This document shows positions 1-64,000 of a stretch of DNA of 64,000 bases, piece after piece; the first letter of the stretch is position 1; each line of letters opens with the position of its first letter. This DNA comes from Planobispora longispora (GTDB taxonomy: Bacteria > Actinomycetota > Actinomycetes > Streptosporangiales > Streptosporangiaceae). Under the pieces are notes generated by a model. The model saw only the letters and a list, made by a program, of their open reading frames with translations. It was not told the origin of the DNA and ran no database searches. Position numbers and translations under genes: made by a program. Location: positions 124,001-188,000 of the forward strand of contig NZ_BOOH01000012.1 in assembly GCF_016863135.1 (NCBI RefSeq). The letters run 5' to 3'.

Positions 1-257
1 TGATAGAAGTTCGGCCCTCCGTTGGGCTCCTCGAAGGGGATGAAGTTCGCCATCAACGTCACCGTGTCCGGCTTGTCGGGGCTGACGAAGGCGTAGACGT
101 CGGTGTTGTCGTTGCGGGGGTCTCCTGAGGTCATCGGAGCCTCGCGGTGCGAGGATGCCGTGCCGGTGTCGGCTCTGAACAGGGTGAACGAGGAAGCGAT
201 CAACGCTCCCGCGATGCCCAGGCTGACCAGGGCGCGCCGGTTGGTCCGGAGCTCCAT
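1..257 (-). CDS. DUF4331 family secreted protein, N-terminal part
   Basis: The frame opens at an ATG at 257, 8 nt after an AAAGGA ribosome site, and runs off the left edge, so about 85 codons are visible. Residues 1-30 form a signal peptide (Arg-rich start, then a hydrophobic stretch around LVSLGIAGALIASS). The mature part begins SSHREAP and continues with NTDVYAFVSPD and NFIPFEEPNGGPNF, the hallmark N-terminus of DUF4331 proteins. The family is secreted and its biochemical role is not established. It is divergent from the ACP/ketosynthase pair with about 270 nt between them. The family call is firm; the function is unknown. Confidence 0.85.
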   Translation of the reverse strand, partial: MELRTNRRALVSLGIAGALIASSFTLFRADTGTASSHREAPMTSGDPRNDNTDVYAFVSPDKPDTVTLMANFIPFEEPNGGPNFY

Positions 258-450
258 GGAGTGCGTCCTTTCGGCTGCCGGTCACGGGGGTGACCGGGCT
301 CGGGATGAGAGAGGTGGAAACCGGCCGGGTTCCTCGACGTGTTGTTCGCCGCCGGAGCGTCATTGGATTGCCCGAGTTTCCCGGCGGCTGAATCCCGGCC
401 GGGTCATCGAAAAATGAGTGGAACTCCGATTAATTGCGCATCCAGGCTCT

Positions 451-467
451 AGACAGAACATGTGTCT
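451..467. promoter_or_regulatory. Possible operator: AGACA-N7-TGTCT inverted repeat
   Basis: The otherwise featureless 258-528 gap between the DUF4331 gene and the ACP gene contains AGACA (451-455) and TGTCT (463-467), flanked by CCAG and CTGG that extend the symmetry. It lies about 60 nt before the ACP start, a fair position for a regulator site. No convincing -35/-10 pair could be placed. Weak evidence. Confidence 0.25.
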
Positions 468-528
468 GGCGGGCATAGTCCGTGGGACTGCAGGGGCGCG
501 AGTGGACCGATCTTTTCAAGGTGGGCGA

Positions 529-777
529 ATGACAAGCCTCGACTCAGCCACATCCGTCGTCCGATCGGCGATCGCCGAGGTGCTCAGCGTGCCGAGCGAC
601 CAGGTGAAGCCCAGCGCGACCATCGCCGACCACCAGCTCGACAGCCTGGAGTGGGTGGAGATCGCCGTCATCATCGAGGAGAGGCTGGGCATCCAGCTCG
701 AACCCTCGGACTTCGCCGGGGCCAAGACCGTGGCGGACGTGGCCGGCATCCTGCACGCCGCGCTGGCGACCCGGTGA
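529..777 (+). CDS. Acyl carrier protein
   Basis: This 82-residue protein has the size and fold signature of a type II acyl carrier protein. The phosphopantetheine site is HQLDSLEWVE, with the attachment serine at about residue 39. A downstream EERLGIQLEPSDF segment is typical of ACP helix III and its loop. The ATG at 529 is preceded by AAGGTGG with a 4-nt gap; an in-frame ATG at 418 has no good ribosome site and would add non-homologous sequence. Its stop overlaps the GTG of the ketosynthase, so the two are surely co-translated. No acyltransferase, ketoreductase or chain-length factor is nearby, so the product cannot be deduced. A specialised, non-primary-metabolism ACP is likely. Confidence 0.9.
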   Translation: MTSLDSATSVVRSAIAEVLSVPSDQVKPSATIADHQLDSLEWVEIAVIIEERLGIQLEPSDFAGAKTVADVAGILHAALATR

Positions 778-2036
778 GGGGCGGGCGGGAGGCGGACGGA
801 CCGGGGACGGGCGGCGCGGGCGCGCGGGTCGTCATCACCGGTCTCGGCGTCAAGAGCCCGGCGGGCAACACCGCCGGCGAGGCGTTCACCACGGTGCTCG
901 CGGGCAAGTCGCTCGCCGTCCCGATCCCCGGGCTGGCCGGAGGGCCGGTCCCCATCGGCTGCCCGCTGGCCCCCTTCGAGCCGCTCGACTACTTCACCGG
1001 CCGCGAGCTGCGCACCCTCGACCGCACGGCGCAGATCGGGCTGGCCGCCGCGGTCGACGCCGTCACCGACGCGGGGGACCTGCCCGCGGAGGGCTGCGGC
1101 GTCTACGTCGGCACCGGCGGCGGCGGATTCGCCACGCTGGAGAGCCTCATCGTGGGGCACACGCTCGGCCGGGAGAAGGTGCCCGTGCACGCCGTCCCGT
1201 CGCTGATGTCCAGCTCCACGGCCGCGCGCATCGCCATCCGGTACGGCTACCGCGGCCCGTGCCTGACCTTCAACACGGCCTGCGCGAGCGGCGCCACCGC
1301 GATCGGCGAGGCGCTGCGCGCGATCCGCTCGGGAACGGTCCGGGCCGCCGTCGCCGGCGGGCTGGACGCGTTGCTGTCCCCGCTGGTCATGGAGGCGTTC
1401 GCCAGGGTCGGCGCGTTGTCGGAGCGAGTGGACGCGCCGGCGGAGGCCTCGCGCCCGTTCGACGGGGAACGCGACGGCTTCGTCATGGGCGAGGGCGCGG
1501 CCTTCATGGTCCTGGAACGTGCCGATCTCGCCGAGGCCCGCGGCGCCCGCGTCTACGGCGAGGTGAGCGGCTACGCGGCCAACTGCGACGCCAGCCACAT
1601 CGTCGCGCCGCTGCGCGACGGCTCCGTCACGGCCGCCTGCATGCGCGCCGCCCTGGCCGACGCCGGGCTGACCCCGGCGGACGTCGGCCACGTCAACGCG
1701 CACGGGACGTCCACCCCGCACAACGACGACGCCGAGGCCCTCGCGCTGCGCGACTGCTTCGCCGGCCGTCCGGGGAACCGCACACCCCCGGTGACCTCGA
1801 CCAAGGGCGTGACCGGCCACCTGGTCGGCGGGGCGGGCGCGCTGGAGGCCGTCCTCGCCCTGCTCTCGGCCCGGGAGGGCCTGGTCCCGCCCACCGCGAA
1901 CTTCACCGCCGGCCCGGCCGCCGACCTGATCGACCTCGTCCACGGGGCCCCGCGCGCCGTGCCCGCGGCCCCCGTCCTGTCCAACTCCTTCGGCTTCGGC
2001 GGCAGCAACGCCTGCCTGGTCCTCACCCCGGCCTGA
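774..2036 (+). CDS. Beta-ketoacyl-ACP synthase II-like ketosynthase (FabF family)
   Basis: This 420-residue condensing enzyme should perform decarboxylative Claisen condensation on ACP-bound substrates. The full thiolase-fold triad is present: Cys170 in NTACASG, His310 in VNAHGTSTP and His349 in TGHLVGGAG, with Lys344 in TSTKG and the C-terminal GFGGSN loop. Length and triad spacing match KAS II rather than KAS III. The GTG at 774 overlaps the ACP stop as GTGA; an upstream extension would run through the ACP gene in another frame. An active-site Cys argues against a chain-length factor or decarboxylase-only (KSQ) role. It could serve fatty acid or polyketide initiation or elongation; the stand-alone ACP-KS pairing favours a specialised pathway. 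Confidence 0.9.
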   Translation: MRGGREADGPGTGGAGARVVITGLGVKSPAGNTAGEAFTTVLAGKSLAVPIPGLAGGPVPIGCPLAPFEPLDYFTGRELRTLDRTAQIGLAAAVDAVTDAGDLPAEGCGVYVGTGGGGFATLESLIVGHTLGREKVPVHAVPSLMSSSTAARIAIRYGYRGPCLTFNTACASGATAIGEALRAIRSGTVRAAVAGGLDALLSPLVMEAFARVGALSERVDAPAEASRPFDGERDGFVMGEGAAFMVLERADLAEARGARVYGEVSGYAANCDASHIVAPLRDGSVTAACMRAALADAGLTPADVGHVNAHGTSTPHNDDAEALALRDCFAGRPGNRTPPVTSTKGVTGHLVGGAGALEAVLALLSAREGLVPPTANFTAGPAADLIDLVHGAPRAVPAAPVLSNSFGFGGSNACLVLTPA

Positions 2037-2174
2037 CCTCCGCGCAGTCTCCCGCTCTCCCGTGCGGCTGCGCCCCCGGAGCGCCGGCCGCCGCACCCCC
2101 TCCGCGGCGGTCCGGCGCTCCTCGCCGTTCCCGCCGCTCCACCCATCGTGCTCACGGCCCCGGCCGCCCCTGTC

Positions 2175-2218
2175 GTCAACTCGGGTTGACGTGGCGGCCA
2201 CCGTCAACTTATGTTGAC
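2175..2218. promoter_or_regulatory. Two GTCAAC-N4-GTTGAC operators and a -35 box before the ABC exporter
   Basis: Two exact copies of the 16-bp dyad GTCAAC-N4-GTTGAC lie at 2175-2190 (spacer TCGG) and 2203-2218 (spacer TTAT), centre to centre 28 bp. The last half-site overlaps a TTGACA at 2214-2219 that resembles a -35 element; TACGAA at 2235-2240 is a possible -10 at short spacing. Bound protein would therefore block the promoter of the exporter gene. A 16-bp dyad in front of a drug-type exporter suggests a TetR or MarR regulator; none is encoded next to it. Confidence 0.7.
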
Positions 2219-2330
2219 AATATCGACTTTGGTCTACGAAACCTGGCGAAGCGCTCAGGGAGGACACGTGGGCGATAGACAGGAAGGACGACGACCGGGG
2301 GCCGGTCGCGTCCGTCCGGAGGGGATGAGA

Positions 2331-4175
2331 GTGACCGCGACCGCATCGGGGCACGTGAGCGAGCCCGAGCCCGGGGGCACGTCCGGAGCCGGGACCACGC
2401 CTGCGACCGGGCCCGGGGCAGGGGCCGTGGAGACGGCGGGTTCCGGGGCCGCGGGCGCGTCGTCGTGGCGCCTGCTGCTCGGCTACGTCCGGCCGTACTG
2501 GAGGGTGCTCCTGCTCGGCGGAGTGCTCAGCCTCGTCAGCTCGCTGGCCGGGCTGGCGATGCCGCTGCTGGCCAAGTCGGTGGTCGACGCCTTCGGCCGG
2601 GACCAGTCCCTGGCCGGACCGGTGATCGCGCTGACGGCCGCCGTGGTGGTGGGCGCGGGCATCGGGGCGCTCGGCAGATACGTGCTGGAGCGCATGGGCG
2701 AGGGAATCGTGTTCTCGGCCCGGCAGAGCCTGGTGGGGCGGATGATGCGGCTGCGCGTCTCCGAGGTGGACCGGCTCAAGCCGGGTGACCTGCTCTCCCG
2801 GGTGACCTCCGACACCACCCTGCTCCGCGCCGTGTTCACCGACGGGATCGTCGAGTCGGTCAGCGCCGTGTTCATGCTGGTGGGCGCGGTGGTGATGATG
2901 GCCGTCATGGACGGGGTCCTGATCCTCGTCACGCTGGCGGTCCTCGTCCTGGTCGGCGGGCTCGTGGGCGTGGTCATGCCGCGCATCCAGCGGGCCTCGA
3001 TCAAGGCGCAGGAGGCGGTGGGCGAGATGGGCGCGGTGCTCGACCGGGTGCTCCAGGCCTTCCGCACGGTCAAGGCCAGCGGCGCCGAGGACCGGGAGAT
3101 CGCCACGGTGGGAGCCGCGGCGCGTGAGGCCCGGGACCGGGGCATCGCCGTCGCCTGGCTGTCCTCCATCGTGGGCATCTCCGCCTGGGTCTCCGCGCAG
3201 CTCGCCTTCGTGGCCGTGCTCGGCGTCGGCGGGGCGCGGGTCGCCTCCGGCGCGATGGAGGTCTCCGCGCTGATCGCCTTCCTGCTCTACCTGTTCTTCC
3301 TCGTCGCGCCGGTCGGCCAGCTGGTCCAGGGGTTCACCCAGGTGCAGAGCGGCCTGGCGGCGGTGAAGCGGATCCGGGAGATCGAGGAGATGCCGGCCGA
3401 GCAGACCGCCGGGACGGTCCCCCCGCCCGGCACGGCTCCCGCCGGGGTGATGTTCGACTCCGTGGTCTTCCGTTACGGCGACGACCGGCCCGTCGTGCAC
3501 CAGGACGTCTCCTTCACCGTCCCGGCCGGCGGGATGACCGCGCTCGTCGGCCCCTCGGGGGCGGGCAAGTCCACGGTCTTCGCGCTGCTGGAGCGCTTCT
3601 ACGAGCAGCAGTCCGGGACGGTCGCGGTCGACGGCCGCGACATCCGCCAGTGGCCGCTGGCGGAGCTGCGGGCCGCCCTCGGCTACGTCGAGCAGGACGC
3701 GCCCGTGCTGGACGGCTCGCTCAGGGAGAACCTCCTGTTCGCCGCGCCGGGCGTGACCGAGGACGAGCTGCGGCGGGTGCTCGCGCTGACCCGCCTGGAG
3801 GACCTCGTCGCCCGCCTGCCCGAAGGGCTGGAGACCAAGGTCGGCCACCGCGGGGTCCTGCTGTCCGGAGGCGAGCGCCAGCGGGTCGCCATCGCCCGGG
3901 CGCTGCTGCGCCGCCCCCGGCTGCTCCTGCTGGACGAGGCCACCTCCCAGCTCGACGCGGTCAACGAGCTCCGGCTCCGCGAGGTGATCGCGGAGGTGGC
4001 CAGGGAGACGACCGTGCTGGTGATCGCGCACCGGCTCTCCACGGTGACCGGCGCCGACCGGATCGTGGTGATGGAGGCGGGCCGGGTCAGGGCCGTCGGC
4101 ACCCACGACGAGCTGCTCGCCGAGGACGACCTCTACCGCGAGCTCGCCGCCACCCAGTTCCTCACCTCCGCCTGA
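2331..4175 (+). CDS. ABC exporter, fused membrane and ATPase domains
   Basis: A half-transporter of the MsbA/MDR type, about 614 residues, that should dimerise in the membrane and export a lipid, peptide or drug. After an acidic, Pro/Gly-rich N-terminal tail, residues of about 45-320 carry six membrane segments. The ATPase domain has Walker A GPSGAGKST (from residue 407), signature LSGGERQR (from 511), Walker B LLLLDEAT and the switch His in IAHRLST. The GTG at 2331 sits 6 nt after GGAGGGG; alternatives are ATG 2325 and GTG 2268 (after GGGAGG). It follows the ketosynthase by about 290 nt and has its own operator, so it need not belong to that unit. Substrate unknown. Confidence 0.9.
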   Translation: MTATASGHVSEPEPGGTSGAGTTPATGPGAGAVETAGSGAAGASSWRLLLGYVRPYWRVLLLGGVLSLVSSLAGLAMPLLAKSVVDAFGRDQSLAGPVIALTAAVVVGAGIGALGRYVLERMGEGIVFSARQSLVGRMMRLRVSEVDRLKPGDLLSRVTSDTTLLRAVFTDGIVESVSAVFMLVGAVVMMAVMDGVLILVTLAVLVLVGGLVGVVMPRIQRASIKAQEAVGEMGAVLDRVLQAFRTVKASGAEDREIATVGAAAREARDRGIAVAWLSSIVGISAWVSAQLAFVAVLGVGGARVASGAMEVSALIAFLLYLFFLVAPVGQLVQGFTQVQSGLAAVKRIREIEEMPAEQTAGTVPPPGTAPAGVMFDSVVFRYGDDRPVVHQDVSFTVPAGGMTALVGPSGAGKSTVFALLERFYEQQSGTVAVDGRDIRQWPLAELRAALGYVEQDAPVLDGSLRENLLFAAPGVTEDELRRVLALTRLEDLVARLPEGLETKVGHRGVLLSGGERQRVAIARALLRRPRLLLLDEATSQLDAVNELRLREVIAEVARETTVLVIAHRLSTVTGADRIVVMEAGRVRAVGTHDELLAEDDLYRELAATQFLTSA

Positions 4176-4206
4176 CACCCCGGATGCACCGCACGCCCCG
4201 GATGCG

Positions 4207-4236
4207 CCGGACGGCTCTCCCGGGAGAGCCGTCCGG
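4207..4236 (+). terminator. Perfect 30-bp palindrome after the ABC exporter
   Basis: CCGGACGGCTCTCCC is followed directly by its exact reverse complement, giving a very stable hairpin 31 nt past the exporter stop. It lacks a T tract, as is common for actinobacterial terminators. Confidence 0.7.
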
Positions 4237-4527
4237 CTGTTCACGAAGACCCGTCCGAGGGGGCGCGGGCCTTCCGCGTAGACTCCTGGCAAATTCCTGG
4301 AGCCGTTAGCGGGGCGGTTCGGGCAAGACGCCCACCGGCCCGATTGACCGGCCCGAAATCGGGAACTCCCGTTCTGCGAAGCCTCTCCTTCGCGCCGGAG
4401 CGCCCGAACCGGGCGCGCCCGCCGGGCCCGATCTCCCGGTTCCGTCCGTGCGGGACGTGACCGGGACGACAGCCCCGGAAGGTGGGGCATCCCGGGCCGA
4501 TTCCCCGGGATGCCTCTCTTCTCCGGG

Positions 4528-4570
4528 TTGACCTGTGGCCTCCGAGTGACAAATATGAATACATTCATTC
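4528..4570 (+). promoter_or_regulatory. hutU promoter and ATGAAT-N2-ATTCAT operator
   Basis: The dyad ATGAAT-AC-ATTCAT (4555-4568, right arm extended to ATTCATTC at 4570) lies 21 nt before the hutU ATG. TTGACC at 4528-4533 and AAATAT at 4551-4556 are spaced 17 bp, so the dyad would cover the -10 region and transcription start. The same dyad occurs immediately before the M20-hutF-hutI operon, which points to a shared hut repressor. Confidence 0.7.
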
Positions 4571-4591
4571 ATGTCAAGGGGAGGCTCAGGC

Positions 4592-6247
4592 ATGACCGGC
4601 AGCCGGACCGTCCGCGCGCCGCGCGGCACCACGCTCACCGCCAAGGGGTGGCCGCAGGAGGCGGCGCTCCGCATGCTCCAGAACAACCTGGATCCCGAGG
4701 TCGCCGAGCACCCGGAGCAGCTCGTCGTCTACGGCGGCTCGGGGAGGGCGGCCCGCGACTGGCGCTCCTTCGAGGCGATGACCCGCGCGCTGACCACCCT
4801 GGAGGGCGACGAGACGCTGCTGGTGCAGTCCGGCCGCCCCGTCGGCGTCTTCCGCACCCACGAGTGGGCGCCCCGCGTGCTCATCGCCAACTCCAACCTG
4901 GTGCCCGACTGGGCGAACTGGGAGGAGTTCCGCCGCCTGGAGGCCGCCGGCCTGACCATGTACGGGCAGATGACCGCGGGCTCGTGGATCTACATCGGCA
5001 CCCAGGGCATCCTCCAGGGCACCTACGAGACCTTCGCGGCCGTGGCCGCCAAGCGGTTCGGCGGATCCCTGGCCGGCACGATCACCCTGACCGCCGGGCT
5101 CGGCGGCATGGGCGGCGCCCAGCCGCTCGCCGTGACCATGAACGGCGGCGTGGCGATCTGCGTCGACTGCGACCCGCGCAGCATCGAACGGCGCATCGAG
5201 CACCGCTACCTCGACGTGCGGGCCGACGACCTCGACGAGGCGCTGCGCCTGGCCTACGAGGCGCGCGACCAGCGCCGCCCGCTGAGCATCGGCGTCGAGG
5301 CCAACGCGGCCGACGCCGTGCCCGAGCTGCTGCGCCGGGGCGCCGAGATCGACATCGTCACCGACCAGACCTCGGCCCACGACCCGCTGATGTACCTGCC
5401 GCTGGGCGTCGCCTTCGCCGACATGGCCGCCGAGCGGGACAAGGACCCGGCCGGGTTCACCGTCCGGGCCCGCGAGTCGATGGCCAGGCACGTGGAGGCG
5501 ATGGTCGGCTTCCAGGACGCCGGCGCCGAGGTCTTCGACTACGGCAACTCGATCCGGGGCGAGGCCCAGCTGGCCGGCTACGCCCGCGCGTTCGACTTCC
5601 CCGGCTTCGTGCCCGCCTACATCCGCCCCCTGTTCTGCGAGGGCAAGGGCCCGTTCCGCTGGGCCGCGCTCTCCGGGAACCCGGCCGACATCGCCGCGAC
5701 CGACCGGGCCGTCCTGGAGCTGTTCCCCGACAACGAGCCGCTGGCCCGGTGGATCCGGATGGCCGGGGAGAGGGTCCACTTCCAGGGCCTGCCCGCCCGC
5801 ATCTGCTGGCTCGGGTACGGCGAGCGCCACCTGGCCGGCGAGCGGTTCAACGCCATGGTGGCCTCCGGCGAGATCGAGGCCCCGGTGGTCATCGGCCGCG
5901 ACCACCTCGACTGCGGCTCCGTCGCCAGCCCGTACCGCGAGACCGAGGGCATGCTCGACGGCTCCGACGCCATCGCCGACTGGCCGCTGCTGAACGCGAT
6001 GCTCAACACGGCCTCCGGCGCGGCCTGGGTCTCCATCCACCACGGCGGCGGCGTCGGCATCGGCCGGTCCATCCACGCCGGCCAGGTCACCGTCGCCGAC
6101 GGCACCGCGCTGGCCGCCGAGAAGCTCAACCGGGTCCTCACCAACGACCCCGGCATGGGCGTGATCCGCCATGTCGACGCGGGCTACGAGGAGGCCGTCA
6201 CCGTCGCCGAGGCCCGTGACGTCCGCATCCCGATGCGCGAGTCCTGA
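4592..6247 (+). CDS. hutU: Urocanate hydratase
   Basis: Second enzyme of histidine degradation: converts urocanate to 4-imidazolone-5-propionate with tightly bound NAD+. The 551-residue protein has the usual length, and urocanase motifs run throughout: [19 protein letters not shown] near the start, [26 protein letters not shown] in the NAD fold, and [15 protein letters not shown] near the end. ATG 4592 follows AGGGGAGG at good spacing; the earlier in-frame ATG at 4571 lies inside the operator region and lacks a ribosome site. hutH is not in the window, and hutF/hutI lie 7 kb downstream under a matching operator. Confidence 0.97.
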
Positions 6248-6263
6248 GCTCCGGGCCCCGGGC

Positions 6264-6288
6264 CGCCGTCCCGTCCGGTGGGACGGCG
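6264..6288 (+). terminator. Hairpin after hutU
   Basis: CGCCGTCCC (6264-6272) pairs with GGGACGGCG (6280-6288) across a 7-nt loop, 17 nt past the hutU stop. No T tract follows. It may reduce read-through into the RpiR regulator gene. Confidence 0.5.
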
Positions 6289-6374
6289 GGACGGCGGGCT
6301 CCCGCGGTCGGGTACGGTGAGCCACCGCTTCCGGGCGGGGAATGACCGCGGGCCGTCGATCGGTTGGAGGGGAC

Positions 6375-7190
6375 GTGGGCGGCGGACTCGATCGGCTTCT
6401 GGAGGGTCACCGGCTCTCGCCGGTGCAGCGGCGCATCGCGCGCTATCTGCACGACCACCTCGCGGAGGCGGTCTTCCTGTCCAGCGTGGAGCTGGCGGAG
6501 CGGGCGGGGGTGAGCCAGCCCTCGGTGACCAGGTTCGCCATGGTGCTCGGCTTCGCCGGATACCCGGAGTTCCGGCAGGCGCTGCGGCCCCTGGTCGTGG
6601 GCGGGCGGGACGCGTCGCGGGCCAACGACCTGCAGACCGCGATCGACGTGGAGATCGGCAACCTGGGCGCGGTCCGGGAGGGGCTGGCCGACCCGTCGGC
6701 CGTCACCGGGCTGGGCGCCGCGCTGGCGGCGTGCGAGCCGCTCCCGGTGCTGGGCCTGCGGGTCTCCAGCGGCCTGGCCACCACCTTCGCCTACTACGCC
6801 CGCCGGATCCACCCCGACGTCCGGTTGCTGACCCACGGCGGCTCGGAGCTGGCCGACGGCCTGCACACCGCCCGCCGGGCGGGCGCGGGCTGGCTGCTCG
6901 CGGTGGTCCTGCCGCGCTATCCGGCCGAGGCCGTACGGGCCCTGCGGGACGCCCGGGAGCTGGGCCTGCGCACGGCGGTGATCACCGACCGGCGGGACGT
7001 GCCGTTCGAGGCGGACGTGATCCTGGCCGCCCCGGTGGGCGAGCGGCTGGTGTTCGACTCGCACGCGGCGCCGCTCGCCCTGGCCATGGTGCTGGTGGAG
7101 GCCATGGCGGACGCGGCGCCGCTGCGCACGCAGGCCCGGCTGGAGGAGTACGAACGGATGACCGACCAGGCCGGGGTCTTCACCTGCTGA
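6375..7190 (+). CDS. RpiR/MurR-family regulator (HTH + SIS domain)
   Basis: A 271-residue transcription factor. An N-terminal HTH_6 domain (about residues 5-75) contains SSVELAERAGVSQPSVTRFAMVLGF, split here as ELAERAGVSQPSVTRF for the recognition region, and a C-terminal SIS domain (about 95-230) would bind a phosphorylated or acidic ligand. GTG 6375 follows GGAGGGG closely; an ATG at 6342 is in frame but without a ribosome site. It lies directly downstream of hutU on the same strand, so it is the natural candidate for the repressor acting at the ATGAAT-N2-ATTCAT dyads before hutU and the M20-hutF-hutI operon. That link is inference from position. Confidence 0.9.
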   Translation: MGGGLDRLLEGHRLSPVQRRIARYLHDHLAEAVFLSSVELAERAGVSQPSVTRFAMVLGFAGYPEFRQALRPLVVGGRDASRANDLQTAIDVEIGNLGAVREGLADPSAVTGLGAALAACEPLPVLGLRVSSGLATTFAYYARRIHPDVRLLTHGGSELADGLHTARRAGAGWLLAVVLPRYPAEAVRALRDARELGLRTAVITDRRDVPFEADVILAAPVGERLVFDSHAAPLALAMVLVEAMADAAPLRTQARLEEYERMTDQAGVFTC

Positions 7191-7207
7191 CCGGTCCCGG
7201 CCGTCCG

Positions 7208-7245
7208 GGGAGAGCCCGCACCGGACACCCGGGGCGGGCTCTCCC
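7208..7245. terminator. Bidirectional terminator between convergent genes
   Basis: GGGAGAGCCCGC (7208-7219) and its exact complement GCGGGCTCTCCC (7234-7245) flank a 14-nt loop between the stop of the RpiR gene and the stop of the ABC permease gene. Confidence 0.75.
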
Positions 7246-7260
7246 GGCGACGGGTCCCGG

Positions 7261-8010
7261 CTATCCGGCCAGCTTCCGCAGGGAGCGGACCGACCAGGTC
7301 AGGGTGAGCACGCCCAGGACCAGGAAGATGGCGAAGGCGATCGGGATGTCGCCGTCGGAGAAGTCGTCGGCGAACATGGCCCGGCCCGCCTCGACGGCGT
7401 AGTAGAGCGGGTTGAACTTCGCCACCGTCTGCATCCAGTCGGGGGCGAGCGACATCGGCAGCATCAGGCCGGACAGCAGCATCAGCGGGAGCAGGAAGAA
7501 CTGCACGATCTGCGACATGCCGTTCTCGTCGCGCACGGCCAGTGCCAGGCCGTACGACAAGTTGGCGGCGAACAGGCCGGTCACCGCCATGAGCAGCAAC
7601 ATCAGGCCCATCGCGGCCAGGCTGATCCGCAGGCCCATCAGCGCGGCCACGCCCAGCACCAGCAGTGACTGCAGGACCAGCATGAGCATGTCCTTGACCA
7701 CCCGGCCCAGGATGATGGCGGGCCGCCAGGCCTGGCTGACCGCGAGCCGCTCCAGCACCCCGTTCCGGGTCTCATTGATCATGCCGAACCCGGCGAACAT
7801 CGAACCGAACAGCGCGATCATCACCAGCGCCGCCGGGGTGAACACGATCAGCGCCTCCGACAGCTCCCCGTTCGGGGTGATGCTGGTCAGCAGCGGGGCG
7901 AAGAGCAGCAGATAGAGGACCGGCTGCATGATGCCGATGATCGGCCAGGCCAGGTTGCGGCGCATGACGCCGAGCTCGTAGCCGGTGAACAACAAGGTGT
8001 GTCGAAGCAT
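7261..8010 (-). CDS. ABC-2 type permease, DrrB-like
   Basis: A 249-residue membrane protein with about six hydrophobic segments and the ABC-2 permease layout, including the conserved internal MLERLAVS-like motif (here GVLERLAVSQAW) and a C-terminal segment ending in VRSLRKLAG. It should form the channel of an exporter with the ATPase encoded 26 nt upstream. The pair matches daunorubicin resistance-type DrrAB systems, which expel drugs or lipids. A PadR regulator precedes the pair on the same strand, consistent with ligand-induced efflux. Substrate cannot be predicted. Confidence 0.88.
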   Translation of the reverse strand: MLRHTLLFTGYELGVMRRNLAWPIIGIMQPVLYLLLFAPLLTSITPNGELSEALIVFTPAALVMIALFGSMFAGFGMINETRNGVLERLAVSQAWRPAIILGRVVKDMLMLVLQSLLVLGVAALMGLRISLAAMGLMLLLMAVTGLFAANLSYGLALAVRDENGMSQIVQFFLLPLMLLSGLMLPMSLAPDWMQTVAKFNPLYYAVEAGRAMFADDFSDGDIPIAFAIFLVLGVLTLTWSVRSLRKLAG

Positions 8011-8036
8011 GGGGGATTCCTCGCGAGAGAGTCGGG

Positions 8037-8996
8037 TCAGGCGGCGTCGCGCAGGGAGCGGCCGGTGTGCTTGAGGAAGACGTCGTCGAGCGTGGCCCGG
8101 TCGAGCGAGATGGACCGGATGGCCAGGTTCTCGGCCTCCAGCGCGCGCAGCAGCGTCGGCAGGCCGTGCTCGCCGTCGTCGAGGTAGGCGCGCAGGGAGT
8201 CGCCCTCCACCTGGGTCTCCTTGATGTACGGCTGCGCCGCCAGCACCTTCCGCGCGCCCTCCAGGTCGTCGAGGCGGAGCGTGACGACGTCGCCGGCGAG
8301 CTCCTTCTTGAGCTTCTCCGGGGTGCCCTCGGCGACGATCTTGCCGTGGTCGACGATGACCAGCCGGTCGCAGAGCGCGTCGGCCTCGTCCAGGTAGTGG
8401 GTGGTCAGCAGCACGCTGGTGCCCCGGTCGCGGAGCGCCCGGATCTCGTCCCAGAGGTTGGCGCGGTTCTGCGGGTCGAGACCGGTGGTGGGCTCGTCCA
8501 GGAAGACCAGCGGCGGCCGGTTCACCAGCCCGATGGCCAGGGAGAAGCGCCGCTTCTGGCCGCCGGAGAGGGTCTTCACCGGGCGGTCGGCGATCTCGCT
8601 CAGGCTGAAGGCGGCGAACAGCTCCTCGGCGCGGGCCAGCGCGTCCTTGCGGGAGAGCCCGGCGATGCGCCCGGCCAGGACCAGGCTCTCCCGGCCCGGG
8701 GCGTTGTCGTCCACGCCGCCGGCCTGGCCGACGTAGCCGATCTTCTCCCGGACCTTGGCGGCCTCCTTCACCACGTCGAACCCGGCCACCCGGGCGGTGC
8801 CCGAGGTGGGGATGGTGAAGGTCGCGAGCATCCGGACCGTGGTGGTCTTGCCCGCGCCGTTCGGGCCGAGGCAGGCGAAGATCTCGCCCTCGTCGACGGA
8901 CAGGTCGATGCCCCGCACGGCCTCGACCTCCTCGGTCTTGCCCCGCCCGCGCTTGGCGACGAAGGTTTTACGCAGGTCATGAGCTTCGATGATCAT
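8037..8996 (-). CDS. ABC exporter ATPase, DrrA-like
   Basis: A 319-residue ATPase with Walker A GPNGAGKTT (residues 44-52), signature TLSGGQKRR, Walker B VFLDEPTTGLDP and the downstream TTHYLDEAD switch. The C-terminal 80 residues (from about GTPEKLKKEL) form the extra domain characteristic of DrrA-type daunorubicin resistance ATPases. ATG 8996 has GGAG 6 nt upstream. It energises the permease encoded immediately downstream. The 148-nt gap to padR contains a small hairpin, so the ABC genes may be transcribed both from the padR promoter and separately. Confidence 0.92.
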   Translation of the reverse strand: MIIEAHDLRKTFVAKRGRGKTEEVEAVRGIDLSVDEGEIFACLGPNGAGKTTTVRMLATFTIPTSGTARVAGFDVVKEAAKVREKIGYVGQAGGVDDNAPGRESLVLAGRIAGLSRKDALARAEELFAAFSLSEIADRPVKTLSGGQKRRFSLAIGLVNRPPLVFLDEPTTGLDPQNRANLWDEIRALRDRGTSVLLTTHYLDEADALCDRLVIVDHGKIVAEGTPEKLKKELAGDVVTLRLDDLEGARKVLAAQPYIKETQVEGDSLRAYLDDGEHGLPTLLRALEAENLAIRSISLDRATLDDVFLKHTGRSLRDAA

Positions 8997-9112
8997 GGGT
9001 TCTCCGTACGTCGGGGAATGTCGAGCATGAACCCTTCCGCTGTGGGAGGGGCAAGTGGTTTTTGTGCGCGGACCCCTCGGGGCCCACCGCGAAAGGCCTG
9101 CGGGCCGGTGGG

Positions 9113-9130
9113 AGGGAGGGAGCCCTCCCT
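9113..9130 (-). terminator. Short hairpin between padR and the ABC ATPase gene
   Basis: AGGGAGGG (9113-9120) pairs with CCCTCCCT (9123-9130). The loop is only 2 nt, so the outer pairs must open. It could act as a weak attenuator between padR and the efflux genes. Low confidence. Confidence 0.35.
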
Positions 9131-9144
9131 GTCCGCCACGGGTC

Positions 9145-9675
9145 TCAGGGCAACTCGCCCCGGCGGACCTTCCCGGCGGCTTCCTCGACCCAGGTGAGCT
9201 GGGCCTGTAGCTGCAGGATGTTGAGCCGCAGACACTCGTCGATGTGCGGGGGGGCGCCGTAGGCCTGTTTGCCGCCTATCGCGCGGGTGACCATCTCGAT
9301 CGAGAACCGGAGCTGGACTGCCCTCGCCTCCATGGCGGAGGTCAGCTCGGCTTGTGAGAGCCGGTTCATGAAGGTCAGCGCCACCTGGAACGGGTCGACG
9401 ATCGGCTTGACCTCCCACCAGTGGCTGAGCAGTCCTCGCATGAACTCGGCCCGGCCGGTGTCGGTGAGCCCGTATACGGTTTTGCCGCCCTTGCCCTCTT
9501 CCACCCGCTCCAGCAGACCCTCGTCAGCCATCTTGCCGAGGCCGTGGTAGATCGAGCCGTAGGCGACGTTCGCCCAGTGATGGGTGCCCATGAGCTCAAG
9601 GCGGCGCCGTACCTCATAGCCGTGGAGCGGGCCGTCGAGGAGGACGCCGAGGATCAGGATCCGCGTAGAGGACAT
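9145..9675 (-). CDS. PadR-family transcriptional regulator
   Basis: A 176-residue repressor. The N-terminal winged helix (residues 1-85) has the family pattern ILILGVLLDGPLHGYEV and AYGSIYHGLGKMADEGLLE; the C-terminal half is an alpha-helical dimerisation domain (PadR_C-like). ATG 9675 is chosen because a promoter (TTGACA, 17-bp spacer, TACAAA) places the transcription start on that A, and no ribosome site precedes it; a leaderless mRNA is therefore likely. The start codon lies inside the palindromic operator, so autoregulation is expected. It precedes drrA/drrB-like genes on the same strand, which it probably controls. PadR regulators typically respond to phenolic or drug ligands. Confidence 0.92.
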   Translation of the reverse strand: MSSTRILILGVLLDGPLHGYEVRRRLELMGTHHWANVAYGSIYHGLGKMADEGLLERVEEGKGGKTVYGLTDTGRAEFMRGLLSHWWEVKPIVDPFQVALTFMNRLSQAELTSAMEARAVQLRFSIEMVTRAIGGKQAYGAPPHIDECLRLNILQLQAQLTWVEEAAGKVRRGELP

Positions 9676-9711
9676 ATACAAATTTGTATTCTAATTTGTA
9701 TATAGTGTCAA
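9674..9711. promoter_or_regulatory. Divergent leaderless promoters with PadR-type operator
   Basis: ATATACAAATT (9674-9684) and AATTTGTATAT (9693-9703) form an inverted repeat; a nested ATACAAA-TTTGTAT palindrome lies at its left end. For padR, -35 TTGACA (complement of 9706-9711) and -10 TACAAA (complement of 9683-9688) end 7 nt before its ATG. For the rightward gene, TATAGT at 9701-9706 ends 7 nt before the ATG at 9714. Both transcripts would start at their start codons, and one operator covers both -10 boxes. Confidence 0.75.
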
Positions 9712-9713
9712 TC

Positions 9714-10040
9714 ATGCGAGAGATCAGACGCGATGACGACGGTGCCCTGGTCGGTTTCGTTCGCGAGACGGACGGAGGATGGGAGCCGCTGACCGTGTTC
9801 GGCTACCCGCTCGGCGGGCCGTGCACGCAGGAGGGGGCCCGGGAGGAAGTCCGTCGATTCGGGCTGGAGGTGCTGATGCGGCCCTGGGAGTTCCGCCAGG
9901 ACGGGGAGTGGTACCGATGTGTGATCATAGAGGCCGCCGCCGAGGAGGTCAGGGTCCGGCCGGATGATCACCGCTATCCGCATGAGGTCTATGCGCTCAC
10001 CCTGGTGCGTCCCGGGCCCGACACGTTCCGGCCGCAATAG
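9714..10040 (+). CDS. Small uncharacterised protein, divergent from padR
   Basis: A 108-residue soluble, acidic protein that I do not recognise. It starts MREIRRDDDGALVGFV and contains WEPLTVFGYPLG, a pattern that may be a small beta-rich fold; there is no signal peptide or membrane segment. ATG 9714 is chosen because TATAGT ends 7 nt before it, giving a leaderless mRNA; an in-frame codon at 9684 lies inside the operator. Shared control with padR suggests it belongs to the same stress or efflux response. It is followed 9 nt later by an SDR gene on the same strand, possibly co-transcribed. Confidence 0.7.
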   Translation: MREIRRDDDGALVGFVRETDGGWEPLTVFGYPLGGPCTQEGAREEVRRFGLEVLMRPWEFRQDGEWYRCVIIEAAAEEVRVRPDDHRYPHEVYALTLVRPGPDTFRPQ

Positions 10041-10049
10041 GCTTGGGTC

Positions 10050-10736
10050 ATGTCCGAACGCCCCACCGCCCTGATCACCGGAGCCTCCCGCGGGGTCGGC
10101 GCAGCCGTCGCCCGCGCCCTGGCTCCCACGCACGACCTGCTGCTCGGCGGCCGAGACCGCGAGGCGCTGGCCAAGACCTGCGCGGAGGTGCCGGCAGGGC
10201 GGTCCTGGCCGGTGGAGCTGACCGCGGTGACCGAGGCGGACGTCGCCGGGATCGACCGGCTCGACGTGCTGGTGCACAGCGCGGGAGTGGCGCCGCTGGG
10301 CCGGATCGGCGAGACCCCGGCCGAGGTCTGGCGGCGCACGATGGAGATCAACGTGATCGCGGTGGCCGAGCTGACCCGGCTGCTGCTGCCCGCCCTGCGC
10401 GCCGCGGGCGGCCAGGTCGTGCTGATCAACTCGGGGGCCGGACAGCGGGCCAACGTGGGGTGGGGCACCTACGCCGCCAGCAAGTTCGCGCTGCGCGCCT
10501 TCGCCGACGCGCTCCGGCTGGAGGAGCCCGGCCTGCGTGTGACCACGGTCTACCCGGGGCGGGTGGACACCGACATGCAGCGCGGGGTGCGCGACCAGGA
10601 GAAGGGCCCCTACGAGCCCGAGAAATACCTGAACCCGGACTCGGTGGCCCGGGCCGTGCTGACGGCGGTGACCGCGACCCCGGACGCCCACCTCACCGAG
10701 ATCACCGTCCGCCCGTCGGGCGGACCCGTGAACTGA
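10050..10736 (+). CDS. Short-chain dehydrogenase/reductase
   Basis: A 228-residue classical SDR that should oxidise or reduce a carbonyl or hydroxyl with NAD(P). The cofactor motif GASRGVG is at residues 11-17, followed by the HSAG element (77-80; the classical NNAG variant), catalytic Asn101, Ser128 and Tyr141-Lys145 in YAASK. Basic residues after the Rossmann motif (GGRDRE) hint at NADPH. It is slightly shorter than most SDRs, mainly at the C-terminal substrate loop. Substrate unknown. It starts 9 nt after the small divergent gene, so the two may share a transcript. Confidence 0.88.
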   Translation: MSERPTALITGASRGVGAAVARALAPTHDLLLGGRDREALAKTCAEVPAGRSWPVELTAVTEADVAGIDRLDVLVHSAGVAPLGRIGETPAEVWRRTMEINVIAVAELTRLLLPALRAAGGQVVLINSGAGQRANVGWGTYAASKFALRAFADALRLEEPGLRVTTVYPGRVDTDMQRGVRDQEKGPYEPEKYLNPDSVARAVLTAVTATPDAHLTEITVRPSGGPVN

Positions 10737-10746
10737 CGGGACGCCC

Positions 10747-10840
10747 GGGGAGGGCGCTGCCCGCGCCGGCCGTGCCCTCCCCAGGACGCCCACGGGAACG
10801 GCCCCCGCGGAAGGCCGGTGAGGGCGCCTCCGCGGGGGCC
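10747..10840. terminator. Two hairpins between convergent SDR and chitinase genes
   Basis: GGGGAGGGC (10747-10755) pairs with GCCCTCCCC (10774-10782). A second, stronger hairpin pairs GGCCCCCGCGGA (10800-10811) with TCCGCGGGGGCC (10829-10840). Together they can terminate from both sides. Confidence 0.7.
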
Positions 10841-10888
10841 GCTCCCTCCCTCGTCACGCGGGGGCGGCGTCCGAGGGGGTCGAGCGGA

Positions 10889-11989
10889 TCAGCAGGTCAG
10901 GTTGGAGCCCGGGGTGGTGCCCAGGATCTGCGTGAACTTCTGGTAGGAGTTCACCCGGCTCTGCACCTGGGCGGGGTTGCGGCCGCCGCACTCCAGCGAG
11001 CCGTTGATGCTGCGGATCGTCTCGCCGAAGCCGCGTCCGTTGACGATGGCGTCGTGCGGGGTCATGGTGCCCGGGCCCCTCTGGGTGTTCCAGTACCAGA
11101 GTGCGGTCTTCCAGGCCACCGCGGCGTCGTTCTGCACCAGGTTGGGGTTGCGCAGCAGGTCGATGCCGAGCGCGTCGCCGGCGGCCTTGTAGTTGAAGTT
11201 CCAGCTGAGCTGGATCGGGCCGCGGCCGTAGTAGGCGGCCTGGCCGGCCGGGCAGCCGTAGGACTGGCTCGTGTCGCAGTAGTGCGGGTAGTTGGCGGTG
11301 TTCTGCTCGACGATGTGAACCAGGCCGCCGGTCTCGTGGTTGACGTTGGCCAGGAAGGCGGCGGCCTCCTGCCGGCGGGTGGTGTCGGTGCCCGTCTTGG
11401 CGAAGGCGGGGTAGGCGCTCAGCGCGGCGGTCAGGCCCTTGTAGGTGTAGAAGGAGTTCCGGTTCGGGAACATCTGGTTGAACTGCGCCTCGCTGACCAC
11501 GAAGCCGCCCGGGGCCGGGGTGGTGGGGTTGGAGGTCGGCGTGGGGGTGGGCGCCGGCGTGGCGGAGCCGCAGGCGTACGGCTTCCAGTACCAGGTGCTG
11601 ATGGTCGGGTCGTAGCCGGGGTTGGCGTGCTCGGCCCGGTAGTACTTGCCGTTGGTGTACCTCACGACGGCGCCCGCGGCGTACGACTTCCCGGCCACCC
11701 AGTTCGGATGGTCGCAGGAGGTGGGCGCCGGGGACGGGGCCGTGGCGCCGCCGCAGGCCCCCTTGTCCGCCCAGACGTCGGAGGAGCCGGGCGTCTCGTT
11801 CTGGGTCCACCACTTCGCGGTCCAGTTGCGGCCCTTGTGGGAGGCGGAGATCCCGCCCGTGTACACCTTCGCGGAGCTCCACGCCGCCGCGCAGTCCGCC
11901 GCGGCGGCGGGGGACGCCTGCACGGCGACCGTCAGCGCGCTCGCGGCCGCCGTGACGGCGAGGCCCGCCATGATGCGCTGTCTCGACAC
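10889..11989 (-). CDS. Secreted GH19 chitinase with two chitin-binding modules
   Basis: A 366-residue exoenzyme hydrolysing beta-1,4 links in chitin. Residues 1-31 form a signal peptide ending ASPAAAA. Two CBM5/12-type modules follow (about 33-79 and 92-140; each has aromatic binding residues such as WTAKWW and YYRAEHANPG), then a Thr/Pro linker (143-161) and a family 19 catalytic domain (163-366). The HETGG motif at 218-222 supplies the catalytic Glu219, and YYGRGPIQLSWNFNY is the second family signature. Tandem chitin-binding modules are uncommon; most actinobacterial GH19 enzymes carry one. No DasR-type site was found upstream, so its control is unclear. Confidence 0.95.
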   Translation of the reverse strand: MSRQRIMAGLAVTAAASALTVAVQASPAAAADCAAAWSSAKVYTGGISASHKGRNWTAKWWTQNETPGSSDVWADKGACGGATAPSPAPTSCDHPNWVAGKSYAAGAVVRYTNGKYYRAEHANPGYDPTISTWYWKPYACGSATPAPTPTPTSNPTTPAPGGFVVSEAQFNQMFPNRNSFYTYKGLTAALSAYPAFAKTGTDTTRRQEAAAFLANVNHETGGLVHIVEQNTANYPHYCDTSQSYGCPAGQAAYYGRGPIQLSWNFNYKAAGDALGIDLLRNPNLVQNDAAVAWKTALWYWNTQRGPGTMTPHDAIVNGRGFGETIRSINGSLECGGRNPAQVQSRVNSYQKFTQILGTTPGSNLTC

Positions 11990-12244
11990 TCGATCACTCC
12001 TCTGTACGGCTGGACGGCATAGGCCGGGGAGACGGTTCGCCCGGTCGGAAATGCTGGCAGGCGGGGCCTTAACAGCGCCTTAAGTGATCCTTTGCATCTC
12101 CATAGGCTCTCCCGGGCCTTCCCGGGGCCGTTGCCCGGGACCGTTCTCCGGCCGTTCCCCGGGGGCGTTCTCCGGGGCCGGACCGGTACGGCCGGAGCGG
12201 GACCGGTGCCGGATCGGTATGAGGCGGGGACCGCCCCGGCTGGC
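11990..12244. other. Gap between divergent chitinase and hut genes
   Basis: No gene is supported. The middle (about 12110-12200) is a run of imperfect CCGTTCnCCGG-like repeats of low complexity. An AT-richer patch at 12069-12105 could hold the chitinase promoter. The hut operator lies at the right end. Confidence 0.5.
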
Positions 12245-12262
12245 GAATGAATGGATTCATTC
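12245..12262 (+). promoter_or_regulatory. hut operator, second copy: GAATGAAT-N2-ATTCATTC
   Basis: An 18-bp perfect dyad (spacer GG) lies 13 nt before the GTG of the M20-hutF-hutI operon. Its core ATGAAT-N2-ATTCAT is identical to that before hutU at 4555-4568, and the right-hand extension TC is also shared. Such a position, between promoter and start codon, suits repression. Confidence 0.7.
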
Positions 12263-12275
12263 AGATAATGGAGGG

Positions 12276-13472
12276 GTGTTCGACGAGATGTGGGGCGCCA
12301 TCGAGCGCCTCGGACGCGACGGCCGGACCGGGGGCTACCTGCGCGACGCGTGGTCGTCCGCCGACCTGGAACTGCGCGAGTGGTTCCGGCAGGAGGCCGC
12401 CCGGCGCGGCCTCGACGTGCGCGAGGACCGCAACGGCAACCTCTGGGCGTGGTGGGGCGACCCCTCGGGCCGCCCCGGGGTCGTCACCGGCAGCCACCTC
12501 GACTCGGTGCGGCAGGGCGGCGCCTTCGACGGCCCCCTCGGGATCGTGTCCGCCTTCGCCGCCCTCGACGTCCTGGCGGCCCGGGGGTTCGAACCCGGCC
12601 GGCCGCTGGGGATCGCCTGCTTCACCGACGAGGAGGGCGCCCGCTTCGGCGTGCCGTGCATGGGCTCCCGGCTGCTCACCGGGGTCCTCGACCCCGACCG
12701 GGCCCGCGGCCTGACCGACGACGAGGGCGACTCCATGGCCGAGGTGCTCCGCCGCGCCGGGCGCGACCCCGCCGTGCTCGGCCGGGACCCCGAGACCCTC
12801 GGGCACGTTGGCGTCTTCGTCGAGCTCCACGTCGAGCAGGGCCGGGAGCTCGTGCACACCGGGGACCCGGTCGGCGTGGCGAGCGCCATCTGGCCGCACG
12901 GGCGCTGGAGGTTCGACTTCCACGGCCAGGCCAACCACGCCGGCACCACCCGCCTGGCCGACCGCGACGACCCCACGCTGCCCTTCGCCCGGACCGTGCT
13001 CCACGCCCGCGAGCTCGCCGAGCGCGCCGGCGTGGTCGCCACCTTCGGCAAGCTCCGCGTCTCGCCCGGCAACGCCAACGCCGTCCCCGGCCTGGTCAGC
13101 GCCTGGCTGGACGCCCGCGGCGGCGACGAGGGCGCGGTCCGCGCGCTGGTCGCCGAGCTGACCGCGTTCTCCGGGGCGGAGGTGAGCACCGAGTCCTGGA
13201 CCCCGGTCGTCGACTTCGACGCGGTCCTGCGCGACCGCCTCGCGGCCGTGGCCGGCGCCGCGCTCGCCCGCCCCGCGGCCGCGCCGGCGCTGCCGACGGG
13301 GGCCGGGCACGACGCCGGGATCCTCGCGGCGGCGGGGGTTCCGAGCGCGATGGTGTTCGTCCGCAATCCAACGGGCATCTCACACTCCCCGGAGGAACAC
13401 GCGGAGGAGTCCGACTGTCGTCTGGGGGTCACCGCCCTCGCAGCCGTCCTGGAGGACCTGTGCCGAAGCTGA
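12276..13472 (+). CDS. M20-family amidohydrolase (allantoate amidohydrolase-like), probable hut enzyme
   Basis: A 398-residue metal-dependent amidohydrolase of the allantoate amidohydrolase/N-carbamoyl-amino acid hydrolase group. Metal and catalytic motifs are SHLDS (His74), GGAFDGPLG (Asp85), DEEGARFG (Glu119-Glu120), FVELHVEQGRELV and the C-terminal ISHSPEEHAEE. GTG 12276 overlaps its GGAGGG site; ATG 12288 is the alternative. It overlaps hutF by 13 nt and stands behind the hut operator, so its role is surely in histidine degradation. No hutG is present; I infer that it removes the formyl group of N-formylglutamate, releasing glutamate. The homology label of allantoate hydrolysis is probably misleading here. 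Confidence 0.88.
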   Translation: MFDEMWGAIERLGRDGRTGGYLRDAWSSADLELREWFRQEAARRGLDVREDRNGNLWAWWGDPSGRPGVVTGSHLDSVRQGGAFDGPLGIVSAFAALDVLAARGFEPGRPLGIACFTDEEGARFGVPCMGSRLLTGVLDPDRARGLTDDEGDSMAEVLRRAGRDPAVLGRDPETLGHVGVFVELHVEQGRELVHTGDPVGVASAIWPHGRWRFDFHGQANHAGTTRLADRDDPTLPFARTVLHARELAERAGVVATFGKLRVSPGNANAVPGLVSAWLDARGGDEGAVRALVAELTAFSGAEVSTESWTPVVDFDAVLRDRLAAVAGAALARPAAAPALPTGAGHDAGILAAAGVPSAMVFVRNPTGISHSPEEHAEESDCRLGVTALAAVLEDLCRS

Positions 13473-14812
13473 CCTACTGGTGCGAGCTGGCCTGGCTGCC
13501 GCCGGGCGAGGTCGTCGCGGGCGTCCTCGTCGAGGTGGAGGGCGCGCGGATCGCCGACGTCACGCCGGGCGTGGGCGAGCCGCCCCCCGGAGCGGTCCGG
13601 CTGGCCGGCCTGACCCTGCCCGGCCTCGCCAACGCCCACTCGCACGCCTTCCACCGGGCCCTGCGCGGCATCACCCAGGCGGAGAAGGGCACCTTCTGGA
13701 CCTGGCGCGAGCAGATGTACGGCGTGGCCCAGACACTCGACCCCGACTCCTACCTCCGGCTGGCCAGGGCGGCGTTCGCCGAGATGGCGCTGGCCGGCGT
13801 CACATGCGTCGGGGAGTTCCACTACCTGCACCACGCGCCGGGCGGCACGCCGTACGACGACCCGAACGCCATGGGGCACGCGCTGGTCCAGGCCGCCCGG
13901 GAGGCGGGCCTGCGGATCACCCTGCTGGACGCCTGCTACCTGACCGCGGGGGCGGGGAAGCCGCTGACCGGCGCCCAGCTCCGCTTCGGCGACGGGGACG
14001 CCGAACGGTGGGCCGTGCGCGCGGAGGCCCTCGCCTCCGCCTACGCCGGGGACCGGGAGGTGGAGATCGGCGCCGCCGTCCACTCGGTCCGCGCGGTCCC
14101 CGCCGAGCACATGGGCGTGGTCGCCGCCTTCTCCCACCACCACGCGGTCCCGCTGCACGCCCACGTCTCCGAGCAGCGGGCCGAGAACGCCGCCTGCGTG
14201 GAGCTGTACTCCGCCACCCCCGTCCAGGTCCTGCACGAGCACGGCGTGCTCGGCCCCCGCACGACCGCCGTGCACGCCACGCACGTCTCCGACGTGGACG
14301 TCGCGCTGCTCGGCCAGTCCAAGACGTACGTGTGCATGTGCCCCACGACCGAGCGCGACCTGGCCGACGGCATCGGCCCGGCGCGGGCGATGTCCGACGC
14401 GGGGTCGCCGATCACCCTCGGCTCCGACAGCCACGCGGTCGTCGACCTGTTCGAGGAGGCCCGCGCGGTCGAGCTGGACGAGCGGCTGGCGACCGAGCGG
14501 CGCGGCCACTGGCGGGCCGCCGAGCTGATCCAGGCCGCCACCGCCGCCGGGCACGCCTCCCTCGGCTTCCCCGACGGCGGCATCCTCTGCCCGGGAGCCT
14601 GGGCCGACCTCGTCTCGGTCCGGCTCGACTCGGTCCGCACCGCGGGCGGCGGCCCCGCCGCCGAGACCGTCGTCTTCGCCGCCACGGCGGCCGACGTGCA
14701 CTCCGTGGTCTCGAGCGGACGCCAGGTGGTCGCCGAGGGCCGGCACGTCCTCGGCGACGTGGGCAGGATGCTCGGCGAGGCGATCGCCGAGGCGCGCCGG
14801 GAGAAAGTGTGA
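13460..14812 (+). CDS. hutF: Formimidoylglutamate deiminase
   Basis: A 450-residue amidohydrolase-superfamily enzyme that deaminates N-formimidoyl-L-glutamate to N-formylglutamate and ammonia. Metal ligands are His60 and His62 in [12 protein letters not shown], a His in LHAHVSEQ, and the Asp in [15 protein letters not shown]; HutF-typical [19 protein letters not shown] follows the first motif. The GTG at 13460 is placed by GGAGG 5 nt upstream and gives a 13-nt overlap with the M20 gene, implying coupled translation. Use of HutF rather than HutG (formimidoylglutamase) means the pathway runs through N-formylglutamate. hutI follows after 43 nt. Confidence 0.95.
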
Positions 14813-14855
14813 CAACCGAAGGCCCCAGGGGCGGACGAGGAGCGGTGAACCAGCG

Positions 14856-16004
14856 ATGAGCACGTTGTTCGACCGGATCGGCCTGCTGTACACCGGAGAC
14901 CCCGACCGGGAGGAGATCCTCGACGCCGCCCTCGTCGTCGAGGACGGCCGGGTGGCCTGGATCGGCCGCTCCGGCGACGACCCGGGCGCGGACGAGCGCG
15001 TGGACGTGGACGGCCGCTGCGTGATCCCCGGGTTCGTCGACAGCCACGCCCACCTGGTCTTCGCCGGGGACCGCACCGCCGAGTTCACCGCCCGCATGTC
15101 GGGGGAGCGCTACACCGCCGGGGGCATCCGCACCACGGTCGCGGCGACCCGCGCGGCCGGCGACGCCCTCCTCGTCGCCCGGACGGCCGCGCTGGTCGCC
15201 GAGATGCTCGCCCAGGGCACCACCACCGTCGAGATCAAGAGCGGGTACGGCCTCACCGTCGCCGACGAGCGCCGCTCCCTGGAGATCGCCCGCGGTTTCA
15301 CCGAGGAGACCACCTACCTGGGCGCGCACGTCGTCCCCCCGGACGCCTCGTCCGCCGACGACTACGTCCGCACGGTCACCGGGGAGATGCTCGCCGCCTG
15401 CGCGCCCCACGCCAAGTGGGTGGACGTCTTCTGCGAACGCGGCGCGTTCGACGCCGACCAGAGCAGGGAGATCCTGACCGCCGGGATCAAGGCCGGGCTG
15501 CTCCCGCGCGTGCACGCCAACCAGCTCGGCCACGGCCCGGGCGTGTCGATAGCCGCCGAACTGGGCGCCGCCTCGGCCGACCACTGCACGCACCTCACCG
15601 GCGCCGACATCGCGGCGCTCTCCTCGGCCGGGGTGGTCGCCACCCTGCTGCCCGGCGCGGAGTTCTCCACCCGCTCGCCGTACCCCGAGGCCCGTCGCCT
15701 GCTGGACGCCGGGGTCACCGTCGCGCTGGCGACCGACTGCAACCCGGGCTCGTCCTTCACCTCGTCCATGCCGTTCTGCGTGGCGCTGGCCGTGCGGGAG
15801 ATGGGGATGACCCCGCTGGAGGCGATCAGGGCCGCCACCCGGGGCGGGGCCCAGGCGCTGCGCCGTACGGACGTCGGAGTGCTCCGGCGCGGCGCCCGGG
15901 GCGACCTGGTCATCCTGGAGGCGCCTTCTTACGTGCACCTGGCCTACCGGCCCGGGGTGCCGCTGGTGACCCAGGTGTGGAAGGAGGGCCGCCGCGTCGC
16001 CTGA
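14856..16004 (+). CDS. hutI: Imidazolonepropionase
   Basis: A 382-residue enzyme that hydrolyses 4-imidazolone-5-propionate to N-formimidoylglutamate, linking hutU to hutF. Zn/Fe ligands include His64 and His66 in [15 protein letters not shown]; other signatures are [18 protein letters not shown], and the late Asp in [10 protein letters not shown]. Length is slightly below the 400 residues common in Proteobacteria. ATG 14856 follows GAGGAG about 13 nt upstream and GGTGAACC; the spacing is loose but no better start exists. It is the last gene of the operon; a short dyad (TCCTCC/GGAGGA, 16056-16071) follows. Confidence 0.95.
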
Positions 16005-16103
16005 TCGCCGCGGTGCTCCCGCCGGCTCCGGATGATTCCCCGGCGCGCCGCGACATCCTCCTTGAGGAGGAAAACGAAACCATTCTGCGGGCGTAGTTCT
16101 TTA

Positions 16104-16131
16104 GGGAATCTTTGCCCAGGCATGGACGTTG
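16104..16131 (+). promoter_or_regulatory. SigR-type promoter GGGAAT-N18-GTTG
   Basis: GGGAAT (16104-16109) and GTT (16128-16130, followed by G) are separated by exactly 18 bp, matching the thiol-oxidative-stress sigma factor SigR consensus of Streptomyces. Transcription would begin near 16138, about 80 nt before the sigma gene start. A dyad TTGCCCA (16112-16118)/TGGGCAA (16134-16140) overlaps the spacer and the start site. Confidence 0.75.
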
Positions 16132-16218
16132 ATTGGGCAAGCGACGTGTCCGTTGCGCGCGGGGTCTTGAGCGAGCGGGGTGGATACGTCATAAGCAGGC
16201 GGAACGAGGTGCCATCGG

Positions 16219-17157
16219 ATGGCAAGGCCGACGGGGAATCGCACGCAGGACCAGCATGTCTCGGATCGGGACCTGCTGGGGACCTACCTGGCGGAGATCG
16301 GGAGGGTCCCCCTGCTGACCGCGGAGGAAGAGGTCGATCTCGCGAAGCGGATCGAGGCCGGCCTGTTCGCGGAGCAGTTGCTGGACGGCGGGCTGACGGA
16401 GCCGCGGATCGGGGACGCGGCCGACGAGGAGCTTGAACGACTGGCTATTTCGGGACAGCGGGCCAAGGATGAGTTCATCCAGGCCAATCTACGTCTTGTG
16501 GTGGCGGTCGCGCGCAAATATTCGGGACGGGGAATGCCGTTGATCGATTTGGTGCAGGAGGGGAACCTGGGCCTGGTCCGCGCGGTGGAGAAATTCGACT
16601 ATCGACGGGGTTACAAGTTCTCGACCTATGCCACGTGGTGGATTCGCCAGTCCGTGGGCCGCGCGATTCACGAGCAGGCCCGCCCGGTCCGGTTGCCCAC
16701 CCACGCGGGGGAGCAGATGACCCGCCTGATGCGGGTCCGCCGGGACATGCTGGCCGAGTTCGACCAGGAGCCGACGGACGCCGACCTGTCGGCGGTCCTG
16801 GAGCTGCCGATCGAGCGGGTCCGCGAGCTGCGCCGCTGGGCCTCCGACCCGGTCTCCCTCCAGCTGGGCGTGGGCGACGAGGACGAGACCGAGCTCGGCG
16901 ACATGATCGCCGATGAGACGTGGGCGGACCCCGAGCAGCAGGCCATGGAGATCCTGGACCGCGAGCGCCTGGAGCAGTGGCTGACCGGCCTGGAGGGCCA
17001 GACCCGCGAGATGCTCCGCTGGCGCTACGGCCTGATCGACGGCCGCGAGCACACCCTGACCGAGGTCGGCGAGCGCTACGGCATCGGCCGCGACCGCGCC
17101 CGCCGCATCGAGCGCGACGCCCTGGCCCGCCTGCGCAAGATGGCCATGGCCGCCTGA
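16219..17157 (+). CDS. Group 2 RNA polymerase sigma factor, HrdD-like
   Basis: A 312-residue sigma-70 protein lacking the long acidic region 1.1. Region 1.2 is DLLGTYLAEIGRVPLLTAEEE; region 2 carries the DLVQEGNLGLVRAVEKFD and FSTYATWWIRQ blocks (2.2-2.4); region 3 and the region 4.2 helix (TLTEVGERYGIGRDRARRIE) complete it. The near-perfect region 2.4 match to primary sigma factors implies housekeeping-like promoters. Size and the upstream SigR-type promoter match HrdD of Streptomyces, known from earlier work to depend partly on SigR. ATG 16219 has GAGGTG about 10 nt upstream. It is monocistronic; the next gene is convergent. Confidence 0.9.
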   Translation: MARPTGNRTQDQHVSDRDLLGTYLAEIGRVPLLTAEEEVDLAKRIEAGLFAEQLLDGGLTEPRIGDAADEELERLAISGQRAKDEFIQANLRLVVAVARKYSGRGMPLIDLVQEGNLGLVRAVEKFDYRRGYKFSTYATWWIRQSVGRAIHEQARPVRLPTHAGEQMTRLMRVRRDMLAEFDQEPTDADLSAVLELPIERVRELRRWASDPVSLQLGVGDEDETELGDMIADETWADPEQQAMEILDRERLEQWLTGLEGQTREMLRWRYGLIDGREHTLTEVGERYGIGRDRARRIERDALARLRKMAMAA

Positions 17158-17211
17158 TCTCCCGTGCGCCGCGAGCGGCGCGTCCGCCGCGCCGGCGGGC
17201 GCGCCGTTCCG

Positions 17212-17943
17212 TCAGTTCCGGCGGGCGACCGTGACGATCGAACGGCTGGCGCCGGTGACGGGACCGCGCCGCCAGTCGCCGTACTGCGCCTCGACGGCGA
17301 AACCGGCCTCGCTCAGGAACGCCCCCAGCGCGGGCACGTCCAGGAAGCGCAGGCTCGTACGGTCGACGCGCAGGACGGCGCCGTCCGAATCGCTGACCGT
17401 CTCGGTGAACGTCACGACGTCACCGACGACCGACTCGACGTGGTGCGCGACGCTCAGGGTGCGGCCGGTCGCGTACTCGACCCGGGAGGCGTTCGACGGG
17501 TTCCAGTCGTCCCAGGCTCGCGCCTGCGGGTGCCGCGTCTCGAAGGCGAACCCGCCGCCGTTGCGCAGCGCCGCCCGGATCGCGGTCAGCGAGGCCCGCA
17601 GCTCGTCGTCGCCCACCAGGCACTGGAACGCGTTGCCGGCCATCGTCGCCAGGTCGAACTCGCGATCCCAGGCCGCCTCCGCGGCGACGCCCGCCACCCA
17701 CTCGACGTCGGCGCGCCGCCGGGCCCGTTCCAGCGCCGCCGGGTCCGGATCCAGCCCGACCAGCCGCCCGGGGTGCCCGCACTCCCGGGCGTGGCGCAGC
17801 ATGCCGCCCGTCCCGCAGCCCACGTCCAGCACGGCCTCCGCCTTCATCACGAGGTCGTGGTAGAACGCGTCACCGGGATAACGCGCGACATCCCAGGGGT
17901 ACTGGAGGTCGTAAAGCTCTGCGGCGTCGGCATCGGAGAACAC
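17212..17943 (-). CDS. Class I SAM-dependent methyltransferase
   Basis: A 243-residue Rossmann-fold methyltransferase. Motif I is VLDVGCGTGG (about residues 39-48), preceded by a YDLQYPWDVARYPGDAFYHDLV segment that caps the cofactor pocket (first 15 residues quoted: YDLQYPWDVARYPGD); motif II GLDPDPAALERAR and a post-motif FDLATMAGNAFQCL follow. The C-terminal beta strands resemble small-molecule methyltransferases of the methyltransf_25 group. The start is a GTG at 17943 after GGAGT. It is convergent with the sigma gene across a 54-nt gap and apparently stands alone. Substrate unknown. Confidence 0.85.
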   Translation of the reverse strand: MFSDADAAELYDLQYPWDVARYPGDAFYHDLVMKAEAVLDVGCGTGGMLRHARECGHPGRLVGLDPDPAALERARRRADVEWVAGVAAEAAWDREFDLATMAGNAFQCLVGDDELRASLTAIRAALRNGGGFAFETRHPQARAWDDWNPSNASRVEYATGRTLSVAHHVESVVGDVVTFTETVSDSDGAVLRVDRTSLRFLDVPALGAFLSEAGFAVEAQYGDWRRGPVTGASRSIVTVARRN

Positions 17944-18108
17944 TCCGGCAGTATCGGTCGCCGCCCGGCGGCGGCCAACCGGTTTTCCCGGCCCGCGGGC
18001 CGAGGGCGCGCCTCGCGGGGCGAGGTGACCGCATGCCGCCGGAAGGCGCTCCCGGCCGCGGGAGGTTCACGGCTGGAGCGGATCCGCCGCGCGTCCCGGG
18101 CGGCCGGA

Positions 18109-18393
18109 TCAGGGCGGGCCGGATCCGGATATCTGATATCGGAGGACTTCGGCGTCGCGGATCATCGACGTCTGCTCGTCATCCGGCCCGGAGCTCCGGA
18201 AGGCGTCGAGGGCCTCCTCGGACTCCCATCTCTCGTAGACGTTGATCCGCCCGGCGTCGACCAGGTCGGCGCTCACCGCGAAGTCGAGGCAGCCGGAGGA
18301 GGAGCGGGCCTGCTCGACCACGCTCACGCAGCTCCGCAGATAGGTGTTCCGGACCTCCGGATCGACGGCGAGCCAGCCGGAAACAATGATCAT
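18109..18393 (-). CDS. Antibiotic biosynthesis monooxygenase (ABM) domain protein
   Basis: A 94-residue single-domain protein with the ferredoxin-like ABM fold: MIIVSGWLAVDPEVRNTYL, a central CLDFAVSADLVDAGRINVYERW strand pair (short form: DLVDAGRINVYERW) and the SEEALDAFRSSG helix. Such proteins act as cofactor-free quinol or heme-type monooxygenases, or in small-molecule detoxification. The ATG at 18393 gives the canonical N-terminus. It probably forms its own unit; a 165-nt gap without recognisable features separates it from the methyltransferase gene on the same strand. A putative quinol monooxygenase is the best guess. Confidence 0.8.
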   Translation of the reverse strand: MIIVSGWLAVDPEVRNTYLRSCVSVVEQARSSSGCLDFAVSADLVDAGRINVYERWESEEALDAFRSSGPDDEQTSMIRDAEVLRYQISGSGPP

Positions 18394-18422
18394 GCCGTCA
18401 TCGTAGGGTCCGCCACCGACAG

Positions 18423-18492
18423 AACCCGAAGGCCGTGACCGACGGAATCGGAGGGCCGTGACCGGCGGAACCCGAAGATCCGCGACCGGCGG
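18423..18492. repeat. Degenerate 23-24 bp tandem repeat, three units
   Basis: Three units beginning AACCCGAAGGCCGTGACC, AATCGGAGGGCCGTGACC and AACCCGAAGATCCGCGACC, each ending GACGG or GGCGG, lie head to tail between the ABM gene and the TetR gene, followed by a partial AACCCGG. The repeat is non-coding and may reflect slippage; no known function. Confidence 0.65.
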
Positions 18493-18540
18493 AACCCGGG
18501 CGGCGCGCGTCGTCCTGCCGGACAGCTCCGCGGGAGGCCT

Positions 18541-19110
18541 TCAGCCCGTCCGCAGCAGCCGCCGGAGGAGCTCCCCGACGACCGCCTCGGCGTTCCCCCC
18601 GTCCCCCGATCGCGCGACGAGCAGGGCGATCTCGTTGATCCCCGCCAGCAGCACGTGCGCGTGCAGGTCCACCTGGTCCTCCGGCAGCGCCCCGGTGGCG
18701 TGGAGGGCGGCTTTCAGCATGCCGAACGCGTGGCGTTCCTCCAGGGCTCGCCAGCGCTCCCAGCCGAGGACCGAGGGCGCGTCGATCAGGACGATCCGCC
18801 GGATCACGGGGTCTCCGGCCAGCCGGATCCAGGTCAGAACGCCGGTGCGCAGGGCCTCGGCCGGGTCGTCGATCTCCCGAACGGCCTCGGCGATCTTCGC
18901 TCCCGCGTCCGCCTCGACCGACTCCAGCACGGCCTCGAACAGCGCGTCCTTGCCCGCGTAGTGGTGGTAGAGCGCGCCCTTGCTCAGCCCCGACTCCTGC
19001 AGGACGGCCTCGATCGAGGCGCCCTCGTAACCGTGCTCGGCGAACAGCCGGGTGGCGATCGCGATGAGCTGGTCGCGGGTGGCCGCGCCGCGCCGGGCCT
19101 TGAGGTTCAT
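18541..19110 (-). CDS. TetR-family repressor
   Basis: A 189-residue regulator with an N-terminal HTH (residues 9-55: RDQLIAIATRLFAEHGYEGA, then ESGLSKGALYHHYAGKDALFEAV in part) and a helical ligand domain. ATG 19110 lies 17 nt from two palindromes that fill the divergent promoter region, so it most likely represses both itself and the alpha/beta hydrolase gene starting at 19186. The YHHYAGKDAL pattern is classic TetR helix 3-4. Ligand unknown; it is presumably the hydrolase's substrate or a related molecule. Confidence 0.92.
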   Translation of the reverse strand: MNLKARRGAATRDQLIAIATRLFAEHGYEGASIEAVLQESGLSKGALYHHYAGKDALFEAVLESVEADAGAKIAEAVREIDDPAEALRTGVLTWIRLAGDPVIRRIVLIDAPSVLGWERWRALEERHAFGMLKAALHATGALPEDQVDLHAHVLLAGINEIALLVARSGDGGNAEAVVGELLRRLLRTG

Positions 19111-19126
19111 GGAACCACTCTAGACA

Positions 19127-19167
19127 TACCGACCATCGGTCGGTAATTTTGCAGACCGACGGTCGGT
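19127..19167. promoter_or_regulatory. Two TetR-type operators in the divergent promoter region
   Basis: TACCGACC-ATC-GGTCGGTA is a perfect 19-bp dyad at 19127-19145, and ACCGAC-G-GTCGGT a 13-bp dyad at 19155-19167. Both are built from the half-site ACCGAC and lie between the TetR and hydrolase starts, centred 25 bp apart. This is the expected design for autoregulation and for repression of the divergent gene. Confidence 0.8.
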
Positions 19168-19185
19168 ATCCAAACGGAGGCTTCA

Positions 19186-20013
19186 ATGAACCTGAGCGCG
19201 TACGAGAAGACGATCGGCGACCTCGGCTACGTCGACGTGGGCGAGGGGGCGGCCACGCTGTTCGTGCACGGCGTCGGCACCGGCTCCCACCTGTGGCGCA
19301 ACGTCATCGCCGGGCTCAAGGACGAACGCCGCTGCATCGCGCTGGACCTTCCGCTCCACGGCCGGAGCCGGGCCCGCGACGACCTCTCCCTGCCGGCGCT
19401 CGCCGAGGTGCTGGAGGAGTTCTGCGCGAGGCTGGGGCTCGACCAGGTGGATCTGGTCGCCAACGACACGGGCGGCGCGGTGGCTCAGATCTTCGCGGTC
19501 AGGCACACCGGACGGCTCCGCACGCTCACGCTCACCAACTGCGACGTGCACGACGACCTGCCGCCCGAGGCGTTCAAGCCCACCGTCGAGCTGGCCGCCA
19601 GGGGCGAGCTGGCCCCGCTGGCCGCCGCGGCGCTCGACCGGCCGGAGCTGATCGCGGCCACCGTCTACGGGCAGGGCTACCAGCGCATCGAGGACCCCGG
19701 GGCCCTCGTCGAGGCGTACATGCGGCCGATCTTCGGCACCCCGGAGGGAGGCCGGGCCTTCGAGCGCATGCTGGTCGCGCTGGACGCCAAGGACCTCATC
19801 GCCATAGCGGCGGAGCTCGCCGCGCTGACCGTGCCGACGCTGGTGGCGTGGGGGACGGACGACGTCTTCTTCGGCCTCGACCGGGCCCGCTGGCTGCGCG
19901 ACACCATTCCGGGCGTCGAGGAGGTCGTCGAGATCGAGGGCGGCAGGCTCTTCTTCCCCGACGAGCGCGCCGCCGACCTTCTGCCGCACCTGCGCAGGCA
20001 CCTGGCCGGGTGA
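19186..20013 (+). CDS. Alpha/beta hydrolase with Asp nucleophile and no obvious catalytic His
   Basis: A 275-residue alpha/beta hydrolase. The oxyanion motif FVHGVGTGSHLW follows the first strands, and the nucleophile elbow reads VANDTGGAVA, putting Asp94 where serine hydrolases have Ser; haloalkane dehalogenases and epoxide hydrolases use Asp. The acid turn is AWGTDDVFF. In the region where the catalytic His should occur (usual pattern GxHxxxxE) the sequence is EGGRLFFPDERA, with Arg at about residue 254. It is either an atypical catalyst or a binding protein. GGAGG precedes the ATG by about 7 nt. TetR-controlled, divergent from its regulator. Substrate unknown. Confidence 0.85.
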   Translation: MNLSAYEKTIGDLGYVDVGEGAATLFVHGVGTGSHLWRNVIAGLKDERRCIALDLPLHGRSRARDDLSLPALAEVLEEFCARLGLDQVDLVANDTGGAVAQIFAVRHTGRLRTLTLTNCDVHDDLPPEAFKPTVELAARGELAPLAAAALDRPELIAATVYGQGYQRIEDPGALVEAYMRPIFGTPEGGRAFERMLVALDAKDLIAIAAELAALTVPTLVAWGTDDVFFGLDRARWLRDTIPGVEEVVEIEGGRLFFPDERAADLLPHLRRHLAG

Positions 20014-20370
20014 GGTCCGGCCGGGCGCCGGCGCGGCGGGCCGCCGAGCCCTTCCCGACTTCCGGGCGAAGCGGCCCCGGGCATGTTCCGGACATGTACG
20101 AGTCATGGAGTGACGTGTCCGAAACAAGGCCGAAACACCATCCCCCCGAGATTCACAGATGTGAAACACGCAAGGTCGTGGCCCGAAACCACGGGAGAAC
20201 ACGCTGTGGCGCACGGGAGAGGAAGCCGGACCGGAACGCCGTGAGGCGTCGCGGGCGAGGCGACCCAACCCTGCAGGAACGTCAGTGCGCGGCCGGTCGA
20301 AGGAGCCCTGGAAGCGTCCACTGCGACTGTGCAACCGGCCACACGCCAATCGGAAGGAGGGTCGCGTCGA
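20014..20370 (+). promoter_or_regulatory. Upstream region of amtB with GlnR-like boxes
   Basis: This 357-nt gap has no gene. At 20110-20136 stands GTGAC-N6-GAAAC-N6-GAAAC, agreeing with the actinobacterial GlnR box (GTnAC-N6-GAAAC and partial repeats). Further elements are GTGAAAC at about 20162-20168 and GTGGC-N2-GAAAC at about 20177-20188 within a CGTGG/CCACG dyad. Nitrogen limitation, through GlnR, should activate amtB-glnK-glnD. The site lies about 235 nt from the amtB start, so a long leader is implied. Confidence 0.75.
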
Positions 20371-22016
<1,646 letters not shown>

Positions 22017-22019
22017 CCG

Positions 22020-24296
22020 GTGAGAGGCGACACTCGCTCGTACGCCGCGGCCCGCAAGGAGCGGGCCGCGGACATCGACCGCTGGCTGACGGACCTGCTC
22101 CGGACCGCCTGCGGCACGCCGTACGGGAACAACGGGGGAACGAGAGGTACGGACGAGCGCGGCGCCCTGAGCGGGGTCGCGCTCGTCGCGGTTGGGAGCC
22201 TGGGGCGTTCGGAGCTCGCCCCGGGCAGTGATCTGGACCTGGTCCTGCTGCACGACGGCCGGGAGGACGTCGCGCGCATCGCGGACCGGATCTGGTACCC
22301 GGTCTGGGACTCCGGGATCGGCCTGGACCACTCGGTGCGGACCGTGGACGAGGCCGCCAAGGTCGCGCGGGAGGATCTGAAGGCGGTGCTCGGGCTGATC
22401 CAGGCCCGGCACGTGGCGGGGGACCCGGAGCTGACGCGGGCCGCGCGCGAGACCGTGCTCGCCGAGTGGCGGGCCGACTCCCGGCGCCGCCTGGGCGAGC
22501 TGCGGGAGGCCGCCAGCCGCCGCGTGGAGACCAGCGGCGAGCTGGCGTTCCTGCTCGAACCGGATCTGCGGGACGCGCGGGGCGGGCTCCGCGACGTGCA
22601 GGCGATGCAGGCCGTGGCGGCGGCCTGGGTGGCCTCGGCTCCCGGCCCCCGGGTCCGCGAGGCGTACGAGCTGCTGCTCGACATCAGGCACGGCCTGCAC
22701 CTGGTGACCGCGCGCGGCGCCGACCGGCTGGTCCTGCAGGAGCAGGACGCGGTCGCCGGGACGCTGGGGCTGCTCGACGCCGAGGCGCTGATGCGCAGGC
22801 TCGCGGAGGCGGGCCGGACGATCGCGCACGCCTTCGACGCCACCTGGCGCACCGTGGACCGGCTGCTGTCGGGCCCCGCGCCGAGGGGCCGCCGCCCGCT
22901 CGCCGACGGAGTGGTGGAGCACGGCGGCGAGGTGGTGCTGGCCCGCGGGGTCAACCCGCGCAAGGACCCCGTGCTCGTGCTCCGCGCGGCGGCGGCCGCC
23001 GCCGAGGCGGGGCTGCCGCTCGCTCCGGCCACCGTGAACACGCTGGCCGCCCAGTCGCCGCCGCTCCCGGTGCCCTGGCCGGACGAGGCGCGGGACGCGC
23101 TGGTCGCCCTGCTGGGCGCCGGGCGTGCGGCGGTGCCGGTCTGGGAGGAGCTGGACCAGGCGGGGGTGCTGGTCCGGCTCCTCCCGGACTGGGAGCGGGT
23201 ACGGCACCGCCCGCAGCGCAACCCGGTGCACCGCTACACGGTCGACCGCCACCTGATCGAGGCCGCCGCCGGGGCCGCGGCGTTCACGCGCGAGGTCTCC
23301 CGGCCCGACCTGCTGCTGATCTGCGCGCTCCTGCACGACATCGGCAAGGGCTATCCCGGCGACCACTCCACCACCGGCGCGGTCGTGGCCCGTGACATCG
23401 CCGTCCGGATGGGCCTGCCCCCGGCGGACGTCGAGGTCGTGGAGACCGTGGTCCGCCACCACCTGCTGCTGCCGGAGACCGCCACCCGCCGCGACCTGGA
23501 CGACCCGGTGACGATCTCCCGGGTGGCCGAGGCGGTCGGCTCGCGCGAGGTCCTGGAACTGCTCGCGGCCCTGGCCGTGGCCGACGGCAACGCCACCGGG
23601 CCGGCCGCGTGGAACGCCTGGAAGGCCTCCCTGGTCGCCGACCTGGTGCGCCGGACGCGGTCGGTGCTCTCGGGCACCCCGCTCCCGCCCGCGCCCTCGC
23701 TCTCTCCCGGGCAGGCGTCCCTGGCCCGGCACGGCGGCGGCGCGATCCGGGTCAACGGGGGAGCGGTCACCGTGGTCGCGCCCGACCGGGCGGGGCTGCT
23801 CTGGCACGCGGCCGGGGTGCTGGCCGCGCACCGCATGGTGGTGCGGGCGGCCTCGGCGGCCTCCGCGGGATCCACCGCCGTCATCGAGTTCTCGGTCGTC
23901 CCGGAGTACGGCTCGCCGCCCGACCCGGCGACGCTGGAGGCCGATCTGCGCCTGGTCCTGGCCGGCCGGCTCGACATCGAGCAACGCCTGGCCAGGAGGG
24001 CGCGTTCGATGCGCCCGGCCCGGGTGCCGGTCGCCCCGCCGCGCGTGACCCTGGTCGATGACGCATCTCACACCGCAACGGTCATAGAAGTACGCGCGCA
24101 CGACCGACCGGGGCTATTGTGGCGAATTGGCAGAGCGTTCGGCGAATGTGGTCTTGACGTACGCGCCGCGCGCGTTGAGACTCTCGGCGCAGAGGCGGTG
24201 GATGTCTTCTACGTGGTCGACAGGGCCGGGCGTCCCCTCACGGATGAGGCCCAGCGTGCACAGGTGAGAGATCAGGTACTTGCGGCGTTGCGATAA
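22020..24296 (+). CDS. glnD: [Protein-PII] nucleotidyltransferase
   Basis: A 758-residue bifunctional nitrogen sensor that modifies and demodifies GlnK. The nucleotidyltransferase motif is VGSLGRSELAPGSDLDL with acidic Asp71 and Asp73; the HD hydrolase domain carries LLHDIGKG with His439; two C-terminal ACT domains (about 575-640 and 685-755; VVAPDRAGLLWHAAGVL and RAHDRPGLLWRIGRAF) bind glutamine. Actinobacterial members use ATP rather than UTP. GTG 22020 follows the glnK stop by 3 nt. It closes the operon. A 131-nt gap follows, before conservon 1. Confidence 0.95.
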   Translation: MRGDTRSYAAARKERAADIDRWLTDLLRTACGTPYGNNGGTRGTDERGALSGVALVAVGSLGRSELAPGSDLDLVLLHDGREDVARIADRIWYPVWDSGIGLDHSVRTVDEAAKVAREDLKAVLGLIQARHVAGDPELTRAARETVLAEWRADSRRRLGELREAASRRVETSGELAFLLEPDLRDARGGLRDVQAMQAVAAAWVASAPGPRVREAYELLLDIRHGLHLVTARGADRLVLQEQDAVAGTLGLLDAEALMRRLAEAGRTIAHAFDATWRTVDRLLSGPAPRGRRPLADGVVEHGGEVVLARGVNPRKDPVLVLRAAAAAAEAGLPLAPATVNTLAAQSPPLPVPWPDEARDALVALLGAGRAAVPVWEELDQAGVLVRLLPDWERVRHRPQRNPVHRYTVDRHLIEAAAGAAAFTREVSRPDLLLICALLHDIGKGYPGDHSTTGAVVARDIAVRMGLPPADVEVVETVVRHHLLLPETATRRDLDDPVTISRVAEAVGSREVLELLAALAVADGNATGPAAWNAWKASLVADLVRRTRSVLSGTPLPPAPSLSPGQASLARHGGGAIRVNGGAVTVVAPDRAGLLWHAAGVLAAHRMVVRAASAASAGSTAVIEFSVVPEYGSPPDPATLEADLRLVLAGRLDIEQRLARRARSMRPARVPVAPPRVTLVDDASHTATVIEVRAHDRPGLLWRIGRAFGECGLDVRAARVETLGAEAVDVFYVVDRAGRPLTDEAQRAQVRDQVLAALR

Positions 24297-24340
24297 CCAT
24301 AAGAAATCAGTCTCTCGTCACCTTTGTAACGATTAAGTCC

Positions 24341-24366
24341 GGTTTGTCGGTTATGTCGGTTCTGTC
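24341..24366 (+). repeat. Tandem 8-9 bp direct repeats before conservon 1
   Basis: GGTTTGTC, GGTTATGTC and GGTTCTGTC stand head to tail 62-87 nt before the GTG of the first conservon kinase. Near one-helical-turn direct repeats of this kind often bind activators. No regulator is assigned. Confidence 0.4.
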
Positions 24367-24427
24367 CCGTGAACGTATGGTCTGATGATGACCACTCATG
24401 TCGTGATGGTGAAGGGTAGCGAGAGCG

Positions 24428-27424
24428 GTGACGACGGGACCTACCGATAGCGAACGCGCATCGGTGCGAGACCGCGGCAAGCGGCCTGCCGCCCGATTCG
24501 GTTTGCGAAATTGGCGCGTGCGAACGCGTCTGACGGCGCTGATCCTGGTGCCGACCGCGGTGGGCGTCGTGCTCGCCGGAACGCGCGTTGTCGCCTCGAT
24601 CGACAGCGTCGCGGTGTATCAGCGCACGGCCTCCGCCGCGGAATACTCCGAGCGGCTGCGCGACCTGGCGCAGGCCATGGGATTGGAACGTGACCGGAGC
24701 GCCTGGGCGTCGTTCCCGCCGACGAACAAGACCCTGGTGGCCGGCGCCGAGGCCCAGGAGAAGACGGTCGACGACCTGCTCAAGAAGGTCCAGCTGGACC
24801 TGCAGGCGATCGACGACTCCTACGGCCCCCGTGCGGTCAAGGCCGCCCGGGACGCCCGGTATCAGCTCGACAGCCTCAAGCAGACCCGTGAGCTGCCGGG
24901 CACGAGCCGCGCCGAGAGCTACACCAAGCTGATCCAGCCGCTGCTCCAGCTGCACGAGGAGCTCTCGGTGGTCGGTGAGGACCCCTCCATCACCGGTGAC
25001 TCCCGCGGGCTCAGCGCGCTGGCCTACGCCAAGGAAGAGGTGTCCCGGCAGCGGGCCCGCCTGCTGGCCGGCTACTACGCGCCCTCGCTGATCACGCCCC
25101 AGCAGATCGAGGAGTTCATCGCCTCCCGGTCGCGCCTGGCGGAGCGCAAGACCGAGTTCGCCATCGAGGCGGGCGCCACCAACGGCCAGCTCCTGAGCAC
25201 CACTCTGGTCGACGAGCGGGTGCACCGGGCCGAGCTGACGAAGTCCAAGGCGATCGCCCTGGCCAGCAACCCCAACACCACGGGCCGCCTGCTGAGCGAT
25301 CTCAGCGAGGTCAAGCAGTGGTTCAACGACAACAGCGCGGTCCTCGACCGGATGAAGCAGGTGGAGAAGAAGGTCGCCACCGATGTGCTCACCCGGGCCC
25401 GTGAGCTCGAGGACACCGAGCAGCGCAACGCGATCGTCGCGGCGGGGCTGATCCTGGCCCTGCTCCTGCTGGTCCTCGGTCTCACCGTCATCATCGCCCG
25501 CTCGATGGTCCTCCCGCTGCGCCGTCTGCGCGCCGAGGCGCTGGACGTCGCGGGATTCAAGCTCCCCGAGGTGGTGCGCCAGCTGCGGGTCTCCGGAGAC
25601 ACCCGGACCCCCGAGGTCGCCCCCATCTCCGTCGACAGCCGGGACGAGATCGGAGAGGTCTCCAAGGCCTTCGACGAGGTCCACCGCCAGGCCGTACGGC
25701 TCGCGGCCGAGGAGTCCGAACTCCGCTCCAACATCAGCGCGATGTTCGTCAACCTCTCCCGCCGTACCCAGACCCTGGTGGAGCGGCAGATCTCGCTCAT
25801 CGACGGTCTGGAGAAGGGCGAGCAGGACGGCGGCCGCCTGGCCGACCTGTTCAAGCTCGACCACCTGGCCACCCGCATGCGCCGCAACTCCGAGAACCTC
25901 CTGGTCCTCGCGGGCCACGAGCCGACCCGCCGGCGCAGTCAGCCGGCCAAGCTGGTCGACGTCGTCCGCGCCTCGCTGTCGGAGGTCGAGGACTACGAGC
26001 GGGTCCAGGTCAAGGTGCACCGGGCGATCTCGGTCGCCGGAAGCGCGGCCAACGACATCGTCCACCTGGTGGCCGAGCTGGTGGAGAACGCCATCCAGTT
26101 CTCCCCCCGGGCCAGCCAGGTCGTCGTCTCCAGCAGCATGATCGAGGGCGGCGGCGCGCTGCTCGCGGTCAGCGACGCGGGCATCGGCATGACCGGTGAG
26201 GAACTGGTCGAGATCAACCGGCGCCTGGCCGACCCGCCCGTGGTGGACGTGTCGGTGTCGCGGCGGATGGGCCTGTTCGTGGTCGGCCGCCTGGCCCTGC
26301 GCCACGGCATCCGCGTCCAGCTCCGCCCGCAGGAGGCCGGCGGCCTCATCGCCATGGTCCTCTTCCCGCCGGAGATCATCGTCCAGGCGGCGCAGCAGGT
26401 CCCGACCCCCTCGTGGGGCGCCGACCCGTCCGCCTCGCAGAGCTCCTTCGGACAGAACTCGCTCGCGGGCGGCTCGTTCGGGCAGAACTCCCTGGCGGGC
26501 AGTTCGTTCGGGCAGAACTCCCTCGTCGGCGGCTCCTTCGGGCAGAACTCCGTCGCCGACAACTCCTTCGCCCAGACCTCCTTCGGGCAGGACGCTCTTC
26601 CGCTGACGCCTTCCTTCGGCTCGGTCTCGTCGGATTCCGCGGTCCCCGAGCAGCGGGGGCCGGTCCCGTCCGCGCCGTTCGGCGCGCCCGTGCAGAGCGC
26701 GGAGGCCCCCTCCGCCCTGCCCAAGCGCCAGGCCGGCGGCGGTCTGAGCGGCCTGAACGGCGGGGGCGGTGCGCCGGAGAGCGCCGGCAGCTCCTTCTCG
26801 GCGTGGGGACCCGCCTCGCACGACGACCCGGTCACCGCCTCGATGCCCGCGGTCGGCGTCTCCCCCCTGGAGGCCGAGCAGGAGGAATTCCTGCCGATCT
26901 TCGCCTCGGTCGAGTCGGCCTGGTTCCGCCGGGTCGACGACGCCGAGGCTCCGGCGGGACCCGCCGCGGACGAGGAGGCGATCGCGGAGGCGGCGCCGTT
27001 CGAGCCCGAGGAGTCCTTCGCGGAGATGGACGAGCCGACCCCCGCGGTCGGCGTCGCGGCCCCGGCCCCGGCCCCGGCCCCGGTCCCGGTCAGGGAACCG
27101 GTCCAGGTGCCGGCGAGCGCGCAGGCTCCGGCCCGCGTGCCGGACAACTGGCAGACTCCGGCCGACGCGGGCTGGCAGGCGGCTCAGGCCGCCAGCGATC
27201 CCAGCCTCGGCGGGATCACCTCGGCCGGTCTGCCCAAGCGGACCCCGAAGGCCAACCTGGTGCCCGGCACCGCGGCCAGCACACCGTCGTCGCCGATGCC
27301 GCCCATCTCCGCCGAGCGGGTGCGCAGCCGGTTGTCGAGCTTCCAGCAGGGCGTACGGCGGGGCCGTGCGGAACTATTTGAGGACACCGCCGACAACGCG
27401 GCGGAAAAGGAGGAAGGCCAGTGA
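24428..27424 (+). CDS. Conservon 1 sensor kinase (NIT-domain, CvnA-like)
   Basis: A 998-residue membrane histidine kinase. After TM1 (about 37-58) comes an extracellular nitrate/nitrite-sensing-type domain, TM2 (about 337-360), a HAMP linker, a phosphoacceptor-like helix FKLDHLATRMRRNSE with His479, and a HATPase_c domain (N-box VHLVAELVENAIQFSP; G-box DAGIGMTGEEL). Residues 673-722 are five 10-residue repeats of SFGQNSLAGG type. The tail ends in three short motifs shared with the kinases of conservons 2 and 3. GTG 24428 gives the standard RNWRVRTRL entry. The B gene starts in its stop. It presumably signals to the roadblock/GTPase partners. Confidence 0.93.
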   Translation: MTTGPTDSERASVRDRGKRPAARFGLRNWRVRTRLTALILVPTAVGVVLAGTRVVASIDSVAVYQRTASAAEYSERLRDLAQAMGLERDRSAWASFPPTNKTLVAGAEAQEKTVDDLLKKVQLDLQAIDDSYGPRAVKAARDARYQLDSLKQTRELPGTSRAESYTKLIQPLLQLHEELSVVGEDPSITGDSRGLSALAYAKEEVSRQRARLLAGYYAPSLITPQQIEEFIASRSRLAERKTEFAIEAGATNGQLLSTTLVDERVHRAELTKSKAIALASNPNTTGRLLSDLSEVKQWFNDNSAVLDRMKQVEKKVATDVLTRARELEDTEQRNAIVAAGLILALLLLVLGLTVIIARSMVLPLRRLRAEALDVAGFKLPEVVRQLRVSGDTRTPEVAPISVDSRDEIGEVSKAFDEVHRQAVRLAAEESELRSNISAMFVNLSRRTQTLVERQISLIDGLEKGEQDGGRLADLFKLDHLATRMRRNSENLLVLAGHEPTRRRSQPAKLVDVVRASLSEVEDYERVQVKVHRAISVAGSAANDIVHLVAELVENAIQFSPRASQVVVSSSMIEGGGALLAVSDAGIGMTGEELVEINRRLADPPVVDVSVSRRMGLFVVGRLALRHGIRVQLRPQEAGGLIAMVLFPPEIIVQAAQQVPTPSWGADPSASQSSFGQNSLAGGSFGQNSLAGSSFGQNSLVGGSFGQNSVADNSFAQTSFGQDALPLTPSFGSVSSDSAVPEQRGPVPSAPFGAPVQSAEAPSALPKRQAGGGLSGLNGGGGAPESAGSSFSAWGPASHDDPVTASMPAVGVSPLEAEQEEFLPIFASVESAWFRRVDDAEAPAGPAADEEAIAEAAPFEPEESFAEMDEPTPAVGVAAPAPAPAPVPVREPVQVPASAQAPARVPDNWQTPADAGWQAAQAASDPSLGGITSAGLPKRTPKANLVPGTAASTPSSPMPPISAERVRSRLSSFQQGVRRGRAELFEDTADNAAEKEEGQ
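26444..26593 (+). repeat. Five 30-bp in-frame repeats in conservon 1 kinase
   Basis: Each 30-bp unit encodes SFGQNSLAGG or a variant (SFGQNSLVGG, SFGQNSVADN, SFAQTSFGQD). The units keep the codon phase, and third positions differ between copies. The repeats sit in the disordered region between the ATPase domain and the C-terminal motifs, and copy number could vary between strains. Confidence 0.85.
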
Positions 27425-27843
27425 CTACCCTGAGCCACGAGGCCCGCAGGTTCGACTGGCTGATCACCGAGTTCGTCCGCGGCACCCCCGGTGTCGCGCA
27501 CGCGGTGGTCGTGTCGGCCGACGGACTGCGGATCGCCAGCTCCGAGGGTTTCCCGGACGATCGCGCCGACCAGCTCGCCGCGGTCGCGGCCGGTCTGCTC
27601 AGCCTGACCGTGGGAGCCTCCCGCGTCTTCGAAGGCGGAGCGGTCACCCAGACCGTGGTCGAGATGGAGCGCGGCCTGCTGCTCGTCATGGCGATCAGCG
27701 ACGGCTCCGTCCTCGCCGTGCTGGCCTCTCCCGAGTGCGACATGGGCTTGGTGGCCTACCAGATGACCCTCCTCGTCGACCGGGCCGGTCAGGTGCTCAC
27801 CCCGGCGCTTCGGGCCGAGCTCCAGTCCTCCCGGGGGCGCTGA
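27421..27843 (+). CDS. Conservon 1 roadblock/LC7 protein (CvnB-like)
   Basis: A 140-residue roadblock/LC7-domain protein: an alpha/beta dimer fold with RFDWLITEFVRGTPGVAHAV, SEGFPDDRADQLAAVAAGL and the C-terminal PECDMGLVAYQMTLLVDRAG. These proteins regulate small GTPases, here most likely the CvnD-like protein of the same operon. The GTG at 27421 overlaps the kinase stop by 4 nt. It should act in the cytoplasm as a bridge between the membrane kinase and the GTPase. The next gene follows after 132 nt, longer than the usual near-contact spacing. Confidence 0.93.
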   Translation: MTTLSHEARRFDWLITEFVRGTPGVAHAVVVSADGLRIASSEGFPDDRADQLAAVAAGLLSLTVGASRVFEGGAVTQTVVEMERGLLLVMAISDGSVLAVLASPECDMGLVAYQMTLLVDRAGQVLTPALRAELQSSRGR

Positions 27844-27975
27844 TGGGCGCGGCCACAGTGACGACCGCGGCGACGGCCGCGGGGCCGGCGGGCACCCTCA
27901 TGACGCAGGTTCCGTCCACTCTTCCCGGGGCCCGCCTCTGCCGCCCGTCCCCGGCGTCCGGACGAGGAGAGGGCC

Positions 27976-28338
27976 TTGCTGGGCATTGACGGAACCGGGG
28001 ACGAGGAGCCCCTGTTCCGTCCGTACGCGGTCACCGGCGGTCGCGCCGAGCCGCGCTATCACATGGCGATGGAGACGCTGGTCTCCTCCTCGTCCATCAT
28101 GGACGAGGAGCTGGCCCTGCTCACCCCCGAGCAGGACGCCATCATCAGGCTCTGCCGCTCGTTCCGGTCGGTCGCCGAGATCTCGGCGCTGCTGAGGGTC
28201 CCGCTCGGCGTGGCCCGCGTGCTGGTGGCGGACATGGCGGACGAGGGCCTCGTCCGTCTCCACCAGCCACGCCTTGACCAGGGACAACCGGATCTCAACA
28301 TGCTCGAAAGGGTGCTCAGTGGACTTCGCAGGCTCTAA
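27976..28338 (+). CDS. Conservon 1 DUF742 protein (CvnC-like)
   Basis: A 120-residue DUF742 protein with the conserved LFRPYAVTGGRAEP near residue 15 and a winged-helix-like core (SVAEISALLRVPLGVARVLVADMADEGLV; short form: LLRVPLGVARVLVADM). Its exact role is unknown; it is a constant partner of CvnA/B/D. The start is TTG 27976, preceded by GAGGAG at 7-nt spacing; no ATG or GTG gives the family N-terminus. Its end overlaps the CvnD-like start by about 20 nt. Could bind DNA or act as an adaptor. Confidence 0.9.
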   Translation: MLGIDGTGDEEPLFRPYAVTGGRAEPRYHMAMETLVSSSSIMDEELALLTPEQDAIIRLCRSFRSVAEISALLRVPLGVARVLVADMADEGLVRLHQPRLDQGQPDLNMLERVLSGLRRL

Positions 28339-28906
28339 CCGCGGCGGCCTGACGTCGACGAAGATCGTCGTCGCGGGCGGGTTCGGCGTCGGCAAGACCA
28401 CGTTCGTGGGCGCCGTGTCCGAGATCCTCCCGCTGACCACGGAAGCGGTCATGACCGAGGCGAGCTCGGGTGTCGACGACCTCGGCCTCACGCCGAACAA
28501 GGCGACCACCACGGTGGCGATGGACTTCGGCCGCCTCTCGCTGGACAGCGACCTGATCCTGTACCTGTTCGGCACGCCGGGTCAGCACCGGTTCTGGTTC
28601 ATGTGGGACGACCTGGTGCGCGGCGCCATCGGCGCGGTCGTGCTGATCGACACCCGGCGCCTGGCCGACGGCTTCCCGGCGATCGACTACTTCGAGGAGG
28701 CCAAGCTCCCCTTCGTGGTCGGCATCAACGGCTGGGACGGGCAGTTCCTGCACACCGAGGACGAGGTGCGGGAGGCGCTGGCGCTCGCCCCGCACGTCCC
28801 CATCGTGCGCACCGACGCCCGCTCCCGCGAGTCCGTCAAGTCCACGCTGATCACGCTGGTCGAGCACGTCCTGCGGGTCCGCGCGGCCTACGGCATGTCG
28901 GTCTGA
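28319..28906 (+). CDS. Conservon 1 small GTPase (CvnD-like)
   Basis: A 195-residue Ras/MglA-like GTPase. P-loop GGFGVGKTTF (G1), switch region TTTVAMDFGR, G3-like FGTPGQHRFWFMW, and NGWD in place of NKxD (G4). GTG 28319 lies inside the end of the DUF742 gene and follows AAAGGGTG; this start is shared with conservon 3. In the known Streptomyces conservons the protein binds GTP and interacts with the other members at the membrane. A hairpin 9 nt past the stop closes the operon. Confidence 0.93.
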   Translation: MDFAGSNRGGLTSTKIVVAGGFGVGKTTFVGAVSEILPLTTEAVMTEASSGVDDLGLTPNKATTTVAMDFGRLSLDSDLILYLFGTPGQHRFWFMWDDLVRGAIGAVVLIDTRRLADGFPAIDYFEEAKLPFVVGINGWDGQFLHTEDEVREALALAPHVPIVRTDARSRESVKSTLITLVEHVLRVRAAYGMSV

Positions 28907-28914
28907 CGTCATCC

Positions 28915-28940
28915 GGCGCGGCTCCGCGGGGGGCCGCGCC
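28915..28940 (+). terminator. Hairpin after conservon 1
   Basis: GGCGCGGC (28915-28922) and GCCGCGCC (28933-28940) flank a 10-nt loop just past the GTPase stop. No T tract. Confidence 0.55.
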
Positions 28941-29051
28941 CGGCCGGTGCGGCTCCCCGCGAGCCGTGCCGGCCTCGGACGTGACGAGACTCACCGTCGC
29001 GCCTCCTGTCGCCCGCGGCGCCGGGCGTGGATGATCTCCGTTGGAGGTCAC

Positions 29052-30122
29052 ATGTCCCGCGAACGCGCCGCTGTGATGATCGAACAGCAGGGGAAGGACT
29101 GCGCGAACCTCGGTTCGCCGCTCTACGGCGCCCTGCTCGGCCGGGTGGCGCAGGACGTCCGGGCGGGAGGTCCCTGCGCGGACGCGGTCGCCGGATACGA
29201 GGACGCCCCCAGGGACGACGTCGTGGCGCTGAGGCTGCTCGGCGGGGTCCACGCCCTCGCGCTCTCCGGGCGCGCCCCCGCCCTGGCCGCGCACTACCCC
29301 AGCACCGGCGGGAGCTTCGACCCGGACCGCCCCGGCGCCTGCTGGCCGGCCTTCCGGGATGCCGTCGCCGCCGAGCTGGACTGGGTCCGCGACTGGATGA
29401 CCCGCCCGCCGCAGACCAACGAGGTCGGCCGGGCCAACCTCCTGATCGCCGGGCTGCTGGCGGTCGCGCGCACCGTCCGCCTGCCCGTCCGGCTGTTCGA
29501 GCTGGGCTCCAGCGCCGGGCTCAACCTGCGCGCCGACCGATTCCGCTGCACCGACGGGGACTTCTCCTGGGGTCCGGCGGACTCGCCGGTCGTCCTGGCG
29601 GAGGCCTGGGGCGGCGCGCCGCCCGGGTGGCTGGTGGAATCCGCCCGCGCGCATCCGGACATCGAGATCGTCGAACGGCGCGGCTGCGACCTGACCCCTC
29701 TCGACCCGGTCTCGTCCGACGGCGCACTGGCCCTGCGCGCCTACGTCTGGCCCGACCAGGGCGACCGGGCCGCCCGGCTGGAGGGCGCGCTGCGGCTGGC
29801 CGCCGAGGCGCCCGCGACGGTCGAGGCGATCGGCGCCGCGGACTTCCTGTCCGGCGTCCGCCTGGCGCCAGGGACCCTCACCGTGGTCTGGCACTCGATC
29901 ATGCAGCAATATGTCCCGGCCGCCGAGTGGGCGCGCGTCGAGCGCGAGCTGGACCGGCTGGCCGCGGAGAGCACGGAGGAGGCGGGTTTCGCGCACGTCT
30001 CCTTCGAGCCGCGCCCGGTCGGCGGCCCCCGCTTCCAGCTGGCCGTACGGCTCGGGGCGGCCGAGGAGAGGGTCCTGGCCGGGGCGCGGCCGCACGGCCT
30101 CCCGGCGCACGACCTCACCTGA
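29052..30122 (+). CDS. DUF2332 family protein
   Basis: A 356-residue soluble protein matching DUF2332: LGSPLYGALLGRVAQDV near the start, FELGSSAGLNLRADRF in the centre and TVVWHSIMQQYVP near the end. The central motif resembles a nucleotide or cofactor-binding glycine loop of methyltransferase folds (LGSSAGLN), so a methyltransferase-like activity is possible but unproven. ATG 29052 follows GGAGG by 6 nt. It stands alone, convergent with the choline dehydrogenase-like gene with only 16 nt between stops. Confidence 0.85.
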   Translation: MSRERAAVMIEQQGKDCANLGSPLYGALLGRVAQDVRAGGPCADAVAGYEDAPRDDVVALRLLGGVHALALSGRAPALAAHYPSTGGSFDPDRPGACWPAFRDAVAAELDWVRDWMTRPPQTNEVGRANLLIAGLLAVARTVRLPVRLFELGSSAGLNLRADRFRCTDGDFSWGPADSPVVLAEAWGGAPPGWLVESARAHPDIEIVERRGCDLTPLDPVSSDGALALRAYVWPDQGDRAARLEGALRLAAEAPATVEAIGAADFLSGVRLAPGTLTVVWHSIMQQYVPAAEWARVERELDRLAAESTEEAGFAHVSFEPRPVGGPRFQLAVRLGAAEERVLAGARPHGLPAHDLT

Positions 30123-30138
30123 TCGCCTCCGCCGCGCC

Positions 30139-31767
30139 TCACGGGAGGTGACGGTAGAACTCCACGTGCTCGGGCGGCAGGGGAGTGTTGCCGAGGATGA
30201 GGTCGGCGGACTTCTCGGCGAGCATCATCACCGGGGCGTAGATGTTGCCGTTGGTGACGTACGGCATCGCCGCGGCGTCCACCACGCGCAGGCCCTCGAC
30301 CCCGTGGACCCGCATCGTCGCCGGGTCCACCACGGACATCTCGTCCACGCCCATCCGGCAGGTGCACGAGGGGTGCAGGGCGGTCTCGCCGTCGCGGGCG
30401 ACCCAGTCGAGGATCTGCTCGTCGGTCTCCACGGCCGGGCCGGGGGAGATCTCGCCGCCGCTGAACTCGGCGAAGGCGGGCTGGGAGAGGATCTCCCTGG
30501 TCTTGCGGATCGCCTCGACCCACTCGCGGCGGTCCTGGTCGGTGGACAGGTAGTTGAACCGCAGGGCGGGCTTGGCGCGCGGGTCGGCGCTCCTGATGCG
30601 CACGCTGCCGCGCGCGTCGGAGTACATCGGGCCGATGTGGACCTGGTAGCCGTGGCCGGAGGCGGGGGCCGAGCCGTCGTAGCGGATCGCGATCGGCAGG
30701 AAGTGGAACATCAGGTTCGGGTAGGCGACCTCGTCGTTGGAGCGGATGAACCCGCCGGCCTCGAAGTGGTTGCTCGCGCCCGGCCCCGAGCGCCGGAACA
30801 ACCAGTCCGCGCCGATGAACGGCCGCCGCCACCCGGCCAGCGCGGGCGCCATGGAGACGGGCTTGACGCAGGCGTGCTGGACGTAGACCTCCAGGTGGTC
30901 CTGGAGGTTCTCGCCCACCCCCGGCAGGTGGTGCACGACCTCGACGCCCACCCGCTTGAGCAGGTCCGCGTCGCCGACGCCGGACAGCTGCAGGAGCTGC
31001 GGGGAGTTGATCGCGCCGCCGCAGAGGATCACCTCGCCCGCGCGGACGCGCTTGCCGTCGAACTCGACCCCGACGGCCCGCCTCCCCTGAAATATGATCT
31101 TCGAGACGTGGGTGCGGGTCCGTACGGTGAGGTTGCGGCGGCCCAGCACCGGGTGCAGGTAGGCGCGGGCGGCGCTCACCCGGCGGCCCCGGTGCAGGGT
31201 GCGGTCGAAGGCGGCGAAGCCCTCCTGGCGGAACCCGTTCACGTCGTCGGTGAGCGGGTGCCCGGCCTGCTGCACCGCCGCGAAGAACGCCTCGAACAGC
31301 GGTCCCCGCGCCGGGCCGCGCTCCAGGAGCAGCGGCCCGTCGTGTCCGCGGAACGGGGTGCCGGGATCGTCCAGGCAGTTCTCCATGCGCTTGAAATACG
31401 GCAGGCAGTGGGCGTAGTCCCAGTGCTCCATGCCGGGATCGGCCGCCCAGCGCTCGTAGTCCAGCGGGTTGCCGCGCTGGAAGATCATGCCGTTGATGCT
31501 GCTGGAGCCGCCGAGGACCTTGCCGCGGGCGTGGTAGACGCGGCGGCCGTTCATGTGGGGTTCGGGTTCGGACTCGTACTTCCAGTCGTAGAACCGGTTG
31601 CCGATGGGGAACATCAGCGCCGCCGGCATGTGGATGAACACGTCCCACCGGTAGTCGGGCCGGCCCGCCTCCAGGACCAGCACGCGGGCCGAGGGGTCGG
31701 CGCTCAGCCGGTTGGCCAGCGCGGAGCCGGCCGATCCGCCGCCGATGATGACGTAGTCGTAACTCAC
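30139..31767 (-). CDS. GMC oxidoreductase, choline dehydrogenase-like
   Basis: A 542-residue FAD enzyme of the glucose-methanol-choline family. The N-terminal ADP-binding motif is [16 protein letters not shown]; the FAD loop [14 protein letters not shown] and the C-terminal HPSCTCRMG active-site region are present. Expected reaction: oxidation of choline (or another alcohol) to the aldehyde, toward glycine betaine. The start is GTG 31767, overlapping the preceding binding-protein stop by 4 nt; a longer reading frame upstream is inside that gene. Last gene of the betaine-type transporter operon, which supports a choline/betaine substrate. No betaine aldehyde dehydrogenase is adjacent; an aldehyde dehydrogenase lies 18 kb away. 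Confidence 0.9.
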
Positions 31768-32702
31768 CTGGGCATCCAGTCCTTCCAGACGATCTGGTTG
31801 GCGTCGATCCACTTGGCGGCCGCCTGCTCGGCGGTGAGCCCCTTCTGGGCGATGTCGCTCGCCACGGCGTTCTGCTGCTCGTTGGTCCAGGAGAAGTTGC
31901 GGACCAGCTCGTACGCCTTGCCCCCGGTGTCGGCGAACCGCCTGCTCACGATCTTGTCGAGCAGGTAGGGCGGATAGTCGCAGGAGACTTTCTTCGGATC
32001 GGCGTCGCAGCCGATCGCGTAGGGCGGCAGATTGATTTTCACCAGTTTGACCTGACTGAACAGCCACTGCGGTTCGTAGAAGTACAGCAGCAGCGGCTCG
32101 CGTTTCTCGGTCGCGCGCCGGGCGGCCTTTATCAGGGCGTCCTCGCTGCCCGAGTAGACGACCTTGTAGTCGAGGTCGAGATTGCGCACCAGCGCCTCGT
32201 CATTGGTGACGTAGGAGGGGTCGCCGTCGAGGACCTGGCCCAGGTCGCCGGTTTTCCCGGTCCGGAAGAGGGGGGCGTATTTATTGAGGTTCCGCCAGTC
32301 GGTTATGTCGGGATATTTCTCGGCCATCCACTGCGGCACGTACCAGCCGATGACCCCCCTGTTGCCGTTCCGGCCGGCGGAGACCGCGACCTTCTTCTCC
32401 TCGATGTAGGTCTTCTTCTCCGCCTCGCGGCCCCAGTTCTCGATGATGACGTCCACGGTGCCCTTCTCCAGGCCCTCCCAGGACTGGGCCTCGTTGAGCT
32501 CGACGGTCTCCACCGTGTAGCCGAGCTCCCGCTCCAGGAGCTCGCCGAGGACCGCGGCGCTGGCCTCGTAGCCGACCCACGGGTTGACGGCGATCTTCAC
32601 GGTGCCGCCGGTCTCGGCGGGCGCGGGATCCGGGACGCCCGACGAGGGCAGGCTGCAGGAGGAGAGCAGGAGCAGCGCCGCGAGCGCCGTACCAGGTCTC
32701 AT
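31764..32702 (-). CDS. Glycine betaine/choline-type substrate-binding lipoprotein (second copy)
   Basis: A 312-residue OpuAC-family binding protein. Lipobox [11 protein letters not shown] places the lipidated Cys near residue 16. The mature protein runs [42 protein letters not shown], and [18 protein letters not shown]; the conserved tryptophans build the aromatic box that holds quaternary amines. It is a paralogue of the binding protein immediately upstream, with similar architecture throughout. It is translationally coupled to the dehydrogenase. Two hairpins separate it from the first binding-protein gene. Confidence 0.92.
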
Positions 32703-32723
32703 GGGACACCTCCGGGACGCGGG

Positions 32724-32796
32724 CCCGGCTCGCGGGAGCCGGGCGGCCCGTTGAGAGAGGAAGGGCCCGGCGGGCGGTCGTGCCGCGCGCCGGGCC
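32724..32796 (-). terminator. Two hairpins between the tandem binding-protein genes
   Basis: CCCGGCTC (32724-32731) pairs with GAGCCGGG (32736-32743), and GGCCCGGCG (32764-32772) with CGCCGGGCC (32788-32796). They fill the 102-nt gap and may attenuate transcription or protect the upstream mRNA, so that the first binding protein is made in excess. Confidence 0.55.
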
Positions 32797-32804
32797 GGGG
32801 TCGG

Positions 32805-33797
32805 TTACTTCGGCACCCAGGCGGCCCAGACGTCCGGGTTGGCGTCGATCCACTTCTTGGCCGCGTCCTCGGCGGACATGCCGTTGTTGGTGATGTCGTT
32901 GGCCACCGAGTTCTGGTGCTCGTTGGTCCAGGAGAAGTTCTTGACCAGCTCGTAGGCCTTGCCTCCGGTGTCGGCGAACTTCTTGCTCACGATCTTGTCG
33001 AGGTCCAGCTCGGCGTAGTCGCAGGCGATCTTCTCGGCGTCGGCGTCGCAGCCCTCGGTGTAGGGGGGCAGGGAGACGCGGGCCAGCTCGACCTTGCTGA
33101 ACAGCCAGTGCGGGTCCCAGAAGTAGAACAGCAGCGGCTTCTTCTGCTGCTGCGCCTGGGTGGCGGACTCGATCAGCGCCGCCTCGCTGCCGCCCACGAC
33201 CACCTTGTAGTCCAGCTTCAGGTTCTTGATGAGCGCCTTCTCGTGGCTGACGTAGGAGGGGTCGCCGAACAGCAGCTGGCCCTTGTCGCCGGACTCGGAG
33301 GTCTTGAACAGGTGGGCGTACTTGTTCAGGTTCTTGTAGTCGGTGATGCCGGGATACTCGTCCGCCATCCACTTGGGGATGTACCAGCCGATGACGCCCT
33401 TGTTCCCGGTGGAGCCGGCCTCGACGGCGACCTTCTTGTCCTCGATGAAGGTCTTCTTCAGGTCCTCGTGGCCCCAGTTCTCCACGATGACGTCGACGTC
33501 GCCGTTCTCGAAGCCCTCCCAGGAGACCTGTTCGGCGAGCTCCTTCTTCTCGACGGTGTAGCCGAGCTTCTCCTCCAGGAGATGGGCGATCACCGCGGCG
33601 CTGGCCTCGTAGCCGGCCCACGGGTTGACGGCGATCTTCACGGTGCCGCCGGCGGACGCCTGCGTCCCGCCGGCGGAGGGCGCCGCCGAGGCGGTGCCGG
33701 TGCCGGTGCCGGTGTCCACCGTGGCCCCGCCGCAGCCGGCGGCCAGCCCCAGCGTGAGAACGCCGGCGAGCAGGCGGATCCGGTGTGCGATCCTCAT
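32805..33797 (-). CDS. Glycine betaine/choline-type substrate-binding lipoprotein (first copy)
   Basis: A 330-residue OpuAC-family lipoprotein with lipobox LGLAAGCGG (Cys near residue 22) and a Thr/Gly/Ala-rich linker. The binding domain has [44 protein letters not shown] and NFSWTNEHQNSVANDIT. Its ATG at 33797 overlaps the permease stop by 4 nt. With the second copy downstream it gives one transporter two receptors, perhaps for different quaternary amines such as betaine and choline or for different affinities. Confidence 0.93.
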   Translation of the reverse strand: MRIAHRIRLLAGVLTLGLAAGCGGATVDTGTGTGTASAAPSAGGTQASAGGTVKIAVNPWAGYEASAAVIAHLLEEKLGYTVEKKELAEQVSWEGFENGDVDVIVENWGHEDLKKTFIEDKKVAVEAGSTGNKGVIGWYIPKWMADEYPGITDYKNLNKYAHLFKTSESGDKGQLLFGDPSYVSHEKALIKNLKLDYKVVVGGSEAALIESATQAQQQKKPLLFYFWDPHWLFSKVELARVSLPPYTEGCDADAEKIACDYAELDLDKIVSKKFADTGGKAYELVKNFSWTNEHQNSVANDITNNGMSAEDAAKKWIDANPDVWAAWVPK

Positions 33798-35800
33798 GCG
33801 ATCCTCTTCTTTCGCGTGGTCATGCGATTGCTTCCGGGAGTGGAGTTCCGCTCGTCGGCACCCTGGGTGATCCGGTCGAGCATGATCCCCAGCAGCACCG
33901 TGGCGACTCCGGCGGCGAAACCCATGCCGAAGTCGGAGCGCTGGGAGAAACCCGAGACGACGTCGTAGCCGAGGCCGCCCGCGCCGACCAGCCCGCCGAC
34001 CACGACCATGGCGAGCGTCATGACGATGCCCTGGTTGGCGGCGAGCAGGATGGCCCGGCGGGCCAGCGGGAGCCGTACCTTCCACAGCAGCTGCCGGTCG
34101 GTGGACCCGCAGGAGAGCGCCGCCTCGACCGCCGCCGGGGACACGTTCCTGATCCCGTCCTCCACCAGGCGGACGACCGGGGGGATGGCGTAGATCACCG
34201 AGGCGAAGATGGCGGTGAACCGGGTCGCGCCGAACAGCGCCAGCGCGGGCAGCAGGTAGACGAACGCGGGCATGGTCTGCGCGGCGTCGAGCAGCGGCCG
34301 CTGCACCGCGGCGAACCGGGGGGACCGGGCCGCGGCGATGCCCAGCAGCAGCCCGGCGATCAGGGTCAGCGCCACCGCCACGAGCACGGTGGTGAGCGTC
34401 TCCATGGTGTGCTGCCAGAGCCCGAGCGGGGCCGTGGCCAGCAGGCAGCCCACGGCGACGGCGGCGGGCCGGGGTCCGCCGGTCCGCCAGGCCACCGCGA
34501 GCACGACCGCCGAGACGAGCCACCAGGGTGAGCCGGTGAGCACGGACTGCAGCGGGTTGAGCAGCGCCTCCGTGGTGAGGTTCCGGACGGCGTCGGTGAA
34601 GCCGTACCACGAGAACTTGGCCCAGGCGACGGCCTCGTTCACCGGCCCGGCGAAGCGGAGCACCCACTCCTGCGGGAACTCCGCGGGCAGCGCGCGGCCC
34701 AGCGCGACGCCGCCCACGGCGAGCGCGCCCGCGACGATCCACCGGGTGCGGCCGGCGGTCTCGTACGGCGCCCGCGTCGCGGCCGACATGGTGATCCGGT
34801 CGAGCACCACGGCCATGACCACGATCGCGACGCCCGCCGGGAGCATCAGGCCCACGTTGGCCCGGGTGAGGCCCCGGATGATGTCCGAGCCGAGCCCGGG
34901 GGCGGCGATCAGCGCCGCGATCACCACCATGGACAGGGCCATCATGATCGTCTGGTTGACGGCCAGCCCGATGGTGGCGCGGGCCATCGGCAGCTGGACC
35001 TTGCGCAGGGTCTGCCACCGGGTCGCGCCCAGCGAGGTGGAGGCCTCGACGGCGGAGGCGGAGACCTGCTCGATGGCCAGCGCCGTGATGCGGATCGCCG
35101 GAGGGATCGAGTAGATCATGGTGGCCACCGCGGCTGAGGCGGGGCCGATCTGGAAGAACAGCACCATCGGCGCCAGGTAGGCGAAGGTCGGCATGATCTG
35201 CATGACGTCCAGGACCGGGGCCAGCAGGCGGCGCAGCCGCGGGGAGCGGCCCGCCCACACGCCCAGCGGCAGGCCGATGAGCAGGGAGAGCAGCACCGCC
35301 GTCAGCACCAGCGCGAGCGTGGCGACGCTCGCCTCCCACAGCCCCAGGACCCCGAACGAGCCGAACCCCAGCGCGGCCGTCAGGCCGATCCGCCGGCCGC
35401 CGGTCAGCCAGCCGAGCCCGGCCGCGACCCCGGTCAGGCCCGCCCACCCGGGAAGGCTCAGCACCAGGTGGAACACGTCGTAGAGGCCGCCGACGAACAG
35501 CCGCACGTAGTTGACGAAGAACAGGAAGAGGGGGCTCCGGTTGCGGTTGGCGTCCACCCAGGCCCGTAGGTCGTTGACGAGCTGGAACGGCGCGGCGTCG
35601 TCGTCGTGCGGGAGGGTCGCGGTGCCCCGGAAGGCGACGTAGGCGGCCACGGCCACGGCCGCCCCGGCGAGCGGGAGCGCCCAGCGCGGCAGCCCCGCGG
35701 AGCTCGCGGAGCCCGCGGAGCCCGCGGAGCCCGCGGAGCCCGGGGGAGCGCCGGGCGCCGCCTGCGCGGGCGGGGCAGGGGACGCCTGGGAGGTGGTCAC
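33794..35800 (-). CDS. Double-length betaine ABC permease (two fused ProW-like domains)
   Basis: A 668-residue membrane protein made of two ABC permease domains in one chain. The N-half has [37 protein letters not shown] and ALIAAPGLG; the C-half repeats the pattern as [37 protein letters not shown] and GLVGAGGLG. One chain could therefore form the whole pore. A short Gly-Ser-Ala run near residues 18-35 comes from a 9-bp DNA repeat. The GTG at 35800 overlaps the ATPase stop by 4 nt. The last residues overlap the first binding-protein ATG. Works with the ATPase and the two binding proteins. Confidence 0.9.
35697..35741. repeat. Five 9-bp tandem repeats (GCGGAGCCC) in the permease gene
   Basis: Four exact and one variant copy (GCGGAGCTC first) encode the Gly-Ser-Ala linker near the permease N-terminus. 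The 9-bp phase keeps the frame, so slippage would change only linker length. Confidence 0.85.
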
Positions 35801-36831
35801 GATCCGGCTCCGGCCAGGGAGGCGAGGATGTCCCGGCGGTCGACCACGCCGAGCAGCTCGTCGTCCTCGACCACGCGGATGGGCGCGTCGGACTCCAGCG
35901 CGGCGGGGACGGCGTCGCGGATGATCGTCCGGGCGGGGAGCGCCGGGCCGTCGAGCCGCTCGTCCCCGCCGGGGGAGCGGCAGATCCAGCGGAGCGAGAG
36001 CACCTCGCTCCTGGGCACGTCCCTGACGAAGTCCGCCACGTACTCGTCGGCCGGGGCGCCGACCAGCTCCTCGGCGGTGCCGAGCTGGACGATCGCGCCC
36101 GCCCGCATGATCGCGATGCGCTCGCCCAGCTTGAGCGCCTCCGCCAGGTCGTGGGTGATGAACAGCATCGTCTTGCCCACCTCGCGGTGCAGGCGGACGA
36201 CCTCGGCCTGCATGTCGCGGCGGATCAGCGGGTCCAGCGCGCTGAACGGCTCGTCCAGGAGCAGCACGTCGGGGTCGGCGGCCAGGGCGCGGGCCAGCCC
36301 GACCCGCTGCCGCATGCCGCCGGAGAGCTGGTCGGGCCTGGCCTCGGCGTGGCCGTCCAGGCCGACGAGCGTGAGGATCTCCCGCGCCCGCTCGTGCCGC
36401 CTGGCCCGGGGGACGCCCTGGACCTCCAGGCCGTAGGCGACGTTGTCGACGACCTTGCGGTGCGGCAGCAGCCCGAAGTGCTGGAAGACCATGCTGACCC
36501 GGTGCCGCCGCAGGTCCCGCAGACGTGCGGGGGAGGCGGCGCACACGTCCTCGCCGGCGATCGAGATCTCCCCGGCGGTCGGCTCGATCAGCCGCGTCAG
36601 GCAGCGGACCAGGGTGGACTTGCCGCTGCCCGACAGGCCCATCACGACGAACACCTCGCCGGGCCGTACCGAGAAGCTCACATCCCTGACGGCGGCGACG
36701 CATCCGGTCCTGGCCCGGAGCGCGGCCGGGTCGAGCGCGGCGTCGGGGCTGCCGAGGACACGGTCGGCGCGGTGACCGAAGATCTTCCAGAGGCCGCGAA
36801 CCTCGATCGCGACGCCGTCGGATGAGGCCAC
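35797..36831 (-). CDS. Betaine/proline-type ABC ATPase with a C-terminal CBS-like segment
   Basis: A 344-residue ATPase of the ProV/OpuAA class. Walker A is GLSGSGKST, with signature [16 protein letters not shown], Walker [14 protein letters not shown] and THDLAEAL. The C-terminal 70 residues ([20 protein letters not shown], then [17 protein letters not shown]) look like a single CBS module, which in this family senses ionic strength; a usual member has two. GTG 36831 follows GGAGGG by 4-5 nt; a TTG 12 nt earlier is the alternative. It begins the operon ATPase-permease-two binding proteins-dehydrogenase, with 4-nt overlaps. Confidence 0.92.
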
Positions 36832-37204
36832 TCTGCCCTCCAAGGCTCGACGCTCGGATGCAGTGAGGCTACGAGCGTATGCGGAACGATAAAGCGGAAA
36901 TATCAGGAATCACAACGTTGGAGCCCCGGGAGATAGCGGCGATTCCGCCGCGGTTACCCTCGGATCTCTGATATGGAACGGTGCAAACGGCCATAACGGT
37001 AAGTTAAATCCACTAAAACCGGATTCGGTCGCCCGAAATTTGATATTGCCTGCCAAATGGAACTCCAGGTTCTCGCCTCAGTTGTCACATCAGCGCCACT
37101 TTGGGTGGCTATGGTCGGTGGCCTCAACCGGTAGCGGTGTGCTCGAATTACCGTGATCCACGGCAATTCGGTCGGCGAGGTCATCCACCGAGAGGCAGCA
37201 TTCG
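36832..37204. other. Divergent control region between betaine operon and conservon 2
   Basis: No gene. This is one of the most AT-rich stretches in the window (for instance 36885-36920 and 37000-37060) and should hold two divergent promoters. It includes three AACGG-N4 direct repeats (36977-37003). Confidence 0.6.
36977..36999. repeat. Three AACGG direct repeats at 9-bp period
   Basis: AACGG occurs at 36977-36981, 36986-36990 and 36995-36999, exactly 9 bp apart, between the betaine ATPase gene and the second conservon kinase. Candidate activator or response-regulator site; the owner is unknown. Confidence 0.45.
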
Positions 37205-39949
37205 GTGAGTACAGGCAGAGCCCGGAAAACGGGCAACGGTCTGCGGCTGCGCAACTGGCGGGTGCGTTCCAGGCTGGTCGCGCTCATCCTGGTCCCCACC
37301 GCCGCCCTGGTCCTGCTCGCGGGCCTGCAGGTGGCGGCCTCGGTCAACGCCGCATCCGACTATCAACGCGTCAACGACCTGGCCCGGCTCTCGGACCGGA
37401 TCGGCGCGCTCACCCACGAACTGGCCGAAGAGCGCGACCGCACCGCCTGGTTCATCGCCCTGGGCCGCCCCGAGGACGTGGCGGAGGAGGTCCGCGACCA
37501 GATGGGCGCCGTGGACTCCACGGCCGCCCGCGTCCGCGACGGCGGCACCTTGATCGCCGGGGAGACGGCGGGCCGTACCGGGGACGAGATCCGGGCCGCG
37601 CTGGCCCGGCTGGACGACCTGGCGCCGCTGCGGCGGCAGGCGCTGGAGGAGAAACTGCTGCCCGACGCCGCGATCGACGCCTACACCCTCGTGATCGCCG
37701 ACCTCCTCTCCCTCCACGACGAGCTCGGCAAGGGCAGCTCCGACGACCTGCTGTTCGGCCGGTCGCTCACCCTGGACGCGCTCGCCCGGGCCAAGGAGAG
37801 CCTCTCCCTGCAGCGGGCCCTGCTGAGCGTGGTGCTGGTCGCCGGACGGTTCGAGCAGGAACAGATGGAGAGATTCCTCGGCGCCATCTCCTCCGAACGG
37901 AACGAGCGCGCGGCCTTCTCCGCGGAGGCCGGCCCCGAGGACCGGCGCTTCTTCGACGAGACCGTCAACGGCCACACCGCCGACCGCGCCGACTTCCTGC
38001 GGGAACTCGTCATGGTCCGGGCCGCCTCCGGCGCCTCCCTCAAAGGGCTGGACCTGTCCGAGGAGGACGACGCCCGGCAGTGGTACGAGGCGGTGTCGGT
38101 GACGATCGACCGGATGCGCGCCGTCGAACAGCGGCACGCCGAGGCGATCGTCACCCGCAGCCGGGAGCTCCGCGACGCCGAGCGGGACCGCGCCCTGGTG
38201 GTCGCCGGATCGGCCGCCGGACTGCTCCTGGCCATCCTGCTGATCACCACCGGGGTGGCGCGCTCGCTGGTCCGTCCGCTCCGGCGGCTGCGCCGGGAGG
38301 CGCTGGAGGTGGCCGGGAAACGGCTGCCGGCATACGTCCAGCAGGTACGGGAGTCACGCGACGGAGAGGCCCCCGCCGAGGTGCCCCCGATCGGGATCAT
38401 GTCGCGCGACGAGATCGGCGAGGTCGCGCGCGCCTTCGACGAGGTGCACCGGGAGGCCGTGCGGCTGGCGGGCGACGAGGCCAAGCTGCGCAAAACGATC
38501 AACGCGATGTTCGTCAACCTCTCCCGCCGGAGCCAGACCCTGGTCGAGCGCCAGCTCACCCTGGTCGAGCGGCTGGAGCGCGGCGAGCGAGACGACGACC
38601 GCCTGGCCGACCTGTTCAAGCTCGACCACCTGGCCACCCGCATGCGCCGCAACAGCGAGAGCCTGCTCGTCCTCGCCGGGCAGGAGGTGGTGCGGCGCTG
38701 GCGGCAGCCGGTCGAGATCATGGACGTCGTACGGGCCTCCCTGTCGGAGGTGGAGAACTACGACCGGGTGGTCACCCGCGTCCACGCCGAGGCGGCCGTG
38801 ACCGGCCCCGCCGTGAGCGACGTGGTCCACCTGCTCGCCGAACTGGTGGAGAACGCGATCGCCTTCTCCCCGGAGGAGAGCAAGGTCACGGTGTCCTGCG
38901 ACAGGACCGGCAACGGCATGATGATCTCGGTGACCGACCACGGGATCGGCATGTCCGCCGAGGAGATCGCCCAGGCCAACGCCCGCCTGGTCGCCCCACC
39001 GGCCGCCGACGCCGCCGCGGCCCGCCGCATGGGGCTGTTCGTGGTCGGCCGCCTGGCCCTCAAGCACGGCATCCGCGTCCAGCTCCGCCCCCAGGAGACG
39101 GGCCTGACCGCGATGGTCCTGCTCCCCGAGTCGCTCCTCGTCCCCCTCACCGGCCCGTCCTTCCCGCCGCCCCTCGCGCCGGGCTCGCCCTTCCCCTCGT
39201 CACCCGCCCCGGGCGCCACCGGCCCGTCCTTCCCGCCCCTCGCCCCGGGCGCCGCCGGGCAGACCGGACCCGTGCCCCTTCCGGCGGCGGCCGTACCGCC
39301 GCAGCCCAGACCGCCCGAGGTCACCGGGCCGAGTGCCTGGATCCCGCCCCTCCGCGAGGACCGGCTCCCCCCGGAGCACTCCGGCCCCTTCGACCGCTTC
39401 AACTTCACGACGCCCTCCCCGCAGGCGCCCCCCGAACGGTTCGACCGCTTCGCGATGGGCTCCCGGGAGCCCGCGGAGCCGGAACAGCCCCCGATCCCCC
39501 CGGAGAGAATCGAACCGCTGCCCGCGGTGGGCACCCCCGCGCTGGACAGCGAGGACGAATACCTGCCGATCTTCGCCTCGGTCGAGTCCGGCTGGTTCCG
39601 CACGGTCGATCGCATGTCGCCGCGGCCGCCCGACCCCTCCGGCCCCACCGGATCCGCCGTCCCGGACGAGCCCTCGGATCCCTGGACCTCCCCGGCGGAC
39701 AGCGGCTGGCAGGCCGCCAGTGTCGCGAGCGACCCCTCCTTCGTCGGACTGACCTCCGCCGGCCTGCCCCGCCGCACCCCCAAGGCCAACCTGGTCCCCG
39801 GCTCGGTGCCGCGCGCCACCCCGGCCCGCCCCGAGCCCCGCCCCGAACCCGCGATGCCGGTCTCGGCCGAGCGGGCGCGCAACCGGATGGCCGAGTTCCA
39901 GCAGGGCCTGCGCCGGGCGCGCGACGAACGCCCGAACCGGGAGATCTGA
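37205..39949 (+). CDS. Conservon 2 sensor kinase (NIT-domain, CvnA-like)
   Basis: A 914-residue membrane histidine kinase with the same order as the conservon 1 kinase: RNWRVRSRL entry, TM1 (about 23-45), a NIT-like extracellular domain, TM2 (about 335-358), HAMP, FKLDHLATRMRRNSES with His475, and HATPase_c (VHLLAELVENAIAFSP, DHGIGMSAEE). The tail is rich in Pro and ends with the three shared motifs (DEYLPIFASVESGWFR; SAGLPRRTPKANLVPG; SAERARNRMAEFQQGLRR). GTG 37205 follows GAGAGG. Only a DUF742 gene follows; no roadblock or GTPase gene accompanies it, so it either borrows partners from another conservon or works differently. Confidence 0.92.
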   Translation: MSTGRARKTGNGLRLRNWRVRSRLVALILVPTAALVLLAGLQVAASVNAASDYQRVNDLARLSDRIGALTHELAEERDRTAWFIALGRPEDVAEEVRDQMGAVDSTAARVRDGGTLIAGETAGRTGDEIRAALARLDDLAPLRRQALEEKLLPDAAIDAYTLVIADLLSLHDELGKGSSDDLLFGRSLTLDALARAKESLSLQRALLSVVLVAGRFEQEQMERFLGAISSERNERAAFSAEAGPEDRRFFDETVNGHTADRADFLRELVMVRAASGASLKGLDLSEEDDARQWYEAVSVTIDRMRAVEQRHAEAIVTRSRELRDAERDRALVVAGSAAGLLLAILLITTGVARSLVRPLRRLRREALEVAGKRLPAYVQQVRESRDGEAPAEVPPIGIMSRDEIGEVARAFDEVHREAVRLAGDEAKLRKTINAMFVNLSRRSQTLVERQLTLVERLERGERDDDRLADLFKLDHLATRMRRNSESLLVLAGQEVVRRWRQPVEIMDVVRASLSEVENYDRVVTRVHAEAAVTGPAVSDVVHLLAELVENAIAFSPEESKVTVSCDRTGNGMMISVTDHGIGMSAEEIAQANARLVAPPAADAAAARRMGLFVVGRLALKHGIRVQLRPQETGLTAMVLLPESLLVPLTGPSFPPPLAPGSPFPSSPAPGATGPSFPPLAPGAAGQTGPVPLPAAAVPPQPRPPEVTGPSAWIPPLREDRLPPEHSGPFDRFNFTTPSPQAPPERFDRFAMGSREPAEPEQPPIPPERIEPLPAVGTPALDSEDEYLPIFASVESGWFRTVDRMSPRPPDPSGPTGSAVPDEPSDPWTSPADSGWQAASVASDPSFVGLTSAGLPRRTPKANLVPGSVPRATPARPEPRPEPAMPVSAERARNRMAEFQQGLRRARDERPNREI

Positions 39950-39951
39950 AC

Positions 39952-40377
39952 ATGTCGGGCCCGCACTGGCACGACCCACCGGGTGAGGACGGCCACCACC
40001 ACACGCCCAAACACAGCCGCCCGCCGTACGGGGACGCGGCGGAAGAGAGCTCGCTGGTCCGGATGTACACCGTCACCGGCGGCCGGACCACCCCGCGCAA
40101 CCAGCTCGCCATCGAGGCGCTGGTCTCCTCCGCGACCTCCGGGATCCTGGGCATGTCCTTCACCCGCGAATACCGCGCGATCAGCGAGATGTGCCGCCAG
40201 GTCCGCTCGGTCGCCGAGATCTCCGCCCTCCTCGGCGTCCCGCTGAGCGTCGCCCGCGTCCTGGTCTCCGACATGGAGGCCGAGGGCCTGGTCCGGGTCT
40301 ACCACCCCCCGACCAGGGACAGCGGCCCCGCCTCCGACATCCTCGAACGCGTCCTCCACGGCCTGCGCCGCCTCTGA
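39952..40377 (+). CDS. Conservon 2 DUF742 protein (CvnC-like)
   Basis: A 141-residue DUF742 protein starting 2 nt after the kinase stop. It has a His-rich N-terminal extension (DGHHHTPKHSRPPYG) not seen in the other two DUF742 proteins here, then MYTVTGGRTTP and the core VRSVAEISALLGVPLSVARV. The His cluster could bind metal, though this is speculative. It is placed where a roadblock gene would normally follow the kinase, so the operon has the order A-C only. The next gene is convergent. Confidence 0.9.
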   Translation: MSGPHWHDPPGEDGHHHTPKHSRPPYGDAAEESSLVRMYTVTGGRTTPRNQLAIEALVSSATSGILGMSFTREYRAISEMCRQVRSVAEISALLGVPLSVARVLVSDMEAEGLVRVYHPPTRDSGPASDILERVLHGLRRL

Positions 40378-40509
40378 CCCCCTACGGTCCTGTACGGCGT
40401 TGTCGCCCCCGTGCGGTGGTGGGGTCTTCCGGGAAGGAGCTCAGGGCGGGCCGCCGTAGGCCCGACTGCGGGAACTGCCATCGGTCAGGCGGCAGAGGTG
40501 CGCCGGAGA

Positions 40510-41388
40510 TCAAGGCGGGCACGAGAGGATCGCATCCTTGATCAGAAGCCTGGCTTCCGGATGGTTTTGCACCAGCGCGAGACTGTGGTCCTCGCCGGGG
40601 ACGAGCACCAGCCGGCCCTGTTCGTCATGCCGCAGTTCGTCGAACAGGCTCCTGGCGTTTGCCGCGATGCCCGTATTGTCTTTCTCCGCGGCGATCCATA
40701 CGCCCGGCACGGCCAGGTGCGTATCGAGCGGCTGGATGGACCCGCCCGGCTCTTCTATGGACCGCAGCGGGGAGATGGCGATGACCGCGCACACGGGAAG
40801 CCGCACGGCCCCTTCGGCCGATCGGGCACCGGCCTCCTGCCCGGCGGCGACGGCGATGGGAGCGCCATAGGAGGTGCCCGCGACCGCAAGCCGTACGGCA
40901 CCGGCCTTCTTCAGCCAGTGCAGAGCATCGACGATGTCGGTCACGTAGCTGCCGACATCGGGCCTTCCCTCACTGGATCCCCCTCCGCGGCGGTCGGGAA
41001 TGAGGAACCGGGCACGCGTCTCAGCGGCGATTCCGTCGATCTCGGTCAGCCAGTCGCACAGGCTCTGGGTCGCGCCGTGGGAGAGAACCACACCGATCGA
41101 GGCGTCAGGGGGACCGAGCAGGGCCGCACCCAGGCGGACACCGTCCCGGGCTTTCAGGGTGACCCGTTCGGCGCCGGAGGGAACGGCATCGCATTGCTCA
41201 CTCAACGCGCTGTCCGGTGAGACCCTGGCAGGCCCGCCGGAACCGCATCCGGTAAGCCCGAGGATGACCGCGGCCAGAGACGACCCCAGAAGGCGGCGAG
41301 CCCGCCCACCGGATCCGCGGATGCTTCCGGCCTTCAGGTGACAGGACGCCGTCCCGGGATCCGTGGCGGGGTGTGGCCCTACCCCCAT
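40510..41388 (-). CDS. Lipoprotein alpha/beta hydrolase
   Basis: About 292 residues. A lipobox (VILGLTGCGSG) predicts export and lipid anchoring at the cell surface. The hydrolase core has VVLSHGATQSLCDW (oxyanion loop), the nucleophile elbow VAGTSYGAPIA with a catalytic Ser, IPDRRGGGSS, and a late PGEDHSLAL with the catalytic His, so the triad seems complete. The start is uncertain: ATG 41388 is chosen because it gives a normal lipoprotein signal; an ATG at 41436 would add 16 residues. Close to dienelactone-hydrolase or esterase types. Convergent with conservon 2, without evident partners. Confidence 0.8.
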   Translation of the reverse strand: MGVGPHPATDPGTASCHLKAGSIRGSGGRARRLLGSSLAAVILGLTGCGSGGPARVSPDSALSEQCDAVPSGAERVTLKARDGVRLGAALLGPPDASIGVVLSHGATQSLCDWLTEIDGIAAETRARFLIPDRRGGGSSEGRPDVGSYVTDIVDALHWLKKAGAVRLAVAGTSYGAPIAVAAGQEAGARSAEGAVRLPVCAVIAISPLRSIEEPGGSIQPLDTHLAVPGVWIAAEKDNTGIAANARSLFDELRHDEQGRLVLVPGEDHSLALVQNHPEARLLIKDAILSCPP

Positions 41389-41460
41389 GCGCCCATCTTG
41401 GGGAAACAAGGTCGCTCTGTCATATTCGGTGACCATATAACCGTTATGGGGGTTTTTCAA

Positions 41461-41939
41461 TTGACTCCTATCCGGCCTCGATGGTGACGAGCCGTCCGAA
41501 GACGGTGCGCAAGACGACTGGAGCCGGAATGGGTGCAGCTACGGCGGCTCGCCCTGAGCTCCTTCCCGACAGCGTGGCCGCAGGCGACGGCGCTCAGCCC
41601 TGAGCCGGACCCGCGCGTGCGCTTCAGCGGCGGCGAGCACCACGGTCGTCCGAGGCGGGGCCGCATCCATACGGCCCGCACCCGCTACGGCGAAGCGCCA
41701 GGAGTGCGGAGCGGGTGGATATTCCAGCCGGCGTAAAAAAGGACAGGACCCCGCACGCCCGCCAGGCCGGAGGCCTGAGAAACCAGAGCCCGACCCCGAC
41801 GGCCGGCTGGAATGGCCGCCCGCGGAGTGCGACCAAGACCATCCACAGAAGCTCCCACCACCACCCGCACAGCACGACCACGACCACCCACAGAAGCCCC
41901 CAGCCGGGCAACCGCGATCCACGCCCCGTACGGCAGGCG
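41461..41939. other. Gene-poor stretch with degraded-looking sequence
   Basis: No reading frame here is supported by codon use, domain content or a ribosome site. Minus-strand open frames encode Gly/Trp/Ser-rich low-complexity runs and are probably artefacts of G+C bias. A near-repeat CCACAGAAGCnCCCA occurs twice (about 41840 and 41890). It may be the remains of a lost gene. Confidence 0.5.
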
Positions 41940-42899
41940 TCAGGACTGGTCGAGCCACCAGCGGGCGGCGATGAGCTCGGCGACCAGGGGTTCGGTGAGC
42001 AGGGAGACGAGGGGGTCGTCATCGTGGCGGTAGCGGATGGCGGCCTTGGCGTCCGGGAGTTCGCCGCCGACGGTCAGGACGGTGGAGCCGCGCTCGCGGA
42101 TCCATTCCATGGCCTGCTCGTCGTAGCGGGAACCGGGGAAGAACAGGGCGCGGTAGTCGAGGGTCTTGGTGAGGTAGACGTCGACGTGGGACCAGTCGCC
42201 GGTCTCGCAGGCGGTGGCGGCGCGGCGGGGGCCCTCGCGGAACATCAGGGCGGACTGGTCGGCCGAGGACAGGCGTTCGGCGGGGGCGACGGTGTAGACG
42301 CCGTGCGGGCCGTCGAGCAGGTCGGAGGCGGCCTCCAGCCACTCGCCGCGCCGGTCCAGCAGGTCGGAGGTGGCCTCGGCGGTGCGGCGCAGCACCGCGG
42401 GCACACCGGTGGCGGCGCCGGTCAGGCGGTCGTGCAGGGCCAGGAGCAGCGCGGCCGTGTGCTGGAAGGTACGGCAGGCGACGCCGCCGCGTTCCTCGCC
42501 CGCGAGCATCGGGACGGTCAGGTCCGCGCCCTCGGTGATGGGCGATCCCGGCCGGTTGGTCAGGGCCAGCACGAACGCGCGGTCGCGGTAGCGGGCGACC
42601 GCGTCGAGGGTCTCGCGGCTGCCGCCGGTCGCGGAGATCGCGACGACGAGGGTGTCCGGGCCGGCCGGGTAGGAGGACGCGGCGGAGGCGTACTCGGCGA
42701 CCGCGTCGATCCCGGCGGCGCGCAGGCGGAGCGCGGCGACCCGGGCGGCGTAGCGGGAGCTGCCCATGCCGAGGAAGACCACCCGGCGGATCCCGGACGG
42801 CACGGCCGCGAGCGGGTCGCCGGTCTCCAGCGCCTCCGCCAGGGCGGCCAGCGCCTCCGGCTTGGCTTCCAGGTCGGCGTGGTACAGCTCGGGGTTCAC
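41940..42899 (-). CDS. SIS-domain sugar-phosphate isomerase/deaminase-like protein
   Basis: A 319-residue protein with two SIS domains, as in the isomerase half of GlmS and in AgaS. The first domain has VVFLGMGSSRYAARVAALRL and AISATGGSRETLDAVARY (phosphosugar pocket); the second has VYTVAPAERLSSADQSAL. There is no glutaminase domain. Likely role: isomerisation or deamination of an amino-sugar phosphate. GTG 42899 follows GAGGAG by 6 nt. It is next to a maltokinase/glucosamine-kinase-like gene on the same strand, 58 nt away, which could supply its phosphorylated substrate. Confidence 0.87.
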   Translation of the reverse strand: MNPELYHADLEAKPEALAALAEALETGDPLAAVPSGIRRVVFLGMGSSRYAARVAALRLRAAGIDAVAEYASAASSYPAGPDTLVVAISATGGSRETLDAVARYRDRAFVLALTNRPGSPITEGADLTVPMLAGEERGGVACRTFQHTAALLLALHDRLTGAATGVPAVLRRTAEATSDLLDRRGEWLEAASDLLDGPHGVYTVAPAERLSSADQSALMFREGPRRAATACETGDWSHVDVYLTKTLDYRALFFPGSRYDEQAMEWIRERGSTVLTVGGELPDAKAAIRYRHDDDPLVSLLTEPLVAELIAARWWLDQS

Positions 42900-42910
42900 G
42901 GTTCTCCTCG

Positions 42911-42937
42911 GTGGATCAGGTGGATCAGGTGGATCAA
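42911..42937. repeat. Three 9-bp tandem repeats (GTGGATCAG)
   Basis: Two exact and one variant copy (GTGGATCAA) fill the gap between the kinase stop and the SIS gene start. No function is evident. Confidence 0.7.
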
Positions 42938-42957
42938 GTGGTCGGGAGGGTCGGCGG

Positions 42958-44001
42958 TCAGCGGTACCAGGACCGCAGGACGCCCATCGGGGCGTAGCGC
43001 CAGCGGGGCAGGTGGCGGGCGGCGTAGATGAGCTCGCGGCATTCCTGCTCGGCCGCGAACGCGCGCAGCAGCCCGTCGTGGAGCAGCCGGGCGTGCCCGA
43101 GCTCGTGCAGGCGCCGGATGTAGGCGTCCTCCAGGGAGGAGGTCGCCCGCACCGCCCACTGCCCGACCTCGGCGGGGTCGGCGCCCCGGCGCTTGATCGC
43201 GACCTGGCCGGCGTGCTCCAGGCTGGTGGAGAGCTGGGCGAGGTCACGGGCGGCGGGCTGGAAGAGATCGGTGTCGGAGACCGTCGGGTTGCCGTCGAAG
43301 TCGATCACCGCGTAGCCGTCCCGCCACCGGAGGATCTGGCCCACGTGCAGGTCTCCGTGGATGCGGATGAGCGGGGTCGCGTCGTGGTCCGCCAGGACGC
43401 GGAACCGCTCTGCCAGGAGGTGCGCGCGGGCGGCCAGCCATTCGCCGTCCTCGCCGTCGGTCAGTTCCAGCGCCTCGCGCAGCGCCGCCTCGGCCCGGGT
43501 GGGCCAGGAGGTGCGCGCGGGCGAGGGCCGTACCGGGTCGGGGAAGGCCGCGGAGGGGGTGGCCAGGGCGGCGTGCAGGTCGGCGGCGAGCGCGCCCAGC
43601 TCGCCGGCGAAGGCGGTACGGCCGGCGGCCGCCTCCTCCGCGCACCATTCCCAGCCGTCGCGGGCGCCGGGCAGGTAGCGGGTGACCAGGGCGAGCAGCT
43701 CGCCGCCCCGGGTGATCGCCGCGTACGGCGTCGCCGTGGCGGTGAAGCCGACCGAGGTCAGGTGGGCGAACATCTCGGGGGCGGGGTGGGGGAGGGGGAC
43801 GGGCGGGGTGAGCCACTTGACGACCAGGGTTTCTCCGATGACGACGGAGTAGTTCGTCTGGTCCACGTCAAAGCCGCGCTCAGCCGCTCCGGCGGGCACC
43901 TCCGGCAGGGGGTGGAAGAGCCTGACGGTGTACGGGTCGGGAATCTCCGAGGTCAGAGCGGTGAGGAGCGCGGTGGTGCGGCCGTCTCCGGCCTGGGGCA
44001 C
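42958..44001 (-). CDS. Maltokinase/glucosamine kinase-like phosphotransferase
   Basis: About 347 residues, related to maltokinases. A cap domain (ALLTALTSEIPDPYTVRLFHP onward; VVIGETLVVKWLTPPVPLP holds the ATP-site Lys) precedes the aminoglycoside-phosphotransferase-like core with catalytic loop RIHGDLHVGQ (HGDLH at 215-219) and metal loop VIDFDGNP (233-237). A known actinobacterial branch of this family phosphorylates glucosamine; pairing with a SIS protein agrees with that. The start is uncertain: GTG 44001 is proposed; a TTG at 44037 lies inside an 18-bp palindrome. Divergent from a PotD-type binding protein gene. The substrate call is inference. Confidence 0.78.
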   Translation of the reverse strand: MPQAGDGRTTALLTALTSEIPDPYTVRLFHPLPEVPAGAAERGFDVDQTNYSVVIGETLVVKWLTPPVPLPHPAPEMFAHLTSVGFTATATPYAAITRGGELLALVTRYLPGARDGWEWCAEEAAAGRTAFAGELGALAADLHAALATPSAAFPDPVRPSPARTSWPTRAEAALREALELTDGEDGEWLAARAHLLAERFRVLADHDATPLIRIHGDLHVGQILRWRDGYAVIDFDGNPTVSDTDLFQPAARDLAQLSTSLEHAGQVAIKRRGADPAEVGQWAVRATSSLEDAYIRRLHELGHARLLHDGLLRAFAAEQECRELIYAARHLPRWRYAPMGVLRSWYR

Positions 44002-44020
44002 GGTGGCCAGCCGCTCCCAT

Positions 44021-44105
44021 ATTGAATGCGGATTCAATAGCTGGATCAAACTTCCATGTGACGATGTCGTGAAAAGTGTTGCCGATGTTGATGTTGCCTG
44101 CAACA
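44021..44105. promoter_or_regulatory. Two palindromes in the kinase/transporter divergent promoter region
   Basis: ATTGAAT-GCGG-ATTCAAT (44021-44038) is an exact dyad with 7-bp arms, and TGTTGC-CT-GCAACA (44092-44105) a second exact dyad; a further TGTTGC half-site is at 44078-44083. TATAAA at 44149-44154 could be the -10 box of the transporter operon. Two different regulators are suggested; neither is identified. Confidence 0.65.
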
Positions 44106-44179
44106 CTCCTGCTTTGGTCTGGCACGTTCCGTACGCCCCGGATCGCCCTATAAATCTGAATTCTGAAGGAGTAGCGGCT

Positions 44180-45316
44180 GTGCCCCGTTCCCGGTACACC
44201 CGTCGTCTTCCGGCTGCCGCCCTGGCAGCCGGTCTTGCGCTCGCAGTCTCGGCGTGTGGCGGGGAGGCCGCCGACGACACCACCGCCGCCGCGGGACCCG
44301 CCGCCAGCGCGTCCTCCGCGCAGCTCGACCCGAACGCCGACCTGTCGAAGCAGAGCCTCGCCATCTCGGTCTGGGACGGCTACACGCCCAAGGAGCTTCC
44401 GCAGCAGGTCAAGGAGAAGCTCAAGACCGAGCTGAAGGTCACGCTGCACGCCAACAACGAAGAGATCATGGCGAAGCTGACCTCCGGCACCGACACCGGT
44501 CTCGACGTCGCCTTCGTCTCCGGGCAGTACGCGCAGGCACTCAACGAGGCCGGGCTGCTGGAGCCGATCCACCCCGAGCTGGTCCCGAACCTGGCCAACC
44601 TCTTCCCCGAGGCCAAGGAGCTCTCCTACGACAAGGGCAACGTCTTCTCCGTCCCCTACACCTGGGGCACGACCGGCATCTGCTACCGCACCGACCTGCT
44701 GAAGACGCCGCCGACCAGCTGGAACGACCTGCTCAGCCCGCCGGCCGACGCCAAGGGGAAGGTCACCATGATGATCACCGAGCGCTGGCTGGCCCTGCCC
44801 GCCATCAAGGCGCTCGGCTACTCGGTCAACACCCGCAGCGACGAGGAGATCGCCAAGGTCAAGGAGAAGCTCCTGGCCGCCAAGCCGAACCTGCTGGCCT
44901 ACGACGACACGACCTTCCGCGATCGCCTGAAGAAGGGCGAGGCCGTCATGGTCGAGGCGTGGGACGGCTGGTGCCCGGCCGGCGAGAAGAACATCGACTT
45001 CGTGGTCCCCAAGGAGGGCAGCGACCTCTGGGTGGACACGATGGTGGTGCTGAAGTCCTCCAAGAACAAGGAGGCGGCGCACGCCTTCATCAACTACATC
45101 CTGGACCCGAAGGTCCACGGCTGGGCCGCCTCGAACATCCTGTACGGCGTGCCGAACAAGGCCGCGATGGACCTGGTCGACCCCGAACTGAAGGCCAGCA
45201 TGCCCTCGCTGCAGATGACCCCGTCGCAGCTGCTCCAGGGTGAGTCGATCATCGACCTCGGTGAGGACTCGGTGAAGTTCACCCGCCTGGCGACCGAGGT
45301 CGCGGCGCAGCAGTGA
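44180..45316 (+). CDS. PotD-type substrate-binding lipoprotein
   Basis: A 378-residue extracytoplasmic receptor. The lipobox ALAVSACGG sets the lipid Cys at residue 26. The mature protein follows the spermidine/putrescine receptor pattern: VPYTWGTTGICYRTDLL, KVTMMITERWLALPAIKALG, AYDDTTFRDRLKKGEAVMVEAWDGW (short form KKGEAVMVEAWDGW). GTG 44180 follows GAAGGAG by 8 nt. It begins a four-gene importer operon (D-B-C-A). Homology says polyamine; the divergent kinase and SIS genes could instead suggest an amino sugar. The Pro-X-Trp-Asp and Asp-Gly-Trp residues typical of polyamine receptors favour the polyamine alternative slightly. Confidence 0.9.
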   Translation: MPRSRYTRRLPAAALAAGLALAVSACGGEAADDTTAAAGPAASASSAQLDPNADLSKQSLAISVWDGYTPKELPQQVKEKLKTELKVTLHANNEEIMAKLTSGTDTGLDVAFVSGQYAQALNEAGLLEPIHPELVPNLANLFPEAKELSYDKGNVFSVPYTWGTTGICYRTDLLKTPPTSWNDLLSPPADAKGKVTMMITERWLALPAIKALGYSVNTRSDEEIAKVKEKLLAAKPNLLAYDDTTFRDRLKKGEAVMVEAWDGWCPAGEKNIDFVVPKEGSDLWVDTMVVLKSSKNKEAAHAFINYILDPKVHGWAASNILYGVPNKAAMDLVDPELKASMPSLQMTPSQLLQGESIIDLGEDSVKFTRLATEVAAQQ

Positions 45317-46209
45317 CCGGCTCCACCGTCTCCGGCGCGGCCGCGGTATCGCGGTCGCGCCGGTCGCGTGCGCTGGGGCGGCGGTCGCGTGCGATCGGGC
45401 GGCTGGTCTTCCTCGGTCCCGGCCTGGCCTACCTGATCGTCCTGCTGCTGGTCCCGCTGGCGCTGATCCTCAGCTACACGGTGTTCCGCCGGGGCCGCTT
45501 CGGCGGGGTCGTCTACGAGGCGACCGGGGAGAACTTCACCCGGCTGCTCGACCCGCTCTACCTCGACGTCATCGTCTCTTCACTGAAGCTGGCCACGATC
45601 GCCACGGTGATCGCTCTGCTGGTCGGGTATCCGACGGCGTACCTGATCGCGCAGTTGCCCCGGAAGTGGAAGACGATCGCGCTGGTGGCGATCGTGCTGC
45701 CGTTCTGGACGAACTTCCTGGTCCGGGTCTACGCCTGGATCGTGCTGCTCAGCGGCCCCGGGCTGGTCAACTCCGCTCTCGGGGACCTGGGGCTGGGCCC
45801 GTTCGAGTTCCTCTACAACCAGGGCACGATCGTCACCGGCCTGGTCTACTCCTACCTGCCGCTGATGGTGCTCCCGCTGTACGCCGCGATCGAGAAGCTC
45901 GACCCGCAGCTCCGCGAGGCCTCGGCCAACCTCGGCGCCCGGCCCGCCCGCACGTTCGTCTCGGTCACGCTGCCGCTGACGCTGCCGGGAGTGGTCACCG
46001 GGTGCCTTTTCGTCTTCGTGCCGAGCTTCGGCAACTTCGTCATCCCCGAGCTGCTCGGCGGCGGGCGATCGATCATGGTCGGCAACCTGATCAGGGACCA
46101 GTTCCTCAAGGCGAGGGACTGGCCGTTCGGGTCCACGCTGACGCTGGCGCTGCTCGCCGTCCTGATCGTCCTGCTGCTCCTGCAGGCATGGAGTGCCCGC
46201 CGTGCGTAG
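45313..46209 (+). CDS. PotB-type ABC permease
   Basis: A 298-residue inner membrane permease with six hydrophobic segments and the binding-protein-dependent transport signature EASANLGARPARTFVSVTLPLTLPG before the last helices (core EASANLGARPARTF). It starts at GTG 45313, overlapping the binding-protein stop by 4 nt (GTGA). It should pair with the PotC-type permease encoded next and be driven by the PotA-type ATPase. The Arg/Ser-rich N-terminus (residues 10-30) is cytoplasmic. Confidence 0.92.
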   Translation: MTGSTVSGAAAVSRSRRSRALGRRSRAIGRLVFLGPGLAYLIVLLLVPLALILSYTVFRRGRFGGVVYEATGENFTRLLDPLYLDVIVSSLKLATIATVIALLVGYPTAYLIAQLPRKWKTIALVAIVLPFWTNFLVRVYAWIVLLSGPGLVNSALGDLGLGPFEFLYNQGTIVTGLVYSYLPLMVLPLYAAIEKLDPQLREASANLGARPARTFVSVTLPLTLPGVVTGCLFVFVPSFGNFVIPELLGGGRSIMVGNLIRDQFLKARDWPFGSTLTLALLAVLIVLLLLQAWSARRA

Positions 46210-46975
46210 ACCCCGCCTGCTGTACGTCCCGTTCTGGATGACCTACGTCTTCCTGTACGCGCCGATCGCGGTGCTGGTCGTCATGTCGTTCAACTCCGGA
46301 GACTCGCCGTACTCCTTCGACGGGTTCAGCCTGAAGTGGTACGGCGAGCTGGCGGGCAACGCCGAGATCGGCAAGGGCCTGGTCAACACCCTGCTGGTGG
46401 CCGCGGGCTCGACCGTCCTGGCGACCGCGCTGGGCACGCTGCTGGCCGTGGGGCTGGCGCGGTACAGCAGGTCGAAGGTGCTGGACGCGATCGGCGTGCT
46501 CCCGGCCGTGCTGCCGGACCTGGTGCTGGCCATCGGGCTGCTGGTGTTCTACGGGACGGTCAAGATGACCCTCGGCCTGCACTCGGTGCTGCTGGCGCAC
46601 ACGGTCTTCGGCATGGCGTTCGTCGCCGCGGTGGTCCGCACCCGGCTCACCCACGCCGACTTCTCCCTGGAGGAGGCCTCGCGCGACCTGGGGGCCACCC
46701 CGGCGACGACGTTCTTCCGGATCACCCTGCCGCAGCTCGTGCCGGGCATCGCCGCGGGCGCGCTGCTGGCGTTCACGCTCTCCGTCGACGAGTTCGTCAT
46801 CGCGTTCTTCACCGCGGCGCCGACCGAGCCGACCCTGCCCATCGTCATCTACTCAATGGTCCGCTTCGGGGTCACCCCGGAGATCAACGCGTTGGCCACG
46901 CTGCTGCTGGCCGTGAGCTTCACCGTGGTGATCGTGGCCCAGCGGATGACCCGACTGACGGAGTCCTTCACCTGA
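46202..46975 (+). CDS. PotC-type ABC permease
   Basis: A 257-residue permease with the EAA-like loop [21 protein letters not shown] and six membrane segments. GTG 46202 lies 8 nt after GGAG within the end of the PotB-type gene; a GTG at 46193 is the alternative and adds three residues. Its stop overlaps the ATPase ATG (TGATG). Forms the heterodimeric channel with the preceding permease. Confidence 0.92.
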
Positions 46976-48009
46976 TGCTGCAGATCACTGGTGTCAGCCG
47001 CCGGTTCGGCGACGTCACGGCGCTGGCGGACGTCTCCCTTGAGATCCGCCAGGGCGAGTTCTTCGCGCTGCTGGGCCCCAGCGGCTGCGGAAAGACCACG
47101 CTCCTGCGCATCCTGGCCGGGTTCGAGTCGCCGGACTCCGGAACCGTCACCCTCGACGGCGACGACCTGCTCGGCCGGGCCGCGCACCGCCGCCCGGTCA
47201 ACCTGATGTTCCAGTCCTACGCCCTGTTCCCGCACATGACCGTGGCCAAGAACGTCGCCTACGGCCTGGAGCGGGAGAAGCTGCCGAAGGCGGAGATCCG
47301 GTCGCGGGTCGGCGAGGTGCTGGAGAAGGTGGGGCTGTCCGCGATGGCCGGGCGCAGGCCGCAGCAGCTGTCCGGCGGCCAGCGCCAGCGGGTCGCGCTG
47401 GCCCGCGCGATCGTCAAGCGGCCGCGCCTGCTCCTGCTCGACGAGCCGCTGTCCGCGCTGGACAAGAAGGTGCGCGCGGAGATGCAGCTGGAGCTCAAGC
47501 GGCTCCAGAACGAGGTCGGCATCACCTTCGTCGTGGTCACCCACGACCAGGAGGAGGCCATGTCGCTCGCCGACCGGATCGCGGTCTTCAACGCGGGCCG
47601 GGTCGAGCAGGTGGACGAGCCGGTGCGGCTCTACGAGCGGCCGCGGACCCCGTTCGTGGCGGGCTTCGTGGGAGCCAGCAACCTCTTCCCGGGCCGGGCG
47701 TGCGCGGCCGGCCTGGCCGCCGACGGCCTGGGCGTGCTGCCCGGCGCCTCCGACCTGCCGGACGGCACGCCCGCGCTGCTGGCCGTACGGCCCGAGCGGC
47801 TCCGGCTGGACGACGCTCCGGCCGAGGGCGTGCTCCACGGCGAGGTCGCCGACGTGAGCTTCTACGGCGGCGTCTCGCATGTCGCGGTCACCGTGCCGGG
47901 CCGTCCGGAACCGCTCCTGGTCGCGACGCAGGGGGCCACCCGGGTCCGGCAGGGCGCGCGGGTCGGGGTGTCCTGGGCGTCCGGGGACGGGGTGCTGGTC
48001 CCTCAATGA
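46975..48009 (+). CDS. PotA-type ABC ATPase
   Basis: A 344-residue importer ATPase. Walker [10 protein letters not shown] (about residues 38-46), Q-loop [21 protein letters not shown], signature [16 protein letters not shown], Walker [16 protein letters not shown], and the His switch [16 protein letters not shown]-terminal TOBE-like domain ([29 protein letters not shown]) closes it. The ATG overlaps the permease stop by one base. Last gene of the transporter operon; it ends 7 nt inside a convergent TetR gene. Confidence 0.94.
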
Positions 48010-48611
48010 GACGGCTTCAGATCGTTCCCCGTGGCCGCGCGGGCGTAGGCCAGGATGAGGTCCGCCGCCTCATCCGGGCCGATCACCGGGTGGCGGGCCG
48101 TTATGCGGTAACCGTACGCGTCCTCGAGCGCGACGAGGTTGCGCGCGACGACCAGGGAGTCGTCGGAGAGCGTGAAGGTTCCCAGGGCGCTGCCGGTCTC
48201 CAGGATGCTCTGGTACATCGCGACCTGGCGGTCGTAGAGCGTGGTGAGCAGGAGCGCGTACATCCGGTTGCGGGACGCGGCGCCGCCGAGCTCGTTGAGG
48301 AGCCGTACGTCCGGGTCCTCCGGGCCGTGCGGCAGGCCCGAGCGGATGGTCACGACGAGCTTCTCGACGGGGTCGCGCATCCCGCTGATCCGCTTCAGGC
48401 GCAGCTCGTAGAAGCGCTCCATCCCGGCGTGGTGGGCCTCCACCAGGAGTTCGCCGAGATCGGGGAAGTGGTAGAGCACGGCGCCGGAGGTCAGTCCCGC
48501 CTCCTCCGCGACGTGGTTGAGCCCGACACCGTCGGTGCCGTGTCTGATGATCGCCCGGCGCGCCGCGTCGATGAGATCCACACGCCGATCAGACCGACTC
48601 ATACGCGCCAT
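48003..48611 (-). CDS. TetR-family regulator
   Basis: A 202-residue repressor. The HTH region (about 8-55) reads [21 protein letters not shown] and [21 protein letters not shown]; the rest is a helical ligand domain similar in size to BetI/polyamine-type repressors. ATG 48611, with a possible second start at 48602. It is divergent from the glycosyltransferase gene (130-nt gap) and convergent with the ABC ATPase gene, overlapping its stop by 7 nt. Likely targets are itself and the glycosyltransferase-aldehyde dehydrogenase pair; no clear operator dyad was found apart from TGATTT (48687-48692)/AAATCA (48711-48716). Confidence 0.9.
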
Positions 48612-48740
48612 ATTTCCCCGTTCGTTTACCTCAGTGATTCACGCCGGGGTCCATAGTGGCCGATATCCGGCATTCCCGCTAGATCATGATTTAAACAAAT
48701 ATTTAACACAAAATCAGCCCCCTGCCGTCTGGAGGATGCG

Positions 48741-50009
48741 ATGCCCCTCACGATCCTGTTCATGCCGGAGAGCGCCTACGGGCCGACGAACAACTGCATC
48801 GGCATCGGTGACATTCTGCGTAAGCGCGGTCACCGGGTCGTTTTCGCCGCTGAAGCCTCCTGGAAGGGGAAGCTGGAGGCGCTCGGCTTCGAGGAGGACC
48901 TGGTCGACCTGGCTCCGCCGTCCGAGGAGGAGCAGGACGCGGGGCAGTTCTGGAAGGACTTCATCCGGGACACCGCGCCGGAATACCGCAAGACGACCGC
49001 CGAGCAGCTGGAGACGGTGACCAAGCCGATCTGGGACGCCCTCATCGACGGCGTGAAGTACTGCGAACCGCAGCTCAAGGCGATTATCGAGCGCGTTCAG
49101 CCGGATGTCATCGTCGAGGACAACGTCATCACTTTCCCGGCGCTTATGACCGCGGGCAAGCCGTTCGTGCGCATCGTCTCCTGCAATCCGCTGGAGGTCC
49201 GCGGCGAGAATGCGGCGCCGGTCTTCTCCGGCCTCCCGGCCGACGACCGCTCGGAGTGGGACGCCTTCCGCGCCGAGTACGACCGCACCCACCGCGAGGT
49301 CTGGACCGCCTTCAACGAGTGGTGCGTCGCCCAGGGCACCGCGCCCCTGCCCGACCTGGACTTCATCCACGAGGGCGACCTGAACCTGTACGTGTTCCCG
49401 GAGATCGCGGACTACACCGACGCGCGCCCGCTCGGCCCGAACTGGCACCGCCTGGACTCCTCGGTCCGCGAGACCGACGACGCCTTCGAACTGCCGGAGT
49501 CGCTCGCAGGCGACGGGGCCCTGGTCTACTTCTCGCTCGGCTCGCTCGGCTCGGCCGACGTGGAGCTGATGCAGCGGGTGATCGACGTGCTGGGCACCAC
49601 CCCGCACCGCTTCATCGTCTCCAAGGGCCCGCTGCACGAGGAGATCAAGCTCGCCGACAACATGTGGGGCGCCGAGTTCGTCCCGCAGACGAAGATCATT
49701 CCGATGGTGGACCTGGTCATCACGCACGGCGGCAACAACACCACCACCGAGGCGCTGCACTTCGGCAAGCCGATGATCCTGCTGCCCCTGTTCTGGGACC
49801 AGTACGACAACGCCCAGCGCATGCACGAGCTGGGCTACGGCGTCCGGCTGTCCACCTACGCCTTCACCGACGAGGAGCTGACCGGCGCCCTCGATCGGCT
49901 CCTGGGCGACACCGGGCTGCGCGCGCGCCTGGCCGCCGCCGGCGAGGAGATCCGCCGCCGCGACGGCCTGCGCAAGGCCGCCGACCTGATCGAGCAGGCC
50001 GGCGCCTGA
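48741..50009 (+). CDS. Macrolide-type GT1 glycosyltransferase
   Basis: A 422-residue GT-B fold transferase of the family that inactivates macrolides or decorates natural products using UDP-sugars. The acceptor domain (about 1-220) starts ILFMPESAYGPTNNCIGIGD; the donor domain has VYFSLGSLGSAD, FVPQTKIIPMVDLVITHGG and the donor motif HGGNNTTTEALHFGKPMILL. ATG 48741 follows GGAGG by about 7 nt. The next gene, an aldehyde dehydrogenase, begins 28 nt later and is probably co-transcribed. Unusual pairing: the aldehyde dehydrogenase suggests catabolism, the glycosyltransferase detoxification. Confidence 0.9.
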   Translation: MPLTILFMPESAYGPTNNCIGIGDILRKRGHRVVFAAEASWKGKLEALGFEEDLVDLAPPSEEEQDAGQFWKDFIRDTAPEYRKTTAEQLETVTKPIWDALIDGVKYCEPQLKAIIERVQPDVIVEDNVITFPALMTAGKPFVRIVSCNPLEVRGENAAPVFSGLPADDRSEWDAFRAEYDRTHREVWTAFNEWCVAQGTAPLPDLDFIHEGDLNLYVFPEIADYTDARPLGPNWHRLDSSVRETDDAFELPESLAGDGALVYFSLGSLGSADVELMQRVIDVLGTTPHRFIVSKGPLHEEIKLADNMWGAEFVPQTKIIPMVDLVITHGGNNTTTEALHFGKPMILLPLFWDQYDNAQRMHELGYGVRLSTYAFTDEELTGALDRLLGDTGLRARLAAAGEEIRRRDGLRKAADLIEQAGA

Positions 50010-50037
50010 CGTTTTCGAGCACGAGCAAGGACGTTCC

Positions 50038-51444
50038 ATGGGTAAGTTGATCAATCCGGCGACCGGCGAGCTCGTCACGGAGGCGGCCGTCACCCCGGTC
50101 ACCGAGGTGGCGGCGGCCGTACGGCGGGCGCGCGGGGCCTTCGCCGAGTGGGGCGCGGCGACCCCGGCCGAACGGGCCAGGGTGCTGCTGCGCTTCGCCG
50201 ACCTCGTCGAGGCCGACGCCGAGGAGCTGACCCGGCTGGAGGTGACCGAGACCGGCAAGCCTGCGGCGGTGTTCCGCGACGGCGAGCTGCCCTTCGCGGT
50301 CGACAACCTCCGCTTCTTCGCCGGGGCGGCCCGCTCGCTGGACGGCACCGGGGCGGGGGTGTTCAGCGCGGGCTACACGTCGGTGCTGGTGCGCCGCCCG
50401 GTCGGCGTCGTCGCCTCGATCGCCCCGTGGAACTTCCCGCTCGTGATGGCGGTCTGGAAGATCGGGCCCGCGCTCGCCGCGGGCAACGCGGTGGTGATCA
50501 AGCCCGCTCCGCAGACGCCGGGGACCACCCTGCGGCTGGCCGAGCTGTTCGCCCGCGCCGGCGCCCCGGACGGGCTGCTCCAGGTCGTGCTCGGCGACGC
50601 CGAGGCCGGCCAGGCGCTGGTGACCGACCCCGGCGTGGACATGGTGAGCGTCACCGGGTCCACCGAGACCGGCCGCGCGGTCATGCGCGGGGCCGCGGGC
50701 TCCCTGAAGCGGGTCCATCTGGAGCTGGGCGGCAAGGCGCCGGCGCTGGTCTTCGGCGACGCGGACCTGGCCGGGATGGCCAGGGGCGTGGCGATGGGCG
50801 CGACCTACAACACCGGCCAGGACTGCACGGCCGCCACGCGGGTCTACATCGCCCGCGAGGTGTACGGCGACGCCGTCGAAGCGCTTCACGGCACGCTGGC
50901 CGGGATCAGGGCCGGCGACCCCTGGGACCCGTCGACCGACATCGGCCCGCTGATCTCCGCCGGGCACCGGGACCGGGTGCACGGCTTCGTCGAGCGCGCG
51001 AGGGCCGCGGGCGCCGCGGTGCTGTGCGGCGGCGCCCCGGTGGAGGGGTCCGGCTTCTTCTATCCGCCGACGCTGGTCGACGGGGCCCGCCAGGACAGCG
51101 AGATCGTCCAGGGCGAGCTGTTCGGCCCGGTGCTGGTGACCCTGCCCTTCGACGGCGAGGACGAGGCGGTGCGGCTGGCCAACGACACCCCCTACGGCCT
51201 GGCCTCCTCGGTCTGGTCCCGGGACGTGGCCCGGGCGCTGCGCGTCTCGCACCGTCTCGACGTGGGGGTGACCTGGGTCAACGACCACCTGCCGATCGCC
51301 TCGGAGGCCCCGCACGGCGGGGTGAAGGGCAGCGGCTTCGGCAAGGACATGAGCCAGGAGGCGGTCCAGGAGTACTCGGTGACCCGGCACCTGATGATCA
51401 AGCATCAGGCCCCGGAGGCCAGGGACTCGTTCCGGCCCGCCTAG
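50038..51444 (+). CDS. Aldehyde dehydrogenase, aminobutyraldehyde/betaine aldehyde type
   Basis: A 468-residue NAD(P)-dependent enzyme. The general base Glu229 is in LELGGKAPALVF and the catalytic Cys263 in NTGQDCTAATR; FFYPPTLVD and GELFGPVL follow at the usual places. The GQDCTAATR active-site context is that of gamma-aminobutyraldehyde dehydrogenases, so a role in polyamine breakdown is plausible given the PotDBCA-type transporter 5 kb upstream. Betaine aldehyde is the alternative, which would complete the choline route started at 31 kb. AAGGACGTTCC precedes the ATG. It ends the glycosyltransferase operon. Confidence 0.9.
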   Translation: MGKLINPATGELVTEAAVTPVTEVAAAVRRARGAFAEWGAATPAERARVLLRFADLVEADAEELTRLEVTETGKPAAVFRDGELPFAVDNLRFFAGAARSLDGTGAGVFSAGYTSVLVRRPVGVVASIAPWNFPLVMAVWKIGPALAAGNAVVIKPAPQTPGTTLRLAELFARAGAPDGLLQVVLGDAEAGQALVTDPGVDMVSVTGSTETGRAVMRGAAGSLKRVHLELGGKAPALVFGDADLAGMARGVAMGATYNTGQDCTAATRVYIAREVYGDAVEALHGTLAGIRAGDPWDPSTDIGPLISAGHRDRVHGFVERARAAGAAVLCGGAPVEGSGFFYPPTLVDGARQDSEIVQGELFGPVLVTLPFDGEDEAVRLANDTPYGLASSVWSRDVARALRVSHRLDVGVTWVNDHLPIASEAPHGGVKGSGFGKDMSQEAVQEYSVTRHLMIKHQAPEARDSFRPA

Positions 51445-51578
51445 AAGTGCGGGTGCTTCCTGCACCGGCGGCCCCGTTTATAGGGATCTGCACCACCAAA
51501 TCGATCTAAAAGCGATATAAAGGATGTGCTCAAATTGCGTGCGCGGCTTCCCCGCCCGGCGATGGGTTACGTAGACCA

Positions 51579-54500
51579 GTGAAGACACAAGACCGCCGGA
51601 ACCGCCGTGCCTCAGGGGCGGCCGCCCGGTTCCTACCGGCGAACTGGCGCGTCCGTCCCCGTCTGGTCGCGCTGATCCTCCTCCCGACCGTGGCGGCCGT
51701 GCTGCTGAGCGGCCTGCAGCTCACCACCGCGCTGGCCACCTCCACCGAGTACCGCCGGATGTCCGAGGTGGCCACGCTCGTCGAGCGGCTGGGCACGCTC
51801 TCCCACGAGATGGCCCAGGAGCGGGACCTCACCGCCTGGTACATCGCCGACAACCGGCGCCCGGCCCGGCTGTCCGCCGTCAAGAAGCAGCGCGAGACGG
51901 TCGACAGGGCCGGCGACGAGGTGCTCAAGGCGGTGGCGTCGATCACCGACGACCACGCGGCGCGGGTGCGGAGCGAGGCGTCCCAGGTGCGCCGCTGGCT
52001 GCACGGGCTCCCCGGCCTGCGCAACCTGATCACCGAGGGCAGCGTGCTCCCGCGTGCCGCCCTCGGCATGTACTCGCGAATGATCGCCGACTTCGTCACC
52101 CTCCACGACGACCTCGGCCGCAGCGGCGGCGACGAGCGCCTGATCGGTGACGCGCTGGCGCTGGGCGCGCTGACCCGGGCCAAGGAGCAGCTCGCGCGGC
52201 AGCGCGGCATCCTGCTCGTCGCGCGCCTGGAGGGCGGGTTCGACTTCGACGACCCGGCCGACTTCCTCGGCTCGTACAAGAGCCAGGTGAGCGAGGTGGC
52301 GGCCTTCCAGGCGACCGCCTCGGCCGCCCAGATCCGGCGCTTCCGCGAGCTGGTCAGCGGCGCGAAGGTCGACCGGGCCGACGCCATGCGCGCCCTGGTC
52401 ATGGCGCGCATGCGCGAGAACAAGCCCCTGGGCGTCGTGGGCATCCGCACCTGGTTCGACTCCGCCAGCGCGGCGGTGGACGGCATGCGGACCCTCGAGA
52501 GGGACATGGCCGCCGCGGTCGTCGCGCGCAGCCAGGAGATGCAGAGCGCCGAGCAGCGCAGCGCCATCATCTCCGGCGGCGCGATCCTCGTCCTGCTGGT
52601 GCTGACCCTGTTCATCACCTCCTGGGCGGTCCGCTCGCTGGTCCGCCCGCTGCGCAGGCTGCGCAGCGAGGCGCTGGAGGTGGCCGGATCCAGGCTCCCC
52701 GACACCGTCCGCGCGCTGCGCGACTCCGGGGACCCCACCTCGAAGATCGAGGTTCCCTCCATCGGGGTGACCTCCCTCGACGAGATCGGGGAAGTGGCCC
52801 GGGCCTTCGACGAGGTCCACCGCGAGGCCGTACGGCTGGCGGGCGACGAGGCCCGGCTGCGCGCGAACGTCAACGCGATGTTCGTCAACCTCTCCCGGCG
52901 CACCCAGTCGCTGGTGGAGCGCCAGATCGACCTCATCGACGACCTGGAGCAGGGCGAGCAGGACGACGACCGGCTGGCCAGCCTCTTCAAGCTGGACCAC
53001 CTGGCCACCCGCATGCGCCGCAACTCCGAGAACCTGCTGGTCCTCGCGGGCCAGGAGCAGAGCCGCCGGTGGAGCGAGCCGGTCCCGCTGGGCGACGTGG
53101 TGCGCGCCTCGCTGTCGGAGGTGGAGAACTACGAGCGGGTGACCCTCCGGGTCGAGTCCGGCACCCTGATCATCGGGCAGGCCGTCAACGACATCGTGCA
53201 CCTGGTCGCCGAGCTCGTCGAGAACGCGATCTTCTTCTCGCCGCAGGACACCAAGATCATGGTGACCAGCAACGGCAACGAGATGGGCAGCGTCATCGTG
53301 GCGGTCACCGACCAGGGCATCGGCATGAGCGACGAGGAGCTGATCGAGGCCAACCGCCGCCTGTCCGAACCGCCCTCGGTGGACCTGTCGGTCTCCCGCC
53401 GCATGGGTCTGTTCGTGGTCGCCCGTCTGGCCCAGCGCCACGGCATCCGCGTCCAGCTCCGCCGTCCGGAGACCGGCGGCCTGAGCGCCGTCGTCCTGCT
53501 CCCCCCGCAGGTGGTCGCGCAGGCCATGGCGCCGCAGCCGATCATGTCGGGGGCCCCGCAGCCGGGCACCGTGGGGGCGCTCGGACGCGAGGCCGACCCG
53601 TTCGCCGGGGGGCTGCGGCAGGACCCGTTCGGATCGGCCTCCATGCCGTCGGCCTCCATGTCGTCGATGGAGATGTCCTCCTTCACCCATCCGCCGGCGG
53701 AGGACCCCTTCGCCGCCTCCGGCTCCTTCGGGGCATCGGGTTCCTTCGGGGTGTCCGGCTCCTTCGGGACGTCCGATTCCTTCGGCGGGCGTCCGCGCGA
53801 GGAGCGGCCCCCCTTCGGCATGCCCCCGATGGACGACACGCCGTTCGGCGCGCCGCCCACGCCGAGGGCCGCGGCCGCGCCGCTGCCGGCCCCGGCGGCT
53901 CCGCCGGTCCCGTCGGTCCCGATGGACGCCGCGCCTCCGGCCGCTCCCGTCGGGCCCACGCCCTCCATCTCGGACCTGTGGTCCAAGCCGGTGGTGTCGG
54001 CCTCGGAGGTGGAGAGCCTGTGGTCGTCGCCGTTCACGCCGGCCCCGGCGCCGTTCCCGGCCGCGCCGGAGGCGGCCCCGCCGGGGCCGCCCGCGTCCTT
54101 CCCGCCCGCGTCGTTCCCGCCCGCGGCCGCGGCGCCCCCGGCGCCGTCCTGGCCGGACGCGCCTCCGGCGCCGTCCTGGCCCGACACGTCCGCGGCGGAC
54201 GGCTGGGGGACGCACCGGCAGGAGCCGGGTGAGAACACCCAGACGCTGCCCGCGGTGGGGGTGTCGCCGACCGAGCCCGAGCCCGAGGAGTTCCTGCCCA
54301 TCTTCGAGGCGGTGGGGTCCGACTGGTTCCGCCGCAGCGTCCCGGAGACCGGGGCCGCGGCGGGCTCCGGCGCGGACCTCGGCTCCGACGCCGGTCCGGG
54401 CGAACCGGAGGCCCGCCCGGCCGAGCCGGAGTCCCGTCCGGCGGAGTCTCCGCGACCGCCCGCCGAGCGGCAGGAATGGAGCGGCAGCTCCGCCGACCAG

Positions 54501-54755
54501 GGATGGGCCGCGGCGCAGGCGGCGGCCAAGCCCGCGGAGGGCGGTCTGACCGGCGCGGGACTGCCCAAGCGGGTGCCCAAGGCCAATCTGATCCCGGGGG
54601 CGGCTCCCGCCGCGCCGGCCACGCCGGCGCCCCCGATGCCCCCGCTCTCGGCGGAGCGGGTGCGCAGTCGTCTGTCCAGTTTCCAGCAAGGATCACGGCA
54701 GGGCCGTGCTGAGATGAGCGAGCGGTCCAAGGCCGTCGAGGGAGACATGCAGTGA
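51579..54755 (+). CDS. Conservon 3 sensor kinase (NIT-domain, CvnA-like)
   Basis: A 1058-residue membrane histidine kinase, the longest of the set. Entry NWRVRPRL, TM1 (about 30-52), NIT-like sensor domain, TM2 (about 327-347), HAMP, FKLDHLATRMRRNSEN with His474, and HATPase_c (VHLVAELVENAIFFSP, DQGIGMSDEE). A Ser/Gly/Phe repeat (residues 714-737) and a Pro/Ala-rich stretch lead to the shared C-terminal motifs EEFLPIFEAVGSDWFR, GAGLPKRVPKANLIPG and SAERVRSRLSSFQQGSRQ. The GTG at 51579 has no clear ribosome site. Its stop overlaps the roadblock gene start by 4 nt. Confidence 0.93.
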   Translation: MKTQDRRNRRASGAAARFLPANWRVRPRLVALILLPTVAAVLLSGLQLTTALATSTEYRRMSEVATLVERLGTLSHEMAQERDLTAWYIADNRRPARLSAVKKQRETVDRAGDEVLKAVASITDDHAARVRSEASQVRRWLHGLPGLRNLITEGSVLPRAALGMYSRMIADFVTLHDDLGRSGGDERLIGDALALGALTRAKEQLARQRGILLVARLEGGFDFDDPADFLGSYKSQVSEVAAFQATASAAQIRRFRELVSGAKVDRADAMRALVMARMRENKPLGVVGIRTWFDSASAAVDGMRTLERDMAAAVVARSQEMQSAEQRSAIISGGAILVLLVLTLFITSWAVRSLVRPLRRLRSEALEVAGSRLPDTVRALRDSGDPTSKIEVPSIGVTSLDEIGEVARAFDEVHREAVRLAGDEARLRANVNAMFVNLSRRTQSLVERQIDLIDDLEQGEQDDDRLASLFKLDHLATRMRRNSENLLVLAGQEQSRRWSEPVPLGDVVRASLSEVENYERVTLRVESGTLIIGQAVNDIVHLVAELVENAIFFSPQDTKIMVTSNGNEMGSVIVAVTDQGIGMSDEELIEANRRLSEPPSVDLSVSRRMGLFVVARLAQRHGIRVQLRRPETGGLSAVVLLPPQVVAQAMAPQPIMSGAPQPGTVGALGREADPFAGGLRQDPFGSASMPSASMSSMEMSSFTHPPAEDPFAASGSFGASGSFGVSGSFGTSDSFGGRPREERPPFGMPPMDDTPFGAPPTPRAAAAPLPAPAAPPVPSVPMDAAPPAAPVGPTPSISDLWSKPVVSASEVESLWSSPFTPAPAPFPAAPEAAPPGPPASFPPASFPPAAAAPPAPSWPDAPPAPSWPDTSAADGWGTHRQEPGENTQTLPAVGVSPTEPEPEEFLPIFEAVGSDWFRRSVPETGAAAGSGADLGSDAGPGEPEARPAEPESRPAESPRPPAERQEWSGSSADQGWAAAQAAAKPAEGGLTGAGLPKRVPKANLIPGAAPAAPATPAPPMPPLSAERVRSRLSSFQQGSRQGRAEMSERSKAVEGDMQ
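53718..53789 (+). repeat. Four 18-bp in-frame repeats in conservon 3 kinase
   Basis: Units encode SGSFGA, SGSFGV, SGSFGT and SDSFGG (residues 714-737). They resemble the SFGQ-based repeats of the conservon 1 kinase in composition and in position between kinase core and C-terminal motifs. Confidence 0.8.
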
Positions 54756-55174
54756 ACCACCAACTCAGTCAGGCCGCCCGAGGGTTCAATTGGCTGATCA
54801 CCGAGTTCGTCAAGGAGATGCCGGGCGTCGCCCACGCGGTGATCGTCTCCACCGACGGCCTCCCGCTGGCCTACTCCCAGGGATTCCCGAAGGACCGCGC
54901 CGACCAGCTCGCCGCGATCACGGCGGGCCTGATCAGCCTGACCCAGGGGGCCGCCCGGGTCTTCGAGGGCGGCCCGGTGGTGCAGACCGTGATCGAGATG
55001 CAGCGGGGGCTCCTGCTGACCATGTCGGTCAGCGACGGCTCCGCCCTCGCGGTGCTGGCCGCCCCCGACTGCGACATGGGCTTGGTGGCCTACCAGATGA
55101 CGCTTCTGGCGGAGCGTGCGGGCCAGGCGCTGACGCCTGCCCTGCGCGCCGAGCTCCAGGCGTCCCAGCGGTAG
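54752..55174 (+). CDS. Conservon 3 roadblock/LC7 protein (CvnB-like)
   Basis: A 140-residue roadblock protein, nearly the same length and sequence pattern as the conservon 1 copy: RGFNWLITEFVKEMPGVAHA, SQGFPKDRADQLAAITAGL, PDCDMGLVAYQMTLLAERAG. GTG 54752 overlaps the kinase stop. It should dimerise and act on the GTPase encoded two genes downstream. The DUF742 gene follows after 55 nt. Confidence 0.93.
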   Translation: MNHQLSQAARGFNWLITEFVKEMPGVAHAVIVSTDGLPLAYSQGFPKDRADQLAAITAGLISLTQGAARVFEGGPVVQTVIEMQRGLLLTMSVSDGSALAVLAAPDCDMGLVAYQMTLLAERAGQALTPALRAELQASQR

Positions 55175-55229
55175 CGGATATCACTCGCGGAACGCTGGGA
55201 CAACAACCGAAAAGGAGGGATAGCATCCG

Positions 55230-55598
55230 ATGAATGAGCCGCCGCCTCAGGCCAAGAGCGGGAGAGATCGCCTGATCCGCCCGTACGCTGTGACCGGGGG
55301 AAGAACCGCTCCTCGGACGCAGCTTGCGCTCGAGGCGCTGGTCTCCTCGGCGACTGCTCCGAGCGTGGATCCCTCCATGCTCTCGACGGAGTACCAGGCC
55401 ATCACCATGCTGTGCCGGCAGCTGCGTTCGGTCGCCGAGGTCTCGGCGCTGCTGCGCATGCCGTTGGGTGTCACCCGCGTGCTGATCGCGGACATGGCGG
55501 CCGAGGGCCTGGTGCAGATCCACCATCCGTCGCTGGATGCCGGAAAGCCGGATCTCAGCTTGCTTGAAAGGGTGCTCAGTGGGCTTCGCAGGCTCTGA
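55230..55598 (+). CDS. Conservon 3 DUF742 protein (CvnC-like)
   Basis: A 122-residue DUF742 protein with LIRPYAVTGGRTAP and the winged-helix-like core VAEVSALLRMPLGVTRVLIADM. ATG 55230 follows AAGGAGGG at a 10-nt gap. The C-terminus (LLERVLSGLRRL) is almost the same as in the conservon 1 copy, and it overlaps the GTPase start by about 20 nt in the same way. Function within the complex unknown. Confidence 0.92.
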   Translation: MNEPPPQAKSGRDRLIRPYAVTGGRTAPRTQLALEALVSSATAPSVDPSMLSTEYQAITMLCRQLRSVAEVSALLRMPLGVTRVLIADMAAEGLVQIHHPSLDAGKPDLSLLERVLSGLRRL

Positions 55599-56160
55599 CG
55601 CCGGAATGGCCTCGGCCGGGATGACGTCGACGAAGATCGTCGTCGCCGGCGGATTCGGTGTCGGCAAGACGACCTTCGTCGGGGCTGTCTCCGAGATCAT
55701 GCCGCTGACCACGGAAGCGGTCATGACGGAGGCGAGCGCGGGGGTCGACGACCTCTCACAGATCCCGACGAAGCGGACCACCACGGTGGCGATGGACTTC
55801 GGCCGGGTCTCGCTGGATCGCGACCTGATCCTCTACCTGTTCGGCACGCCGGGTCAGCACCGGTTCTGGTTCATGTGGGACGACCTGGTCAAGGGCGCGA
55901 TCGGGGCGATCGTTCTGGTCGACACCCGGCGCCTGGCCGACAGCTTCCCGGCGATCGACTACTTCGAGGAGGCCGGCCTCCCGTTCGTCGTCGCCCTGAA
56001 CGGCTTCGACGGCGATCACCTGCACGGTGAGGAGGAGGTGCGGGAGGCTCTGACGATCTCCCCCCACATCCCCATCGTCCGGACCGACGCCCGCTCCCGT
56101 GACGCGGTGAAGGCCACGCTCATCACCCTGGTCGAGCACGTCCTGACCCTTCGCGTCTGA
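55579..56160 (+). CDS. Conservon 3 small GTPase (CvnD-like)
   Basis: A 193-residue Ras/MglA-like GTPase with P-loop GGFGVGKTTF, FGTPGQHRFWFMW and NGFD in the G4 place. It is close to the conservon 1 GTPase over its whole length (for example both have TTTVAMDFGR and AIDYFEEA), with an extra GMASAG stretch before the first strand. GTG 55579 lies in the end of the DUF742 gene. A strong terminator follows after 36 nt. Confidence 0.94.
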   Translation: MGFAGSDAGMASAGMTSTKIVVAGGFGVGKTTFVGAVSEIMPLTTEAVMTEASAGVDDLSQIPTKRTTTVAMDFGRVSLDRDLILYLFGTPGQHRFWFMWDDLVKGAIGAIVLVDTRRLADSFPAIDYFEEAGLPFVVALNGFDGDHLHGEEEVREALTISPHIPIVRTDARSRDAVKATLITLVEHVLTLRV

Positions 56161-56196
56161 GGCCGGAGGCTCGAGCCCCGGAGACATCCGGGGCCG

Positions 56197-56248
56197 CCGC
56201 CCCCGTCCGCCCGCCGTACCCGGCGGGCGGACGGGGGCGGTCTTTTTT
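56197..56248 (+). terminator. Strong intrinsic terminator after conservon 3
   Basis: A perfect 20-bp stem (56197-56216 with 56221-56240), 4-nt loop TACC, then TCTTTTTT. It is the only textbook rho-independent terminator with a T tract that I found in the window. Confidence 0.95.
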
Positions 56249-56641
56249 AATTCCGCTTCAAAAGCGACGGCCGTGAAGTCTCGTGACGGCCTCGAAGGCG
56301 AGGTGGGGAGGGATCCGCAAGAGCCGGGAAAGCTCTCGGTTATTTCTGCCCTTGTTCAATGAAGGCCGTCGAATGTGACGGGCGCCCGGAATCCGGAATC
56401 CATCGGCGATCGACGGCCCCGTCATTCCGCAGGGGCGTGCGCTACCATCCTGCCGGTCCTTTGAAAAAGATCGCTCGCGGGAACCGTGCGATCCGGTCCC
56501 GCGCCGGTCGTCAATGCGTCCGCGAGGCTCCGCCGCCATTCATCGGCGCGGTTCTCGCGGCGTCCGGGGAGCGGGTTCCCGGTCGGCGCCCGAACGCGCG
56601 GGAGGCCGTGCCGCGGACCTCTGGCAGACATCGAGGAAGTC
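56249..56641. other. Gap between conservon 3 and the flavin monooxygenase gene
   Basis: No gene is supported. A 93-codon minus-strand frame (56258-56539) has no ribosome site or recognisable domain. The left part (56249-56480) is AT-richer than the rest and may hold the monooxygenase promoter. Confidence 0.5.
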
Positions 56642-57922
56642 ATGCGCGTACTGATCATCGGTGCCGGCGTCGGCGGTCTCACCACCGCGCTGAGCCTGCA
56701 CGCCGCGGGGATCGAGTGCACGGTCGCCGAGTCGGCCGCGGAGCTGCGCCCGCTCGGCGTGGGGATCAACATCCAGCCCCACGCGGTCAGGGAGCTCACC
56801 GAGCTGGGCCTGGGCGACCGTCTCGCCGGGATCGGTGTGGCGACCAGCTTCCAGACCTACACCGACCGCTTCGGCGGCACCATCCTGGCCCTGCCCCGGG
56901 GCCGGGCGGCCGGATACCGCTGGCCGCAGTACTCCGTCCACCGGGGCCTGCTGCAGATGGCGCTGCTGGAGGCGGTGCGCGAGCGGATCGGCCCGGAGGC
57001 GGTGCGGACGGGACTGCGTTTCGGCGACGTCCGCGAGGAGGCCGGGGGAGTCGTGGCGTCGTTGCGGGACGTGCGCACCGGCGGGCGGGCCGAGATCCCC
57101 GCCGACGTGCTGGTCGGAGCCGACGGCGTGCACTCGGCCGTACGGGCGCGGCTGCATCCCGGGGACGGGCCGCTGCTGTGGAACGGGGTCCGGATGTGGC
57201 GCGGGATCACCGAGGGGGAGCCGTTCCTGGACGGGGCCACGCTGGTCGTCGCCGGCTCGAACCGGTCGTGCAAGTTCGTGGCCTACCCCGTATCGCCCGA
57301 CGGCAGGCAGATCAACTGGGTCGCGGAGGTGAAGGTGGACCCCGGCGGGCCGGTCCCGGCCGCCGACTGGTCGCGCGAGGGGCGCCTGGAGGACGTCCTG
57401 CCGCACTTCGCCGGGTGGACGTTCTCCTGGCTGGACGTGCCCGGCCTGATCGCCGGGGCGGGGCGCATCCTGGAGTATCCGATGGTGGACCGGGACCCCC
57501 TGCCCTCGTGGGGCCGGGGCCGGGTGACGCTGCTCGGCGACGCCGCCCACCCGATGTACCCGGTCGGCTCCAACGGCGGTTCGCAGGCCGTGCTCGACGC
57601 CCGCGCGCTGGCGCGCTCGCTCGCCGCCTCCGGACCCGTCGAGGGCCTGGCCGCCTACGAGCGGGAGCGCAGGACCGCCACCACGCCGCTGGTCCTGGCC
57701 AACCGCGAGATGCCCATGGAGCGGATCCTCGCCCTGGTGGAGGAACGGGCCCCGCTGGGGTTCGGGGACGTCTCCGAGGTGCTCACCGCCGAGGAGATCG
57801 CCGAGATGGCGGCCGGTCAGCGGCGGATGACCGACATGGACGTCACGTTCCTCAACGAGCGCCCGTCCTGGAGCGTCGTCCGGGACGCGCCGCCGGGGCG
57901 GGCCGCCGGGACGAGGGCCTGA
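56642..57922 (+). CDS. FAD-dependent monooxygenase, PhzS-like
   Basis: A 426-residue aromatic-ring hydroxylase of the p-hydroxybenzoate hydroxylase class. The dinucleotide fold is IIGAGVGGLTTALSL (residues 5-19), the DG motif is VGADGVHSAVR and the FAD-ribityl motif is LLGDAAHPMYPVGSNGGSQA. The form GSNGxSQAxLDARAL is typical of PhzS-like enzymes, which hydroxylate and decarboxylate N-methylphenazine carboxylate, and of relatives acting on other aromatics. ATG 56642 follows GAGGAAG by about 6 nt. It is convergent with a PhzM-like methyltransferase; core phenazine genes are absent. Substrate unproven. Confidence 0.87.
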   Translation: MRVLIIGAGVGGLTTALSLHAAGIECTVAESAAELRPLGVGINIQPHAVRELTELGLGDRLAGIGVATSFQTYTDRFGGTILALPRGRAAGYRWPQYSVHRGLLQMALLEAVRERIGPEAVRTGLRFGDVREEAGGVVASLRDVRTGGRAEIPADVLVGADGVHSAVRARLHPGDGPLLWNGVRMWRGITEGEPFLDGATLVVAGSNRSCKFVAYPVSPDGRQINWVAEVKVDPGGPVPAADWSREGRLEDVLPHFAGWTFSWLDVPGLIAGAGRILEYPMVDRDPLPSWGRGRVTLLGDAAHPMYPVGSNGGSQAVLDARALARSLAASGPVEGLAAYERERRTATTPLVLANREMPMERILALVEERAPLGFGDVSEVLTAEEIAEMAAGQRRMTDMDVTFLNERPSWSVVRDAPPGRAAGTRA

Positions 57923-57939
57923 GGCGGGCCCGAACGCGG

Positions 57940-57973
57940 CGGCCGGCGGCGCGGGCGCCCGCGCCGCCGGCCG
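57940..57973. terminator. 34-bp perfect palindrome between convergent genes
   Basis: Seventeen bases starting CGGCCGGCGGCGCGG are followed directly by their exact complement, between the monooxygenase stop and the methyltransferase stop. Likely a bidirectional terminator without T tracts. Confidence 0.8.
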
Positions 57974-57987
57974 TGGCACCGCCGCGG

Positions 57988-58995
57988 TCAGACGGGCAGC
58001 GCCTCGATGATGCTCGACCCGGCGGTCAGCTCGACCTGCCGGTTCAGCCGGAGACCGGCCTTGCCGAGCAGCTCGCCGTACTCCGACGCGCTGCGCTCCA
58101 TGCCCTGGCCGAAGATGGCGAGCATGCGGATGTCCACGTCCTTGGAGACGTGCGGGGAGTCGTCGTCGGGCACGACGAACTCCACCAGCAACACCCGGCC
58201 GTCCTCGGCCATGGCCTCCCGGACGTTGCGCAGGATCCGCACCGCGTCCTCGTCGGACCAGTTGTGGATCACGCTGCCCAGCATGTAGGCGTCGGCTCCG
58301 GCCGGGACGGAGGCGAAGAAGTCACCGCTGACGCATTCGCACCGGTCTTCAAGACCGGCCTGCGCGAAGAAGTCCCTCGCGCCCGGGACCACCTGCTCAA
58401 GGTCGAACAGGACGCCGCGCACGTTTGAATGGGCCTTCAGCACGGCGGCGAGCACGTGCCCCTTGCCGCCCGCCACGTCGACGAGGGTCCGCACCCCGGA
58501 GAAGTCGTAGCGGGCGGCCACGGCCTCCGCGAACGGCCACGCCCGGGCCACCATGTAGTCGTCGAACAGCCGTCCCGCGACGGGGTTCGAGGCGAGGTAG
58601 CCGCTGTACAGCGGCCCGTGCCGCTCGACGAAGGCCGACTTCCCGGTGCCCACGGTCCGCGGGAGCGCGCCCAGGCCGTACCAGAAGCCCTCTTCGCCGA
58701 TCATCCGTACGGCCGGGCGCAACGAGTTCGGCACGTCGCTGCGGAGTGTGGCACCCGCCTCCGTCAGCTCGTACACCCCCGGCGCCGCCGTCCTGACGAT
58801 TCCCATGGAGGCGAGCTGGCGGAGCACCCGGCCCAGCGCCGACGGGTCCGCGCCGCAGCGGGCCGCCAGCTCGCCCGTGCTCAGCGGCCCCTCCCGCAGG
58901 TGGTCGGCGCAGCCCAGCTCGGCCATCACGGCCAGGGCGGCGAACCGGGACACCCCTCCGATCGCATCCCATACCGGTGCCTGTGGGTCGTCCAT
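57988..58995 (-). CDS. O-methyltransferase family 2 enzyme, PhzM-like
   Basis: A 335-residue SAM methyltransferase with an N-terminal dimerisation winged helix (ALAVMAELGCADHLREGPLS; ARCGADPSALGRVLRQLASMG in part) and a C-terminal Rossmann domain with LVDVAGGKGHVLAAVL. The catalytic His is likely in SVIHNWSDEDAVRIL. PhzM, hydroxyneurosporene and many polyketide or plant-like O-methyltransferases share this architecture. ATG 58995 follows GAGAGGA by 7 nt; the ATG at 59016 overlaps the ABC ATPase stop. It is the last gene of the transport operon, which suggests that the imported molecule is methylated or that it modifies a product. Confidence 0.87.
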   Translation of the reverse strand: MDDPQAPVWDAIGGVSRFAALAVMAELGCADHLREGPLSTGELAARCGADPSALGRVLRQLASMGIVRTAAPGVYELTEAGATLRSDVPNSLRPAVRMIGEEGFWYGLGALPRTVGTGKSAFVERHGPLYSGYLASNPVAGRLFDDYMVARAWPFAEAVAARYDFSGVRTLVDVAGGKGHVLAAVLKAHSNVRGVLFDLEQVVPGARDFFAQAGLEDRCECVSGDFFASVPAGADAYMLGSVIHNWSDEDAVRILRNVREAMAEDGRVLLVEFVVPDDDSPHVSKDVDIRMLAIFGQGMERSASEYGELLGKAGLRLNRQVELTAGSSIIEALPV

Positions 58996-59015
58996 TGGCA
59001 AGTCCTCTCTGATCA

Positions 59016-59798
59016 TCAGGAAGCGGCGCCCGGGTCGTCGCGCATGCCGCGGACCAGGCGGCCGACCTCGGCACGGAGGTGCACGAACTCGGGATTCTCC
59101 CGGGTGGTGATCTGGTCGCGCGGGCCGGGCAGGTCCACCCGCAGGTCGCCGACGACCGTGGCGGGGGCCTTGGACAGGACCACGACCCGGTCGCCGACGT
59201 AGACGCTCTCGTCGATGTCATGGGTGATGAGCAGGATGGTCATGTCGTGGTGGCTGCGCACGCGCAGGGTCAGGTCCTCCAGGTCCTCGCGCGTCTGCGC
59301 GTCGACCGAGCCGAAGGGCTCGTCCATCAGCATCAGCGCGGGCCGGTAGGCCAGGGCGCGGGCGATGGAGACGCGCTGCTGCATGCCGCCGGAGAGCTGC
59401 CACGGGTATTTGCCCTCGGCGCCGGCCAGGCCGACCTGCTCCAGCGCCTCCGTCGCCGCCTCCCGCCGTCGCGGCCGGTCCATGCCCTTGCGCCGCAGCG
59501 GCAGCGCGACGTTGTCGCCCACCGACATCCACGGGAAGAGGGAGCGGCTGTAGTCCTGGAAGACCACGGCCAGGTCGTCGGGCGTCCGCTCGACGGGCTT
59601 CCCGCCCAGGGTCACCGTGCCGCCGGTCGGGTGCAGCAGTCCGGCGATGGAGCGGAGCAGGGTGGACTTGCCGCACCCCGAGGGGCCGACGATGCACACC
59701 AGCTCGCCCTGGGCGACCTTCAGGTCGACGCCCCCCAGAGCGTGGTGGGCGCCGGGCCCGCTGCCGTAGACGTGGGTCAGGTTCGAGATCTCAAGCAC
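59016..59798 (-). CDS. NitT/TauT-family ABC ATPase (SsuB-like)
   Basis: A 260-residue ATPase: Walker A GPSGCGKST (about 37-45), Q-loop VFQDYSRSLFPWMSV, signature QLSGGMQQRVSIARAL, Walker B LMLMDEPFGSVDAQTRE, and THDIDESVYVGDRVV. It is of the nitrate/sulfonate/taurine group. It lies 9 nt from the last permease stop and overlaps the start region of the methyltransferase gene (TGATG). Drives the two permeases encoded upstream. Confidence 0.93.
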   Translation of the reverse strand: MLEISNLTHVYGSGPGAHHALGGVDLKVAQGELVCIVGPSGCGKSTLLRSIAGLLHPTGGTVTLGGKPVERTPDDLAVVFQDYSRSLFPWMSVGDNVALPLRRKGMDRPRRREAATEALEQVGLAGAEGKYPWQLSGGMQQRVSIARALAYRPALMLMDEPFGSVDAQTREDLEDLTLRVRSHHDMTILLITHDIDESVYVGDRVVVLSKAPATVVGDLRVDLPGPRDQITTRENPEFVHLRAEVGRLVRGMRDDPGAAS

Positions 59799-59807
59799 AG
59801 CGGGTCC

Positions 59808-60596
59808 TCAGGTTGTACGGTTGGCGCCCCGGTGCCAGGACAGCACACGTCGCTCGGCCACCAGGAAGGCCGAGTTGAGCAGGTATCCCAGAACACCGAG
59901 GACCACGATGGTTCCCCAGACGCCGGGCAGGTCGTAGGACCTCTGGGCGTCGAGGAGCTGGAAGCCGATGCCGTTGACGCTGCCCACCAGCTCGGAGATG
60001 ACCATCAGGATCAGCGCCAGCGACAGGCTGAGCCGCAGGCCCGCGAAGATCTTGGGCATCGCGGAGGGCAGGATGACCCAGAACAGTCGCTGGCTCCGCG
60101 ACAGCCCGAAGACCGTGGAGGTCTCCAGGTGCTGCCGGTCGACGTGGCGCGCGCCGTCGCCGGCGTTGAGCAGGATCGGCCAGATGATGCCGGACGTGAT
60201 CGTGACGATCTGCATCTGCGCGCCGATGGAGAACAGCGCGAGGAAGAGGGGAAGCAGGGCGGGGGGAGGGATGGCGCGCCCGAACTGGATGAGCGGGTCG
60301 ATGAACCGGGACAGCAGCGCCGAGCGCCCCAGCATGACGCCGAGGACGATGCCGATCACGCTCGCGAGCAGCCATCCGACGAAGAGCCGGCCGACGCTCG
60401 TGGGGATGTTCTCCAGGGCGGCGTCGGTGAGCCAGAGCCGCTCCGCGGGGCCGGAGAACCACATCTCGTGCATGCGGGCCACGATCGTCGTGGGCGGGGG
60501 GAAGAAGACGTCCTCCGCCGCGCGGGTGGCGACCTCCCAGGCCACCAGCACGACGGGCACCAGCCACAGGCGGCCCAGGGCGCGCAGGAACCGCAT
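59808..60596 (-). CDS. NitT/TauT-family ABC permease (second)
   Basis: A 262-residue permease with five to six membrane segments and the EAA-like loop in SRSQRLFWVILPSAMPKIFAG. ATG 60596 overlaps the stop of the preceding permease (TGATG). Having two different permeases in one operon suggests a heterodimeric channel, whereas classical SsuC or TauC works as a homodimer. Confidence 0.92.
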   Translation of the reverse strand: MRFLRALGRLWLVPVVLVAWEVATRAAEDVFFPPPTTIVARMHEMWFSGPAERLWLTDAALENIPTSVGRLFVGWLLASVIGIVLGVMLGRSALLSRFIDPLIQFGRAIPPPALLPLFLALFSIGAQMQIVTITSGIIWPILLNAGDGARHVDRQHLETSTVFGLSRSQRLFWVILPSAMPKIFAGLRLSLSLALILMVISELVGSVNGIGFQLLDAQRSYDLPGVWGTIVVLGVLGYLLNSAFLVAERRVLSWHRGANRTT

Positions 60597-61387
60597 CACC
60601 GCGCTCCCTCCGTGCGGGCCAGGTGCCAGTGGAACAGCCGCCGCTCGGCCAGGGTGAACAGGCTGTTGGAGATCACTCCGATGGCCCCCGCCCAGATGGT
60701 CGCGGCCACGGTGTACTCCAGCGCGTCGGGGCTGCTGCCGGCCTCCAGGATGAACGTGCCGATGCCGCTGGACCCTCCCGCGAGCAGCTCGGCGCTGATC
60801 GCCAGGATCAGCGCGATCGCGGCGGCCAGCCGTACCCCGGTGGCGATGAACGGGGCCGTGCTGGGCAGGGACACCCGCCACAGCACCGCCATCGGCCCGA
60901 AGCCGAAGCTGCGCAGGGTCTCCTTGGCCAGCGGGTCGACGTCTTTGAGGCCGTACATGGTGTTGATCAGAACCGGCCACCAGGCGGCGTAGACGATCAC
61001 CGCGACCTTCATGTCGAACCGGTCGGAGAACAGCAGGAGAGCCAGGGGGATCAGCGCCACGGACGGGATCGGGCGCAGGAACTCCAGCACGGGCCGGAGT
61101 GACGTCTCCACCCACGGCAGGGTGCCGAGCAGGAAGCCGACGGGAACGGCGATCAGGACGGTGAGCAGGAGGCCGACCGCCCAGGCGCCCAGGGTGGAGG
61201 CGACGTCGGCGAGGAAGTCGACGTCCGCCGCCAGCCCGACCGCGCGGCCGACCACGGAGGAGGCCAGGGGGAACACGATCGGGTCGATGAGCCCGGTCCG
61301 CCCGGCGAGCTCCGCGAGACAGAACAGCCCTGCGACGCCGATGGCGCCGCAGAGCAGTCTGTTGTCGAACAGGGAACGTCCTGTCAT
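60596..61387 (-). CDS. NitT/TauT-family ABC permease (first)
   Basis: A 263-residue permease with the cytoplasmic loop LRSFGFGPMAVLWRVSLPST and about six hydrophobic segments. ATG 61387 overlaps the binding-protein stop. Weakly similar in layout to the second permease, but clearly diverged; they are most probably an old duplication. Partner of the downstream permease and ATPase. Confidence 0.92.
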   Translation of the reverse strand: MTGRSLFDNRLLCGAIGVAGLFCLAELAGRTGLIDPIVFPLASSVVGRAVGLAADVDFLADVASTLGAWAVGLLLTVLIAVPVGFLLGTLPWVETSLRPVLEFLRPIPSVALIPLALLLFSDRFDMKVAVIVYAAWWPVLINTMYGLKDVDPLAKETLRSFGFGPMAVLWRVSLPSTAPFIATGVRLAAAIALILAISAELLAGGSSGIGTFILEAGSSPDALEYTVAATIWAGAIGVISNSLFTLAERRLFHWHLARTEGAR

Positions 61388-62373
61388 CAGCCGTTGGAGT
61401 CCGGGAGGATGGTCTTGGCCGGGATCGCGCTCTTGAGGTAGCCCTGCTCCACCATCAGGTCCGAGACGCGCTGCAGGCGGGTCTCATCGAGGCTGGTGGG
61501 GAAGGAGCCGAGCGTGATGACCGCGGCGGTGGCGGCGTCGATCTTGGTGTAGGTCGGCAGGATCTCCTCCACGGCCTTGCGGTCCGAGGCGGAGATCTGC
61601 TGGGCCTTGGCGAGACCGCGCTGGAAGGCGGCGACGGTCTTGGGGTGCTTGGCCAGGAACTCCTCGGTGACGACCACGCCCGCGATGGGGAAGTCCGCGG
61701 TGGGGCCGGTCATGGTGTCGGCGAGCTTCTGGGCGCCGATGTTCTTCTGCACGGCGGTCAGGTGCGGCTCGGTCATCCAGGCCGCGTCGACGACGCCCTG
61801 CTGGAGCTTGCCCGCCATGTCGGGGAAGGGGAACTCCAGGAAGGTGACGTCCTGCTCGGTGAGGCCGTGGGCCTTGAGAACCGAGGTGACGGACAGCGTG
61901 CCGATGTTCCGCTTGCTGTTGACCGCGATCTTCTTGCCCTTGAGGTCGGCCGGGGTCTTGATGGGGGAGTCCTTCGGCACCATGATGTTGAAGGAGTTGG
62001 GCGTCGCCTGGTACAGGTCGGCGACGATCTTCAGCTTGTTGCCGGCCGAGACGGCGAGGAAGGTCGAGACGTAGTTGGTCTGCGTCGCGTCCAGCGAACC
62101 GCCCATGAGACTCTGCTGGGCCTGCGCGCCGCCCTGGACGGTCTCGATGTTCACGGTGAGGCCCTCTTCCTTGAAGAAGCCCCTCTTGTTGGCGATGTAG
62201 AGGGCGGCCGAGTCCGGGATCGGCAGCGCGCCGATGGTGATCTCGGCCTTCTCCAGCCCGCCTCCTCCGCTTGCCTGGGCCGTGTCGGCGGGCTCCGAGC
62301 CGCCGCAGGCGCTGAGCGCCAGTACGGCGGCGACTCCTATGACGATGGCCCGGCTCGCGAGTCTGAACCTCAT
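61387..62373 (-). CDS. NitT/TauT-family substrate-binding lipoprotein
   Basis: A 328-residue SsuA/THI5/NMT1-type receptor. Lipobox AVLALSACGG gives the lipid Cys near residue 23. The mature domain has ALPIPDSAALYIANKRGFFKEEG (first 20: ALPIPDSAALYIANKRGFFK), VQGGAQAQQSLMGGSLDATQ and the hinge LKGKKIAVNSKRNIG. AAGGAGAG precedes the ATG. First gene of the operon binding protein-permease-permease-ATPase-methyltransferase. Family members take up sulfonates, nitrate, pyrimidine precursors or aromatics; the adjoining PhzM/PhzS-like enzymes hint at an aromatic substrate, but the sequence does not settle it. Confidence 0.92.
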   Translation of the reverse strand: MRFRLASRAIVIGVAAVLALSACGGSEPADTAQASGGGGLEKAEITIGALPIPDSAALYIANKRGFFKEEGLTVNIETVQGGAQAQQSLMGGSLDATQTNYVSTFLAVSAGNKLKIVADLYQATPNSFNIMVPKDSPIKTPADLKGKKIAVNSKRNIGTLSVTSVLKAHGLTEQDVTFLEFPFPDMAGKLQQGVVDAAWMTEPHLTAVQKNIGAQKLADTMTGPTADFPIAGVVVTEEFLAKHPKTVAAFQRGLAKAQQISASDRKAVEEILPTYTKIDAATAAVITLGSFPTSLDETRLQRVSDLMVEQGYLKSAIPAKTILPDSNG

Positions 62374-62837
62374 CAGCTCTCCTTAGCTGCATTGATCACC
62401 TCGGCGGGACTCGGCGAAGCGCGAGGCGGCGTGAGAGAGGGTCCCGGGAGGCAGATGATCAAGGGGGTGTCGATCGTGGATCAGAGTAGCGGAGAGAATT
62501 GCTCGAATAACAAATATCGCCTATCAGGATAAAACGGTCATAATAGGATTTATGCCGTTTTACGGACGGTCGTTGGTTTTGTCGCCTTTGGGGGCGATCC
62601 GGAGGGATGTCCGTTCACCGCGGGAGAGGTTCGCCGACGCGCCGGAGGGCTCTGTCCGGTTGGGGGAGCGGTGTGACGGTTGTGGATAATCCGTAACTTA
62701 TGCACCGTTGGCCGAACTCTTCCGGTTGTGCTCCAATAACCTCTACCCCATGGATGCATCGGCGTCCCATGCTTATCAATTGATGTGACGCGATCCCCCT
62801 CTAAGGAGTGGGTCCGAGGAGAGGCAGCGGAAGCCCA
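62374..62837. other. Divergent control region between the aromatic-type ABC operon and conservon 4
   Basis: No gene. Two divergent promoters are expected; AT-rich patches are at 62500-62560 and 62690-62790. An inverted repeat stands at 62530-62562. No tRNA-like structure was seen. Confidence 0.6.
62530..62562. promoter_or_regulatory. Inverted repeat TAAAACGG-N17-CCGTTTTA
   Basis: Exact 8-bp arms at 62530-62537 and 62555-62562 separated by an AT-rich 17-nt spacer lie 157 nt before the binding-protein start and about 275 nt before the conservon 4 kinase start. Could be an operator for a dimeric regulator or a cruciform; no adjacent regulator gene is visible. Confidence 0.5.
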
Positions 62838-64000
62838 GTGAGGACAGCGTCAATCCCCAGCAAACTCGGCCCTGAGCCAGCCGACGCCCCAACCGCCGCC
62901 GTCCAGGGCCGAGACCTCGGGCGGCGGGACGTGCGGAAGGGCGGAGGAGTCGCCCTCCGAAACTGGCGGGTCCGGTCGCGGCTGATCGTTCTCATCGCCA
63001 TCCCCACCGTCGCGATGATCGTCCTGGGCGGCCTTCGAGTGATCACCTCGATGAGCAGCGCGGCCGAGTACGAGCGCGTGCGCACCAGCGCCGAGCTCGC
63101 CGCCGAACTCAGCGAGCTGGCGCACGAGCTGGAGGAGGAACGCGACCTCTCGGCGCGCTTCGTGGCGCAGGGACGCCCGGCCGGCGGGGAAGGCGAGCTC
63201 AAGGAGCAGTACGAAGCCGTCGACAGGATCGCCGTGGACGTCGTCGACCGCATCGATCTCCTCCTCGGCGGCGACACGGACGACGCCAGGGGGCAGGGCG
63301 ACATCGAACTCGCCCACGTGCGCAACCGCGTCGACGAGCTCGGGAGCATGCGCAAGACGGCGGTGGATACCCAGATCCCCGCCCAGCCCACGATCGCCAT
63401 GTACTCCCGGACGATCACCGACCTGCTGGCCCTGCACGACGACATCGTCCAGGGCGTCACCGACCAGACCCTCGCCGGCGGCGTGCACGCGTTCGCCACG
63501 CTGGCCAGGGCCAAGGCGCAGGCCTCCGAGGAGCGGGCCATCCTCGCCGTCGCGCTCGCCGAGCGGAGGTTCGGCTCCGAGAGCCTGGACGCCTTCATCT
63601 CCGCCCGGGCGAGGCGCGACAGTGAACTCGCGACCTTCCGGGCCGAGGCGACGGTCGCCCAGAAGCAGCTGTTCGACGACACCGTGAGCAGCCATAAGAA
63701 GGACCGCGCGGAATCCATGCGGCAGCGCGCGCTGGTCCTGGCCGGTACGGGAGCCCCGCTCGTCCGGGTCGACACGTCGTCCAGGGCCGGGGCCGGAGAC
63801 CAGGCCGTCTGGTTCGACGTGGCCTCCGACGTCGTCACGCGCATGCGCGAGGTCGAGAAGAAGATCGCCGAAGCGGTCATCGCGCAGAGCCGTACCCTCC
63901 AGGAGGCCGAGCAGCGCGGCGCCCTGATCGCGGGAAGCCTGACGGTCTTCCTCCTCCTGCTGGTCCTGGCCGTCACCGCGATCATGGCCCGCTCGCTGGT
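62838..64000 (+). CDS. Conservon 4 sensor kinase, N-terminal part (NIT-domain, CvnA-like)
   Basis: The frame is open from GTG 62838 to the right edge (387 codons visible). An N-terminal Pro/Gly-rich stretch leads to RNWRVRSRL, TM1 (about 50-70), a NIT-like extracellular domain (ELAHELEEERDLSARFVAQG; TIAMYSRTITDLLALHDDIV), and TM2 (about 362-384) ending IMARSLV at the edge, exactly the pattern of the three complete kinases here. HAMP, kinase and tail are beyond the window. The GTG is preceded at a distance by AAGGAG and GAGGAGAGG; a start within a few codons is possible. Partners, if any, lie downstream. Confidence 0.9.
   Translation, partial: MRTASIPSKLGPEPADAPTAAVQGRDLGRRDVRKGGGVALRNWRVRSRLIVLIAIPTVAMIVLGGLRVITSMSSAAEYERVRTSAELAAELSELAHELEEERDLSARFVAQGRPAGGEGELKEQYEAVDRIAVDVVDRIDLLLGGDTDDARGQGDIELAHVRNRVDELGSMRKTAVDTQIPAQPTIAMYSRTITDLLALHDDIVQGVTDQTLAGGVHAFATLARAKAQASEERAILAVALAERRFGSESLDAFISARARRDSELATFRAEATVAQKQLFDDTVSSHKKDRAESMRQRALVLAGTGAPLVRVDTSSRAGAGDQAVWFDVASDVVTRMREVEKKIAEAVIAQSRTLQEAEQRGALIAGSLTVFLLLLVLAVTAIMARSL

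Follow-up and report, generated by a model that had tools for sequence, protein, structure and literature searches.

Conservons, or actinobacterial G protein systems (AGPSs), have the composition CvnA-B-C-D. The closest described examples are Cvn1–Cvn13 of Streptomyces coelicolor, which have the same four families as the locus studied here, the gene order of three of its four units, and CvnA of the NIT type; the locus differs from them in that four units are arrayed between glnD and ffh, and in that one of these consists only of CvnA and CvnC. The accessible text of two articles bears on how the four proteins meet: CvnA9 binds CvnB9 and CvnC9, both of which bind CvnD9 (PMC9739842, citing Komatsu 2006), and a CvnB homolog is a GAP and a CvnC homolog a likely GEF (PMC13343842), the phosphorylation target of CvnA8 being treated there as an open question.

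We analyzed a window of 64,000 nucleotides, i.e., bases 124001–188000 of a 205-kb contig from the 8.84-Mb genome of Planobispora longispora (the host), and followed the array past the window edge along the contig. Coordinates are given in window numbering, and the amtB-glnB-glnD and cvn genes of the window are all on the plus strand.

Gene content of the array

The gene order is glnD, A1-B1-C1-D1, 8.3 kb, A2-C2, 11.2 kb, A3-B3-C3-D3, 6.7 kb, A4-B4-C4-D4, and ffh, the array being bounded by glnD (22020–24296) and ffh (67587–69131, past the window edge). The left border consists of amtB, glnB, and glnD (20329–24296; TIGR00836 amt above cut-off, ORF map, glnB named by eye). In units 1, 3, and 4, a CvnA with NIT, HAMP, and HATPase domains (HAMP just below the cut-off in units 3 and 4) is followed in order by a CvnB roadblock protein, a CvnC with DUF742, and a CvnD GTPase. 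Unit 1 is made up of CvnA1 (24428–27424, a NIT-HAMP-HATPase kinase of 998 aa by Pfam), CvnB1 (27421–27843, roadblock/LC7, PF03259), CvnC1 (27976–28338, DUF742, PF05331 at C12:152003–152335), and CvnD1 (28319–28906, a Ras-like GTPase with an uncertain start codon, PF03029). Unit 3 contains CvnA3 (51579–54755, a NIT kinase of 1058 aa by Pfam), CvnB3 (54752–55174, sequence search), CvnC3 (55230–55598, DUF742 search), and CvnD3 (55579–56160, sequence search, start codon uncertain); for the array CvnBs and CvnDs, the Pfam search was confined to B1 and D1. The NIT kinase CvnA4, which starts at 62808 or 62838, is cut by the window end (62808–64000) and had been taken for a truncated protein by an earlier, sequence-only reading of the window. 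Truncation was ruled out by reading further along the contig, where the kinase is complete (1018 aa) and is followed by its own CvnB4, CvnC4, and CvnD4 before ffh. The kinase at 37205 had likewise been counted as a conservon unit, and here the unit is not whole: CvnA2 (37205–39949, a NIT kinase of 914 aa, Pfam plus B/D searches) has CvnC2 (39952–40377, DUF742, PF05331) as the sole partner gene behind it, with the CvnC2 ATG 2 bases past the CvnA2 stop, and unit 2 (37205–40377) has no CvnB or CvnD of its own.

The clustering itself is real. The host has nine places with a Pfam NIT domain (PF08376), all above the cut-off, and four of them are in this stretch; a rough uniform-placement formula gives a chance of ∼4e-5 that four of nine NIT kinases fall within 38.7 kb. 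NIT and HATPase_c are above the Pfam cut-off in each of the four array kinases, and the HAMP scores (25.6, 26.0, 24.8, and 24.4 vs. a cut-off of 25) are at or just below it. The features by which the kinases had been recognized as related are largely borne out: the entry motif NWRVR is present in four of four, and the phosphoacceptor-like helix FKLDHLATRMRR is common to the three kinases at 24428, 37205, and 51579, with FRLDHLATRMRR in the fourth beyond the window end. The shared NIT-like sensor is supported by Pfam, and the transmembrane layout was judged by eye. The tails, in which the kinases were said to differ, do vary in both length and sequence; nevertheless, each of the four has an LPxR motif and, at the C terminus, an FQxG motif.

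The gap between A1 and A2 holds genes for a choline dehydrogenase (betA, scoring above its cut-off) and for a choline/betaine transporter, for which proV and choline permease both pass theirs. Between A2 and A3 are the gene for an aminobutyraldehyde dehydrogenase, which passes the subfamily cut-off, and genes for a transporter resembling potD/potB/potC, which stay under the cut-offs; an SsuA-like transporter, also under its cut-off, precedes A4. Because amtB-glnB-glnD is at the left border, and choline/betaine and polyamine uptake genes are nearby, our guess would be that the array senses nitrogen compounds.

Age and distribution of the array

The four array kinases form a single clade that excludes the other five NIT kinases of the host, both in a FastTree of 125 CvnA sequences and in an IQ-TREE of 42 rows (SH-aLRT 100). 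The tandem expansion proposed from the sequence alone is thus supported, but it is ancient. In the IQ-TREE, each of A1–A4 groups with positional orthologs of other genera (SH-aLRT 96–100), and in no case is the closest kinase another member of the array. Grouping with distant conservons of other genomes, rather than with each other, had been named as the outcome that would speak against the expansion; the kinases do group with other genomes in the letter, but not in the spirit, since their partners are orthologs from the same array and not distant conservons. The branching order of A1–A4 differs between, or stays open in, three trees. The 125-row FastTree has 118 rows from 41 genomes (in which 160 NIT matches were counted) and seven from named loci, with no stretch from G011, G016, G017, G020, or G022, and a 161-row tree was made by adding 36 array-type kinases; a duplicate P. 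rosea row and short or weak kinase fragments were dropped.

We surveyed 61 family genomes (nearly one per genus) for array-type CvnDs, defined by a match to CvnD1 with E at most 1e-82: 19 genomes have at least two, 38 a single one, and four none. Eighteen of the 19 multicopy genomes have an array-type CvnD whose end lies no more than ∼0.5 kb upstream of ffh; the exception is G007, where the last B and D are lost. Among the 38 single-copy genomes, G044 also has CvnD beside ffh, and five (G021, G024, G042, G049, and G072) have CvnD and ffh on one contig >400 kb apart; for the other 32, position cannot be judged, because ffh was not recovered or lies on a contig other than that of CvnD. Matches to glnD were found in 31 of the 41 genomes. 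Sixteen genomes have glnD and ffh on one contig, 9.8–46.9 kb apart, with two to four kinases in between; the distance is at most 0.41 kb in 11 of the 41. The gap measures 1.0 kb in G032 and 3.2 kb in G036, and in G005 and G025 the two genes are separated by 4.9 and 10.6 kb, respectively, in which no Cvn genes were found. Array sizes at ffh are one unit (G044), two units (G041 and G058), three, and four, a range that would be expected if the array grew stepwise in tandem and also lost units. This is an old conservon array between glnD and ffh, retained in one branch of the host's family.

Reduced units and the partners they keep

A tblastn search of the 22.7 kb from D1 to A3, with array and nonarray B and D queries, gave no match at E 0.01. 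Nor was a displaced B2 or D2 found in the host, where every CvnD or CvnB match belongs to another unit except for one weak CvnB-like match on contig C36. Orthologs of A2 have B, C, and D in G006, G007, and G041, and C only in G000, G001 (where the kinase is split across two contigs), G003, G076, Planomonospora, and Streptosporangium; G075 has an A2-type kinase with CvnC, without B or D, 1.6 Mb from its ffh array. Because the reduced A2 kinases together with those of G006 and G007 form a set (SH-aLRT 96) that excludes the G075 A2-C2 pair, the A2 line has lost B and D on at least two occasions. A2-C2 derives from a complete unit by loss of B and D, with A and C kept each time.

Other partial units occur in and around the array. 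One P. rosea contig ends with a CvnB-like gene of uncertain type, which follows C2 at a distance of 0.4 kb; G018 has lost the A2 body, leaving a tail remnant and an intact C2 behind D1; and the fourth unit of G007 is also A-C only. The reverse remnant, a pair of B and D without A and C, is rarer than A-C and is present in G012 and G075. We considered the G075 pair as the lost partner of the distant A2-C2 and rejected this, its B grouping with type-1 B; the pair looks like the remnant of another unit.

To assess conservation of C2, we took the CvnC positions with a conservation of at least 80% across 83 complete or near-complete sets; there are 28 such positions, and the window C2 keeps 25 of them. 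Two of the three changes are common to all nine C2 and are also changed in the C2 of G006 and G007, where B and D are present, so these two predate the loss of B and D. The third is private to the window C2, and no conserved-site CvnC change is common to all reduced C2 after that loss. C2 evolves faster than C1, C3, and C4 (dN 0.14–0.22 vs. 0.008–0.05), which would also fit relaxed constraint and counts against shared wiring.

We counted the gene context of 150 NIT kinases for which it is complete, leaving out 11 of the 161 rows because they had cut context or were fragments; the P. rosea A2, with its C and CvnB-like gene, is one of the 11. There were 108 A-B-C-D, 24 A-C, 8 A alone, 4 A-B, 4 A-B-C, and 2 A-B-D units, and no A-D unit among the 150 sampled. 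The occurrence of A-B only and A-B-D units counts against a split of conservons into A-C and B-D modules. The fewest changes on the FastTree are eight to A-C, two to A-B, and two to A, the eight resting on the FastTree topology, with some weak branches, and on a sample of NIT kinases only. The single partner kept was C in eight of 10 changes (P = 0.003 for eight or more if the three partners are equally likely, the changes independent, and the topology correct). Because the gene order is A-B-C-D, an A-C unit needs two separate deletions, and the co-retention of A and C is therefore informative. The phospho-acceptor His is retained in 24 of 24 A-C kinases. Furthermore, the LPxR tail motif, already described in the accessible part of PMC4316618, is present in 75 of 77 A-B-C-D and 19 of 22 A-C kinases of the 125-row set, and in none of eight lone kinases.

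Kinases outnumber switches genome-wide in the host, which has nine NIT kinases (the only kinases counted) vs. six CvnB-like matches, plus one weak, and five CvnDs (at E 1e-8); DUF742 is found in eight proteins above the cut-off, with one weak match below. Elsewhere in the host are a second A-C pair on contig C19, a lone kinase on C50, and an A-B-C unit facing a complete unit on C14.

Possible wiring of the array

From these sequence comparisons we consider it about an even chance (probability ∼0.5) that, in this old array, the reduced A2-C2 unit acts as an input module on the neighboring GTPases. In this model, the sensor kinase CvnA and the nucleotide-exchange factor CvnC would make up the input module, and the GTPase CvnD with the GAP CvnB the switch module. 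Having no switch of its own, A2-C2 would signal through the GTPase of a neighboring unit (CvnD1, CvnD3, or CvnD4), and four sensors would drive three similar GTPases. A shared switch is plausible because CvnD1, D3, and D4 of the host are 81–87% identical and the CvnBs 74–80%, vs. 47–50% for the kinases (kept columns). The idea of partners shared across the cluster, raised from the sequence alone, is narrowed accordingly: three units have private B, C, and D, with which sharing is not required, and it is suggested for A2-C2 only. In the accessible text of PMC8510531, cvn8 expression data pair CvnC8 with CvnD8 and not with CvnA8, which counts against an A-C module.

The best-surviving alternative, which we regard as unlikely, is that A-C pairs are self-contained, the kinase phosphorylating or binding CvnC and the winged helix of the latter acting on DNA or RNA polymerase without any GTPase. 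An A-C unit need not depend on neighbors, because pairs of the C19 type stand isolated: in the host and eight relatives, no B or D was found by profile search in stretches of 7–14 kb, with weak B/D tblastn matches in three of the nine (best E 4e-5). C2 also matches the MarR_2 and IclR HTH families, weakly and under the cut-off, and its AlphaFold model (mean pLDDT 62) has a predicted winged-helix core that alone is near 80. The best Foldseek matches of C2, however, are SEA/GATOR1 chains, i.e., GTPase regulators (best E 0.016), which come ahead of DNA-binding proteins, none being below E 0.01, and the CvnC homolog MfpC is reported as a GEF in the accessible text of PMC13343842 and PMC13015309 (one legend of the latter swaps labels).

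It is less probable still that A2-C2 is a decaying conservon whose remaining genes have little function. Such decay would be consistent with the absence of B2 and D2, with G018 having gone on to lose the kinase body, and with the fast evolution of C2. Against it, the A2-C2 frames are open in the host's genus, Planomonospora, Streptosporangium, and G076, and a separately placed pair is present in G075; A2 retains its catalytic residues, and its dN/dS (0.42–0.49) is within the range of A3 and A4 (0.37–0.70), these values (NG86 on high-GC genes) being useful only relative to each other.

We think it very improbable that the systems are insulated, with A2-C2 using either an unrelated protein or a GTPase that the host encodes outside the array, in its C1 or C14 conservon. 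The two nonarray CvnDs of the host, 58–61% identical to CvnD1, would be available for this; against it, the array CvnDs are 81–87% identical to each other. In 18 genus representatives, moreover, the nearest neighbor of an array protein was a paralog of the same genome in 14 of 57 cases for D and 8 of 56 for B, vs. 4 of 56 for C and 3 of 58 for A (all in G006); the comparison of D with A gives P = 0.004 (Fisher's exact test), with rows that are not independent and a D that is short and conserved. The identity of the array CvnDs and, as weak support, this excess for D and B therefore favor interchangeability inside the array. Homogenization of D within the host left no sign in ortholog vs. paralog identity, the host D orthologs (95–99% identical to the relatives compared) being closer than the host D paralogs. 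Finally, recent tandem duplication within the host, to which the side-by-side position and common architecture of the kinases might point, is ruled out by the trees for practical purposes, with each kinase closest to orthologs in other genera, the units not closer to each other than to other genera, and the within-host kinase identity as low as stated above.

The preferred reading, an A2-C2 input acting on GTPases of the same array, may be extended to conservons in general, which would then be two separable modules (A-C input and B-D switch) that evolve and move apart, switch-less inputs being added and converging on a few shared GTPases. We offer this extension tentatively and consider it doubtful; if true, it would amount to a network of many receptors and few G proteins in bacteria, like that of eukaryotes. 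The open-licence literature on conservons, DUF742, CvnA/CvnC, and MfpC, in its partial coverage, yielded no report of a glnD-ffh array or of A-C-only conservons. As we read its accessible text, the 2026 AGPS survey (PMC13343842) seeks cvnC two genes from cvnA and would therefore not score the cvnC of an A-C pair, which is only one gene from cvnA. The mycobacterial Mfp conservon (MfpE-D-C-B-A), as described in the accessible text of PMC13015309, has the same kinase, GAP, GEF, and GTPase homologs, and is a single complete copy with an added pentapeptide protein, unlike the array here. Wuichet and Sogaard-Andersen (2014; PMC4316618, accessible part) found adjacent duplicated conservons that are likewise unequal in gene content; their cases involve loss of the GTPase gene only, whereas here the loss takes CvnB as well as CvnD and spares CvnC, a state that recurs in separate branches and at isolated loci. 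Natural units of A-C only and of B-D only point to a direct link between CvnA and CvnC and to cross-wiring of conservons.

Choline permease and the A2-type kinase

Two sets of uptake genes lie between conservons in the host array, namely the choline/betaine uptake genes (window 30139-36843, minus strand) and the polyamine uptake genes (window 43928-51444), and the position of both sets between conservons is conserved. We compared arrays with and without the choline permease, taking A2-type assignments from the kinase tree. The permease is present in 10 of 26 arrays or part-arrays, and all 10 of these have an A2-type kinase; an A2-type kinase occurs within the array in seven of the 16 arrays lacking the permease (both counts ignore kinship). 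In relative G018, the body of kinase A2 and the choline genes are both absent: CvnD1 is followed directly by the last tail codons of A2 and an intact CvnC2 (joined stretch L084+L085, about 31250-32110).

Variant arrays and conservons elsewhere in the host

The G015 array (L088) carries a very divergent CvnD-like gene (12612-13211) adjoining a normal CvnD, and the unit with this gene has lost CvnC. Six array-type kinases, the highest count among the arrays examined, were found in G006 (L100-L103), two of them additional A4-type copies; their order is inferred because the array is split over three contigs.

Outside the array, host contig C14 (60000-79000) bears two convergent conservons, one complete and the other A-B-C without CvnD, and the same gene contents recur in G018 (L039) and G008 (L051). 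Host contig C50 encodes a NIT kinase of 623 aa without the long tail, the LPxR motif, or any Cvn partner; its orthologues in G001, G002, G003, and G018 are alike.

Predicted fold of CvnC2

Residues about 70-117 of the CvnC2 model, forming a winged-helix core, matched chains of SEA/GATOR1 complexes best, the matches being weak (E 0.016). SEA/GATOR1 complexes are regulators of Rag GTPases, and CvnC may be linked to the GTPase regulators of eukaryotes.
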